A stretch of 64,000 bases of DNA from Aphanomyces cochlioides. Taxonomy: Eukaryota; Oomycota; Saprolegniomycetes; Saprolegniales; Verrucalvaceae. The notes under the pieces are model-generated. The model saw nothing but the letters and a program-made list of their open reading frames with translations, did not search any database and was not told the origin of the DNA. The position numbers and the translations under genes are program-made. Shown here one piece after another: positions 1-64,000 of the stretch (the stretch's first letter is position 1; every line of letters begins with the position of its first letter). The stretch lies in assembly GCA_019828595.1 (NCBI GenBank), contig JAHQRK010000008.1, forward strand, positions 2,232,001-2,296,000, given 5' to 3'.

Positions 1-2804
1 ACTTCCATGGGGCAAATGTGTTGGGTGAATTGGGCTGCATCAAGAGTTGGAGCCGCAGCAGTCGCTGAGTCCGAAGCTTCGAAGCCACATGCGGAATACC
101 GAGGCCGAGTTTTTGATCGAACTGCCACTTGCGGCAAATAGTTGAGCGATGATGGTCGGTGATTTGCGTCTTCCGACCAAGGATGTACTTGTTGACCATT
201 CTTTGCCAAACGGCAACCATCGTTGGAGGCACATACACTGCAGCCGTGACATGCCATAACAACGACAACAACATGGTCGATACGATGAGTTTGCGGCCTT
301 GGATGGTTCGCGCACGACTTCCCCACGTTTGAAACGCAGCCAGAAACTTGTCGTTCAGTTGCTGGACTTGAAAATCGCGCGGCAGTCGGTGGCCAAAGAG
401 AATACCAAGGTATTTCACTGGCTTCTCGCTCGGCAAGACGTTCAAGAGGCCACCATCGTCGATGTCTTCGATATCGAGATTGTTGTTGAGCGCCAAAGTC
501 ATGCACTTGGCAACGTTGAGACGAGCTCCAGACACAGAGCAAAAGTCTTCGACAATTGCCATTTGCTCGACCGCCGCTTGGAGGGATGACGAGAGTAGAG
601 TCGTGTCGTCGGCAAAGTAGATGCTCGTCAGTGAGTCTCCATTTGGAAGGGGAATACCAAAATCAGGAGATCCGCGTAGCATTTCGCCGAGTGGCTCGAG
701 GTAAAGTACGAAGAGCATGCACGATAGGGGGCAACCTTGCTTGACTCCGCGGGTAGGCCGTATGGTAGGGCCAAGACCGTCGTTGAAAATGATCTGGACC
801 AGAGGCGTATTGTAAAGCAACTGAACCCAAGACACAAATGTGGGACCGATGTTCATCTCCTTGAGTACGTCGAAGAGAAAGCCTTGGTCAACCATATCGT
901 ATGCCTTGGAAAAGTCGAGAAACGTCGCGTAGTAGTCGTGGTCTTCATTGGTACAGAAAGTCTGCAATGCTTGTACCAGCATCACGTGGTCGTGCAAGCG
1001 ACGGCCAGGGACAAAACCAGCTTGGCTTGGGTGAGCGAGGTATGGGGCAACTTGTGCAAGACGGTAGGCCAGCGCCCGCGATAGAATCTTGACTTCAACC
1101 GACATGAGAGTAATCGGCCGATAGTTGCCAGGGTCGCCTCTGTCTCCAGCCTTGAACAAGAGCGCCACTGCACTTTGGCGTTGTTGGAGCAGGAGGTGAC
1201 CGTGATGGGTGAGTTGGTAGTTGAACACCTTGAGCAGGATTTGGGCGAATACGTCCGGGGAGACTTGAAAGAAAGCTGCAGGCCAGCCGTCTGAACCAGG
1301 AGACTTGTTCGGGTTCATAGACTTGAGCGCGCCGCACAGGTCTTCCGCCGTGAGAGGACTTTCCAGAGCGTCGCGCTGTTCTTGAGTGAGACGTCGAGTA
1401 ATGGCTCGAATGATAGCTCGGCGACGGGCCCGATTCAACGGTGGTTGGTCTCTTGGAGTGACCATGATGTTTTTCCAATGAGACGTAAAACCAGCCTTGA
1501 CTTCAGACGGGTCAGTCGACGTTGCACCGTTGATTGTCACGGACGAGAGCGGCACTTTGATCCCCTTGGGTCGACGAAAAAAGTGACTGGTACCTCGCTC
1601 GTTGACGTTGGCGTGAAAGTCGAATTGCTGATCCAGGTTGAACTGTCGGTACTCGCTGCGGGCAGTGTCAAGGGCTTGACGGGCGGTATTAACAATGGAT
1701 GTCTCAACGAGTCCCATGTCGAATGCTCGGCGGGAAGTAAGCCACTTCATCTTGAGGCTGTTGAGTGTGTACTTCATCGAGTCAATGTACTGGCGATGAC
1801 TGACTTGGAGACGCTTCTTCATTCTCTTCAACCAGCCGTACCACTTTGCGCCAAAGTTTTGAGTGTCGTCTGCGCGCATCTCGTCCAAAAGTTGATTGGC
1901 TTCGGCCTTGATCGCTGCGACTACTTGAGGGTTCTTTAAGAGCTCACGGGGGAGGCGCCAGTAACTTCGGTCGGGAGCTCGCTGCTCGCAGGAGAGGACC
2001 ACTTTGTGTTCCATGTGGTCGCCTGCAAAGCTGCTTGGGGAATAGCTTGAACGTGCGTACGTTTGAGCGACGATATCTTGGTCCACAAACAGGTAGTCGA
2101 GGCGGTTGCTTCGACCAGGGCCGCTGTAAACGCGCTCGTTGGGGTGGTGCATCCTCCACGCATCGATAACACCAAGTGCTGAAAGCCAGGCAATGCATTC
2201 CGCCTTACCAGCGTTGTGGTCTTGGCGAGGTCGAGTCGCGTCCAGATGCTCCTCCAGGGGTAAGTTGAAATCGCCTCCGACAAAGTGAATGCTGTCGTCT
2301 TCAAAGTCGCGAGGCAGATCGTCGAAAAACGGTGCTCGAGAGTGAGCGATAACCGGGGCATAGACGTTGTGAAAGTACACAGGAACGCCGTCCCACTGAG
2401 TTCGAACAACCATGTATCTTCCAGGTCGGTCATGGGTGGTCAAGTGTTGCAGGTCGAGGAATCCAGGCATGGATCCATGGAAATACGATGCCACACCGCA
2501 GCGCCGATTGTTGAGTGAGTCGACGCGATCAGTGCGGAGATCGTTGGTGAAGAGCTTGTATTTGCCAACGCCTACTTCGTTGTTGAGGTGGAGTTGGAAG
2601 GTTTCGAGATGTTTGATGTTATTGATTTTGGTTTCTTGAAAGAAAACGGCTTGGGTCGGAATTTGGAGTCGCCGCCACAAGATGTCCGTTGTCTTTCAGC
2701 CCATTGAGGTTGGCAGTGGTCAGTTCGAGTATGGGGAACTTGGTGAAGAGACCGGCCGCGACCACCTTAGCCACGGAACGCGACAGACGTTGCGTTCGCA
2801 ACAT
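1..2804 (-). pseudogene. LINE copy A ORF2 (APE endonuclease-reverse transcriptase), frameshifted, 3' part outside window
   Basis: ORF2 starts at the ATG at 2804, overlapping the ORF1 end by 38 nt. A 2-bp deletion near 2671 (compare 25597 in copy B) breaks the frame about 45 codons in; from there the frame is open to the window edge. The endonuclease shows TANLNG, QETK, GGDFNLP and RLDYLFV motifs and a final GDHMEH in place of the usual SDH. The RT shows KSPGSDG, DFSKAYD, RGVKQGCPLS and YFADDTT. The APE-type nuclease plus RT layout is that of L1/Tx1-like LINEs. The nuclease would make the first nick in the tRNA coding strand. Confidence 0.88.
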
Positions 2805-5764
2805 CTCCCAGCATGAGTGTCTGAGTGTCGGGTTGGAACATCACTTGGTTGTCGAAGGTGGGGTCCAGGGAGCCAGCCTCATGGAATTCCAGGATCGTGG
2901 TCAAGACGTATCGCGACTTCTCGTCTTCGCCGGCATACAACGTTTCCATGATATTCCAAATCAAGAGGCCGAAGCTCGTGTCAAGCAATATGGCAGATAG
3001 CGATACGCCCGACAAACAGCGGGAGCCCAAATGAGAAGCCAGTGCAGTGACCGGGTACTTGGTAGAGGCCACGATCGCAGCATCACTGTTGTAGTACGTT
3101 GGAGCATGAATGGCCAAGAGAACTTCTGCCACAGCCAACACTTCTTCCAGGTCGCCGCGGTGGAGGGAAATCGTCGCCGTCAATGGTAGTATCGATGAAG
3201 TCGATGTTCTTGAATAGCTCGATGTTGCTGAAGATGGCTTGAACGTGCTCGCGGGTCATACGCACACCCCACGTCAATGAGTACAGCTGGGAGAACGGTT
3301 TGTCTCCACCCCAAGTCGCTCGAAGCCACCGATGGAGGAGGCGTTGTCTCACAAAGTACTCAAAGCATGCACGGTCTTCATCAAAAAGTCGGTGCAGTTG
3401 CAAGCCAAATTCAATCGGGGAACGCTCGAGATGGCTACACAGCATGTCGACGCGGCCGTCGTTGATGAGTTGGGCAAGGTTGAACGAGCTGTTGGTCACT
3501 GCATCTTCGACTTGGGTTGAGAGATGCAATGGAACTTTGGCTGTCTTGGTGTCGAGGTCTTGTAGTTCGGCGAGAATTTCGTCAAGAGACATTTCTATGC
3601 GCTTGGGAACGCCATCTTGGATCTTGGTGCCGCCGACAAATTGACCGGACGTAGGGAGGTGGGGAGGGTCATCCGAGACGTCCAGCTTGGGTACAATCGT
3701 TGAGATCTTGTAATCGCCAAACTGAGCAACGTGTTCCTCGGGGTTGACACACACACGTTCGTCGAGGGCTTCAAACATGTTGGGCGAAATCCAAGAGCGG
3801 CCATGCTCGGGGGAATCCACTTGCTGTTGCGTCTTCTTGCGCTTGCCTCTCGACGCCTTGACGCCAGTCCACTGCGGAGGGTTGGCTTGCGCAGTTTTCC
3901 GACGTTTTGGCGCCTTGGGAGTCGAAGAAGGCGGGTTGGTTGGGCTGGGAGCTGGCTTGTTCAATCCATATTGGCGGGACGTTGCATCAAGGTCCAAACG
4001 AACCAAGTTCTTGTCACGAAAATACCACCCTTGACCGTACACGCGGAGACAACGGCCCTTGAAAAGAATTTCTTCGACGAGACGGCCGTCGCGCTGTATG
4101 GTCGTTGGTACGGAGGTTCCTTCAAAGTAAAGGCGGTACCGAGAGCTCGCCATACCGCTTGAAGAGGAAACGTTGGGGTAGGAGCCCCACAGGAAGCGTG
4201 GCTCCAACTTGGTCATGACGTCGAAGATCAGGCGCTCTTCGTCTTGATCTTGAAGGCCTTGAGGGATGTCCATGAAAAATCCGCCGAGGACGTGCGGAAC
4301 GTTCATCGTGAAGTGTTGGGACGAGCCATCTCGAGCGACTTGAATCTTAAACGCGATGCCTCGCAGCTTCGTCATCGCTTCGTGAGAGGCAACACCCCAC
4401 TTGAGCATGCGGTTCGGGATGTCCTTCTCGCATCTCACAATGTCAGCAATCGCAGTGTCGAGGCCGAGGGCTTGGTTGTCGAAAAGGATCGATGCCATGG
4501 CAGCTGAAACATCGATGGTCTTCGTGTGTGCACCCGTGGGCATCTGCAACCAGCCGACGATGCCGCGCGCCGAGTGCTTCTGGATCGGGAGGGTGTCTTC
4601 AAACGTGAGGGTTCCAGCAGCACGCTTGCGAAGGAGGGGTTCGAGTTCCTCCATCGTGGGCTGGTAAGGAGCAACGTCCTTGGTCTTGATGGCCTTGGCA
4701 GACTGAGACCGCTGTTGCGCTTGGAAGGCCCATACGTCGTTGGGGGCCTGGCGGTTGTTGGGTTGGCCACGGCCAGGTGTCTGGGCTCCGCCAGATTGAG
4801 AAATGTTTTCCAAATGCGATCCGGGTGAAGCCTGAGACGATGGCTGGCGGACTGAGTGAGAGTCCGAGTCGTGCGTCAGACCAACACTCAAGCGTGCGTC
4901 AGAGGCTTGGTCTTGTCCGGACCCTGTCCCATGGTGGACAGAGTCACACGTTTGACCTTCACTCGCGTTGGACTTCGAGAAGCTTCCATGGGTGACTTGG
5001 TCTTGAGTATTCCCATGACCAACACTGGCCACAGGGTTGTTCGCGATTGTTCCAGATCTTGCCCGATGATTCTTCGAGAAGAGACCATCACTCATGGAGC
5101 GACTAGTCTCGATGGGATCTTGACCTGTCGCCAGACTGGACTTGTCGCTCGGGGGATTCTTCGAGAAGGGACCTTCACTCAGGGATGGATTGTTCTCGAA
5201 TCTTCCTTGACATGTCGTCATGTTGACGTCGGTGCTTGAGCGAGTCTTCGAGAAGCCACTATCACTCGTCGAGAGAACATTCTCGAAAGGAACAGAACCC
5301 AACGGAGTCTTGCCAGGCAAGCCACCATCACTCACGATGGACGTGGTTGATGGAGATTCTTCGGGCAAGGTCGTTGACGTCATGAGCACATCTTCCGAGG
5401 TTGGAACGCCGTCTTGCCAGGCTTCGTCGCAAGTGTCAGAGGTCGTTGGATCATTCGCGGGATCGCAAGCCTTCGTCGAGCGAGTCACAGGCAAGGGTTC
5501 AAAACGGCGCGGTTTCGAAGGGGTTGCACGTTGACGTGGAAACGGAACGCGCGTTGGAGTAGGGAGCGGATTCGTAGACGCGTCATGATGCGAAGCGTTG
5601 GAAGCATCGTCGACGTCCTCTTCCAACGACGACACCATGTCGGTATCGCTTGGGGATGGGTCAGCAACGACGATGACGTCCATATCGCTGGGGCTGGACG
5701 CCGAGGGAGAGAACGCGGAGGAGCAAGATGGGGCACGAGGGTTGGTCGAGCGGGTAGCAACCAT
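2767..5764 (-). pseudogene. LINE copy A ORF1 (RNA-binding/RNP protein), frameshifted near its C terminus
   Basis: Open from the ATG at 5764 for 893 codons to 3083. Comparison with copy B shows a 2-bp deletion near 3172, after which the conserved frame continues to a stop at 2767, so the ancestral protein was about 1,000 aa. The first 350 residues are Ser/Thr/Asp-rich and low in complexity. They are followed by a folded part (roughly residues 370-600) with alternating hydrophobic strands and a basic patch, as expected of a LINE ORF1 nucleic-acid-binding region. I see no CCHC knuckle. A TTG at 5806 would add 14 residues; the ATG is preferred. By analogy with LINE ORF1 proteins it would coat the element RNA; that is inference. 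Confidence 0.8.
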
Positions 5765-5816
5765 ATTGTCAGATAGCGTAGAGTGGTACTGCGGGGTAGC
5801 TGGCAAATTGGAAACT

Positions 5817-5889
5817 GCTCCTATGGCTCAGTTGGTAGAGCGTCAGTCTCATAATCTGAAGGTCGCCAGTTCGATCCTGGCTGGGAGCA
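5817..5889 (+). tRNA. tRNA-Met(CAT), elongator type, array unit 1
   Basis: 73 nt, no intron. It folds as a canonical cloverleaf: acceptor GCTCCTA/TGGGAGC, D-stem GCTC/GAGC, anticodon loop CTCATAA, T-arm GCCAG-TTCGATC-CTGGC, discriminator A. G1:C72 rather than A1:U72 argues for elongator, not initiator, Met. Box A (TGGCTCAGTTGG) and box B (GTTCGATCC) are intact. The gene lies immediately 5' of LINE copy A, head to head with it, and was rebuilt by the 14-bp target duplication. Confidence 0.96.
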
Positions 5890-5892
5890 GCC

Positions 5893-5908
5893 TTTTTCAT
5901 CCCTTTTT
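5893..5908 (+). terminator. RNA polymerase III terminators of tRNA-Met (two T5 runs)
   Basis: T5 at 5893-5897 and a second T5 at 5904-5908, 4 and 15 nt after the tRNA. The same pair follows tRNA units 1-5. In units 6 and 7 the first run is broken to CTTT and only the second run remains. Confidence 0.8.
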
Positions 5909-6869
5909 CTTGCCGCACTTGAACCGACATTCTCACAAAATCAAGCACACTACCATCGACACACAACAAGTATCACTCTGTCCCCTCGTCGTCAAAATAG
6001 CACCACCAGTCAACTAACACACACATTCCATTTACCACACAAGGCCAGACGCATCGAAATGTTGTACCAACACACTACTCAATATACCTGCACCGACATA
6101 TGCGCAAGTCTGTGAACGCGGCCAAAAACATCGCTCGTTCAGTCCTCCTGAGATCTCTTCTTTGCATGCACTCATGCCACTTTGTGTCGTGACAACAAGA
6201 ACACTACTAAACACCGCGGTCCCAATCACTGATCACATGTATTACCTCGTTAGACGCAGAGGCTTAATATTGAATCCCCACGTTGCTTGATAAACGAAAG
6301 GTTGACAATACGACAGGAAAAACTCACGAACGTCTCACTCTTAGCTCTCAAAAGCAGTTCAATAGTGCCAGTGATTTCGATAGTAGTGTCTACAGTCGAA
6401 ATGAACCAGGGATCGTAGAGTCTCCATATTGCGAATACTTTTACACAAATGAATGCCGCTGTGGCTACAGTGGTAAAGTGTCAATGGGTTTGTTTTGAAT
6501 GGAATGAGAAGTGTGTTTACGCAAGGACTCGATGTGTTTGTGCGCATCCTTCCAGCAAGCATACATCAAGAAAAGTGTAGCGTCGGTCACCGGGGTAAAC
6601 GCCATGCATTTGTATATGTTTCTAAGGTTCAAGAATACATGAGAAAGGATCCGTCGATGAGTTCCAGCATTTTTAGTCGTTGGTGGCATGTATGAAGTCT
6701 TGTAGACGTCAGTATCTCTATTTTTGAGGTGGTTTCAAGTGGAAGAAATGTTTGAATTTTTGGTAAGGCGAAAGATGGAGTGCGAGTAGTTTGAGACGAG
6801 AGTGGGGTATGAATAGGAAGGTGTTTGAATGGTGGATTTAGAATTTGAAGTGTCTAATCAAGGCATGCC

Positions 6870-6883
6870 GCTCCTATGGCTCA
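6870..6883 (+). other. 14-bp target-site duplication (tRNA-Met nt 1-14)
   Basis: gctcctatggctca, identical to tRNA nt 1-14, left at the 3' side of a LINE insertion. The same remnant occurs at 7313-7326, 7708-7721, 8163-8176, 11058-11071, 21403-21416, 29786-29799, 31638-31651 and 35336-35349. Each is followed directly by the 3' terminus of a LINE read on the minus strand. Confidence 0.95.
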
Positions 6884-7312
6884 ATGTCAATGGGGAGTCT
6901 ATTTGTAGTTAATGTAAACTACAAACTAATATTGCCCGAAGGCTCATCCCATTTCCAACTGCTAGGCTGAATTGGAAATCAATTTGGCTTTTCGTTTTCT
7001 TGATTCGCTGCGACGTTGGGACTTCGATTTCTTCGGTGTTTGTAAGCTAACACGGCGAATATGTCGGATAAAACTGACTCTTGGCATCTGACCCAGGGGG
7101 TATACATTTTCATTGTCTTGGATCATACATAGACTTCGGTCTATGCAGCGCTTGTATCGCTTGGCGAGGACCCAGCAATGGGATGTTGAATCAGTGACAG
7201 AAACAACCAAGAATTCTCCGTCAGGCTCATCCAATATCGCTCTACAGATATCACGAATTGGATCGCCCACCGATTGCTTGAGCAGTTGACGGGAGAATAT
7301 GGCGTCGTTGTC
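6884..7312 (-). mobile_element. 5'-truncated type D LINE stub 1 (oldest of a four-element stack)
   Basis: 429 bp, from the type D 3' terminus (tgtcaatgggg... with the 9-bp-stem hairpin) back into the C-terminal part of the type D ORF3 (stop at 6962). It shares a sequence variant (gctgcgacg) with the next stub, unlike the other D copies (cttcgacg), so these two came from a common source. It ends at the next target duplication (7313). Confidence 0.93.
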
Positions 7313-7326
7313 GCTCCTATGGCTCA

Positions 7327-7707
7327 ATGTCAATGGGGAGTCTATTTGTAGTTAATGTAAACTACAAACTAATATTGCCCGAAGGCTCATCCCATTTCCA
7401 ACTGCTAGGCTGAATTGGAAATCAATTTGGCTTTTCGTTTTCTTGATTCGCTGCGACGTTGGGACTTCGATTTCTTCGGTGTTTGTAAGCTAACACGGCG
7501 AATATGTCGGATAAAACTGACTCTTGGCATCTGACCCAGGGGGTATACATTTTCATTGTCTTGGATCATACATAGACTTCGGTCTATGCAGCGCTTGTAT
7601 CGCTTGGCGAGGACCCAGCAATGGGATGTTGAATCAGTGACAGAAACAACCAAGAATTCTCCGTCAGGCTCATCCAATATCGCTCTACAGATATCACGAA
7701 TTGGATC
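7327..7707 (-). mobile_element. 5'-truncated type D LINE stub 2
   Basis: 381 bp, same 3' end and same gctgcgacg variant as stub 1, truncated 48 bp sooner. ORF3 fragment stop at 7405. Flanked on both sides by the 14-bp tRNA fragment. Because insertion regenerates the intact tRNA on the right, this copy landed after stub 1. Confidence 0.93.
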
Positions 7708-7721
7708 GCTCCTATGGCTCA

Positions 7722-8162
7722 CTGCAATGGGGAGGTATATTAATAGACTTTCAATATCTACTAATACTAATATTGCCTACTAACGGCTCATCCCACTTCC
7801 AAATGCTTCAGCAGATTTTCTACTTTGGGCTTTGGAGTACAGCGATTTTTGACTTGTTGAATAAATACTTGGGGCTTGTTAATTTGGGGCTGAAGGTTGG
7901 AGCGCGAGCAAAGTCGGGTACTTGGCTACCAGTGGGCGATAGACAGGTTGTCTATGCAAAGTATTGATTGCTGAAATTGCTTCCACTCGTTGAGGGCTGT
8001 CAACTTCTTGGAGGCGAAGCCATCTGCGGATCGATGCATGCCATCGGATGAAGCTGACTTCTTGCCAAATTTCTGGCGGAGGCGGCTCCTTCGATTCGAA
8101 CTTGGCGGCGTTGTGCGTTGTCCAAATATAGTGAAGGTTGGAAGCACACAGAAGAGCCCAGC
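7722..8162 (-). mobile_element. 5'-truncated type A LINE stub
   Basis: 441 bp matching the 3' end of copies B and C: the last about 95 codons of ORF2 plus the 3' UTR with the type A terminal hairpin. It keeps the 15-bp segment that copy C lacks. Flanked by 14-bp tRNA duplications; third in the stack. Confidence 0.93.
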
Positions 8163-8176
8163 GCTCCTATGGCTCA

Positions 8177-8951
8177 ATGTCAATGGGGAGTCTATTTGTA
8201 GTTAATGTAAACTACAAACTAATATTGCCCGAAGGCTCATCCCATTTCCAACTGCTAGGCTGAATTGGTAATCAATTTGGCTTTTCGTTTTCTTGATTCG
8301 CTTCGACGTTGGGACTTCGATTTCTTCGGTGTTTGTAAGCTAACACGGCGAATATGTCGGATAAAACTGACTCTTGGCATCTGACCCAGGGGGTATACAT
8401 TTTCATTGTCTTGGATCATACATAGACTTCGGTCTATGCAGCGCTTGTATCGCTTGGCGAGGACCCAGCAATGGGATGTTGAATCAGTGACAGAAACAAC
8501 CAAGAATTCTCCGTCAGGCTCATCCAATATCGCTCTACAGATATCACGAATTGGATCACCCACCGATTGCTTGAGCAGTTGACGGGAGAATATGGCGTCG
8601 TTGTAGTGGAATCCATGTGTGTATGCCAGCTTGAGAAAATCATGCATCTTGGAAGGGGGAATGCCCGCGTCTTGAGGAACTCCATGGGCCTCTTTGAAAC
8701 CCGAAATGACTTCTTCGCTGAGCTCAAAATTGGAGACATTCAAATTGGTAGCAACGATTCGGATTGCAGCCGCAAGACAAGATTTGTCACTGTTGTTGCC
8801 AATTTCTAGCCACAGAGGATCCATCGCTCGAAATTCAGCAAGCGTTGGGGCGAGACCAGTGTTCGTGAGGAAGTGGGCTCCAGCTTGTCGCCATCGTTGG
8901 TACATCGCCACGGCTTCTTGACACCCGCTGAGGTCTTTTTCGTCGAACCAC
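8177..8951 (-). mobile_element. 5'-truncated type D LINE stub 3 (youngest of the stack), with ORF3 fragment 8255-8911
   Basis: 775 bp. It carries the C-terminal 218 codons of ORF3 (end of chromodomain plus the whole protease-like part; see 35428-36804) and the D 3' terminus. It directly abuts the intact tRNA at 8952, so it is the most recent insertion at this site. Confidence 0.93.
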
Positions 8952-9024
8952 GCTCCTATGGCTCAGTTGGTAGAGCGTCAGTCTCATAATCTGAAGGTCG
9001 CCAGTTCGATCCTGGCTGGGAGCA
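8952..9024 (+). tRNA. tRNA-Met(CAT), array unit 2
   Basis: Identical to the unit 1 tRNA, with box A and box B intact despite four successive LINE insertions immediately upstream. Confidence 0.96.
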
Positions 9025-10004
9025 GCCTTTTTCATCCCTTTTTCTTGCCGCACTTGAACCGACATTCTCACAAAATCAAGCACACTACCATCGACACACA
9101 ACAAATATCACTCTGTCCCCTCGTCGTCAAAATAGCACCACCAGTCAACTAACACACACATTCCATTTGCCACACAAGGCCAGACGCATCGAAATGTTGT
9201 ACCAACACACTACTCAATATACCTGCACCGACATATGCGCAAGTCTGTGAACGCGGCCAAAAACATCGCTCGTTCAGTCCTCCTGAGATCTCTTCTTTGC
9301 ATGCACTCATGCCACTTTGTGTCGTGACAACAAGAACACTACTAAACACCGCGGTCCCAATCACTGATCACATGTATTACCTCGTTAGACGCAGAGGCTT
9401 AATATTGAATCCCCACGTTGCTTGATAAACGAAAGGTTGACAATACGACAGGAAAAACTCACGAACGTCTCACTCTTAGCTCTCAAAAGCAGTTCAATAG
9501 TGCCAGTGATTTCGATAGTAGTGTCTACAGTCGAAATGAACCAGGGATCGTAGAGTCTCCATATTGCGAATACTTTTACACAAATGAATGCCGCTGTGGC
9601 TACAGTGGTAAAGTGTCAATGGGTTTGTTTTGAATGGAATGAGAAGTGTGTTTACGCAAGGACTCGATGTGTTTGTGCGCATCCTTCCAGCAAGCATACA
9701 TCAAGAAAAGTGTAGCGTCGGTCACCGGGGTAAACGCCATGCATTTGTATATGTTTCTAAGGTTCAAGAATACATGAGAAAGGATCCGTCGATGAGTTCC
9801 AGCATTTTTAGTCGTTGGTGGCATGTATGAAGTCTTGTAGACGTCAGTATCTCTATTTTTGAGGTGGTTTCAAGTGGAAGAAATGTTTGAATTTTTGGTA
9901 AGGCGAAAGATGGAGTGCGAGTAGTTTGAGACGAGGGTGGGGTATGAATAGGAAGGTGTTTGAATGGTGGATTTAGAATTTGAAGTGTCCAATCAAGGCA
10001 TGCC
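8952..10004 (+). repeat. 1,053-bp tRNA-Met array unit 2
   Basis: Same spacer as unit 1, marked by a private A (caacaaatatc) and by gagggtgg, which it shares with units 3 and 4. Its right boundary joins unit 3 with no insertion, showing the uninterrupted head-to-tail array. Confidence 0.95.
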
Positions 10005-10077
10005 GCTCCTATGGCTCAGTTGGTAGAGCGTCAGTCTCATAATCTGAAGGTCGCCAGTTCGATCCTGGCTGGGAGCA
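10005..10077 (+). tRNA. tRNA-Met(CAT), array unit 3
   Basis: Identical sequence. This copy directly follows unit 2 with no LINE upstream, so it is an unoccupied target and shows the pre-insertion state. Confidence 0.96.
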
Positions 10078-11057
10078 GCCTTTTTCATCCCTTTTTCTTG
10101 CCGCACTTGAACCGACATTCTCACAAAATCAAGCACACTACCATCGACACACAACAAGTATCACTCTGTCCCCTCGTCGTCAAAATAGCACCACCAGTCA
10201 ACTAACACACACATTCCATTTACCACACAAGGCCAGACGCATCGAAATGTTGTACCAACACACTACTCAATATACCTGCACCGACATATGCGCAAGTCTG
10301 TGAACGCGGCCAAAAACATCGCTCGTTCAGTCCTCCTGAGATCTCTTCTTTGCATGCACTCATGCCACTTTGTGTCGTGACAACAAGAACACTACTAAAC
10401 ACCGCGGTCCCAATCACTGATCACATGTATTACCTCGTTAGACGCAGAGGCTTAATATTGAATCCCCACGTTGCTTGATAAACGAAAGGTTGACAATACG
10501 ACAGGAAAAACTCACGAACGTCTCACTCTTAGCTCTCAAAAGCAGTTCAATAGTGCCAGTGATTTCGATAGTAGTGTCTACAGTCGAAATGAACCAGGGA
10601 TCGTAGAGTCTCCATATTGCGAATACTTTTACACAAATGAATGCCGCTGTGGCTACAGTGGTAAAGTGTCAATGGGTTTGTTTTGAATGGAATGAGAAGT
10701 GTGTTTACGCAAGGACTCGATGTGTTTGTGCGCATCCTTCCAGCAAGCATACATCAAGAAAAGTGTAGCGTCGGTCACCGGGGTAAACGCCATGCATTTG
10801 TATATGTTTCTAAGGTTCAAGAATACATGAGAAAGGATCCGTCGATGAGTTCCAGCATTTTTAGTCGTTGGTGGCATGTATGAAGTCTTGTAGACGTCAG
10901 TATCTCTATTTTTGAGGTGGTTTCAAGTGGAAGAAATGTTTGAATTTTTGGTAAGGCGAAAGATGGAGTGCGAGTAGTTTGAGACGAGGGTGGGGTATGA
11001 ATAGGAAGGTGTTTGAATGGTGGATTTAGAATTTGAAGTGTCCAATCAAGGCATGCC
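10005..11057 (+). repeat. 1,053-bp tRNA-Met array unit 3
   Basis: Same spacer; gagggtgg and ggcatgcc variants. Followed by the 14-bp tRNA remnant 11058-11071 and LINE E. Confidence 0.95.
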
Positions 11058-11081
11058 GCTCCTATGGCTCAGTGTACAATC

Positions 11082-11106
11082 GCGTATATTGAATTTAATT
11101 ATACGC
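11082..11106 (-). promoter_or_regulatory. 3'-terminal stem-loop of LINE E
   Basis: Perfect 7-bp stem (gcgtata/tatacgc) with an 11-nt loop, 10 nt inside the 3' junction. Two more small palindromes lie just upstream in element sense (around 11115-11150). Equivalent hairpins end types A and D. Confidence 0.7.
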
Positions 11107-11691
11107 TAAATAGTAATGACCGTCATTAATCACTCTTGAGTGAATAATATTGGTGCTTGTGAGATTTGAACTCAAGAAGTTTTACCTCTTGAAACTTGAT
11201 TTCTGTTGTATCAGTTGATACAGTGCAATGTTGACACTTGACACGTCGAATCTTGGACTTGGGTGAGGGTCATCATGTTTCGTGACAAGGTGACTGGTCT
11301 TGGGTGTTGTAGACATGGGACAGAAGTGTCTGTTCTTCGTCATCAGATGGCTGTGGAATAATCTTGGACGGGGCCATCATCTGGAGAACTCCCAAATGTT
11401 GGCTTGACTCATCTTGGACGGGACCAGTGCCATAGGAAATATCCACATGTTGGTTGGACTCATCTTGGACGGAGCAGATTTCTTGTCTCAATGGCGCGTC
11501 ATTGTCGGAACATGGGTGCGCTGTGTCCAAATGTTTCTTCGGCCACATCTTGTATCTTGATTTTTGTATAGGGCGTCTTGGAGTCCACTCGTTGGGTAGT
11601 GTGAAATTCTTGAGGATGAGATTGGAGAACTTCCTTGTGGATTTAATGGCTGCGGGTTCATTTTCCGATTTGCCTGCTGCCCAACACACCG

Positions 11692-12477
11692 TCAGGCTGC
11701 CTCTCCGTTGCCTCGCTTTGGTTGCTTGCCTCTCGTTTGCGTTCCTTCTCGTCCGTGGTTTGGCCTTGCTTGTCCGACGTTGTTCCCTCTGCCTTGAAGC
11801 TCGACCTGCCTCGTTGTGTTCCTGCTTTGCGCCACACTTGTTGCTGCGTCTCTCGTGTTCTCCTGTCTCGCTGTTCGATCGTCGTTGTTGCCGTCGCTGT
11901 CGTCTCTGCCGTGTGGCTGCTCGCTTGTCTCTGTCTTGGCCGTGTCGCTGTCTCTGTCGTGTCTGCCGTGTGGCTGCTCGCTTGTCTCTGTCTTGGCCGT
12001 GTCGCTGTCTCTGTCGTGTCTGCTGTGTGATTGCTCGCTTGTATCTGTTGTGGCCGTGTCGCTGTCTCTGTCGTCTCTGCCGTGTGGCTGCTCGCTTGTC
12101 TCTGTCTTGGCCGTGTCGCTGTCTCTGTCGTGTGATTGCTCGCTTATCTCTGTCTTGGCCGTGTCGCTGTCTGTCGTGTCTGCCGTGTGACTGCTCGCTT
12201 GTCTCTGTTGTGGCCGTGTCGCTGTCGCTGTCGTGTCTGCCGTGTGGCTGCTCGCTTGTCTCTGTTTTGGCCGTGTCGCTGTCGCTGTCATCTCTGCCGT
12301 GTGGCTGCTCGCTTGTCTCTGTTTTGGCCGTGTCGCTGTCGCTGTCGTCTCTGCCGTGTGGCTGCTCGCTTGTCTGCTGCTACGATGGGCGTTTCCAAGG
12401 AAGAATTTCAAGGCGTTGAAGACATCAAGGCGTTCAAGACTTGGTTTTTTGAAGCTATGGCTCCGAATGGCGACCAT
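11692..12477 (-). CDS. Repetitive ORF in LINE E 3' region (261 aa), function unknown
   Basis: Open minus-strand frame after the RT, largely made of the 57-bp minisatellite translated as 19-aa repeats (RDSDTAKTETSEQPHGRDD type). Midway an 11-bp-shortened repeat changes the phase to SSHTAETTATATRPKQRQA. The C-terminal 80 residues are Arg/Gln/Asn-rich. A second short frame (11689-11273) follows directly and has its own duplicated motif (VQDESNQH/VQDESSQH). No domain recognised. It may be non-coding repeat DNA; it sits where type D has ORF3, but I see no chromodomain or protease motif in it. Confidence 0.35.
   Translation of the reverse strand: MVAIRSHSFKKPSLERLDVFNALKFFLGNAHRSSRQASSHTAETTATATRPKQRQASSHTAEMTATATRPKQRQASSHTADTTATATRPQQRQASSHTADTTDSDTAKTEISEQSHDRDSDTAKTETSEQPHGRDDRDSDTATTDTSEQSHSRHDRDSDTAKTETSEQPHGRHDRDSDTAKTETSEQPHGRDDSDGNNDDRTARQENTRDAATSVAQSRNTTRQVELQGRGNNVGQARPNHGREGTQTRGKQPKRGNGEAA
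11908..12375. repeat. 57-bp minisatellite, about eight copies
   Basis: Copies start at 11908, 11965, 12022, 12079, (shortened copy near 12128), 12182, 12239, 12296 and 12353 (partial). Period 57 bp (19 codons), with few substitutions between copies. One copy is 11 bp short. Lies in the LINE E 3' region. Confidence 0.93.
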
Positions 12478-13411
12478 CCTGTGTACTTCGCTCGTCGGAG
12501 GAAGGGGTGGTAGAAGGAGTCTGAACTGCCAGCGATGGGGGCCTTCCTGGAGGGCTCTCTACGCATATGGACGTCTTCTCGCAATGACCCCGGTCTGAGG
12601 GTAGCGGTTGACTTGCTTCGACATTTTTTGGCCTCAATTCATGGAGCCGGACAGTTCTGCGGAAGTGTATGTTGGCTGACTCCCTTCATGCATGGATGCA
12701 GGGCTAAGAACCTGGTCAGTTCGTGTCCGTGGAAGTGGATTGAGTGCTTTGGGTTTGCCTCTTTGTGGGTTTGTCTCTTTATGGCTTTATGCCTTTCGGC
12801 CTTTGGCCTTGATTTTGGGTGTCCCTTTCTTTTTACTCCTTTGTTGGAGCCCCCGGGGGTAGCGGTCAAGTCAAGACTTCGTCGGAAAAGGAAAAGGAGG
12901 TTTGGCGACTTTGGCTTTGATGACTTGTTTGTGTAGGGTGGCGAGCGCGCGCGATATTTGCTTTTTGTGTTTGTTGGCGATCAAGTTTGGCGATTTTCGA
13001 CTTCAAGAAAGCGCGAAGAAACGTGGGGGTTAGCACACGAGCGCAGCTATGGGCGGCCTGTTCACCAACTTTCGGTAAGTTTCTTCTTTGTTTTTGTGGC
13101 TTGACTTTTGCTTAGTTTGCTTTTGGTTTGCGACGAAACCTTCTGAAAATCGCTAAGTCTTCAAGAAATTCTCGCCGATTTCACGCGAAGCGCTGCCCAA
13201 ATTCTTAATTTTGTAATTCAGCCTTGAATTACCAATTTTTCTTGTGTTTTTTGGTTTGATTTCAAGTTTGCCTTGGCTGCAAGTAAGTTGGTCAGCTAGA
13301 ATCACTTCTAACTTGAAAATTTAGTTTGAATTTGCATTGGATCGATCAAGTTCAAATCCACTCTTGAAATTTGGAGCGGCTTTATGTTGGCTGAAGAAGG
13401 CGAGTCGATTT
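12478..13411. other. LINE E 3' region without a recognised gene
   Basis: About 0.9 kb between the repetitive ORF and the RT stop. On the plus strand an ATG at 13050 opens a nine-codon frame (MGGLFTNFR) ending exactly at a GTAAGT donor-like site, which looks like a first exon of a host gene carried antisense. Nothing else coding is recognisable. Confidence 0.4.
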
Positions 13412-16400
13412 TTATGAAGTTGATCCTCCGCGTCCATGACTTGCAAACGCCTTGGTATGTCGTTTGAAATATTCCTTGTATTGAGTTTGTCGTTTTAGGA
13501 CAACAAGAATGCGGTTGACGGTTTGGAGCGTCTGCTCATCGTTATTTTGACGAAGCCATCGGCGAACGTTTGAACTCCAAAACGTGAACGCGATATCATT
13601 GAGAGCAGGTATGTATGGTGTTGGAGCATTGTCGAATTTGACTCGGTTGCGGTGTGTCCATAGGAGATGAAGGATGGTGCACATCAACATGAACCATAAC
13701 TGGTGCAACAAGTCCTTGTGCGAAGACCAACGCCTTGCGACTTGAAAGGAGTCAAGATTTTCAATCCAATCCCAACTGAAGCGTACTCCGAATGGACCCC
13801 AAGCTTCTCTGTGAGGTAACCAAACACTGCGGATCCGTCGGCAATCCATGAATAGATGCTGCTTAGTCTCGCGTTCGTAGCACTGGGGATAGCAGCATTG
13901 TACAGCATTGGGGTGAGCAGATTCCATGAATCGAAACTTGTCGCTAACGGGAAGAATGTCATAGATAGCACGAAACCAAACGTCCGCCTGAACTGGTGTA
14001 ACAATCTTGGACAATGGCTTGACGTATCTCGACAGGTAAACGCTGATCGTTTTCTTGTCTGGTCTCATTGATGTTTCTAGGGGATGCTTCTTCGTCATTG
14101 GCGGTGCATGGAAGGTTATCTGCTTCAGTATCTTGGCTGTCCAGGAACAGAAAGGTATGTCTTGTTCATTGTGTCGAAAGACAATGAAGCTTTGTTGTTC
14201 AGGACTACGTGGAACTGCACCTGCAACCGGCACGTCAGCCTGAGTCCAAACATCGGTTGCCATTGAGGTCAAGAGCTTGTAGAAGTGTTGGAAACTCGTT
14301 GGAATTGGTGAGTCATCGACAAAGTCGTCTTCGAGTGCGGTCATCATGGCTTTGAATTCGTCGTAGGTTGGCCATGTCCTTGTTGGAGTCAAGAAATCTT
14401 GCAAGCTTTGAAAGCCACTGCGGGCCAAGTGACGATACCAATCGCGATGATTTTTCAACTTGATCGCCAAGGAAGACGTCCCCTCTCGACCGGACACTTG
14501 GAACAGTGGGTGCGACGACAACCAAATCGGCATTTGGATCATCTGATGAATTGTAGGTTCATGTGGCGTTTTGGCAGTCATTGGAATTTTGGCCCAATGC
14601 TTCCAAATGTCTTGCCATAATGGCGACAGCAAATTGCGTTGGACAAGCTTGTTGTTGAGCGATGGATGGTATACCAAGAAATCCCACCGATCATTACGAG
14701 AATATGGGCTCATACATCGGCGCAATCGATCTGAAGGTAAAATTGCCCACGATTGCGATGTATCATGCTCCTCTTTGACTAGAAGCTGGAGCCGTATGAG
14801 TCGTTGTTTGCGAATAGTTGAGGCTATGTGAGGCACTTTCAAGCCAATTTTTGGGTCGTGCACAAGGCCACCAGCAGCAAGAGCCAGATATTTTTCTGTC
14901 GTTTGAGTCCTGCGACTGAGAACAAATTTGTTCACCATGGATTGCCACTGCTGAATGGTACTGTCTTGAATTGGTAAAACCATGGTGTAATGCCACAACT
15001 GTGATAGGAGCATGGTGTTTACGAGTAATCTTCGACCTTTGATCGTTCTCGCTCGACACGCCCAAGTGGTGAAGGATTTGTAGAACTTGTCGGTGATGGT
15101 TTTGATTTGTAGGTTTGGATCCAAGTTATGACCTAGGTGGATGCCCAGATACTTGACTGGAAATCCACTGGGAACCATATTCAATCTCGGGTGGTGGACA
15201 ACGGGCTGTTTGCTGTCGAGAGTGAGTACTTTGCTTTTGCTCCTGTTTAACTTGGCACCAGAGTGACGACAAAACTTGTCGACAAGTTGCAATTGCGCTT
15301 CAAGGTCTACCAGAGATCCAGAAACAAGGGTTGTGTCGTCTGCGAACAAGAGGACCGAAGCGATCCCTCCTTCTGCGTTGGAAAAGGCGAAGCCGCGCTC
15401 CGGGTGGTTGCGCAACAATTGTGCAAGTGGCTCGATCGTCATCACAAACAACATTGAAGACAAAGGGTCGCCTTGCTTGACTCCCCGCGTTGGATGGAAC
15501 GGCTGTGTAAGTTCTCCATTGATGTTCAAACTTACTTTGGTGTCTTTGTAGAGGAGTTTGATCCAGTTAATAAAGTTGTCTCCCACATTAAACTTTTGGA
15601 GTACTTGATACATGAAGTTGTGGTTCACGCGGTCATAAGCTTTCTCGAAATCCAAGAACATGGCGTAAGCTTCTTCACTGAATATTGTGCAATAATGCTG
15701 AAGATCTTGAAGGAAAATGACGTGATCATGAATACGTCTGCCTTTGACGAATCCATTTTGCTCTGGTTGGATGATACTTGGCAATACATGCGATAGCCTG
15801 TAGGCCAAAGCTCTCGACAAGACCTTCACCTCCACTGGAATCAATGCAATGGGACGATAGTTGGCGGGATTCCGACGGTTGCCGCCCTTGAAGAGCAATG
15901 AGATTGCTGACCATCGCTGGAAGTCAAGTAAGCTTCCCTTGCGACTTCGATCTTGAAACACAATTCGTAGAATTTCGCCGAAGAGAAGTGAGTCCACTTG
16001 GTAAAAACAAGCTGGGAATCCATCGATGCCAGGCGACTTGTGTGGATTCATTGTTCTTATGGATTGAGCGAGTTCCGCCGCTGTCACTGGTATATCTAGC
16101 GAAGCGGACTCGTCCTCCGACAGTTCGCGTTCCAGGACTTCAAGGAAGGAGTTGAGCTCTTCAGTGTTTTGTGTTTGACACGACGTCATCGTCAGTCATG
16201 ACTGCAGACCAATGGTTATTGAATGCTTGGTGGATTTCTTCAGGTATGTCTGTGATGTTCCCTTCACTGTCATAACATTCCACGATAGGAACTGCGTAAC
16301 GACTTGATTGGGGCTTTCGAAAGAAGTGAGATGTAGCCGTTTCGTTGTGCGTGGCATGGAAGTCAAAGCTGAGGTCGGCGCGACGTTGTTTTATCTCTTG

Positions 16401-17600
16401 TTTACGTTCTTCATAGTTGGCTTTTGCGACCTCGAGCGCGTCATCGTTGATCCGTCGTTGTCGATGTTTCAATTGAGCTTGAAGCCACTGAATTTGAGCC
16501 GCTTGAAGTTCATTGCGCTGGTCGGTTATCAATCGAGCATGATACTTCTGCAGGAACTTCTTCGTCCGATGTTTCCAACGGGACCACAGTGATCCTGGCT
16601 CCTGAGATGCTCTCAACTCATTGAGGAGTGCATCCGCTTCATTTTTGATGGCTTCTCTTACTTCTGAGATGGTCATCAATTCTTTTGGTAATTTCCAATA
16701 GCTCTTCTGGCGCTTAATTTGGATAGGTTGAAGCTCCACGAAGTGCCAAAGGTGGTCGGTGTCTGCTGTGGGTTCGAAGTATTCCGTTGTACGAACCCAG
16801 CTAGATAAGATTGGATCCAGCAGAATGTAATCCAGCCGATTGAGTCTTTGAGGTGACGAATAAACCCTTCGTGTAGGATTGTAGCTGCGCCAAGCGTCCA
16901 CGACATTGAGCTCTTGGATCCAAGCAAAGCAAGATTGTCGGTGAGTGTGATGATTTGAAACTTCTGACCCCCTGGAATCAAGGTCTCTGTCCATTGGAAG
17001 GTTGAAGTCACCCAAGACGACATGCCTAGAGTTGAGCGGAAAATTTCGCGGCAAGGAATTGAAGAACGCGTCACGTTCATTGTCTTGCACTGGCGCGTAT
17101 ATATTGTGGTAATAAATCGGATCATCACCCCACATAGAGCTAACCACCATGTAGCGATCCTCGATGTCGTATATTGGGTTTCGTGGTGAAGATGTTCGAA
17201 ACCCGGCACTGTGGCTTGGAAGACCATCGCAACACCACCTGAGCGGTATTGCTCCACTTGGTCGGAATTTTGTCGATGGTCGTTTGAAGCAAGGAAGTAC
17301 TGGTCTTTGCCAAGAGCATGCGTCAAGTGGAATTGGAACTTGTCGAATTGCACGATACCAGCAAATTTGGTCTCTTGTAAGCCGACAATGTTGTACCTCG
17401 AGATCATGGAATTTACAAGTAAGTTTCCACTATCTCTCGATACACCATTGATATTGGCTGTGGCGATAGATAACTTGGATAGCGAAGAGTTTGGAAAGGA
17501 TGGTTGCGTTGAGTTTGTTGGTGGATTGTTTGGGTGTGTTTGTGGTTGACCTTGCACAACAGCCGCGAGGACTTTAGTACAAGAGGATGTGTCGGCGCTG
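13412..17600 (-). pseudogene. LINE E ORF2 (APE endonuclease-RT), two frame breaks
   Basis: Endonuclease starts in the frame seen at 17557-17180 (TANINGV, QETK), shifts near 17175 into 17150-16161 (GDFNLPMD, RLDYILLD, DTDHLWH), then shifts again near 16185 into the intact 925-codon RT frame 16189-13412. The RT shows KSPGIDG, DFEKAYD, RGVKQGDPLS, LFADDTTLVS and a C-terminal Cys/His cluster (CCYPQC...HLFMDC) as in L1-like LINEs. ORF2 lacks an ATG before the nuclease; its frame is open through the ORF1 stop at +1, so translation by frameshift, reinitiation or a non-AUG start would be needed. The second frame break overlaps by only 29 nt and could be an indel or an assembly error. Confidence 0.82.
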
Positions 17601-20267
17601 CAGACGGGTATTGTCCTGGCCGACGAATGCCATTGACGAGTTGTTTGTAGGTTGATATGCGTCTAGGCTGAGTTGCCAGATCCACGAAGTCATTTCCGTT
17701 TTGCACAAGTGGTGCAATTCCTCTGCGAATTGTTGTCCAAACGACGATTTCAACAGCGCCCAGAGCGTATTCGATGCAAGCATCCTTACATGCTTGGTTG
17801 GGAGCCACTCAACGGGTTGGCGTGTGAGGTAAAGTAGCCAAATGTCATTCTTGAAGACTAACGGTGCTTGGACAGAGAGCCATAACTCGAATGCTGAGAG
17901 GGCGTCTTCGACGTGCTCAGATGAAAAGGCTGGATGGTTTGCGGCGTCCTTGAAGAACTCGGGAGAGTTTGAGATTTCTTCAAGTCGTGACCACCGTGGG
18001 TGTTCCTGGAACGTAAATTTGAACCCGTTGGTGAATGAATCCACTAAAGGAAGTTGAGTCGCGGCAATCCATCGATGCCAGGTATGCATTCGGACGACTT
18101 TGGAGTATTCATGGTACGAATTGATAGCGAGTTTGGTGAGCACGACGTTCATGCTTTGAGGTTGCGTGTGGATTATCTTCCACAAAGAGTCCACATTGCA
18201 CCGTCGGATCGAATCGACTACATCAAGTTCTGTTCCTGAGTAGTCTGTGGTTGCGATGACTTGAGTGTGTTGCTCGAAGGAGGTTCCGTCTTCAGCACTT
18301 TGTTGCAGGACATTCATGAACTCTTCCATGGTAAGGTTGTCTGGATGCCAGTCGAGTTTGTTGCTAACGACGTGTTGCTTCTTGACGTAGTCAGACTTCA
18401 TGGCCGCTACGTCGGTGGGGAGTTTGTTGACTTTTGGTATGTACACTCGAGTTGAAACATCTTGATGTATTTCAAGTGTGCGTGTGCTGGCCTCGATTTG
18501 ATTGAGGACATCGAAGAAGTTGTCGGATGCCCACGACTTGACAGTCGGCGATGACTGCTGAACTGCCGTTCTCTTCTTGCGTCGTGGTGCTTCAAATCCG
18601 TCTTCTTCGCCGGTCTGACTTGTGTTTCTCTTGGTAGATTTGGCATCGACTTCCATCTCTTCTCCCTTATCAGCGTTGCGGCCATCAAGGGAGGAGGTGC
18701 TGTCGTTCGTTTGTTGATTGGGATCATTATTGGATTCCTCGACTTCCATTTCCTCGGCTTGTTCCTCCTGCTGAGGTTCTTCCGTTTGGTTGGAGCCTTG
18801 GTGCAACTCCTCGACTTCCATTTCCTCGCCTTGTTCCTCCTGCTGAGGCTTAGCTGCTTCGCGGGGTGGCTGGTCGTCGGTCTTTGGACGCTTGGGTTGT
18901 TGTTGCGATTCTGATTCTTCTTCCTTGTGGGGACTTGACGGCTGTGAAGCCATAGATTCCACGAGTTGGTCAAGATCCAAGCAATGAGGAGAACGCGCGC
19001 CCGTACGTTGGCTTGACTTTTCGTAGTCTTTGACGAAGACATTGTAGGTTACGCCGTCCATGCGCAATTGATCGGTGGCGTGTCCGTTAACAATGAGTTG
19101 ATTAGGAGCGGTTGACTCCAAGAAGTAAACCCTCCACACATTCGACTGGCACGTGATATTGGGTAAATGTTGACGGTACGCTTGAAAGACTGGTTTTGTC
19201 TTGAGTCGCTTCAATAGGCGAAACAGTTTGTCCGTATCAAAGTTGAAACGGATACCAACAATATCCATGAAGTAAAGTGCATCCATTGGGTCCTTTGGCG
19301 CTTTTGATCCTCCCGAGAAGTGACGCGGCGTCTTGTTGGTTGTGGCTGTCGAGAATGGGTACGACTTGCCATAGATGGAGATCTCTTGACCTTCCAATTC
19401 AGAGCGAACGAATGGCGACGTGATAGACACCACGATATCACCATCGCGTGCCTTGTTGAGTTGAACAAACTCGAGCAAGAGGTGAGCCCAAGAAGCCTGG
19501 GCGTTCTCCTTGAAGATTGCGGCAATGAGTTTCTCATTGGAGAACTCGCGGTCTTTGAAAGCGTCGCCCGTTTTGATCCACACTGTGGCGGTAGCTGTTT
19601 TTGGTTTCGAAGGTGTGGCGTCTGAAATGACTTGTAGGACTTCATCCTCGTCAGCTTCTTCGTTGCGAGCAAGTTGCATCAACTTGTCGAGATACTCGGT
19701 CGTCGGGCGGGTCAAGACGGTCTTCACCCGCTCCGTAGTAGGTTTCCCTACCCCTTTGCGTAACAAATCCGCATAGGTCAATTTTTGAGGTGCTGGTTGC
19801 ACGACACGTGGCGGAGTTCCTTCGGGGTCCGAGAGGTCGACATGGAGTCGAGTGCCAGGTGCGTTGTTCGAAGGAGTTGGTGGTGATGTTTCTTCATTAG
19901 GTGGCGAGTCATTTGAGCCAGGAGCGCTCATTGCGGCTTCAGCAGCGCGAGCGAGCGGCGCATCGTCTCGGTTGTGAGACTCGGCGGTTGGCTCGGGACT
20001 TGGAACGTTTCGAGCGTTCGAGTCGGTGGAAGGTTCCAGTGATTCACGACAGTCGTTTGGAGGCTGCGACAAGTGATCAGCATCCTCACGAGAGTCCAAA
20101 GAGGTGCTCGCGACGAGCGGTGGTTCGGTCATCGGCGCATCGACAAGAGGTGCAAAGGACGAGGTTTCATCGTGGTGATTGTTTTCATTAGGCATGCGAC
20201 CATAAGAATCTTCAAAGACGCGAGCGCTGGGAGCATTGGCGGTAGCTGACGTGGCGGTGGACGACAT
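17574..20267 (-). CDS. LINE E ORF1 protein (897 aa)
   Basis: Complete ORF from ATG at 20267 to TAA at 17574. The first about 170 residues are Ser/Pro/Asn-rich. A folded central part (about 220-420) resembles an RNA-binding alpha/beta domain, judging from strand-like hydrophobic blocks around DALYFMDIVGIRF. An acidic, Gln-rich stretch (about 440-560) follows with three EEMEVE(E/D) repeats and basic clusters (PKRPK, RRKKR) that could be nuclear localisation signals. The C-terminal about 300 residues are well ordered and similar in layout to type A ORF1 (both mention a late Leu-rich segment). No zinc knuckle seen. Role as RNP protein is inferred from its place before the EN-RT ORF. Confidence 0.82.
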   Translation of the reverse strand: MSSTATSATANAPSARVFEDSYGRMPNENNHHDETSSFAPLVDAPMTEPPLVASTSLDSREDADHLSQPPNDCRESLEPSTDSNARNVPSPEPTAESHNRDDAPLARAAEAAMSAPGSNDSPPNEETSPPTPSNNAPGTRLHVDLSDPEGTPPRVVQPAPQKLTYADLLRKGVGKPTTERVKTVLTRPTTEYLDKLMQLARNEEADEDEVLQVISDATPSKPKTATATVWIKTGDAFKDREFSNEKLIAAIFKENAQASWAHLLLEFVQLNKARDGDIVVSITSPFVRSELEGQEISIYGKSYPFSTATTNKTPRHFSGGSKAPKDPMDALYFMDIVGIRFNFDTDKLFRLLKRLKTKPVFQAYRQHLPNITCQSNVWRVYFLESTAPNQLIVNGHATDQLRMDGVTYNVFVKDYEKSSQRTGARSPHCLDLDQLVESMASQPSSPHKEEESESQQQPKRPKTDDQPPREAAKPQQEEQGEEMEVEELHQGSNQTEEPQQEEQAEEMEVEESNNDPNQQTNDSTSSLDGRNADKGEEMEVDAKSTKRNTSQTGEEDGFEAPRRKKRTAVQQSSPTVKSWASDNFFDVLNQIEASTRTLEIHQDVSTRVYIPKVNKLPTDVAAMKSDYVKKQHVVSNKLDWHPDNLTMEEFMNVLQQSAEDGTSFEQHTQVIATTDYSGTELDVVDSIRRCNVDSLWKIIHTQPQSMNVVLTKLAINSYHEYSKVVRMHTWHRWIAATQLPLVDSFTNGFKFTFQEHPRWSRLEEISNSPEFFKDAANHPAFSSEHVEDALSAFELWLSVQAPLVFKNDIWLLYLTRQPVEWLPTKHVRMLASNTLWALLKSSFGQQFAEELHHLCKTEMTSWIWQLSLDAYQPTNNSSMAFVGQDNTRLQRRHILLY

Positions 20268-20349
20268 ACTTCACTTCACTTGGGAGGCGGGAGGGGTACC
20301 TTACTTGAACTGACTACTGACTTGAGTGGTTGACGGCAAAAGTAAAAGT

Positions 20350-20422
20350 GCTCCTATGGCTCAGTTGGTAGAGCGTCAGTCTCATAATCTGAAGGTCGCC
20401 AGTTCGATCCTGGCTGGGAGCA
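20350..20422 (+). tRNA. tRNA-Met(CAT), array unit 4
   Basis: Identical to the other copies; abuts the 5' end of LINE E. Confidence 0.96.
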
Positions 20423-21402
20423 GCCTTTTTCATCCCTTTTTCTTGCCGCACTTGAACCGACATTCTCACAAAATCAAGCACACTACCATCGACACACAAC
20501 AAGTATCACTCTGTCCCCTCGTCGTCAAAATAGCACCACCAGTCAACTAACACACACATTCCATTTACCACACAAGGCCAGACGCATCGAAATGTTGTAC
20601 CAACACACTACTCAATATACCTGCACCGACATATGCGCAAGTCTGTGAACGCGGCCAAAAACATCGCTCGTTCAGTCCTCCTGAGATCTCTTCTTTGCAT
20701 GCACTCATGCCACTTTGTGTCGTGACAACAAGAACACTACTAAACACCGCGGTCCCAATCACTGATCACATGTATTACCTCGTTAGACGCAGAGGCTTAA
20801 TATTGAATCCCCACGTTGCTTGATAAACGAAAGGTTGACAATACGACAGGAAAAACTCACGAACGTCTCACTCTTAGCTCTCAAAAGCAGTTCAATAGTG
20901 CCAGTGATTTCGATAGTAGTGTCTACAGTCGAAATGAACCAGGGATCGTAGAGTCTCCATATTGCGAATACTTTTACACAAATGAATGCCGCTGTGGCTA
21001 CAGTGGTAAAGTGTCAATGGGTTTGTTTTGAATGGAATGAGAAGTGTGTTTACGCAAGGACTCGATGTGTTTGTGCGCATCCTTCCAGCAAGCATACATC
21101 AAGAAAAGTGTAGCGTCGGTCACCGGGGTAAACGCCATGCATTTGTATATGTTTCTAAGGTTCAAGAATACATGAGAAAGGATCCGTCGATGAGTTCCAG
21201 CATTTTTAGTCGTTGGTGGCATGTATGAAGTCTTGTAGACGTCAGTATCTCTATTTTTGAGGTGGTTTCAAGTGGAAGAAATGTTTGAATTTTTGGTAAG
21301 GCGAAAGATGGAGTGCGAGTAGTTTGAGACGAGGGTGGGGTATGAATAGGAAGGTGTTTGAATGGTGGATTTAGAATTTGAAGTGTCCAATCAAGGCATG
21401 CC
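20350..21402 (+). repeat. 1,053-bp tRNA-Met array unit 4
   Basis: Same spacer; gagggtgg/ggcatgcc variants as in units 2 and 3. Ends at the tRNA remnant 21403-21416. Confidence 0.95.
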
Positions 21403-21432
21403 GCTCCTATGGCTCACTGCAATGGGGAGGTA

Positions 21433-21461
21433 TATTAATAGACTTTCAATATCTACTAATA
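21433..21461 (-). promoter_or_regulatory. 3'-terminal stem-loop of type A LINE
   Basis: 10-bp stem tattaataga/tctactaata, where the single mismatch is a G-U pair in the element RNA, with a 9-nt loop. Flanked by blocks shared with type D (caatgggg on the junction side, actaatattgcc and ggctcatccca on the other). Identical in copy C and in the stub at 7722. Confidence 0.75.
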
Positions 21462-21573
21462 CTAATATTGCCTACTAACGGCTCATCCCACTTCCAAATG
21501 CTTCAGCAGATTTTCTACTTTGGGCTTTGGAGTACAGCGATTTTTGACTTGTTGAATAAATACTTGGGGCTTG

Positions 21574-24500
21574 TTAATTTGGGGCTGAAGGTTGGAGCGC
21601 GAGCAAAGTCGGGTACTTGGCTACCAGTGGGCGATAGACAGGTTGTCTATGCAAAGTATTGATTGCTGAAATTGCTTCCACTCGTTGAGGGCTGTCAACT
21701 TCTTGGAGGCGAAGCCATCTGCGGATCGATGCATGCCATCGGATGAAGCTGACTTCTTGCCAAATTTCTGGCGGAGGCGGCTCCTTCGATTCGAACTTGG
21801 CGGCGTTGTGCGTTGTCCAAATATAGTGAAGGTTGGAAGCACACAGAAGAGCCCAGAGCACAAACAGTATGTCTTGAAGCTGGCTACCGCGTTCGTTGAC
21901 TTGAAAGCGGTCGATGTTGGTGATGGCAGTCCAATCGAAATTGACACCGAAGCATCGCCAAGCGGTCGCGTGAAAACGCCAAAGGGGATACACGCGAGAG
22001 CAGGTGTGGAAGGCGTGGTGTTGGTTCTCCGGTGCGTCGCAATTGGTATAGACACAGCAAATTACGTCTGGCTGCTGAGGTTGCAAGTAGAACAAGCGCG
22101 AGTTGACAGGCAGCATGTTGAACAACAGTCGAAACCAAACGTCGCCATGGAGGGGAGGCGGCCAACGGCATGTTTTGCGGATGAGTCGCACGTAGGTCGC
22201 AATATCTTGTTGCTCGACGCGGGACGATGTCGCCACTGGGTGCGGTTTTCCATCCGAAGGGGCGTGATGCGCCAAACGTGATACGAGTCGCTTGGGCCAA
22301 CGCTCGAAGGATAGCAATTGATCTTTGAAAAGTGCCTTGAAAGGGTGACTTGTTGTATCGATATCGGTCAAAGCAGTTCCAGTTCGAACGCCAGACGTGC
22401 GGAGGACTTGGTCGAATATCTTGGTGAGGTGGCTATAAACTTGACCAGCACGTTCGGGTGCTGCAAATCCCATCGCGCCGTTCGCTTGTAACGTCACTTG
22501 TGCCGCACGGTTGTTGGATGACAGTCGATCAATAAACGCAGCTCTTGTAGGCCATGTCCCTTGCCGTGTCAAGAAGTCTTTGAGGCAGTGGAAACCGTTT
22601 TGAGACGCATGTCTACACCATCGACGACACAGAGCAGTCTTCACGACATTTGATGTAGCACCCGCAGGACCAACTTGCAGAGCGGGGTAGGATGTCAGCC
22701 ACACGGGGAGGTTCAAAAGTTCTTCGAGGCTTGGTGGCGAAGCGGTTCGCTTGGCCATAGGTGTGGCGGCCCATTGATGCCAAATGTCGTGCCAAAGAGG
22801 ATGCAGCTCCCACAAAAACAACCACTTGGAGCTGTGGTTGGGGAAGTACGTGAGAAAGTCGAACGGGTGGGTGTCGCGATACAGCTTGTTCATGACACGG
22901 GAAAATTGTCTCTTGACAAGCAACTTCCATGGGGCAAATGTGTTGGGTGAATTGGGCTGCATCAAGAGTTGGAGCCGCAGCAGTCGCTGAGTCCGAAGCT
23001 TCGAAGCCACATGCGGAATACCGAGGCCGAGTTTTTGATCGAACTGCCACTTGCGGCAAATGGTTGAGCGATGATGGTCGGTGATTTGCGTCTTCCGACC
23101 AAGGATGTACTTGTTGACCATTCTTTGCCAAACGGCAACCATCGTTGGAGGCACATACACTGCAGCCGTGACATGCCATAACAACGACAACAACATGGTC
23201 GATACGATGAGTTTGCGGCCTTGGATGGTTCGCGCACGACTTCCCCACGTTTGAAACGCAGCCAGAAACTTGTCGTTCAGTTGCTGGACTTGAAAATCGC
23301 GCGGCAGTCGGTGGCCAAAGAGAATACCAAGGTATTTCACTGGCTTCTCGCTCGGCAAGACGTTCAAGAGGCCACCATCGTCGATGTCTTCGATATCGAG
23401 ATTGTTGTTGAGCGCCAAAGTCATGCACTTGGCAACGTTGAGACGAGCTCCAGACACAGAGCAAAAGTCTTCGACAATTGCCATTTGCTCGACCGCCGCT
23501 TGGAGGGATGACGAGAGTAGAGTCGTGTCGTCGGCAAAGTAGATGCTCGTCAGTGAGTCTCCATTTGGAAGGGGAATACCAAAATCAGGAGATCCGCGTA
23601 GCATTTCGCCGAGTGGCTCGAGGTAAAGTACGAAGAGCATGCACGATAGGGGGCAACCTTGCTTGACTCCGCGGGTAGGCCGTATGGTAGGGCCAAGACC
23701 GTCGTTGAAAATGATCTGGACCAGAGGCGTATTGTAAAGCAACTGAACCCAAGACACAAATGTGGGACCGATGTTCATCTCCTTGAGTACGTCGAAGAGA
23801 AAGCCTTGGTCAACCATATCGTATGCCTTGGAAAAGTCGAGAAACGTCGCGTAGTAGTCGTGGTCTTCATTGGTACAGAAAGTCTGCAATGCTTGTACCA
23901 GCATCACGTGGTCGTGCAAGCGACGGCCAGGGACAAAACCAGCTTGGCTTGGGTGAGCGAGGTATGGGGCAACTTGTGCAAGACGGTAGGCCAGCGCCCG
24001 CGATAGAATCTTGACTTCAACCGACATGAGAGTAATCGGCCGATAGTTGCCAGGGTCGCCTCTGTCTCCAGCCTTGAACAAGAGCGCCACTGCACTTCGG
24101 CGTTGTTGGAGCAGGAGGTGACCGTGATGGGTGAGTTGGTAGTTGAACACCTTGAGCAGGATTTGGGCGAATGTCCGGGGAGACTTGAAAGAAAGCTGCA
24201 GGCCAGCCGTCTGAACCAGGAGACTTGTTCGGGTTCATAGACTTGAGCGCGCCGCACAGGTCTTCCGCCGTGAGAGGACTTTCCAGAGCGTCGCGCTGTT
24301 CTTGAGTGAGACGTCGAGTAATGGCTCGAATGATAGCTCGGCGACGGGCCCGATTCAACGGTGGTTGGTCTCTTGGAGTGACCATGATGTTTTTCCAATG
24401 AGACGTAAAACCAGCCTTGACTTCAGACGGGTCAGTCGACGTTGCACCGTTGATTGTCACGGACGAGAGCGGCACTTTGATCCCCTTGGGTCGACGAAAA

Positions 24501-25726
24501 AAGTGACTGGTACCTCGCTCGTTGACGTTGGCGTGAAAGTCGAATTGCTGATCCAGGTTGAACTGTCGGTACTCGCTGCGGGCAGTGTCAAGGGCTTGAC
24601 GGGCGGTATTAACAATGGATGTCTCAACGAGTCCCATGTCGAATGCTCGGCGGGAAGTAAGCCACTTCATCTTGAGGCTGTTGAGTGTGTACTTCATCGA
24701 GTCAATGTACTGGCGATGACTGACTTGGAGACGCTTCTTCATTCTCTTCAACCAGCCGTACCACTTTGCGCCAAAGTTTTGAGTGTCGTCTGCGCGCATC
24801 TCGTCCAAAAGTTGATTGGCTTCGGCCTTGATCGCTGCGACTACTTGAGGGTTCTTTAAGAGCTCACGGGGGAGGCGCCAGTAACTTCGGTCGGGAGCTC
24901 GCTGCTCGCAGGAGAGGACCACTTTGTGTTCCATGTGGTCGCCTGCAAAGCTGCTTGGGGAATAGCTTGAACGTGCGTACGTTTGAGCGACGATATCTTG
25001 GTCCACAAACAGGTAGTCGAGGCGGTTGCTTCGACCAGGGCCGCTGTAAACGCGCTCGTTGGGGTGGTGCATCCTCCACGCATCGATAACACCAAGTGCT
25101 GAAAGCCAGGCAATGCATTCCGCCTTACCAGCGTTGTGGTCTTGGCGAGGTCGAGTCGCGTCCAGATGCTCCTCCAGGGGTAAGTTGAAATCGCCTCCGA
25201 CAAAGTGAATGCTGTCGTCTTCAAAGTCGCGAGGCAGATCGTCGAAAAACGGTGCTCGAGAGTGAGCGATAACCGGGGCATAGACGTTGTGAAAGTACAC
25301 AGGAACGCCGTCCCACTGAGTTCGAACAACCATGTATCTTCCAGGTCGGTCATGGGTGGTCAAGTGTTGCAGGTCGAGGAATCCAGGCATGGATCCATGG
25401 AAATACGATGCCACACCGCAGCGCCGATTGTTGAGTGAGTCGACGCGATCAGTGCGGAGATCGTTGGTGAAGAGCTTGTATTTGCCAACGCCTACTTCGT
25501 TGTTGAGGTGGAGTTGGAAGGTTTCGAGATGTTTGATGTTATTGATTTTGGTTTCTTGAAAGAAAACGGCTTGGGTCGGAATTTGGAGTCGCCGCGCCAC
25601 AAGATGTCCGTTGTCTTTCAGCCCATTGAGGTTGGCAGTGGTCAGTTCGAGTATGGGGAACTTGGTGAAGAGACCGGCCGCGACCACCTTAGCCACGGAA
25701 CGCGACAGACGTTGCGTTCGCAACAT
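21574..25726 (-). pseudogene. LINE copy B ORF2 (APE endonuclease-RT), one frameshift
   Basis: Starts ATG 25726. Endonuclease residues 20-250 with TANLNG, QETK, GGDFNLP, RLDYLFV and GDHMEH; RT from KSPGSDG. A 2-bp deletion near 24172 (gaatgtccgg against gaatacgtccgg) separates the 569-codon first part from the 858-codon RT part. RT motifs: NYRPITLMS, DFSKAYD, RGVKQGCPLS, YFADDTT, KYLGILFG. A Cys/His cluster CCVYTNC...HHAFHTC lies about 140 residues from the end, as in L1-like elements. Stop at 21574. Confidence 0.9.
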
Positions 25727-28686
25727 CTCCCAGCATGAGTGTCTGAGTGTCGGGTTGGAACATCACTTGGTTGTCGAAGGTGGGGTCCAGGGAGCCAGCC
25801 TCATGGAATTCCAGGATCGTGGTCAAGACGTATCGCGACTTCTCGTCTTCGCCGGCATACAACGTTTCCATGATATTCCAAATCAAGAGGCCGAAGCTCG
25901 TGTCAAGCAATATGGCAGATAGCGATACGCCCGACAAACAGCGGGAGCCCAAATGAGAAGCCAGTGCAGTGACCGGGTACTTGGTAGAGGCCACGATCGC
26001 AGCATCACTGTTGTAGTACGTTGGAGCATGAATGGCCAAGAGAACTTCTGCCACAGCCAACACTTCTTCCAGGTCGCCGCGGTGGAGGGAAATCTCGTCG
26101 CCGTCAATGGTAGTATCGATGAAGTCGATGTTCTTGAATAGCTCGATGTTGCTGAAGATGGCTTGAACGTTCGCGGGTCATACGCACACCCCACGTCAAT
26201 GAGTACAGCTGGGAGAACGGTTTGTCTCCACCCCAAGTCGCTCGAAGCCACCGATGGAGGAGGCGTTGTCTCACAAAGTACTCAAAGCATGCACGGTCTT
26301 CATCAAAAAGTCGGTGCAGTTGCAAGCCAAATTCAATCGGGGAACGCTCGAGATGGCTACACAGCATGTCGACGCGGCCGTCGTTGATGAGTTGGGCAAG
26401 GTTGAACGAGCTGTTGGTCACTGCATCTTCGACTTGGGTTGAGAGATGCAATGGAACTTTGGCTGTCTTGGTGTCGAGGTCTTGTAGTTCGGCGAGAATT
26501 TCGTCAAGAGACATTTCTATGCGCTTGGGAACGCCATCTTGGATCTTGGTGCCGCCGACAAATTGACCGGACGTAGGGAGGTGGGGAGGGTCATCCGAGA
26601 CGTCCAGCTTGGGTACAATCGTTGAGATCTTGTAATCGCCAAACTGAGCAACGTGTTCCTCGGGGTTGACACACACACGTTCGTCGAGGGCTTCAAACAT
26701 GTTGGGCGAAATCCAAGAGCGGCCATGCTCGGGGGAATCCACTTGCTGTTGCGTCTTCTTGCGCTTGCCTCTCGACGCCTTGACGCCAGTCCACTGCGGA
26801 GGGTTGGCTTGCGCAGTTTTCCGACGTTTTGGCGCCTTGGGAGTCGAAGAAGGCGGGTTGGTTGGGCTGGGAGCTGGCTTGTTCAATCCATATTGGCGGG
26901 ACGTTGCATCAAGGTCCAAACGAACCAAGTTCTTGTCACGAAAATACCACCCTTGACCGTACACGCGGAGACAACGGCCCTTGAAAAGAATTTCTTCGAC
27001 GAGACGGCCGTCGCGCTGTATGGTCGTTGGTACGGAGGTTCCTTCAAAGTAAAGGCGGTACCGAGAGCTCGCCATACCGCTTGAAGAGGAAACGTTGGGG
27101 TAGGAGCCCCACAGGAAGCGTGGCTCCAACTTGGTCATGACGTCGAAGATCAGGCGCTCTTCGTCTTGATCTTGAAGGCCTTGAGGGATGTCCATGAAAA
27201 ATCCGCCGAGGACGTGCGGAACGTTCATCGTGAAGTGTTGGGACGAGCCATCTCGAGCGACTTGAATCTTAAACGCGATGCCTCGCAGCTTCGTCATCGC
27301 TTCGTGAGAGGCAACACCCCACTTGAGCATGCGGTTCGGGATGTCCTTCTCGCATCTCACAATGTCAGCAATCGCAGTGTCGAGGCCGAGGGCTTGGTTG
27401 TCGAAAAGGATCGATGCCATGGCAGCTGAAACATCGATGGTCTTCGTGTGTGCACCCGTGGGCATCTGCAACCAGCCGACGATGCCGCGCGCCGAGTGCT
27501 TCTGGATCGGGAGGGTGTCTTCAAACGTGAGGGTTCCAGCAGCACGCTTGCGAAGGAGGGGTTCGAGTTCCTCCATCGTGGGCTGGTAAGGAGCAACGTC
27601 CTTGGTCTTGATGGCCTTGGCAGACTGAGACCGCTGTTGCGCTTGGAAGGCCCATACGTCGTTGGGGGCCTGGCGGTTGATGGGTTGGCCACGGCCAGGT
27701 GTCTGGGCTCCGCCAGATTGAGAAATGTTTTCCAAATGCGATCCGGGTGAAGCCTGAGACGATGGCTGGCGGACTGAGTGAGAGTCCGAGTCGTGCGTCA
27801 GACCAACACTCAAGCGTGCGTCAGAGGCTTGGTCTTGTCCGGACCCTGTCCCATGGTGGACAGAGTCACACGTTTGACCTTCACTCGCGTTGGACTTCGA
27901 GAAGCTTCCATGGGTGACTTGGTCTTGAGTATTCCCATGACCAACACTGGCCACAGGGTTGTTCGCGATTGTTCCAGATCTTGCCCGATGATTCTTCGAG
28001 AAGAGACCATCACTCATGGAGCGACTAGTCTCGATGGGATCTTGACCTGTCGCCAGAGTGGACTTGTCGCTCGGGGGATTCTTCGAGAAGGGACCTTCAC
28101 TCAGGGATGGACTGTTCTCGAATCTTCCTTGACATGTCGTCATGTTGACGTCGGTGCTTGAGCGAGTCTTCGAGAAGCCACTATCACTCGTCGAGAGAAC
28201 ATTCTCGAAAGGAACAGAACCCAACGGAGTCTTGCCAGGCAAGCCACCATCACTCACGATGGACGTGGTTGATGGAGATTCTTCGGGCAAGGTCGTTGAC
28301 GTCATGAGCACATCTTCCGAGGTTGGAACGCCGTCTTGCCAGGCTTCGTCGCAAGTGTCAGAGGTCGTTGGATCATTCGCGGGATCGCAAGCCTTCGTCG
28401 AGCGAGTCACAGGCAAGGGTTCAAAACGGCGCGGTTTCGAAGGGGTTGCACGTTGACGTGGAAACGGAACGCGCGTTGGAGTAGGGAGCGGATTCGTAGA
28501 CGCGTCATGATGCGAAGCGTTGGAAGCATCGTCGACGTCCTCTTCCAACGACGACGCCATGTCGGTATCGCTTGGGGATGGGTCAGCAACGACGATGACG
28601 TCCATATCGCTGGGGCTGGACGCCGAGGGAGAGAACGCGGAGGAGCAAGATGGGGCACGAGGGTTGGTCGAGCGGGTAGCAACCAT
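25689..28686 (-). pseudogene. LINE copy B ORF1, frameshifted
   Basis: Same protein as copy A ORF1. A 2-bp deletion near 26169 (acgttcgcg against acgtgctcgcg in A) diverts the frame to a stop at 26104; the conserved frame resumes and ends at 25689. Copy A is intact at this point but broken elsewhere, so the two copies together show that the master ORF1 was about 1,000 codons. Confidence 0.85.
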
Positions 28687-28732
28687 ATTGTCAGATAGCG
28701 TAGAGTGGTACTGCGGGGTAGCTGGCAAATTA

Positions 28733-28805
28733 GCTCCTATGGCTCAGTTGGTAGAGCGTCAGTCTCATAATCTGAAGGTCGCCAGTTCGATCCTGGCTGG
28801 GAGCA
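28733..28805 (+). tRNA. tRNA-Met(CAT), array unit 5
   Basis: Identical to the other copies; abuts the 5' end of LINE copy B. Confidence 0.96.
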
Positions 28806-29785
28806 GCCTTTTTCATCCCTTTTTCTTGCCGCACTTGAACCGACATTCTCACAAAATCAAGCACACTACCATCGACACACAACAAGTATCACTCTGTCCC
28901 CTCGTCGTCAAAATAGCACCACCAGTCAACTAACACACACATTCCATTTGCCACACAAGGCCAGACGCATCGAAATGTTGTACCAACACACTACTCAATA
29001 CACCTGCACCGACATATGCGCAAGTCTGTGAACGCGGCCAAAAACATCGCTCGTTCAGTCCTCCTGAGATCTCTTCTTTGCATGCACTCATGCCACTTTG
29101 TGTCGTGACAACAAGAACACTACTAAACACCGCGGTCCCAATCACTGATCACATGTATTACCTCGTTAGACGCAGAGGCTTAATATTGAATCCCCACGTT
29201 GCTTGATAAACGAAAGGTTGACAATACGACAGGAAAAACTCACGAACGTCTCACTCTTAGCTCTCAAAAGCAGTTCAATAGTGCCAGTGATTTCGATAGT
29301 AGTGTCTACAGTCGAAATGAACCAGGGATCGTAGAGTCTCCATATTGCGAATACTTTTACACAAATGAATGCCGCTGTGGCTACAGTGGTAAAGTGTCAA
29401 TGGGTTTGTTTTGAATGGAATGAGAAGTGTGTTTACGCAAGGACTCGATGTGTTTGTGCGCATCCTTCCAGCAAGCATACATCAAGAAAAGTGTAGCGTC
29501 GGTCACCGGGGTAAACGCCATGCATTTGTATATGTTTCTAAGGTTCAAGAATACATGAGAAAGGATCCGTCGATGAGTTCCAGCATTTTTAGTCGTTGGT
29601 GGCATGTATGAAGTCTTGTAGACGTCAGTATCTCTATTTTTGAGGTGGTTTCAAGTGGAAGAAATGTTTGAATTTTTGGTAAGGCGAAAGATGGAGTGCG
29701 AGTAGTTTGAGACGAGAGTGGGGTATGAATAGGAAGGTGTTTGAATGGTGGATTTAGAATTTGAAGTGTCCAATCAAGGTATGCC
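28733..29785 (+). repeat. 1,053-bp tRNA-Met array unit 5
   Basis: Same spacer with a private C (caatacacc); gagagtgg and ggtatgcc variants shared with units 6 and 7. Ends at the remnant 29786-29799. Confidence 0.95.
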
Positions 29786-29799
29786 GCTCCTATGGCTCA

Positions 29800-30584
29800 A
29801 TGTCAATGGGGAGTCTATTTGTAGTTAATGTAAACTACAAACTAATATTGCCCGAAGGCTCATCCCATTTCCAACTGCTAGGCTGAATTGGAAATCAATT
29901 TGGCTTTTCGTTTTCTTGATTCGCTTCGACGTTGGGACTTCGATTTCTTCGGTGTTTGTAAGCTAACACGGCGAATATGTCGGATAAAACTGACTCTTGG
30001 CATCTGACCCAGGGGGTATACATTTTCATTGTCTTGGATCATACATAGACTTCGGTCTATGCAGCGCTTGTATCGCTTGGCGAGGACCCAGCAATGGGAT
30101 GTTGAATCAGTGACAGAAACAACCAAGAATTCTCCGTCAGGCTCATCCAATATCGCTCTACAGATATCACGAATTGGATCACCCACCGATTGCTTGAGCA
30201 GTTGACGGGAGAATATGGCGTCGTTGTAGTGGAATCCATGTGTGTATGCCAGCTTGAGAAAATCATGCATCTTGGAAGGGGGAATGCCCGCGTCTTGAGG
30301 AACTCCATGGGCCTCTTTGAAACCCGAAATGACTTCTTCGCTGAGCTCAAAATTGGAGACATTCAAATTGGTAGCAACGATTCGGATTGCAGCCGCAAGA
30401 CAAGATTTGTCACTGTTGTTGCCAATTTCTAGCCACAGAGGATCCATCGCTCGAAATTCAGCAAGCGTTGGGGCGAGACCAGTGTTCGTGAGGAAGTGGG
30501 CTCCAGCTTGTCGCCATCGTTGGTACATCGCCACGGCTTCTTGACACCCGCTGAGGTCTTTTTCGTCGAACCAGTCTTTGTCGC
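29800..30584 (-). mobile_element. 5'-truncated type D LINE stub 4, with ORF3 fragment 29878-30534
   Basis: 785 bp: type D 3' terminus plus the last about 235 codons of ORF3, including the protease-like Cys and His. Nearly identical to the stub at 8177 and to copy D but truncated at its own point, so it is an independent insertion. Confidence 0.93.
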
Positions 30585-30657
30585 GCTCCTATGGCTCAGT
30601 TGGTAGAGCGTCAGTCTCATAATCTGAAGGTCGCCAGTTCGATCCTGGCTGGGAGCA
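30585..30657 (+). tRNA. tRNA-Met(CAT), array unit 6
   Basis: Identical tRNA. The first downstream T run is mutated (gcctctttc), leaving only the distal T5 as Pol III terminator. Confidence 0.96.
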
Positions 30658-31637
30658 GCCTCTTTCATCCCTTTTTCTTGCCGCACTTGAACCGACATTC
30701 TCACAAAATCAAGCACACTACCATCGACACACAACAAGTATCACTCTGTCCCCTCGTCGTCAAAATAGCACCACCAGTCAACTAACACACACATTCCATT
30801 TGCCACACAAGGCCAGACGCATCGAAATGTTGTACCAACACACTACTCAATATACCTGCACCGACATATGCGCAAGTCTGTGAACGCGGCCAAAAACATC
30901 GCTCGTTCAGTCCTCCTGAGATCTCTTCTTTGCATGCACTCATGCCACTTTGTGTCGTGACAACAAGAACACTACTAAACACCGCGGTCCCAATCACTGA
31001 TCACATGTATTACCTCGTTAGACGCAGAGGCTTAATATTGAATCCCCACGTTGCTTGATAAACGAAAGGTTGACAATACGACAGGAAAAACTCACGAACG
31101 TCTCACTCTTAGCTCTCAAAAGCAGTTCAATAGTGCCAGTGATTTCGATAGTAGTGTCTACAGTCGAAATGAACCAGGGATCGTAGAGTCTCCATATTGC
31201 GAATACTTTTACACAAATGAATGCCGCTGTGGCTACAGTGGTAAAGTGTCAATGGGTTTGTTTTGAATGGAATGAGAAGTGTGTTTACGCAAGGACTCGA
31301 TGTGTTTGTGCGCATCCTTCCAGCAAGCATACATCAAGAAAAGTGTAGCGTCGGTCACCGGGGTAAACGCCATGCATTTGTATATGTTTCTAAGGTTCAA
31401 GAATACATGAGAAAGGATCCGTCGATGAGTTCCAGCATTTTTAGTCGTTGGTGGCATGTATGAAGTCTTGTAGACGTCAGTATCTCTATTTTTGAGGTGG
31501 TTTCAAGTGGAAGAAATGTTTGAATTTTTGGTAAGGCGAAAGATGGAGTGCGAGTAGTTTGAGACGAGAGTGGGGTATGAATAGGAAGGTGTTTGAATGG
31601 TGGATTTAGAATTTGAAGTGTCCAATCAAGGTATGCC
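30585..31637 (+). repeat. 1,053-bp tRNA-Met array unit 6
   Basis: Shares cctctttc, gagagtgg and ggtatgcc with unit 7, pointing to recent exchange or duplication between neighbours. Ends at the remnant 31638-31651. Confidence 0.95.
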
Positions 31638-31651
31638 GCTCCTATGGCTCA

Positions 31652-34600
31652 CTGCAATGGGGAGGTATATTAATAGACTTTCAATATCTACTAATACTAA
31701 TATTGCCTACTAACGGCTCATCCCACTTCCAAATGCTTCAGCAGATTTTCTACTTTGGGCTTTGGAGTACAGCGATTTTTGACTTGTTGAATAAATACTT
31801 GGGGCTGAAGGTTGGAGCGCGAGCAAAGTCGGGTACTTGGCTACCAGTGGGCGATAGACAGGTTGTCTATGCAAAGTATTGATTGCTGAAATTGCTTCCA
31901 CTCGTTGAGGGCTGTCAACTTCTTGGAGGCGAAGCCATCTGCGGATCGATGCATGCCATCGGATGAAGCTGACTTCTTGCCAAATTTCTGGCGGAGGCGG
32001 CTCCTTCGATTCGAACTTGGCGGCGTTGTGCGTTGTCCAAATATAGTGAAGGTTGGAAGCACACAGAAGAGCCCAGAGCACAAACAGTATGTCTTGAAGC
32101 TGGCTACCGCGTTCGTTGACTTGAAAGCGGTCGATGTTGGTGATGGCAGTCCAATCGAAATTGACACCGAAGCATCGCCAAGCGGTCGCGTGAAAACGCC
32201 AAAGGGGATACACGCGAGAGCAGGTGTGGAAGGCGTGGTGTTGGTTCTCCGGTGCGTCGCAATTGGTATAGACACAGCAAATTACGTCTGGCTGCTGAGG
32301 TTGCAAGTAGAACAAGCGCGAGTTGACAGGCAGCATGTTGAACAACAGTCGAAACCAAACGTCGCCATGGAGGGGAGGCGGCCAACGGCATGTTTTGCGG
32401 ATGAGTCGCACGTAGGTCGCAATATCTTGTTGCTCGACGCGGGACGATGTCGCCACTGGGTGCGGTTTTCCATCCGAAGGGGCGTGATGCGCCAAACGTG
32501 ATACGAGTCGCTTGGGCCAACGCTCGAAGGATAGCAATTGATCTTTGAAAAGTGCCTTGAAAGGGTGACTTGTTGTATCGATATCGGTCAAAGCAGTTCC
32601 AGTTCGAACGCCAGACGTGCGGAGGACTTGGTCGAATATCTTGGTGAGGTGGCTATAAACTTGACCAGCACGTTCGGGTGCTGCAAATCCCATCGTGCCG
32701 TTCGCTTGTAACGTCACTTGTGCCGCACGGTTGTTGGATGACAGTCGATCAATAAACGCAGCTCTTGTAGGCCATGTCCCTTGCCGTGTCAAGAAGTCTT
32801 TGAGGCAGTGGAAACCGTTTTGAGACGCATGTCTACACCATCGACGACACAGAGCAGTCTTCACGACATTTGATGTAGCACCCGCAGGACCAACTTGCAG
32901 AGCGGGGTAGGATGTCAGCCACACGGGGAGGTTCAAAAGTTCTTCGAGGCTTGGTGGCGAAGCGGTTCGCTTGGCCATAGGTGTGGCGGCCCATTGATGC
33001 CAAATGTCGTGCCAAAGAGGATGCAGCTCCCACAAAAACAACCACTTGGAGCTGTGGTTGGGGAAGTACGTGAGAAAGTCGAACGGGTGGGTGTCGCGAT
33101 ACAGCTTGTTCATGACACGGGAAAATTGTCTCTTGACAAGCAACTTCCATGGGGCAAATGTGTTGGGTGAATTGGGCTGCATCAAGAGTTGGAGCCGCAG
33201 CAGTCGCTGAGTCCGAAGCTTCGAAGCCACATGCGGAATACCGAGGCCGAGTTTTTGATCGAACTGCCACTTGCGGCAAATAGTTGAGCGATGATGGTCG
33301 GTGATTTGCGTCTTCCGACCAAGGATGTACTTGTTGACCATTCTTTGCCAAACGGCAACCATCGTTGGAGGCACATACACTGCAGCCGTGACATGCCATA
33401 ACAACGACAACAACATGGTCGATACGATGAGTTTGCGGCCTTGGATGGTTCGCGCACGACTTCCCCACGTTTGAAACGCAGCCAGAAACTTGTCGTTCAG
33501 TTGCTGGACTTGAAAATCGCGCGGCAGTCGGTGGCCAAAGAGAATACCAAGGTATTTCACTGGCTTCTCGCTCGGCAAGACGTTCAAGAGGCCACCATCG
33601 TCGATGTCTTCGATATCGAGATTGTTGTTGAGCGCCAAAGTCATGCACTTGGCAACGTTGAGACGAGCTCCAGACACAGAGCAAAAGTCTTCGACAATTG
33701 CCATTTGCTCGACCGCCGCTTGGAGGGATGACGAGAGTAGAGTCGTGTCGTCGGCAAAGTAGATGCTCGTCAGTGAGTCTCCATTTGGAAGGGGAATACC
33801 AAAATCAGGAGATCCGCGTAGCATTTCGCCGAGTGGCTCGAGGTAAAGTACGAAGAGCATGCACGATAGGGGGCAACCTTGCTTGACTCCGCGGGTAGGC
33901 CGTATGGTAGGGCCAAGACCGTCGTTGAAAATGATCTGGACCAGAGGCGTATTGTAAAGCAACTGAACCCAAGACACAAATGTGGGACCGATGTTCATCT
34001 CCTTGAGTACGTCGAAGAGAAAGCCTTGGTCAACCATATCGTATGCCTTGGAAAAGTCGAGAAACGTCGCGTAGTAGTCGTGGTCTTCATTGGTACAGAA
34101 AGTCTGCAATGCTTGTACCAGCATCACGTGGTCGTGCAAGCGACGGCCAGGGACAAAACCAGCTTGGCTTGGGTGAGCGAGGTATGGGGCAACTTGTGCA
34201 AGACGGTAGGCCAGCGCCCGCGATAGAATCTTGACTTCAACCGACATGAGAGTAATCGGCCGATAGTTGCCAGGGTCGCCTCTGTCTCCAGCCTTGAACA
34301 AGAGCGCCACTGCACTTCGGCGTTGTTGGAGCAGGAGGTGACCGTGATGGGTGAGTTGGTAGTTGAACACCTTGAGCAGGATTTGGGCGAATACGTCCGG
34401 GGAGACTTGAAAGAAAGCTGCAGGCCAGCCGTCTGAACCAGGAGACTTGTTCGGGTTCATAGACTTGAGCGCGCCGCACAGGTCTTCCGCCGTGAGAGGA
34501 CTTTCCAGAGCGTCGCGCTGTTCTTGAGTGAGACGTCGAGTAATGGCTCGAATGATAGCTCGGCGACGGGCCCGATTCAACGGTGGTTGGTCTCTTGGAG

Positions 34601-35335
34601 TGACCATGATGTTTTTCCAATGAGACGTAAAACCAGCCTTGACTTCAGACGGGTCAGTCGACGTTACACCGTTGATTGTCACGGACGAGAGCGGCACTTT
34701 GATCCCCTTGGGTCGACGAAAAAAGTGACTGGTACCTCGCTCGTTGACGTTGGCGTGAAAGTCGAATTGCTGATCCAGGTTGAACTGTCGGTACTCGCTG
34801 CGGGCAGTGTCAAGGGCTTGACGGGCGGTATTAACAATGGATGTCTCAATGAGTCCCATGTCGAATGCTCGGCGGGAAGTAAGCCACTTCATCTTGAGGC
34901 TGTTGAGTGTGTACTTCATCGAGTCAATGTACTGGCGATGACTGACTTGGAGACGCTTCTTCATTCTCTTCAACCAGCCGTACCACTTTGCGCCAAAGTT
35001 TTGAGTGTCGTCTGCGCGCATCTCGTCCAAAAGTTGATTGGCTTCGGCCTTGATCGCTGCGACTACTTGAGGGTTCTTTAAGAGCTCACGGGGGAGGCGC
35101 CAGTAACTTCGGTCGGGAGCTCGCTGCTCGCAGGAGAGGACCACTTTGTGTTCCATGTGGTCGCCTGCAAAGCTGCTTGGGGAATAGCTTGAACGTGCGT
35201 ACGTTTGAGCGACGATATCTTGGTCCACAAACAGGTAGTCGAGGCGGTTGCTTCGACCAGGGCCGCTGTAAACGCGCTCGTTGGGGTGGTGCATCCTCCA
35301 CGCATCGATAACACCAAGTGCTGAAAGCCAGGCAC
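31652..35335 (-). mobile_element. LINE copy C (type A), 5'-truncated, 3,684 bp
   Basis: Starts at the type A 3' terminus and stops within the endonuclease part of ORF2. Flanked by tRNA remnants at 31638 and 35336. It is the older of two stacked insertions, since copy D lies between it and the tRNA. Confidence 0.94.
31710..35335 (-). pseudogene. LINE copy C ORF2 fragment (partial endonuclease and complete RT, no frameshift)
   Basis: Open through about 1,200 codons, lacking only the N-terminal half of the endonuclease by 5' truncation. It holds all RT motifs and, unlike copy B, no 2-bp deletion, so it shows the undamaged type A reading frame. A 15-bp deletion near 31806 removes the normal stop and extends the protein by about 30 residues to 31710. 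Confidence 0.9.
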
Positions 35336-35367
35336 GCTCCTATGGCTCAATGTCAATGGGGAGTCTA

Positions 35368-35391
35368 TTTGTAGTTAATGTAAACTACAAA
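35368..35391 (-). promoter_or_regulatory. 3'-terminal stem-loop of type D LINE
   Basis: Perfect 9-bp stem tttgtagtt/aactacaaa with a 6-nt loop, 18 nt inside the junction, between the conserved caatgggg and actaatattgcc blocks. The stem sequence differs wholly from type A while the pairing is kept. Confidence 0.75.
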
Positions 35392-35427
35392 CTAATATTG
35401 CCCGAAGGCTCATCCCATTTCCAACTG

Positions 35428-36804
35428 CTAGGCTGAATTGGAAATCAATTTGGCTTTTCGTTTTCTTGATTCGCTTCGACGTTGGGACTTCGATTTCTTC
35501 GGTGTTTGTAAGCTAACACGGCGAATATGTCGGATAAAACTGACTCTTGGCATCTGACCCAGGGGGTATACATTTTCATTGTCTTGGATCATACATAGAC
35601 TTCGGTCTATGCAGCGCTTGTATCGCTTGGCGAGGACCCAGCAATGGGATGTTGAATCAGTGACAGAAACAACCAAGAATTCTCCGTCAGGCTCATCCAA
35701 TATCGCTCTACAGATATCACGAATTGGATCACCCACCGATTGCTTGAGCAGTTGACGGGAGAATATGGCGTCGTTGTAGTGGAATCCATGTGTGTATGCC
35801 AGCTTGAGAAAATCATGCATCTTGGAAGGGGGAATGCCCGCGTCTTGAGGAACTCCATGGGCCTCTTTGAAACCCGAAATGACTTCTTCGCTGAGCTCAA
35901 AATTGGAGACATTCAAATTGGTAGCAACGATTCGGATTGCAGCCGCAAGACAAGATTTGTCACTGTTGTTGCCAATTTCTAGCCACAGAGGATCCATCGC
36001 TCGAAATTCAGCAAGCGTTGGGGCGAGACCAGTGTTCGTGAGGAAGTGGGCTCCAGCTTGTCGCCATCGTTGGTACATCGCCACGGCTTCTTGACACCCG
36101 CTGAGGTCTTTTTCGTCGAACCAGTCTTTGTCGAGTCCATCCGGGCGTTGAAACTTCCAGTTGACTTGGTATTGAATAGTTGAAATTCGATTTCGCATTG
36201 ATGCCACTTCGCGGTGGTCATCGATAAACAACACTTCATCGATGTCATCATCGTCGGTTGGAATTCGCAGAGTGCGTGGGCGGTTGGTTGGGGCATCAGC
36301 CGTTGTCGCATTCGTTTGTGGCCTGGCTGGAACAGAAACATCGTCCAATAGATCCATGAGGGATGGTAGCGGAGATCCATTGTCATTGCCCAAGGGGTCA
36401 AATTCGCGGGTGCTCGAGTTCAAAATGGACATATCAGGAGTAAATTGGTGTTCTTCAGTTGTAACTGGACTTGAAGGACGAGTGTCGGATGATTGCGTCA
36501 TAGGTACAGAAATCTCAACTCCATCCACTCCCTCAAGAGTAATCCCTGGAGACATCGAGCTCCCCACACCTCGTGTAGTTATGGGTCTCGACGTCTGCGC
36601 GGGGAGTACGCTATCGGCAGTGAAAATCGTTGAAGCTTCCATTGTTGTTGTCTTGGGTAAAATCAAAAGTGAGTCTTGGAGAATTGTTTTGAGATTCTCA
36701 CTGAACTTATTCTCAGTTGCGACACTTGAGTCAGGCACGATTTGATTGGGCAGTGAAATGTTTTGCGCGGATCGTGAGTGATGGTCGCCAGGATTCCCAA
36801 TCAA
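35428..36804 (-). CDS. LINE D ORF3: predicted chromodomain plus papain-like cysteine protease (458 aa)
   Basis: Complete ORF, ATG 36804 to stop 35428, 51 nt after the RT stop. The first about 180 residues are Ser/Thr/Pro-rich. Residues about 187-250 match the chromodomain pattern: EVLFIDDHR, then IQYQVNWKF, then DWFDEKDLSGCQEAV (compare YLVKW...TWEP..NL). A second domain has a Cys near residue 285 (DKSCLAAAI), a His near 387 (TSHCWVLAK) and an Asp/Asn pair near 408 (MIQDNENVYPL), the Cys-His-Asp/Asn order of papain-fold proteases (C39/OTU-like). The tail PKKSKSQRRSESRKRKAK is a likely nuclear localisation signal. What is seen is the ORF and motifs; the domain names are my reading. Four stubs keep its C-terminal part. 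A role in chromatin targeting or RNP processing is speculation. Confidence 0.65.
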   Translation of the reverse strand: MIGNPGDHHSRSAQNISLPNQIVPDSSVATENKFSENLKTILQDSLLILPKTTTMEASTIFTADSVLPAQTSRPITTRGVGSSMSPGITLEGVDGVEISVPMTQSSDTRPSSPVTTEEHQFTPDMSILNSSTREFDPLGNDNGSPLPSLMDLLDDVSVPARPQTNATTADAPTNRPRTLRIPTDDDDIDEVLFIDDHREVASMRNRISTIQYQVNWKFQRPDGLDKDWFDEKDLSGCQEAVAMYQRWRQAGAHFLTNTGLAPTLAEFRAMDPLWLEIGNNSDKSCLAAAIRIVATNLNVSNFELSEEVISGFKEAHGVPQDAGIPPSKMHDFLKLAYTHGFHYNDAIFSRQLLKQSVGDPIRDICRAILDEPDGEFLVVSVTDSTSHCWVLAKRYKRCIDRSLCMIQDNENVYPLGQMPRVSFIRHIRRVSLQTPKKSKSQRRSESRKRKAKLISNSA

Positions 36805-36855
36805 AAATTCAGCTGGGATACCAAGTCAAGAATACAGCTGGGGCTTGTAATCAAA

Positions 36856-39800
36856 TTACTGGTGTTCAACTCGAAAAGACATGGGATATTTTTCGAATAG
36901 CTCGTTGTATCCAGCTTGAGAGAAAAGGACTGAGATCGCTTCGATGATGTTTCGATAGTCGAAGTCGTCAGGCGAGAGCAAACGAATTGTTCGCCTGATG
37001 GAAGCTGTCCAACTGACAAATATAATCTCGTTCCATAGTAAAATCGGTAGAGGCCTTTTGCCATCGAACTTGGTTGCATTTCTTTGAGTCCATAAGGAGT
37101 ACGTGATGGAAGCACAAAGGAGGGACCATAATTTGAATAATGCGTCATGCAGGTGTTTTCCTCGCGTATTGGTCTTGAAGCGACTGATATTCGTGGTGGT
37201 TGCCCAATCAAACTTAACACCATAAGCTCTCCATGCTCGCTCTTGGAACATCCAAACTTGATGTACATGATGACATGTATGGAAGGCATGATGAAAAGTC
37301 TCAACATCCGAGCAATCTTCATAGACACAACAAATAGCGTCAGGGTTTTGGATCTGCATATAGGAAAACCTCGAGTTGACGGGTAACATCTTCATGTGCA
37401 ATCGAAACCATACATCGCCTTGAACAGGTGGAGGTAGATTACACACAGTACGAATGAGACGGATATACTTTGCTATGTCTTTGTCAGTTCTTGTCGTAGT
37501 CTTCATAGGATGTATAGCTTCAGTCTGGGGGGCGTGGTAAGCTAAATGCACCACGTTTTTCTTGGGCCACGACTCGAAAGGTAAATCAGCATCCTTGATT
37601 CTGGCTGTAAACGGATGTTGACAAGTCGGGACATTAGGCAGTGGCGACCCTTGCCGAATGTCAAACGATCGAACAACAACTTTGTCGAAGATTCGTGTGA
37701 GTTGATTGTAAATGTCGGTTGTGCGGGGCAATGTGGCAAAGTCCATGACTCCGTCCTGGTTTAGACAAACTTGGGCAGCTGGATTGTTCGACGACATTCG
37801 GTTCACGAACATGGTCTCTGTTGGCCAAGCGCCATGTGGGGTCAGGAAATCCTTCAGGCATCTGAGACCATTTTTGGCCCCGTGGCGGCACCAGAGACGC
37901 ATGTCTTCATCTTTCACGACATTTGCTAACATCTTAGCAGAGCCGAAGTGCATTGCGTCGTAGGCTGTGAGCCATACCGGGAGGTTCAGTACCGTGTCGA
38001 GATTTGGAGGCACGCCGATTCGCTTACTCATGTCTGTGGCTGACCAATGTTTCCAAGTATCAAGCCACAGTGGATGGAGCTCGCGAAGCAAAAGCCACTT
38101 GGAGCTTGCATTTGGGTAGTATGAAAGAAAATCGAATGGGTGACTGTCTCGGAATAACTGATGTATTGTGCGGCTAAATTGTCGCTGTACAAGTTTCTTC
38201 CACACCAGGATTTCACCAGGAGAATCGGCAGACATAAAGAGCTGTAAACGAAGAAGGCGTTGTGTTCGCAGCCTCGATGCAATGTGGGGGATTCCCAAGC
38301 CTAAAGGCTTGTCGTACTGCCACCTTCTATGGATTGAGGGACGGTAACTCTCATCGAGCTGGGTCTTGCGGCAAAGTATGAACTTGTTTAACATTTGTTG
38401 CCACGTAACGACCATAGCAGGAGGCACAGGTACAACGGCTGTTACATGCCACAACATAGATAGCAACATCGTGGAGGCAATAAGCTTTCGGCCCTGCAAT
38501 GTCCTTGCTCGTTTACCCCATAGTTGAAAGGACGAGATGAATTTGTCGTTGAGTTTTTGAAGTTGGGAGTCAGCCGAAAGTCGATGGCCAAAGAGAATAC
38601 CAAGATATTTCGTACACTGACCAGTTGGTACGATATTGAGCAAACCATCTGCTTCGATGTCTTCTTGATCGAGATGGTCGTTGAGAACCAAGGTCATGCA
38701 CTTGGAACGATTCAGACGGGCCCCTGAAGCCGTGCAAAACTCTTCCACAATTGCCATTTGCTCCACAGCAGATTGCAGCGAGTTTGATAACAACGTCGAG
38801 TCGTCGGCAAAGAATATACTCGTAATAACTGAGTCGTGGGGAGAGCGATTCCAAGATGTGGGGACGCTCGGAGCATCTCACCAAGAGGTTCTAGGTATAG
38901 GACGAACAGTAGGCATGATAAAGGACAGCCTTGTTTGACGCCTCGGGTAGGTCGGATCTTAGGGCCAAGCTCGCCATTGAAGATGATCTGGACCAAAGGT
39001 GAGTCGTACAAAAGAGCTACCCACGCAATGAAACCATCACCAGTGTTGACTTCTCTCAGCACATCAAGCATGAATTCTCGATCCACCATGTCGTACGCTT
39101 TCGAAAAGTCAAGGAATGTTGCATAGTAGTCGTGATCTTCGTTGGTGCAAAACGTTTGCAAAGTTTGCACAAGCAGGACGTGGTCATGCAGCCGTCGTCC
39201 TGGGACAAAGCCAGCTTGACTTGGGTGAATGAGATGAGGAGCTACTGTAGCCAGGCGATAAGCGAGGGCACGGGATAGTATCTTCACCTCCACTGACATG
39301 AGTGCAATAGGTCGGTAGTTTCCAGGATCGCCTCGATCACCAGCTTTGAAGAGCAGAGCCACAGCACTACGCCTTTGTTGAAGGAGTAGTTTACCGTGGT
39401 GGTGAAGTTGGTAGTTGAAGACCCTGACCAGGATTTCGGAGAAAGCCTCGGGTGCTACTTGGAAGAAGGCCGCTGGCCATCCATCAGGACCAGGAGACTT
39501 GTTTGGACTCATTGTCTTGAGAGCACTACACAGCTCGGCTGCTGTGATAGGTCTGTCTAGCTCCTCGCGTTGCTCATCATTGAGTTTGCGGGAGATAAAC
39601 CGTATGACAGCCCTCCGCCTCGCCCGGTTTAGCCGAGGTTGTTCGCCACGAGTGGTAGTCATTATTACCTTCCAATGGGCAGTGAATCTCTCTTTGATAG
39701 TGGTAGGATCAGACACGGGAATGCCATCGACGTTGACCGTCGTGATAGGAACCTTGAGTCCTTGTGGCCTTCGAAAGAAGTGGCTCGTACCGCGTTCGTT

Positions 39801-40359
39801 GATATTTGCATGAAAATCGAATTGCTGATCCATGCGGTATTGGCGATATTCGATTCTTGCGTTTTCCAGCGCCAACCGAGTAGCATCAACGGCAGCCTCG
39901 TCGAGCAAGCCAGCTTCGTATGATCGTTGTGCAGATATATGTCTCAGTTTTAGGCTTTTGAGCTCGTGTTGCATGGATTGGAGGTGGTGGCGATGACATT
40001 GTTGTAAACGTCGTTTGATTCGCTTAAGCCACCCATACCAGACGGCTCCCATGTTTGTCGATTCGTCCGCACGCATCTCAGAGAGGAGGTGTGATGCCTC
40101 TTCTCGTATGGCTTTGATGACGAGCGGGTCTTTGAGTAGCTCTCTCGGCAGCCTCCAGTAGCCACGGGTCGTGGGTGTATGACTTGTAGAGAGAACGACA
40201 GTGTGCTCCAAGTGATCTCCGGCAAAGCTGTTAGTGGCATATTTTGAGCTTTGGTAGGATTGGGCAACTAAATCTTGGTCAATGAACCAGTAGTCCAGAC
40301 GATTGCTTCGTCCTGGACCGCTTGCCAGTCTTTCGTGAGGGTGGTGTAGGCGCCACGCC
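36856..40359 (-). pseudogene. LINE copy D ORF2 (endonuclease C-terminal part and RT), one frameshift
   Basis: Begins within the nuclease (RSNRLDYWF, then GDHLEHTVV) at the truncation point. The RT has KSPGPDG, NYRPIALMS, DFSKAYD and RGVKQGCPLS. The frame breaks by one base near 38842, just before the FADD motif, and resumes to the stop at 36856. The C-terminal Cys/His cluster reads CCVYEDC...HHAFHTC. Close homolog of type A ORF2. Confidence 0.88.
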
Positions 40360-40432
40360 GCTCCTATGGCTCAGTTGGTAGAGCGTCAGTCTCATAATCT
40401 GAAGGTCGCCAGTTCGATCCTGGCTGGGAGCA
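40360..40432 (+). tRNA. tRNA-Met(CAT), array unit 7
   Basis: Identical tRNA; first T run mutated as in unit 6. Abuts the truncated 5' end of LINE copy D. Confidence 0.96.
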
Positions 40433-41412
40433 GCCTCTTTCATCCCTTTTTCTTGCCGCACTTGAACCGACATTCTCACAAAATCAAGCACACTACCATC
40501 GACACACAACAAGTATCACTCTGTCCCCTCGTCGTCAAAATAGCACCACCAGTCAACTAACACACACATTCCATTTGCCACACAAGGCCAGACGCATCGA
40601 AATGTTGTACCAACACACTACTCAATATACCTGCACCGACATATGCGCAAGTCTGTGAACGCGGCCAAAAACATCGCTCGTTCAGTCCTCCTGAGATCTC
40701 TTCTTTGCATGCACTCATGCCACTTTGTGTCGTGACAACAAGAACACTACTAAACACCGCGGTCCCAATCACTGATCACATGTATTACCTCGTTAGACGC
40801 AGAGGCTTAATATTGAATCCCCACGTTGCTTGATAAACGAAAGGTTGACAATACGACAGGAAAAACTCACGAACGTCTCACTCTTAGCTCTCAAAAGCAG
40901 TTCAATAGTGCCAGTGATTTCGATAGTAGTGTCTACAGTCGAAATGAACCAGGGATCGTAGAGTCTCCATATTGCGAATACTTTTACACAAATGAATGCC
41001 GCTGTGGCTACAGTGGTAAAGTGTCAATGGGTTTGTTTTGAATGGAATGAGAAGTGTGTTTACGCAAGGACTCGATGTGTTTGTGCGCATCCTTCCAGCA
41101 AGCATACATCAAGAAAAGTGTAGCGTCGGTCACCGGGGTAAACGCCATGCATTTGTATATGTTTCTAAGGTTCAAGAATACATGAGAAAGGATCCGTCGA
41201 TGAGTTCCAGCATTTTTAGTCGTTGGTGGCATGTATGAAGTCTTGTAGACGTCAGTATCTCTATTTTTGAGGTGGTTTCAAGTGGAAGAAATGTTTGAAT
41301 TTTTGGTAAGGCGAAAGATGGAGTGCGAGTAGTTTGAGACGAGAGTGGGGTATGAATAGGAAGGTGTTTGAATGGTGGATTTAGAATTTGAAGTGTCCAA
41401 TCAAGGTATGCC
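40360..41412 (+). repeat. 1,053-bp tRNA-Met array unit 7 (last complete unit)
   Basis: Same variants as unit 6. Followed with no insertion by the broken tRNA at 41413. Confidence 0.95.
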
Positions 41413-41459
41413 GCTCCTATGGCTCAGTTGGTAGAGTGTCAGTCTCATAATCTGAAGGT
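41413..41459 (+). pseudogene. Truncated tRNA-Met at the array edge
   Basis: First 47 nt of the tRNA with one change in the D-stem (gagcg to gagtg); the T-arm and 3' acceptor are missing and unrelated sequence follows. Box B is lost, so it should be inactive. It marks the right boundary of the array. Confidence 0.9.
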
Positions 41460-41508
41460 ATGCATTGGATTGTTTGCGAAACATGCAATCCCAAGTTAAT
41501 GAAAATTT

Positions 41509-42329
41509 TTGCTAAGGGCCATTGATCCTGATCACAAGAGTGATGTTACAGTACAACACAAATTAGTCCACCTCCTGACCCACACGCTTGGAACCGGAAC
41601 TAGGATTGAAAATATAGAAAGCCCAAAGAGCTCGGCGTTAAAGGCGTCTACAGCAAGCAAGCCTTCACTAGCCCCTTCCAAACCACGAGGCATTTGCAAA
41701 AACGGTAGCTTACGCTGGCGCAGTGATTGTCTAATCGTTAAGGCCGGTCGGGAAGTATTGTCAAAGAGAAAGATTGAAAACACCATACCGAACCGTAAAC
41801 GTCAACATCAACAACGCCGGGAAAGAGGGGCCCATCAAACGTGGCAATAAGACTATCCGTTGTTTAGACGTCGCCAGCTGATGATGACGACGAATTTGAC
41901 TCAAAGTGTATGACCGGCGTTGCAGCCGCAAAATCAAATATCAAACCCTCAACGAAAATGTGCCAGCCACATGCCAACCGAGCATTCACAAACCTTACAT
42001 ACCTCAGAGTTAGTAAAATCGACTGGATCAATGATTCAGGTGTACACACCATCTAACGCACGACGCAAGCATAATCGAAAACGCAACACCATCCAACATC
42101 ATCGTCAATACCGCTGGAAAACTTAACTTCGCGCGAAACTGGAAGGATCGGCTACCCTTAGACTGAAAAACAATAACACCTTACGCTCAGAGAAGTGCAC
42201 TACGTACCGGGGCTCCATTCGAATCTCCTTTCCATCCCGGCACTAAATATGAATGGCATCGATGTTCATTTTGGCAAGGAAGTCAAACTTATCCAACGTT
42301 CGACCGGAAACACTTTCGCTACTAGCTGA
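41509..42329 (+). pseudogene. Ty1/copia retrotransposon fragment (Gag knuckle, protease, pre-integrase region)
   Basis: Plus-strand remains spread over several frames. A degenerate zinc knuckle (ICKNGSLRWRSDC) lies near 41690-41730. The aspartic-protease motif DWINDSGVHT has DSG at 42034-42042. The copia signature LREVHYVPGLHSNLLSIPAL begins at 42186 and is followed by VHFGKEVKLIQ and a stop near 42328. Order and spacing fit Ty1/copia Gag-Pol. Frameshifted throughout; no LTRs or RT seen, so it is a relic. Confidence 0.7.
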
Positions 42330-42501
42330 GGCATTAACCGCCTGCCAATACTAGAGACATTTCTGCAACAAACATTGGGAGGAACTACTACAACGACAGG
42401 TGGAATGGCTTTTCACTTCAATAAAATAAAGGGATCATCACAATTTCGACCGATGATCTGCCAGTCTCACTCTACATGATTGACTATATATAGTATTCTT
42501 A

Positions 42502-44399
42502 TTGCAGAGTTATTGGATGTCACTTGGCTGTGGCTTTGATCGACGGATCTCTTTCACGATCGACGTGACGGACTTCGACCGACCGTACTTCATCGATTGC
42601 CGTGTCGCTTGTATGGCCACGACTCAGCATTTCTACCACAAGGCGCCAAAAGTACGAATGGAAGGAGTAAGCAAACTTGACGGCTCCACGATCCTTTGGC
42701 CCAAACATCTAGGCTGGCAAGCAACCAGAGAGTCCAAACTCGTATTCCTTCCACAATTCGTACAGATTGCGAGGTCTTTGTGACAGTTTGAGCTTTGGAA
42801 GCTTATGTGGCGCCGAAACGGAGGTATCGTCAACGCGTGAGTGTAGAGTAGATGGCATCGCTGCGATTCGCTTGAGCGACGAGTGGATACGATCGAAGCC
42901 AGCGTGGATGCTGCTGGCGATTCCCTCCAATTGTAAGTTTCGATTCATTTCAATATCCTCCAAGCGAGTGTTAATGCCTCGAAAATCACTAGACGGAGCT
43001 GTCAAGGCTGCCATGATTGCCGTTGTCGATGAATTGCTGCTGTCAATGGCTCCCACGTCCGCACCACACTCTAGAATTCGAATCTCTCCACCATATCCAT
43101 GAACGACAATAGGCTTGCGTACAACCAAAGAACTCAACGGAGTGTCAATGTCAACATTCAACACAACACGAACGGCTCGTACAATCCTTTCCCCCAAAAA
43201 GCTCGGTAATGGATGGAAGTCTTGGTCCATTGAACTCGTGCCTGGTATAGCTGCATGGGCAAAGGCAAGCCCAAAAATTGTGCTACACCGGAGCCCCACA
43301 ATCGATATGAGTTGGGCACAACCTGCGTTTGCAGAAAATCGAGGCTACACCAATTGCTTTCAATCATAGTGTATTGAGCTGGACCACTTGGACCACGCAA
43401 GCAGCAGGCAACAGTTGCTTCAGGATAATTTCTTTCAACATCAATATATGTGTCGACTTGCTTTTTCTGTCCCCTCCATCGACCACGCAACTCAATCTGC
43501 GGTCTTGTCACTCGACGCCTTGCTTTCGAATCTCACAACGAAACATATGTGATTGACCAGCAGTCGAGAAATCTCACTTTGGTGAAATTTTGTAGATAAC
43601 ATTGCAAGAATGGTACAAAAGTCTAGGACACGCATAAAAACAGACGATAATATTGTTGGCGTGGTTTGGAGTGTCCAAAAGGTCGGGATTTTATCCAGCA
43701 CGTCTGTCTGCACTCTCAAATTGCGAGAAATTCTGCGACCATCATAACTCATTCTTCCTACACCTTCTCCAACCACATTTTTTCTGTGCTCTCCTATGAT
43801 GGATTCCACCGAGACTTCCCCCGTCGCACTCTATCGTGTTCCTGTGTCGAAGTGTGCCAGAGATTTCAAAGAACAGTCGTCGTCAGCACGAAGTGAGCCT
43901 CAGATCATTGTCGGTAACACAGTGGAGGGAATGGAAAGACGCTCTGGTGGAGTTCTGTCGACCTCAATGCATTCGTGAAATCATTGTTCCAGAGGTCGAT
44001 CCGAAATTCAAGGTTTCTGACAATTCGACCCCTCAAACGAGTGATTTGCACAAGTTTATAGACCTCGCATTTCATGACATATTTGATAAGCTCGTTCAAA
44101 AGCGTTGAACGAGTTGGATTTCCTTCGTCACGTATGTCATCCCATAGAACCAACTTCCGAGGCATAAATGAGCTCAATTTCTTTTTCATCGACTTCAATG
44201 TGTTGGATCGAGCAAAGCTTGGCAGGCTGGATGCCGAGGGATGCGTTGTTCCGAATGCTTTCAAGTTAAAGTATTGACGGATGTGCTCTGGTGTGATGTA
44301 CAACAAGTCCTTAGACGAGAATAACGCTGCGTCCAGCTCATGCGACCGACCAAGGAACTCCATGAAGAGTTGAAGCTCGGAGTAATAGTCATTCTTCAT
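42502..44399 (-). pseudogene. Decayed Crypton (tyrosine recombinase with GCR1_C-like C terminus)
   Basis: Read right to left. The N-terminal core-binding part (44399-44060) has SMKKKLSSFMPRKLVLWDDI and GNPTRSTLLNELIK. A degraded middle follows. The C-terminal catalytic part (43505-43440) has ELRGRWRG and VDTYIDVERNYPEA, with the Tyr of TYID as predicted nucleophile. Then come GLPLPMQLYQARVQW and a GCR1_C-like DNA-binding region: LYELWKEYEFGLSG near 42730, continuing as DRGAVKFAYS...GHTSDTAIDEV (42700-42530). At least three frameshifts. Motif order matches oomycete Cryptons as I know them. No transcription unit can be intact. Confidence 0.72.
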
Positions 44400-44694
44400 G
44401 TCAGAACAAAAATGATTGGCTTATATGCGTGCAATAGAAGTGTTCCTCTCGATCATGGGTGAGATAAGTGAGATTTGAATAGAAATGACTGGAGTAAAAA
44501 GTCTCACTACACATCTCACTGAAAAAAGATAAATACGGTACCTCGAAAATACCCTTGATGATGCAGACTTTTTCGTCTTTTCGCCCAATAAGATGTTGAT
44601 GAGAAGTCCATGGCGCGGCATGGCGCTGAAAGATAAATTTAACGCACTAGAGAAATGGAGTTTAACGTAGCGTTTTATTTGCTTAACTGCTTAA
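44400..44694. other. Intergenic, nothing recognised
   Basis: About 295 bp between the Crypton start and the MITE; AT-rich, no coding or RNA signal seen. Confidence 0.5.
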
Positions 44695-44697
44695 TTA

Positions 44698-44966
44698 GGG
44701 CCCGTCTGGCAACCGAAAATATTACAATAAATTGGCCCAAAATGCCATTTTGAGGCCAAATTCAATACTTGAGGTCAAAATATGAACTTGTTTATCTCAA
44801 AGAGTTTTGCTCCAAACCCAATATTTTTGGCTGGGATATACTCAGTGGGGGCTCTCAAAATGCCATTTTACGAAATGGAGGTTTTACCCCTATTTTGAAT
44901 ATGCCATAAATCATTGATCCCATTTTGGCTGAAAATAATGATTTTGAAATTTTGCCAGACGCACCC
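44698..44966. mobile_element. 269-bp MITE, Tourist/PIF-Harbinger-like
   Basis: Terminal inverted repeats gggcccgtctggcaa (44698-44712) and ttgccagacgcaccc (44952-44966) match at 13 of 15 positions. They are flanked by direct TTA (44695-44697 and 44967-44969), the 3-bp target duplication typical of PIF/Harbinger. The interior is non-coding and AT-rich, with a repeated aaaatgccattt motif. GGGCC..GTCTGG termini are Tourist-like. Confidence 0.78.
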
Positions 44967-45668
44967 TTAATACAAAGTTCAAGTTAAATCAATTATCAGA
45001 GTTTAGCTATTTTCATCGGTATACTAATATCAAGACAATACAGTGGTTTTAACAATGGGACAATTATTCCGGACCAAAGTAGTATATAATTATAAAGTAC
45101 TTGCAGAATGTTACTTTACCACAATAGTATACGTATATCACGAAAAACTCTTATAAAATCAATACCTACTGAGTACAATTGTTCTAACAGTTAAAATGTA
45201 ATACTTTTGTACAGAACAAATTGATCAACGATCGTAACTTTTTTCTAGTATTACTCCTAAACTATTCAAACTCAGGCACGCTATTTATACTCATAAATTG
45301 CTCTAAATAAATCAATTGTGATGCGAACGCGTAAGACACCAGTGCTACGTTTTATACGTAGATCTGATTGGATAAATGTAGCTAATTTTTTAAAGTCAAT
45401 CATCCATGTGTCTTCTAGCTTCAACAATAACGATTTGATCGAGCTTGTTTGGCTCTTCAGTTTGGTCAAAACTACAATCTTACCTATATTTATGATGTGT
45501 CCAGGGCCTTTTACTTTCACTCCAGATTGAAATCATCAATTTATTTAGATAGTTACTCCGCATTATCTAAACAGAGTTGTCGGCTCACTACTGACTCTGC
45601 GGCTCCTCGGCAGAGAACAGCCCAACTATGTTCCCATGCATGCTCCAAATCTAAGGAAACTTGTACCC

Positions 45669-45704
45669 TGAACCACCGTTTTGGGACACCAAAACGGAGG
45701 TTCA
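45669..45704. repeat. Inverted repeat, 16-bp arms
   Basis: tgaaccaccgttttgg / ccaaaacggaggttca with one mismatch and a 4-nt loop. Could be the core of a foldback element; no target duplication identified. Confidence 0.7.
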
Positions 45705-46123
45705 AGATTCTAATGTAGCTCAGTGGATGTGAGAATAAGACCAAGCAATTCATAGCCTTGGAATAGATTTTTACAAAAATGAATACAAAGAATCACATAC
45801 CCTTATTCAAACTCACAGACCGACCTTAGTGCGATAAATATCGGACAATGGTCTACAAGCATTCGTTTGCGATTTAGTGTACTAGCGGATCAAAAAGCAA
45901 AAGGTGAAATGCCAACTACAAAACTATTCGCTTAAATATATTGCATTTTTGATGAAAGCAATTATTTCAACTACCCAGGTCAACCATATCCATGATCAAT
46001 CATCTTGCAGATTTGCTGTCGAAGGCGCCACAAATGACAAAATGACAGTGACGTTGTGCTTCGACAAAGTTTAGTTGTTAAGTATTGGTCAATTTTTGTC
46101 CAATGATTGTCATACTCTAGCGT

Positions 46124-46155
46124 AACTATTGTGGATAACGTCATCCACAATAGTT
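46124..46155. repeat. Inverted repeat, 13-bp arms
   Basis: aactattgtggat / atccacaatagtt, perfect, 6-nt loop (aacgtc). In AT-rich intergenic DNA; no neighbouring gene end to make it a terminator. Confidence 0.75.
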
Positions 46156-47294
46156 GATGCACACTTTTATAACAAATTATTGAAACAGTTTAATTCAGCA
46201 GAGTGTTTCGTCTCGTCCGCTCGTTCTCGTATTCAATTTGGCCCACTTGTGAAGAAATGGAGAAATGGGAGGCTATGCGGTTGGAACATTGATGAAACTC
46301 CACGAACATGAAGAGACTGGTACTAGTGTCTTTAACACGAAGAGTATCATTTATATGATGAACAATGGGACAAAAATGTAGTTGAGATAATCGCAGCACT
46401 CTCAGTTGTCGTCCAATCTTTGGTTGAACCGCTGCACTTGACGTCGACACAACGGTGTATAAGACCCACTGATCGCTACACGTTTGACTGCACAATTGAT
46501 CAGCAGTCTAATGTGAGTGTGTTGAGCCTACGTCGTCCAGTGAATCGATCTCTAACATCACGAAGTCGACTGTCCTAGATATAGGACAAGGTAGGTGGGG
46601 AATACTAGTAAAGGTTAAGCAGCTTACAGATTCGCGTCACATTTCATTGATGTGTCAGCATAATTTAATCGAGTCATGCGCAGGAAAATAAAAAATATTT
46701 ATGGGAAATTGTAATAAGCTGTCTGTCTTTCGCTGCATCTCAAAAACACATACTCAAGTGTTGAATCCTATTTAAAAGTTCCCAGCATGATTTTGAATGT
46801 GCAATTTGGGCTGACATATTGTCTTTTCGATTCAAATTTCGAATCGCCGGTTGATTTAATCGATTTTACAAATCGATTTGTGTGTGTTTTGACGTGTGTT
46901 TGTCGTGTATTTTAGCATTACTAAATACACTTTAGTAGCTATTATTTAGCATTCCGATGTGTGAACTACACCTATTATCCGGATTTTAGCATAATTATGT
47001 CCGGATAAGCTTTGAATTCCGGTTAATTGGACAAATAACCGGATATTTATCGATTCCAAAAATGAAGAAATCGGGATAAAAATCGAGTTTTTGCCCGAAA
47101 AGACAATACATTCATTTTAAGAAAAGAGTAGCATTCAGGATTGTACGGATAAGTGCATTTTCGGATAACCACAGAAACTAGCAGTCACAAACAAATATAT
47201 CTGTATTTACAGCAAAATAGCAACAATAAGGCCTTTTTTGTTTCTGTAGAAATGAAAATCTAAACCATTTCAACTTGTCGAGTTGCTTGGCGAC

Positions 47295-50200
47295 ATGGAC
47301 ATTCCTCGGGGCTTTGGCACGATTCGGGATGTCCGCCTGATTGGTTTCTACAGTGCAAAAGATCCACGCTCAGACAGGCACTTTGTCGTTTATGTGATTG
47401 AAGTCACGCTTGATGGAGGGTCAGGTTCATTCTTGATTTATCGGTACGTCCTTTCCTCGAAGTTTGGAGGTCACAAACACTTACGTAGAAGATATTCTCA
47501 AATTGCGGTTTTGTCAACCAAGCTACACTTTGAGACGTCCGTGGGATTACCGCCAAAATATGCTTTGCAGCCGTATCCACTGACCGACGAACAACTGAGT
47601 CACCGGTTCAAGAGGTGTCCATTCTACACTAACGCATGGGTCGATGTAGATTCGATGGACTTCGCCGATTCGTGGAAGAAGTATTTGCACAGCTCAAGCA
47701 AAAGTGTCTTCAAGGTGAACAGCACAAAGAAAGCTCATCCGCGGGCTTGGATATGCAGGTAAGCTAATCGCTGGTCCATTTTTGAAAGACTGGAGTCGTT
47801 CAAAAGGTGTTTTACGACTTTCTGCATGTCCATAAGAATCGGCCTCCACCACCGCTTCATCCTCCATTGCCAGACTGGGCAAGCCCCACCGATTCTCCAA
47901 GCAATACACCATCCAATCTGTCGTCTGTGGTAAAGCAACTTATTCTTTATATAGTTGCCAAGTTTGAAATAGTCCACTGAGTCACTTGATGGACATACAT
48001 GGGGAGAAGATAGCGAAGAATTTGTCTCCAGTACGACACCTGTTGGCCTGTTTGTCATTTTTGTCGTAGTCAGTACTGCCAACCAGGATGACTCCACGTT
48101 TGCCTCAAATCGATTGCGCAACGATATCCTTCAAGTTGAAAGCCAAGCGCACGCGCTGTGGAATTGTGTACAGGCCTACGTCCAAGCTGCTCATTCGTTT
48201 GCGCAAGCTACATCTGCTGTTCAAATGGAAATGGATCGTCTCGCCAAGATGCCTCTAGGTACATCATACTTTCCTTGTCATCGTTTACCTCATTCACTTA
48301 GTGAATATTTCTTCTGAGTCATTATCGTCCTCGTCTCCCATCAATGGTTGGAAACATTTGCACGATGCATGTGGGCAAGGTGTCATTCACCCAGTTCGTA
48401 ATCTTTGCCACGAGGTTTTCTCTTGCAAAGCTTGCAAAGTTCATTTGATCATATCATGATCGGTTTAGGTATTTCCTGATGTGAAGCAGCGCTTTTGGAA
48501 CAACACAACGATCCATCCGTTAAATCGTTATAAAACTGAGCGCATTGCGCTTGAAACCCAACTTCAAGCAGCTATTGCATCGGCAATATCTGCATTTCGG
48601 GATGCTCACAACCAATTTATTGAAACTCAGACGTTGATAACTCCAATTCCTGTGTCAGTGACGTCCTCAATGGACATTTTACAAGGCGAAAACTCAATCG
48701 ACGAGACAATGCCTGAGCCAGCTCCAGCCACGACGACGCCTTCATCGCAAGGTATTTCAACGAGTTCCACCATTTTGAACTACAAGATTACTTAGTCTAC
48801 GTCTGGGGTCGATTACCTGATGCAATATCGCCCCAGCCACTTCTCCGCCCGACAAAACATTCCATCGGTATTGGCCAAGACCTAGCAAAAGTTGCATGTG
48901 GAGGCGACTGTTTGCTCTTCCTCACAGGTAAGCCACTAACTATCTTCCGATCAGTCACATTCATTTGTGTTTGTCTAGCTTCTGGCGAAGTTTACAGCTA
49001 CAGCCCGGATGAAAAAGGCCAGTCTTTTGAGTCTCCTCAATTAGTTGAGCAATTTGCGCTTGATAAAGCCTTGCATCGCAGTGTCATTGTCGCGATAGCA
49101 TGTGGCCCGCAGCATTCTCTTGCTATTAGCCATCTTGGCGAGGTAAATTCGCTGTCCGTGAAACAGCCGAGGACGTGGCTATGTAGCTGTATACATGGGG
49201 AAGTGGTGAAGACGGACGTTTGGGTCATGGGGACATTCGCGATCGCCACACACCGCGAAAAGTCATGAGCTTGCTTGGTCAACAGTATGGAAGAAATGGA
49301 GTTGAAAGTCGTAATGCTCTCTCGTTTTGTAGAATTGTTCAAGGAAGTTGTGGAGGTGCACATTCTGCAGTCGTGACTGCGTCAAACCAACTATATACGT
49401 TTGGTCGAGGCAAACACGGACGACTTGGTCTTGGATCGAATGTTCATTTCCACATGGTACAGGAAATACTCCTTTATATCGATGCTATCATCTGTTAGAC
49501 TCCGGAGGCAGTAGCGAGTTTGTGTCAGTGGAAGCAAGTGTTTTGCGGGTGGAATTTTACCATTGCTGTCTCTGTTCAAGGTCAAGTCTTCAGCTGGGGA
49601 AAGCAAGCTGAAGGCCAATGCGGACTGGGCTACATAGAAGCCGATCAATTGACGCCAGTGCTCATCGAAGCTCTTAGTCCATACAATGTACTATTCAATC
49701 CTTTATGGAATATCATTCACTTTGAGCAGGTTGTTCACGTGGCTTGCGGCTACACGCATACCTTGGCCGTGTCCGACGAAGGTGAATTTTTTTCATGGGG
49801 CTTGGGTGAATACGGTCAACTGGGCAAAGAAACTATTTACCAGGCGATTTTTAGAAGAAAACCTTGATTTCTTACCTTCCCTGTAGCCTGTGCCACAAAT
49901 CGTTGATGTCTCAACTTGTTTAGCCGATGATCGCGTGACTCGGGTGTATTGTGGTGCATTTCACTCCGTTGCGACGACTGAGCACAATGTCATGGTAAGA
50001 GTCTGGTAGTGAGAAATGTAATGGCTTGTATTGTAGCTCACATGGGGTCTAAACGTCTATGGAGCATGTGGTTTAGGCCACACAATCAATAAAGACACAC
50101 CAGAGGTTATCATATCGCTCTCGTTCTTCTGTTCATTACATCTCTAGCGTTTGGATTGCTTTAATCGTGGCTATGAACTGATTGTCGCATGTGGACATAA

Positions 50201-51752
50201 ATTTACTATGGTCGTGGAAAGGTGAGCAAATGATAGGGCATGCATTGTACTATTTTCATAGATTAAATGGACCATCAGTGGATTTGTCGACGTCACAGAC
50301 CACGCACAGCAGTTTCCAGAAAGAGGAAGACTTACGACGTACAAAAAAGGTACCATGGCTCTCGAAGAAGATTGAAAGTATTAATTATCTTAAGCTGTGG
50401 CGAACGCGAATTTTGCGCGATTGGGAATCTGCAAAAGATTCACCCCTTGCACATACACTTTGGCGCCAAGGTATTCCTCCATCACTACGTTCAAAGGTCG
50501 TACCCGACAAACGTGCAATTAATTAAATAAGATATTAGGTCTGGCCACTCGCGATTGGTAACGTGTTAAAAATCACACCCGACATGTATCAATTATATCG
50601 CGAACGCGCTGCTCAAACGCGTAATTTTGCATCAAGAGTTGACCGCAAGTTGAAATATATAAATAGGACTGGGCAATATGCAATTACCAAGCGATGGAAG
50701 GGAACATACAGTTAAGCTCATCCACACGGATTTGCCTCGGACATTTCCTTCCCTAAAATTGTTTGACTCAAGTGGTAATTGATTTTCAGGAACTTAAATT
50801 TGTACTAGTTGCTCTGTAGGTCCATACTTTGGTTATCTTCGAGAAGTTTTGGAGACGTATGCATGCTATCGACCGGACTTGGGCTATATTCAAGGCATGT
50901 CTTATATTGCCGCACTGCTTTGTCTACATATTCCCACAGATCGGTGCAACATTGATGCAAACAAACTTGGCTGATATTTATGCTATGTAGGTATTTATGC
51001 TTTCAGTGTTTGGCCAATGTGATGGTTCACGAGCATCTCTTTACTTTCTATCTTCTCAATATTGAGTTGTCAAGTACAACGTTTTTTGTGTGGAGTTGAT
51101 TAATCTGTTGTAGATGACTATTATACCCTCTTCGATATCTTTTTTGACGTGCAACTGCCACTGTTGCGGCAACATTTGTCGCACCTTGGAGTACCGTCAA
51201 GTATGTTTTTGATGAATTGGCTGCAAACCTTGTATTTGCAAGTCTTGCCATTAGAAGTTGCGTCAAGGGTGTCATGCATATTCACGACGATTTTTTATTA
51301 TACGAGTAGGTCTTTGATTGCTTTTTGCTTGATGGCGTCTTGTTTCTTTTCCGCACTGCGCTTGCTATTTTAACTATGCTCGGTCCAAAGCTAATGCAAA
51401 GTGAACTGGACGAAGCTTTGCCATTGTTGCAACGACATCACATGTACCACACATACTGGTTGGAGGTACAAAACACCATAGCTACTGAACCTGAAATTTG
51501 TAGATTTTACCTGAGGACAAATTATTTGAAACCATTGCTTCAATCAACACACCGTCTCACGTTTACATGGGCGTCGAGCAATTGGTTCAAAACGTTTACT
51601 TTTATCAACCAGGCTCAACTTCACCATCGTTTCCACAGCAAAAAGTCAGGTATGATATCATTCAAGTTTTGTCCTCGATAATAAACCGAAGACGTAGACG
51701 GTCTCGTTATGCATTGAGCGATCAACTTGATGGATTCATGGGAGGACTGTAG
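47295..51752 (+). CDS. PX domain + RCC1 repeats + TBC (Rab-GAP) protein, multi-exon
   Basis: Spliced gene with many short introns, for example 47444-47488 (45 bp), 47615-47649 (35 bp), from 47759, and 48928-48978 (51 bp). The N-terminal PX domain is seen as IRDVRLIGFYS, then LIYRRYSQIAVL and RFDGLRRFVEEVF. A linker with predicted helices follows (about 48080-48790). RCC1 repeats run from about 48790 to 50210: VYVWGRLPDAI, LYTWGSGEDGRLGHGD, LYTFGRGKHGRLGLGS, VFSWGKQAEGQCGLG, FFSWGLGEYGQLGK, LTWGLNVYGACGLGH. The TBC domain runs from about 50430 to 51600 with GIPPSLRSKVWPLAIGN, the arginine finger LIHTDLPRTFP and the glutamine finger LGYIQGMSY, so GAP activity is expected. PX would bind phosphoinositides on endosomes; TBC would inactivate a Rab. 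One base seems missing near 51290 (RV...FHDDFLLYE): sequencing error, unusual intron or mutation. Exact exon borders beyond those listed are not certain. Confidence 0.8.
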
Positions 51753-52747
51753 ATCGGGGAATCATCCACTCAATGGTTAGCATAATCGTCTTATTCATGC
51801 TAATGAGCAACCTGCGCTTGTTTTTGACTTAAGTATTCAGCCGATTATCATACCGAGGATAACAAGAACGAACTGTAAATGTATCACTGATTTTGTAGCT
51901 GCAACACATTCATGCCTGCCTACACAAGCCTGCAGAATCGACATGACAGATATTTTCTAGCAGCTGGTAGGCTGCTATATTTTATGTTTGGGCTCAAATG
52001 ACAATCTTGAAAATCCTTCATTAAGATTGGATCATTAACAAAGGAAGAATGTTATTCTCTGATGACCAAACTGACTGTTTTTTATCTCCGCAGAAAATTA
52101 CTCCTTGCAATCAAAAATAGCTGTTGAATCTGGGCAACCGTTCTGTCCTCCACTCATGGGACTCGTTTGAAAGTGAGCTCGCCCCTCGATCCTCCAGTTG
52201 AATGTTGAGACGATCCACAACACCCTATTGATTGTTCCGAGGTGAAAAAACATACAATCACGTTCAACCAGAAGTGTTTGTACATGCACTTGCGCAGCAA
52301 AAACTGCTAGGTAGAAATTTTAGTCAGGCAATGTTTCGACCATATAAGTCTCGGCTGGCGAGATTGGCAGGTTAAGACAGCCCCAATGGATATTCTAGTC
52401 TAATCGTCCTTCAATTGGGCTGGCATATTTCTCATTGTTCGATTATCGAAGCCTCCAAGTGGCAAACATTCTTGGTGCTCATTTCGTCAATTCCTGTATT
52501 TTTGGCTTGGAATTTGTATTGTCAAGTAATTCAATAGAAATTTAAATTCAAAAATTTATTGATTCAGTAAATTTTATATGAAAAATATTGTAAATATTGC
52601 ATATTTTATAGTAGAATAGTGCCTTAGCTTATCTGATCTTTACGAATCACAAGACACTTCATAGACAAACTTTGTTGGCAGCCATCTGTTCCCCCTGAGT
52701 CAACCTTCTTGCAGTGGCCACAACGCAATTTGCCACCGAGAAGCGCC
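51753..52747. other. Intergenic, about 1 kb, nothing recognised
   Basis: Lies between the TBC gene stop and the first carboxypeptidase ATG. The right third is AT-rich and presumably holds the promoter of the carboxypeptidase gene. No tRNA, ORF with known motifs, or repeat seen. Confidence 0.5.
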
Positions 52748-54421
52748 ATGTTGACTGCTTTCTTGGCTCTCGTCGCATCCGCTGTCGTCACTGCGACGTC
52801 GTACAACCCTCACCAAATTGACTCGCTCCCTGGCTACAATGATCCCAAGCCGCTCAACTTTAACCAATATGCTGGCCAAGTTCCATTGCCGAGCAATGGC
52901 CAAAAGATGTTTTACTGGCTTGTCGAGTCAGAGTCGAACCCTAGCACGGATCCAATTGTCTTGTGGCTCAACGGCGGTCCTGGCTGCTCGTCGCTCACGG
53001 GATTTTTCAACGAATTGGGACCATTTGTTGTCCAGCCTGACTTGAGCGTGAAGCGCAACCCTTACGCTTGGAACCGTAAGACCAACATGGTCTTTTTGGA
53101 ATCTCCCGGTGGTGTTGGATTTAGCCAGAGCGCGAACAGCACAAAGTACACGGACGACTACACCACCGCCCGAGCTTATGAATTTTTGCAAGAATTCTTC
53201 AACTTGTACCCAGAATACAAGAACCGCGATTTCTATGTCACGGGTGAAAGCTATGCTGGCATTTACATTCCATTCTTGGTGCACAAATTGGTCACGGAGC
53301 CGATTGCTGATGTCAAGTTGACTGGGTTTGCTATTGGCAATCCCTACACGGATGCCATTGCTGATTGTACGTCTGGAAAAATTCGCCATGGACTTATTTC
53401 ATGTCGTAGCTGGTTCCTACTTGGATTATTTCTACTCGCATGCTCTCATCTCTGAAGAAATGTACGAAGAAAGCAAGAAAATCTGCCCTGGCGATTCGAT
53501 TGCTCACTGCATGAGCGGTACTCCCCTTTGAAGAATTTATAGTTCTTACTCTGTGGCCTTCTAGATGGAATTAACTGCACGGAGGCCTGCTCAAACCTCT
53601 TTATGGACGCGTTGACTACTTCCAACTGGATCAACGCCAAAGTATTCGACGAATACAACATTTACGGCGATGTTTGCCAATTGGCCGAAGGCCAATCCAG
53701 TGCTTTGCACTATAATCACATTCGAGCGACGACCCACCGTGGCGAACACGTGCCGTGCCAAACCGACTACACGACACGTTATTTGCTCCAAGAATCGGTG
53801 CAAAATGCCATTCACATCGAGTCAGGTTACACGCAATGGGCTTGGTGCGCCAATGACATTAGCGAAAGCTACATTCGCACATCGTCGTCGTTGCCAAAGT
53901 ACCCAGTGATCCTCAGTGCCGGCTTGAAAGCGTTGATTTACAGCGGTGATGCCGATGCTAGTGTCAACTTTATCGGTACCCAGCGCTGGATCACCAAGGG
54001 GCTCAAGTTGGCAGTCCAAAACAAGTGGAAGTCGTGGTTTGGCCCTGACAAACAAGTTGCTGGATTCACTGAAGGCTACACGAATTTGACATTTACGACG
54101 ATCAAAGGTGCTGGTCACATGGTCCCCACCACCCGCCCCCTCCATGCCATTTACATGTTTGAGTGCTTCATCTATGGCCAAGCTGCCTGCGACAACTTTA
54201 CCTACCCCAAGGACCCTCAAGAATATTTGAGTGGCGCCGATTTGACTGCCCCTTCGGCATACGACAACGCTGGCAATCCTAATTTCATCTGGTGGGCTTT
54301 GGGCTTCGTTGTTGCGATCGCTGGTGGCATCGCCCTCACTTTGTTTGCTTTGAAGAAACAAAAGAAGAACCAATACGTCGAATTGAGCTCGGGCGATGCC
54401 AAACCTGCTTACTCCACGTAA
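52748..54421 (+). CDS. Serine carboxypeptidase (S10), type I membrane form, paralog 1
   Basis: Exons 52748-53366, 53410-53517 and 53565-54421 (introns 43 and 47 bp, GT-AG) give 527 aa. Signal peptide about residues 1-18 (MLTAFLALVASAVVTATS). The substrate-site motif NGGPGCSS is near residue 75, the catalytic Ser in GESYAG is near 168, the Asp is in SGDADASVNF and the His in GAGHMVPTTRP. It removes C-terminal residues from peptides, probably in lysosome/vacuole or secretory compartments. The C terminus has a hydrophobic anchor (IWWALGFVVAIAGGIALTLFAL), basic stop-transfer KKQKK and a short tail with YVEL. A TTG upstream at 52709 was rejected because the ATG precedes a clean signal peptide. The anchored layout recalls KEX1-type enzymes. 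Confidence 0.9.
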
Positions 54422-55337
54422 TCATCTTCATAATGCAGTCGTGCAAGTTTTGTCCTTCATGGTTTATGACTTTCAAGCTTGAATTGACTGCGAATAAAAT
54501 ATGGGCTTCAGATGGAGGCCATGTTGGAGCACAATTGTCGTCGCAATAGCTCCAGCAACATGTGTGGGAAAATTTATACGAGTACAGTTCAACGAAGACT
54601 TTGATAGATTTATTTCGCCAGCGACTTCAAAACTACTATTGCGCAATTGCTCCTAGCACATTTTTAACTTTTCATAATGGCATCCAGGATTTTCGCAAAG
54701 ACTTTTAAATGCTTTCCCGTGTTGTCTGTGCACGGGATTAACCGCATAATAAACGCTCCAGATCTCCAATGACTGCGCTGACGTATTCCTGCCCAACTAC
54801 AACATTTTCTAGAGCCTGGCCGCCTCTCAATTTTCCACTGTTTTTCCCTTTTGAACCCCTCGCATCAAAATATCTGAAATGACACGAAGATGATTTTTTA
54901 ATGCGGATTTAGATTCATTCCCATGCAGCCAAAAATATGACTTTCGGTCAATTTCAAATAGAAAGAGCCCATGCATTTCCACACAGAATCAACTGAAGCG
55001 CTAAGCTTGACTGTATTTCTCCTATGCTGTCGAAACGATTTGATCTATTCCAAAGTTTAAAGAATGCGGCAAAACGAAATGCTGTCAGCTGTGCAGCTCC
55101 TCTGCATTTTTGAACATTTAAATTTAAAACATATTTCAAGTGCAAAGTGCAGTTGGAGGGGTAATATTAAAAACAGAGATTTTTATTAAGTACGAGAGCT
55201 TGTATGAAATAAAATAAAATTTGCTGACAGAAGATGCGAAATACCATGCACAGATGATTTTCATCGAACAGTTCCAGTCAAATTCAACCTGATCCATCAT
55301 CCTCTTTCCGAGGAAGTCATTACACAATTTGACCAAG
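54422..55337. other. Intergenic, about 0.9 kb, nothing recognised
   Basis: Lies between the two plus-strand carboxypeptidase genes. If paralog 2 has a missing signal-peptide exon it should be in here, but I could not identify one. Confidence 0.45.
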
Positions 55338-56979
55338 ATGGCCCAAGACGACTCGCACAGGATCAAGTCGCTTCCAGGCTACAACGATCCCAAACCGATC
55401 AACTTTGACCAATATGCCGGCCATATCGAGTTGCCCAGCAATGGCCAAAAGATGTTTTACTGGTTGGTCGAAGCGGAAACGAATCCATCCACGGCGCCGC
55501 TGGTCTTGTGGCTCAACGGTGGTCCTGGCTGCTCGTCCGTGAATGGATTCTTCACCGAATTGGGTCCATTTGTCGTTGAGAGCGATTTGAGCGTGAAGCG
55601 AAACCCATACGCATGGAACCGCAAGGCTAACATGGTGTTTTTGGAATCACCAGCCGGTGTTGGGTTCAGTCAACCACGCTTGAATGAAAGTGACTACAAC
55701 GACGATTTCACAGCCGATCGCACGTACGAATTCTTGGAACAATTGTTTGCGCGATATCCCCAATACAAAGACCGCGATTTCTACTTGACGGGTGAAAGTT
55801 ATGCCGGGGTGTACATTCCCTACTTGGCGTATAAATTGGTCAAGCAGCCCATTGCCCACGTCAAATTCACAGGCTTTGCCATTGGCAATCCGTTCACCGA
55901 CTCCAAAGTTGACGGTAAATTTTTTGTTGCTCGCGATTGACTCATTTGCACATGTAGGTGGAGCGAAATTGGATTATCTCTACTCGCATGGCCTTATTTC
56001 CATCGAGAGTTACCAAGCCGTTGGAGCTGCTTGCCCCCCAGAAACTCTCTGGCAGTGCACGCGTGCTGGACCGAATTGCACTGAAGGATGCCGATCCGTG
56101 GTGGATACCGTCACAACTAGTGCCAACCTGAACTCGATCAATATTTACTACATCTATGGCGATATTTGTGTCCTCAAGGATGGCCAAGCGGGCAAATTGA
56201 CTAACTATGACATCCGTCCAAACACTCATCGTGGCGTGGTATGTTTCTCCTACGAGTTCGAACTCTATCCTGATGTCTTGATATAGTATGGCCCTTGCAA
56301 CGACCAATTTGCCGCCGCTTATTTGCAACAGGAGTCAGTGCAAAAAGCCATCCATGTTTCCGGTGGCCACGTCGACTGGACGGACTGTGCTTCGTTGAAT
56401 TACCACCGCACGCCGTCGTCGTTGCAAAAATACCCGACCATTTTGAGCGCTGGATTGAAAGCACTCATATATAGTGGTGATGCTGATGCCCAAGTGAACT
56501 TCATTGGCACCCAGCGCTGGATTACCAAAGAAGCGTTGAATTTGCCCGTAAAGGACAAGTGGAAAGCGTGGTTTGGTCCTGACAAGCAATTGGCTGGCTA
56601 CACAGAGTCGTACACGAATTTGACGTTCACGACGATCAAAGGTGCTGGCCACATGGTCCCTGCCACGCGTCCATTGCATGCCATGTACATGTTTGAGTGC
56701 TTTGTCTTTGGCCAAGCTGCATGCGCCACCTTTTCCTACCCGAAGGACTCGTTGGAGTATTTGAGTGGTGCGGATTTGACGGCCCCCACTGGCTCAACGA
56801 CGCGAACGGACGACGCTGCTGCGACTCAAATCGATTATTTGTGGTGGGCCTTGGGTGGCATCATTCTTGTTGTCGTGGTTTTCTTTGGCTGGCGATTTTA
56901 TGCCTCCAAGCAATCGGACAAGGACAAACACGAATACACCGAGCTTTCTAGCGAAACCAAGCCATTGACCTCACAATAA
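55338..56979 (+). CDS. Serine carboxypeptidase (S10), paralog 2, no visible signal peptide
   Basis: Exons 55338-55914, 55958-56238 and 56287-56979 (introns 43 and 48 bp) give 516 aa. NGGPGCSS, GESYAG, SGDADAQVNF and GAGHMVPATRP are all present, so it should be catalytically competent. C-terminal anchor (LWWALGGIILVVVVFFGW) and tail EYTELSS. The first ATG gives MAQDDSHRIKSLPGYND, which starts where the mature enzyme begins in the paralogs. The signal peptide is therefore either on an unseen upstream exon or lost. Its second intron position is shared with paralog 4 but absent in paralog 1. Confidence 0.87.
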
Positions 56980-57081
56980 ATCAAAGCACTGTGATGTCAA
57001 TGAACCAACTTGTCGATAGCTCTAACAAGAGACGACTGTCCAAAAAATTTGTAAAATGTCCAGCACGATGTGGAAAAATAT

Positions 57082-57154
57082 CTCCCACTGCGGGGCTCGA
57101 ACCCGCGACCACAGGATTAAAAGTCCTGCGCTCTACCGACTGAGCTAAACGGGA
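57082..57154 (-). tRNA. tRNA-Lys(TTT)
   Basis: 73 nt, no intron. Acceptor TCCCGTT/AGTGGGA, D-stem GCTC/GAGC, anticodon loop CTTTTAA, T-arm GCGGG-TTCGAGC-CCCGC, discriminator G. Its first 14 nt (TCCCGTTTAGCTCA) recur 2.1 kb away at 59280-59293, the other side of a transposon insertion. Confidence 0.95.
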
Positions 57155-57261
57155 CTAAAATACACTATGTTAAATAACGTACTTGTCAGACTGCAACCTT
57201 TGTGACAGTCGAGAAAGCTGAATGCTCGATGTTGGCTGCCAGACTCATGGACCTTAGACTA

Positions 57262-59068
57262 CACCTTTTTTCACTTAATTTAGACCTTTTCGCATTATCA
57301 TTCGTCACAACCCCAAAGTAATTCAAAGAACATCCACTATATTTCACCTATCATTCATTATATTTCATGGCAGGTCAAAACTAGACCATTATAATTCGTC
57401 CAAAATGCAGTCAATTTCATCCAACAAACATTTAAATTCATTTCTCTCAATATATTTCACGTACTGTGCAGTATATTTCGAGCGAAATGCATCCACGTCA
57501 CGCAAACGCAAAACATCATAAGATCAAGTGCCAACTTCCATGTTGTCCATGTTCTCGACACGGGCGTAAAACGGCTCGAGTCTCCCCGTGAAGACATGCA
57601 GACGGTTAGGTTCAATTCCTAAGGCATAGTTCAGAGAAGACAGCATTAAAATCATACGAACCATTAATTGCTTCATTGGCAATATATTCCAGATACGCAA
57701 TACGAAACTCGTCGCGTGTCTGGCCATCAGGCGGTGGTCCCATGAAGGCTACAAGACGCTCGCGGAGCATAGCCTTAATAGACTCTTCAAGGACAACCAC
57801 ATGTTCTCAATTGGGTTTAACATGGGCGAATATGGACCGAGTTTGAGGAAACATGCTTCTTCAAACTCAGCTTCAGAGAATACACCAGATAATCTACAAT
57901 ATATCAAGCATTTCTACATAGATCAAGTACCTCGAATGACATGGTGCGTTGTCGGCGATGACAACGATATCAGACAAGCCACCAAAATGGTCTTCTGCAG
58001 CACGGAGCATTTTTCGCAACCAGTCATTCGCATCGGCCGACTTGAACGCACCTCTCTTCTTCGTGCAAAAGACAAAGTTCGTTGACGAAATGGCACCAAT
58101 GAAGTGCAAATTTTTGCCCTTCTGGGCACCGCCGCGGACGAACCTTGGACGAGTATTTCTCTTCGATCGACCCTTCGTGCGACAAGAAAACAAATTGAAG
58201 TTGGTTTCGTCCAGCCAAATTGGTATCTTGCCTTGGCGTTGGTATGCCCGTAATTCTTGGACATATTCCAGTCGTTTTTGTTTGAAGATGGGATCATTCA
58301 TCTGCAGAGGCTCATAATGAAGATCTTTGAACGTGAAAACACGTTCGTCCCAGGCACGATGAACAGATGTTTCAGAAACAACAACGCCCAAGTCGCGTTC
58401 GACTTTAGCTTTGATCTCTGTGAGAGTCATTTGGCAATAGAATTCAACCCAGGCCTCCATTTTGTCCACGTCTTCAGGAGACAATTTTCTGGGCTTGTAT
58501 CCTCCTAGGTGACATGAGCAATGATTGGGAATCTATATACCTCTTTGTTTGGGTGTGAGTGAATCAAGCAAAAGCAATCCTTTTGCAGTGGACAAATTGA
58601 TTCCATTCACCCGCGCAACAGATTTCCAGTCCTAGCCGGCGTCATGTGCCGCTACAACACGCTTTTTAGCAGACAGTGGAATTCGCTTGTATGGTCCGCG
58701 TCGACTTGGCTGTCGTCATGTGAGTTATCTCCTCATTTCTCTTCGACTCACCGGCGTCATGGGATGCTGCTCGATCTCTTCCATTCTTGGTTTGAATGAT
58801 TATGTGAAAAGCGCGCCAAACTCTTGTGTGAGAGCCAGTTGAGAAATGATGAAATATACTGCACAGTAGGTGAAATATATTGGGAGAAAATGAGTTTAAA
58901 TGTTCGTTGGATGAAATTGACTGCATTTTGGACGAATTATAATGGTCTAGTTTGACCTGCCATGAAATATAATGAATGATAGGTGAAATATAGTGGATGT
59001 TCTTTGAATTACTTCGGGGTTGTGACGAATGATAATGCGAAAAGGTCTAAATTAAGTGAAAAAAGGTG
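57262..59068 (-). mobile_element. Tc1/mariner-like transposon with long terminal inverted repeats, 1,807 bp
   Basis: Nearly identical inverted repeats of about 220 bp (57262-57480 and 58850-59068; ends caccttttttcac/gtgaaaaaaggtg) are flanked by TA on both sides (57260-57261, 59069-59070). They carry several copies of an atatttca motif that could be transposase sites. The coding region between is on the minus strand. Inserted within the tRNA-Lys LINE remnant, so it arrived later. Confidence 0.88.
57612..58720 (-). pseudogene. DD35E transposase of the mariner-like element, broken
   Basis: Order on the minus strand: basic helix-turn-helix part (RRGPYKRIPLSAKKRVVAAHDAG) interrupted by an in-frame TAG near 58633, then GGYKPRKLSPEDVDKMEAWVEF. 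The main frame 58484-57894 holds the first Asp (PIWLDETNF) and second Asp (VIADNAPCH). A 37-bp intron (about 57899-57935) follows, then LGPYSPMLNPIEN with the catalytic Glu 36 residues after the second Asp. A further frameshift near 57785 precedes SIKAMLRERLVAF. The triad is present, but the nonsense and frame changes make this copy inactive. Confidence 0.75.
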
Positions 59069-59279
59069 TACTAGAAACACTCAGTACTTCACATCCTCGA
59101 TCAACCCAAATCACGCGACCATTGTGGTTGGTTTTGGGGAAAATACCCCCAAGTCCTTCACGATTGTTGACTGGCCCTCAGCGACTTCAAGAGCGCTAAC
59201 ACAAGACACACGACACTCAGTAGCTTTGGGGCTAGACATCCTGTTGTCTAATTAGAGGAATAGACAAACGATTCAATCT

Positions 59280-59293
59280 TGAGCTAAACGGGA
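59280..59293 (-). other. 14-bp target-site duplication of tRNA-Lys nt 1-14
   Basis: tgagctaaacggga, identical to 57141-57154. The flank beyond 59294 should be the original upstream sequence of the tRNA-Lys gene. Confidence 0.9.
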
Positions 59294-59622
59294 TTATTGT
59301 TGTCGAGGGGAAAGTTTCACATAGAGAAATGCATGGTAAACTTTGGTCTGACATATTTGCGAGATAGTACGCCTTTTAAACTGCGTTTGTCATGTGGAAC
59401 TGTGGATTTGATCATTCATTCTAGGCATGAGTCTCTGAGCTACCCCTCGAAGGTCCAGGCTGCGCATCTTTTACGACTCAACGTGTGCGCAAGTCCGGGT
59501 CCCATTTTAATAGAAAGAAACCTACGAGCTCTTGGATGTTCAACTGAAAGGGATAGACTGCTCATGAAGCATCGGTAAAACACTGATCTGCCGTGGTTTC
59601 TTGATGAACACGTTAAGAGTCT
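59294..59622. other. Intergenic, about 330 bp, nothing recognised
   Basis: Lies between the tRNA-Lys insertion scar and the stop of carboxypeptidase paralog 3. Probably the native 5' flank of tRNA-Lys plus the 3' UTR of the gene. Confidence 0.5.
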
Positions 59623-61363
59623 CTACTGAGTGTAAACAGGCTTGGCTTCCGACGTGAGTTCCGTGTATTGGACCTTGTTGGACTGTTGCGCCGCGTAGAA
59701 TCGCCAACCAAAGAAAACCAACACAACCACGATAACACCCCCCAAGGTCCACCAGAGGTAGCTCACTGGCGTCGTTTCAGACTCGTCCAAGACGGGGGCC
59801 GTCAAATCCGCACCACTCAAGTATTCCAATGGATCCTTCGGGTAGTCGAAGCCACTGCAAGCCGCTTGGCCGTAGATGAAGCACTCAAACAAGTAGAGGG
59901 CGTGGAGGGGGCGAGTGGCAGGCACCAAATGGCCAGCTCCTTTGATCGTCGTGAACGTCACGTTGGTGTACTTGGTCGAATAGCCAGAGAGTTGCTTGTC
60001 AGGTCCAAACCATGCCTTCCAAGGTTCCACGACGGTCAGATTCAATCCTTCCTTTGTGAGCCAGCGTTCCGTTCCCAAGAAGTTCACATTGGAGTCCGCA
60101 TCGCCACTGTAGATCAAACCCTTCAAGCCAGCCTTCAAGATTGTCGGGTACTTCTGCAACGATGACGGCGCGCGAGTGTAGTGGCCGCTGACTTTATCGC
60201 TGCAGTCCGACCACGTGACGTTCGGGGCGTGAATCGCTGCTTGGACGGCTGGCGAGCGCAAATACAATTCGGTAAACTTGTCGTTGCACGGTCCATACTA
60301 ATCCACGTTCATCTTGAGGAAAGAGAAATGGTCTTACCTTTCCACGGTGCGTCAAGGGGCGAATGTTGTAGTTGGTCAACGTTTGGCCTTGGGAATTGTT
60401 GAGCTTGCAGACATCGCCGTAGAGGTAATATTGGTTGAGAGCTTGCGCATTTTCCCACTCCGAGCTGGAAATCGCTTCGGCAATCACTTTCAAGCAGGCG
60501 TCAGGGCAAACGTCACCGCCTAAACCAAGCATTGAGAGATCTTTGAAAAGAATGGATGACCATAAAAGCAGTTGGCGACGCCTCGGGGACCACAAGCTTC
60601 CTTGCCTTGATTGAACATTTCAATCGAAATCAAACCGTGCGAATAAAAGTAATCCATGTACGCCGATGCTAAGCACAGACGCTTTCGAGTCAAGCGGAGC
60701 AAGACGATAAAAGTTACCGTCGACAATGTTGTCCGTGAAGGGATTGCCAATGGCATACCCCTTCAAGTTGAGCTGGGCGATCGGCTCCTTGACCAATTTA
60801 TAGACCAAGTACGGCACATAAACACCCGCGTAGCTTTCACCAGTGACGTAGAAGTCACGGCCTTTGTACGCTGGGTACGTCGCCAAGAATTGAGCGAGGA
60901 ATTCATAAGCTCGGTCGGTCGTGAAGTCGTCGTTGTAGTTGGAAACGTTCAAAACGGGTTGGCTAAAGCCGACACCCGCGGGGGATTCCAAAAAGACGAT
61001 GTTGGCCTTGCGATTCCACGCGTATGGGTTGCGCTTGACGCTCAAGTCGCTCTCGACGACAAAAGGTCCCAACTCGGTGAAGAAACCTCCCAAGGACGAG
61101 CAGCCAGGGCCACCGTTCAGCCACAAGACGAGTGGATCCGACGCTGGGTTGGATTCCGACTCGACGAGCCAGTAAAACATCTTTTGACGATTGCTGGGCA
61201 GTTCAATGTGGCCAGCATATTGGTCAAAGTTGATGGGCTTGGGGTCGTCGTAGCCAGGGAGCGATGTTATCTTGTGTGGATTTCCATCTTGCGCGGCAGA
61301 AGAGGCCGCCATGCCAGCCACGGAGGCGGCTACCAAGAGCGCAGTTTGGGCAAGACGAAACAT
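59623..61363 (-). CDS. Serine carboxypeptidase (S10), type I membrane form, paralog 3
   Basis: Exons on the minus strand 61363-60718, 60668-60561, 60519-60338 and 60297-59623 (introns 49, 41 and 40 bp) give 536 aa. Signal peptide MFRLAQTALLVAASVAGMAASSA. NGGPGCSS, GESYAG, SGDADSNVNF and GAGHLVPATRP are present. C-terminal anchor (LWWTLGGVIVVVLVFFGW) and tail QYTELTSEAKPVYTQ. An upstream in-frame ATG at 61429 would put 22 residues before the signal peptide, so 61363 is preferred. It has the most introns of the four paralogs and unites the intron positions of the others, which suggests intron loss in paralog 1. Confidence 0.9.
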
Positions 61364-62202
61364 CAAGTTCTTGCTGCGTCCACTTGGAAAATGACAACAT
61401 GTCAGCAGGTTCCACGTCGGAAGTTCCATTGTTTAGTAAAGCAGGGACCAGTATGTCACTAAATTACAGTGACATACTACTTTTATGAAAACCCTGCACC
61501 CCTTCTTATGGTCTAAACCCTTAAACCCTCAATATCAACCTTGTAATATCAACCTTGTATTGCTTGCTGCTAGAATAGAGTGAACGTTATAAGCGGATTG
61601 ATTTGTAATAAAAGATAGATTTGGTGGAGCAACGACGACTGTACTTGCGCCTCATTTCGAGCTTGTTCGATCGAGGGGGGCGACTTTGTAGCGATTTTAA
61701 GCTATTTCACAACTGTACCAGTCTTGATTTGGACACGAATTGTGTCCTGGCATAATGTACCATAAGCCACAAAAACGCTGGGAGCTTGAATTCATTCTTT
61801 GCAGGAAGTTGCGAGTATTTACGAAGTTCTCACTGTAGTTCAACATCTTGGATTAGTTCTAACCTCAGCAGCGGGCATAGATTTTAAGGCTGTGGAAGAG
61901 CAGTCTAATGGCAAAGAGTTCACCTTTTGAAGGCTATATGCTATCAATTTTCCAGCAAAGACGATGCGAAATGGCTTGTAGGATGGTAGGGTTCTACACA
62001 CTTGCAACTGGCCCCTGGGGGAATATACTTCGCTGTTGGTGGTTGTTGACTTGACACCGCTCACGGATATACAGGGGCTTTGCCAGAAGAAAGAAAAATC
62101 ACAAAGTTTGCATTGCAAGATGGATTGAAACCTTGCGGATGTCCAAACGCAGCTAGCTAGACGACTGAAAAGAGTGCAACCGGCTACGTTTCAAACATTG
62201 AT
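61364..62202. other. Intergenic, about 840 bp, nothing recognised
   Basis: Holds the promoter of paralog 3 and the 3' flank of paralog 4. A short direct duplication (aatatcaaccttgt, two copies) lies near 61530. No gene signal seen. Confidence 0.5.
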
Positions 62203-63874
62203 TTAGCTGTAGCTTGGCTTGGCTTCCGCGGTCAATTCCGTGTACTTGATCGCATCTTGCCTGGCTTGTTGGCTTGCAAAGTAGCGCCATCCACCAAAGA
62301 TGACAAGCACAAGCACGATAGCACCGACGACCCACCAGCAATAATCGGTCGACGTCGCGTTCGATCCAGTGGGGGCGCTCAAATCCGCGCCACTCAAGTA
62401 TTCCAGGGCGTCCTTCGGGTACGAAAAGTTGGAGCAAGCCGCTTGGCCGTACAAGAAGCACTCAAACATGTACAAACCATGGAGAGGCCGCGTGGCTGGG
62501 ACCATGTGGCCGGCGCCTTTGATGGTCGTGAATGTCAAGTTGGTGTACACTGCCGTGTAGCCAGCCAATTGCTTGTCAGGGCCAAACCACGCTTGCCACT
62601 TTTCCTTGACTTGGAGGTTGAGTCCATTCTTGGTAATCCAGCGCTGCGTGCCGAGGAAGTTCACGACGGAATCGGCATCGCCGCTGTAAATCAACGCTTT
62701 CAAACCAGCGCTCAAAATCGTCGGGTATTTTTGCAACGACGACACCGAGCCATGGTAGGACAAGTCCGCGCAGTCCGACCAGTCGACGTGGCCGCCCGTG
62801 ACGTGGATAGCTTGCTGGACTTCGTCTTGGCGCAAGTATTGCTCGGTGTATTGTTCCTGGCACGGTCCAATCTGGTCGATACAAAATGAGCCTTAAAATA
62901 ACACCGACAAAATTACGTACCACGCCGCGGTGAGTGTTGGGGCGAATGTTGTAGTACGGTAGCTTGGTCGCTTGGGTGTTCTTGAGCAAGCAGACGTCGC
63001 CGTAGAGGTAGTAAGGATTGAGGGAGCTCGTGTCGGCGCTGAAGGTAGCTTCAGACAAGGCGGTGCGGCAGGCGTCGGTGCAGTTATCAACGCCTTGTTG
63101 GCAGCGGAACAAGACTTGCGATGGACATTTCGCTTGGATATCATTGTAGCTCTCAATCGAAATCAACCCGTGGCTGTAGTAATAATCCATGTACGCATTG
63201 CCTAGCCATTGAAAAATGAGCTATCAAGTCGGTGGTGCAAATTTACCGTCGACAATTTGATCGGTGTATGGGTTGCCAATGGCAAAACCCGTAAAGTTCA
63301 CCTTGGCAATGGGTTTCTGGACCAATTTGTACGCCAAGTACGGCACATAAATGCCCGCGTAGCTTTCACCTGTGACGTAGAACTCGCGGTTGTTGTAGTT
63401 GCCATAGACGCCGTAGAATTGCACGAGGAATTCATACACACGGTCCATTGTAAACTCGTCATTGTAGTCGGTGTCGTTCAAGCGAGGCTGGCTAAAGCCA
63501 ACACCAGCAGGGGATTCCAAAAACAGCACGTTGGCCTTGCGATTCCAGGCATATGGGTTGCGCTTGACGCTCAAATCGCTCTCGACGACGAATGGACCCA
63601 ATTCCGTAAAGAAACCGCCCAAGGACGAGCAGCCAGGGCCACCGTTGAGCCACAAGACAAGTGGATCCGTGTCGGGGTTCGACTCGGACTCGACAAGCCA
63701 GTAAAACATCTTTTGACCATTGCTGGGCAATTCAATGTGGCCAGCATATTGGTCAAAGTTGATCGGCTTGGGGTCGTTGTAGCCAGGGAGCGAGTTGATT
63801 TTGTGCAGATTCGAGTCTTGGACAGCGGCGACGGACGCCAACACAAGGACGGCAACTGAAGACAAGCCCAACAT
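62203..63874 (-). CDS. Serine carboxypeptidase (S10), type I membrane form, paralog 4
   Basis: Exons on the minus strand 63874-63247, 63201-62921 and 62871-62203 (introns 45 and 49 bp) give 525 aa. Signal peptide MLGLSSVAVLVLASVAAV. NGGPGCSS, GESYAG, SGDADSVVNF and GAGHMVPATRP are intact. C-terminal anchor (WWVVGAIVLVLVIFGGW) and tail KYTELTAEAKPSYS. Exon 2 is 281 bp, exactly as in paralog 2, so both descend from one gene. Tandem same-strand neighbour of paralog 3. Confidence 0.91.
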
Positions 63875-64000
63875 GGTCTTGAGCTCCTCTGCTAGTCACT
63901 TGGAAAGTGAGTTGACGCAAGCTTGACGTCAATCGCGTGGCATCTGGTCGGCTCAGTCGTACAGTACTACAATCGATTGGGTTCTACTTTTAGTGACATA
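63875..64000. other. Upstream region of carboxypeptidase paralog 4
   Basis: 126 bp to the window edge; presumably 5' UTR and promoter. No clear core element recognised. Confidence 0.4.

Follow-up and report, generated by a model that had tools for sequence, protein, structure and literature searches.

The window, a stretch of 64,000 nucleotides from contig JAHQRK010000008.1 of the oomycete Aphanomyces cochlioides, holds a tandem array of units carrying a tRNA-Met gene, 99.6–100% identical to the query unit of 1053 bp. The array is interrupted by LINEs of three types, named A, D and E. The features are as follows.

5817..5889, + strand: intact tRNA-Met (CAT), rebuilt; an A/D-type LINE, partly outside the window, adjoins it on the left with its 5′ end
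5817..6869, + strand: tandem unit of 1053 bp carrying tRNA-Met, from unit comparison
8952, 10005, 20350, 28733, 30585 and 40360, + strand: starts of further full 1053-bp units
6870..6883, + strand: 14-nt tRNA remnant (gene start to A14), exact 14-mer
6884..7312, − strand: LINE type A, 5′-truncated, 429 bp
7313..7326, + strand: 14-nt tRNA remnant, exact 14-mer
7327..7707, − strand: LINE type A, 5′-truncated, 381 bp
7708..7721, + strand: 14-nt tRNA remnant, exact 14-mer
7722..8162, − strand: LINE type D, 5′-truncated, 441 bp
8163..8176, + strand: 14-nt tRNA remnant, exact 14-mer
8177..8951, − strand: LINE type A, 5′-truncated, 775 bp
8952..9024, + strand: intact tRNA-Met, closing the chain of four nested insertions
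10005..10077, + strand: intact tRNA-Met with native upstream flank
11058..11071, + strand: 14-nt tRNA remnant, exact 14-mer
11072..20349, − strand: LINE type E, 9278 bp; the GT next to the 14-mer is element
13412..16189, − strand: type E reverse transcriptase ORF (RVT_1, E=1.5e-37)
16161..17150, − strand: type E endonuclease ORF (Exo_endo_phos, E=4e-5, 23.9 bits against a cut-off of 24.5)
17574..20267, − strand: type E ORF1, 897 aa
20350..20422, + strand: intact tRNA-Met, rebuilt at the E 5′ end
21403..21416, + strand: 14-nt tRNA remnant, exact 14-mer
21417..28732, − strand: LINE type D, near full length, 7316 bp
21574..24150, − strand: type D reverse transcriptase ORF; this copy has a broken ORF2
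24017..25726, − strand: type D APE-endonuclease ORF; LINE-1 ORF2 proteins are the best relatives among solved structures
26104..28728, − strand: type D ORF1, 874 aa, without a Pfam match up to E 1
28733..28805, + strand: intact tRNA-Met, rebuilt at the D 5′ end
29786..29799, + strand: 14-nt tRNA remnant, exact 14-mer
29800..30584, − strand: LINE type A, 5′-truncated, 785 bp
30585..30657, + strand: intact tRNA-Met
31638..31651, + strand: 14-nt tRNA remnant, exact 14-mer
31652..35335, − strand: LINE type D, 5′-truncated, 3684 bp
35336..35349, + strand: 14-nt tRNA remnant, exact 14-mer
35350..40359, − strand: LINE type A, 5′-truncated, 5010 bp
40360..40432, + strand: intact tRNA-Met
41413..41459, + strand: first 47 nt of one more unit, at the edge of the array

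The remnant GCTCCTATGGCTCA is identical to nt 1–14 of tRNA-Met. Exact copies occur 17 times in the window, all on the + strand, against 0.02 expected, and this number was reached in none of 100 shuffles. Seven of the copies open intact tRNA-Met genes, nine are 3′ junctions of LINEs (five of type A, three of D and one of E), and the one at 41413 heads the unit fragment of 47 nt. Nine LINE ends directly after tRNA-Met nt 1–14 had been counted in the first-pass annotation, and the count is right: a direct scan of the window with the end words of the elements returns eight A/D ends and one E end, all nine on the + strand and each straight after the 14-mer, in accord with an element-by-element reading. 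The 5′ end of all nine elements adjoins an intact tRNA-Met or the next 14-mer, as had been claimed. The orientation was also correctly given; the ORFs with reverse transcriptase or endonuclease matches lie on the − strand, and what truncated copies lack is the right (5′) end, the left (3′) end being retained.

In ORF2 an APE-like endonuclease lies N-terminal to the reverse transcriptase, the arrangement of APE-type LINEs of the L1 group. Among solved structures, the D endonuclease ORF matches a LINE-1 ORF2 protein at 2.9e-17, while Pfam matches are weak for the D endonuclease alone (0.02) and just below the cut-off for that of E. The D reverse transcriptase scores 164 bits with the LINE-1 ORF2 protein versus 91 bits with the best R2, a comparison of scores made for D only. 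D ORF2 contains, in this order, NLNG, QET, YAP, GDFN, RLDY, GDH and FADD, which we take to be APE and reverse transcriptase motifs. Unlike the R2, NeSL and Utopia LINEs, which have a restriction-like endonuclease, the elements have an APE domain, and Pfam finds no restriction-like one in the C-terminal part; a match of D ORF2 to the Tc5 DNA-binding domain (E 0.12) was below threshold and dropped. The constant 3′ end, variable 5′ truncation and target duplication are hallmarks of target-primed reverse transcription. Relatives of these LINEs are also seen in other oomycetes. A search of viral contigs for DNA of relatives returned no match.

Junctions and tRNA targets across the genome

Genome-wide searches locate 433 3′ ends of type A/D (at most one mismatch) and 83 of type E, copy counts that are inflated by duplication of whole units, as truncation lengths 214 and 684 are each seen twice. 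Junction searches at A14|G15 (at most three mismatches) yield 203 matches for A and 222 for D, 425 together, a count not strictly nested with the 433 end matches, of which about 8 have no counterpart in the junction searches. All junction matches listed, 100 for A and 100 for D of the 425, are without mismatch. For type E, 80 of the 83 ends lie at A14|G15 in box A (79 by junction search and L104 added by reading), and three are off target (L055, L061 and L105), sharing little beyond CA|. Reversed-pattern controls give no match in the A, D and E junction searches and four in the A/D end search at up to one mismatch. The insertion point between A14 and G15 within box A, proposed from the sequence of the window, is thus confirmed in the window and by the genome-wide junction searches, and the random flanks that would have spoken against it are not found among the 433 A/D and 83 E ends searched. 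The position is inside the gene, not at a distance from it as with TRE elements.

The target had been taken to be tRNA-Met. This holds within the window, but genome-wide the real target is the set of tRNA genes whose box A resembles TRGCTCA. The Met 14-mer is confined to one contig (C78) among 100 listed of its 136 places in the genome, and the 433 A/D and 83 E ends across many contigs rule out a specificity for Met only. The targets include Met, two Lys, Phe, Asn, Ile, two Thr, Cys and Trp genes, and further a Tyr-like gene with an intron, Ala-like genes and tRNA-like repeats. The 42 junctions read in 40 loci carry 19 distinct 14-mers, 17 tRNA-like and two off-target; besides Met, A is found at 8 distinct tRNA-like starts, D at 6 and E at more, so that none is specific to a single tRNA. 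ARAGORN reports no gene in 40 of the 3′ flanks, as expected of flanks that mostly contain no more of a tRNA than its first 14 nt.

Elements could also be brought to tRNA genes by the Pol III factors TFIIIC or TFIIIB, with the endonuclease adding a short local preference such as CA|. Where flanks were seen, nearly all copies occupy a tRNA gene or a tRNA-like sequence, and the little that the off-target E sites share suggests that the endonuclease alone may be loose. Dictyostelium TRE5-A is proposed to be targeted in this way, and binding of TRE5 ORF1 to TFIIIB has been reported (PMC5911963, in part). However, Pol III factors should also lead elements to other A boxes, which are common, with 220 TAGTGTAG-type and 64 TGGCCGAG-type sites in the genome; no box A of either type contains an E end (of 83) or an A/D junction (of the 21 read). 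One A and one E copy are inside an array of TAGTGTAG genes on C15, yet both chose GGCTCA tRNA-like sequence there (L040, L059, L093). The break is moreover fixed to one base, unlike the zone of 40–54 bp for TRE5 (PMC5911963, in part). Since no E end is found in the other A boxes though they are common, reading of DNA is favoured, and we regard recruitment by Pol III factors as unlikely.

Target duplications and rebuilt tRNA genes

Duplications at tRNA sites are mostly 14–15 bp. A second break at the exact mature 5′ end, with a duplication of 14 bp, had been proposed, and this is correct only in part. Among 18 distinct truncated insertions in the Met array (200 kb plus the window), eight have one extra C, which is the native base −1 and makes the duplication 15 bp; eight have no extra base, two of these ending in C and being ambiguous, and two have another base. 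The full-length and near-full-length copies, two copies that repeat a truncation already counted and one composite stretch stand outside these 18; two such (near-)full-length copies have an extra base, c at D 7321 and a at D 7316. For types A and D, 108 5′ ends with GCTCAGT 5–18 nt downstream were found, a count of these ends only that gives no fraction of all 5′ ends. Among 100 listed of the 108, extra bases are absent in 65, one in 22 and two to six in 13, and the full-length 5′ ends among those listed adjoin a tRNA start.

ARAGORN finds a tRNA at 11 of 17 A/D 5′ ends and 7 of 18 E 5′ ends fetched; several of the other 11 E ends are tRNA-like, Ala-like or nested. Rebuilding is not faithful everywhere: at two tRNA-Trp sites (L096 and L097) E is joined via a G run, and the acceptor stem of the rebuilt gene appears to be changed. 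With this restriction, the claim that insertion in an oomycete duplicates the gene start and rebuilds the tRNA is upheld.

One or a few old insertions multiplied with the tRNA array by unequal crossing-over is an account in keeping with tandem units at least 99% identical and with the recurrence of some truncation points and full-length spacings. It is very improbable in view of 18 distinct truncation points in the examined parts of one array, the involvement of three families, and the spread over many contigs of targets whose acceptor stems are unrelated; among these, a Lys(TTT) gene on C12 and, on C1, a site sharing its 14-mer are each the sole tRNA-word match on their contig. As a full account, array duplication is ruled out by the distinct truncations and tRNA types.

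That the 14-mer is the element's own tRNA-like end, as in tRNA-derived SINEs, would explain why it flanks every copy in the window, but can practically be dismissed, for the same families carry different 14-mers matching the local tRNA gene, a one-base variant of the Met 14-mer is passed on locally through three nested insertions as far as the rebuilt gene, and the duplications that border off-target copies are of other, unrelated sequence. The 14-mer is therefore duplicated target, as the first-pass annotation had it. The off-target duplications of 16 bp at L055 and 15 bp at L061 were both broken after CA; the GT beside E accordingly belongs to the element, and its assignment to the target is ruled out.

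Box A as a landing site and comparison with known elements

With a fixed 3′ junction, a range of tRNA targets, rebuilt genes, target duplications, and endonuclease and reverse transcriptase domains, A, D and E are very probably three lineages of one APE-endonuclease, L1-type LINE group with the tRNA box A as insertion site. The element endonuclease would read TRGCTCA|GT as DNA and nick the tRNA-sense strand after A14; this strand is suggested for the first nick by the orientation of the elements under target-primed reverse transcription, in support of the first-pass annotation. The free 3′ end, ...GGCTCA, could then serve as primer for reverse transcription of the LINE RNA, starting at that RNA's fixed 3′ end. 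Folding predicts a short stem-loop close to this end, which may take part; the predicted 3′ folds have z values of −3.2 for A, −1.7 for D and −2.1 for E against shuffles, the D fold being weak (13 of 200 shuffles as good). The other strand would be cut 14 or 15 bp upstream, around tRNA base +1 or −1. Such a stagger duplicates the gene start, so that the LINE would be flanked by a dead 14-nt remnant on its 3′ side and by a complete tRNA gene on its 5′ side. This gene would be transcribed away from the LINE and be open to a new insertion, giving rise to nested chains as at 6870–8952.

On balance we favour the further reading that the Pol III box A itself is the recognition site of the LINEs, and that TRGCTCA tRNA genes are interchangeable homes in which each insertion is repaid by a rebuilt tRNA gene. 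As the three lineages share the habit even though E ORF2 is only 37–39% identical to A and D ORF2, it would be old. The habit may extend to related oomycete elements, and the rebuilt tRNA, which faces away from the adjoining LINE 5′ end, may serve the element as a boundary or promoter.

A site-specific LINE can, on this evidence, target a promoter element common to many essential genes, as long as the gene is restored on insertion. The stock of complete tRNA genes then does not have to shrink, and hundreds of copies could thus be tolerated, with presumably little harm to the host. It becomes feasible to test how target specificity of LINEs is gained and kept, what makes parasites tolerable to tRNA arrays, and whether about 7 bp of DNA can be read by an APE endonuclease unaided. 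Tools for RNA-driven insertion at present use mainly R2 in rDNA; an enzyme whose landing site is a rebuilt gene offers a different starting point.

Keno, Mutsu and Dewa presumably belong to the Tx1 clade. They are named as LINEs targeted to U2, 5S and a tRNA-Leu spacer, respectively (PMC3706591, in part), and targeted LINEs of the Tx1 clade have an APE endonuclease (PMC4640811, in part). Like A, D and E, they have fixed targets in or beside small RNA genes and, if Tx1, are of APE type; the targets are different, and Dewa is in the spacer whereas A, D and E are in the gene (PMC3706591, in part). Dictyostelium TRE5 and TRE3 are likewise APE-type LINEs with tRNA genes as safe sites, but insert in a zone 40–54 bp upstream or 40–150 bp downstream instead of at one base inside the gene (PMC5911963, in part). 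The same box A letters are targeted by the Dada DNA transposons of Perkinsus marinus (Dada-tIA, -tIB and -tY), with a proposed TSD of TAGCTC in box A; these differ in having a DDE transposase, a 6-bp duplication and only its own tRNA gene for each family, and the word 'regenerat' is absent from the paper's text (PMC3706591). Utopia elements are also target-specific LINEs of oomycetes, but have a restriction-like endonuclease, a U2 snRNA target and, in the oomycete families, an RNase H (PMC4640811, in part).

Insertion within box A with regeneration of the tRNA in an oomycete had been regarded as not a textbook case. This stands for APE-type elements, in that an APE-type LINE with box A of many tRNA genes as its target did not turn up in our literature search; it does not stand in general, since LINEs of single tRNA genes and DNA transposons of box A are in print. 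NeSL-related non-LTR retrotransposons have a specific tRNA gene as target, as in NeSL-1_TV (tRNA-Pro), LIN15_SM (tRNA-Arg) and LIN25_SM (tRNA-Glu) (PMC4640811, in part). They carry a restriction-like endonuclease and reportedly use one tRNA gene per family (PMC4640811, in part), whereas A, D and E carry an L1-type APE endonuclease and use box A of many.

The elements and the tRNA-Met array

The three LINE families A, D and E form a real, strongly site-specific group, and all lie antisense relative to the tRNA.

A, 8132 bp in the reference copy
D, 7326 bp
E, 9278 bp

ORF2 encodes an L1-type APE endonuclease and a reverse transcriptase. RVT_1 was matched in ORFs of all three families and Exo_endo_phos in the E ORF with a score slightly below the cut-off. 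The D ORF2 contains NLNG, QET, YAP, GDFN, RLDY, GDH and FADD in this order, and LINE-1 ORF2 proteins are its best relatives among solved structures. ORF2 of A and D are 63% identical over 1262 aa, and that of E is 37-39% identical to either. An open 1384-aa ORF2 was retained in four of the seven full-length D copies examined, two of which (C78:1934953 and C78:1943341) also keep an open 999-aa ORF1. The protein search scored 8000 candidates and yielded at least 120 matches at E <=1e-20; among the matches listed, identities reach 92% for the closest relatives, 50-68% for A. astaci, Achlya and Thraustotheca, and 32-39% for Globisporangium, Plasmopara, Peronospora and Phytophthora. In every family the terminal 100 nt have a more stable fold than shuffled sequence: the effect is strong in A (z -3.2; equalled by 0 of 200 shuffles), smaller in E (z -2.1; 3 of 200) and weak in D (z -1.7; 13 of 200). 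At the 5′ end of the A and D references, the last 69 bp are 85.5% identical, the top of eight matching pieces (the rest 71-84%); judged by sequence, this terminus beside the rebuilt tRNA looks as if it were under selection.

Within the 76.2-Mb assembly of 94 contigs, the window corresponds to G000:C78:2232001-2296000. A 1053-bp tandem unit holding a tRNA-Met gene is present there in 7 full copies, and 43 units of at least 99% identity were counted in the 200 kb examined at C78:1860001-2060000. The 14-mer at the start of this tRNA, GCTCCTATGGCTCA, has 136 genome copies, all on the plus strand, and the 100 places among the matches listed are all on C78. Its 17 occurrences in the window comprise 7 intact tRNA genes, 9 LINE 3′ junctions and 1 edge fragment, and a window scan with element end words found no LINE 3′ end beyond these nine, which bears out the nine ends reported by the first-pass annotation. 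Of 31 element ends in the 200 kb of C78, 28 are preceded by the exact 14-mer and the other 3 by a variant with one base changed, GCTCCTATTGCTCA. A tRNA-Lys(TTT) gene stands alone in the window (57082-57154, minus strand) without insertion; its first 14 nt, TCCCGTTTAGCTCA, are the target used on C1 and C12.

Targets and rebuilt genes across the genome

Searches with 3′-end patterns (up to one mismatch) gave 433 A/D and 83 E matches genome-wide, with 4 and 0, respectively, for the reversed patterns. Flanks, whose tabulation the first-pass annotation had proposed, were read at 40 loci, that is 42 junctions (21 A/D, 21 E) out of 516 ends. The 14-mers there are of 19 kinds, with TRGCTCA as the ending of 15, TAGCTTA of 1 and TAGCGCA of 1; the other 2 (L055 and L061) are not tRNA-like. 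Met is indeed hit in the window and array, but many other tRNA starts are used genome-wide, and their presence at the junctions read rules out a Met-only specificity. A search for the E end joined to box A, with up to three mismatches, matched 79 of the 83 E ends, every one of which was listed.

Box A at the 79 matched E ends
TAGCTCA, 62
TGGCTCA, 8
TAGCTTA, 4
TAGCGCA, 2
TAGATCA, 2
TAGGTCA, 1

Another E copy (L104), on a tRNA-Lys start with the element end repeated, raises the on-target number to 80 of 83. Random flanks are not the pattern, and insertion at the same base every time, as had been claimed, holds among the E ends except for three off-target copies (L055, L061 and L105). Searches of the same kind gave 203 A and 222 D junctions, together 425 versus 433 end matches, of which about 8 lack a counterpart; one count is not strictly a subset of the other, and the matches listed are the first 100 of each family. 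A repeated tRNA-like sequence (TAGCTCACT ... GGTTCGATACC) on C3, C4, C8 and C45 is also hit by E (L087, L089, L090 and L102); Rfam gave no family match for any of the four.

GCTCAGT was found 5-18 nt beyond 108 A/D 5′ ends, an absolute count and not a fraction of all 5′ ends. Among the 100 listed, the 14-nt tRNA start follows without any extra base in 65, after a single extra base in 22 and after two to six in 13. The single extra base is the native base -1 (directly before the mature 5′ end) read for that tRNA kind in 18 of the 22, with that of three Phe copies on C34 taken from C15. This base is, for instance, an A at tRNA-Asn and a G at the C12 Lys(TTT) gene; at the latter, L032 and L070 appear to be the two ends of one element. 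ARAGORN called a tRNA at 11 of the 17 A/D 5′ ends retrieved, the kinds being Lys(TTT), Lys(CTT), Phe, Asn, Ile and Thr(AGT). Of the remaining 6, two contain a nested E insertion and four are intron-bearing Tyr-like genes, among which Rfam recognized L082 as tRNA and gave no tRNA match for L071. Of 18 E 5′ ends, 7 received a call, namely one each for Thr(CGT), Phe and Cys and two each for Trp and Ala; the other 11 have Ala-like starts, tRNA-like sequences or a nested D. With Met included and Ala left out, the Ala calls being 86 nt and doubtful, ten tRNA kinds have a called rebuilt gene.

A run of extra G is frequent at E 5′ junctions (L096 and L097 in tRNA-Trp on C23; L091, L098, L099, L102), and the rebuilt acceptor stem of L096 and L097 appears altered, judged by pairing with its own 3′ half. 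The Ala-like starts (L098 and L099 on C24, L091 on C12, L094 on C22, L100 on C34) lose tRNA likeness soon past the anticodon stem, and L098 differs from L099 beyond GCATGCGGG. A different element seems to use a second insertion site here.

Break positions and choice of site

The second break had been placed at the exact mature 5′ end. Among 18 distinct truncated insertions in the Met array parts examined, 8 without an extra base agree with this, while 8 carry an extra C, the native base -1, and 2 another base. The E copy in tRNA-Cys has a clean 14-bp duplication, provided that L063 and L095 represent the opposite ends of this copy. Off-target E duplications measure 16 bp at L055 and 15 bp at L061; at each of these sites the break comes after CA, and GT is part of the element. 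The second break therefore lies 14-16 bp from the first. The 5′ part of a tRNA has a geometry of 7+2+4+1 nt, and it follows that the second break falls close to the mature 5′ end because of this geometry, not exactly there every time.

The variant 14-mer is common to three consecutive nested junctions (C78:1978693, 1979972 and 1988119) and recurs in the rebuilt gene ending that chain (C78:1996232), which is what copying of the target at each insertion would produce. This inheritance, and the off-target copies with duplications of their own, confirm the 14-mer as duplicated target. The 19-kb composite at C78:1978134-1997298 is built of A and D elements nested within one another in the variant tRNA-Met.

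Host factors may take part in site choice, as the off-target sites share only the CA before the break. Nevertheless, other box A sites are common, 220 with TAGTGTAG (99 of 100 listed in an array at C15:1075417-1335937) and 64 with TGGCCGAG (reversed control 1), yet hold none of the 83 E ends and none of the 21 A/D junctions read. These two controls speak for recognition of the DNA itself. TRGCTCAGTYGGKAGAGC occurs 526 times in the genome, so uninterrupted targets are still present. Inside the C15 array, one E and one A copy were found, both in GGCTCA tRNA-like sequence (L059, L093, L040). The array is Val-like, judged by GAC in the loop of L059, a tRNA broken past the anticodon stem and joined to tRNA-like sequence. 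Several gaps of ~10.4 kb interrupt its spacing of ~1.18 kb, which indicates inserts of ~9.2 kb, possibly another site-specific element.

Comparison with known systems

tRNA genes as a LINE target class and target-primed insertion as a mechanism are already known. What the open PMC search did not find in print is the spread over many tRNA genes, the use of a single base in box A and the gene rebuilding. The view that this is no standard textbook case stands in that titles and abstract starts there yielded no APE-type LINE that inserts into box A across many tRNA genes, a scope outside which lie Repbase Reports and most subscription papers; it is weakened by tRNA-specific LINEs already published. 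Excerpts of PMC4640811 name tRNA genes among LINE targets, with NeSL-1_TV in tRNA-Pro, LIN15_SM in tRNA-Arg and LIN25_SM in tRNA-Glu, and an excerpt of PMC5035012 also counts tRNA genes among such targets. The three named elements are NeSL-related and of the restriction-like endonuclease lineage, whereas A, D and E are of APE type. Tandem tRNA arrays are described for P. infestans in an excerpt of PMC9584435. According to the portion of PMC3706591 consulted, Dada DNA transposons of Perkinsus use TAGCTC in box A, each family in one tRNA. TRE5 and TRE3, as presented in part of PMC5911963, insert beside tRNA genes, whereas A, D and E insert inside box A.
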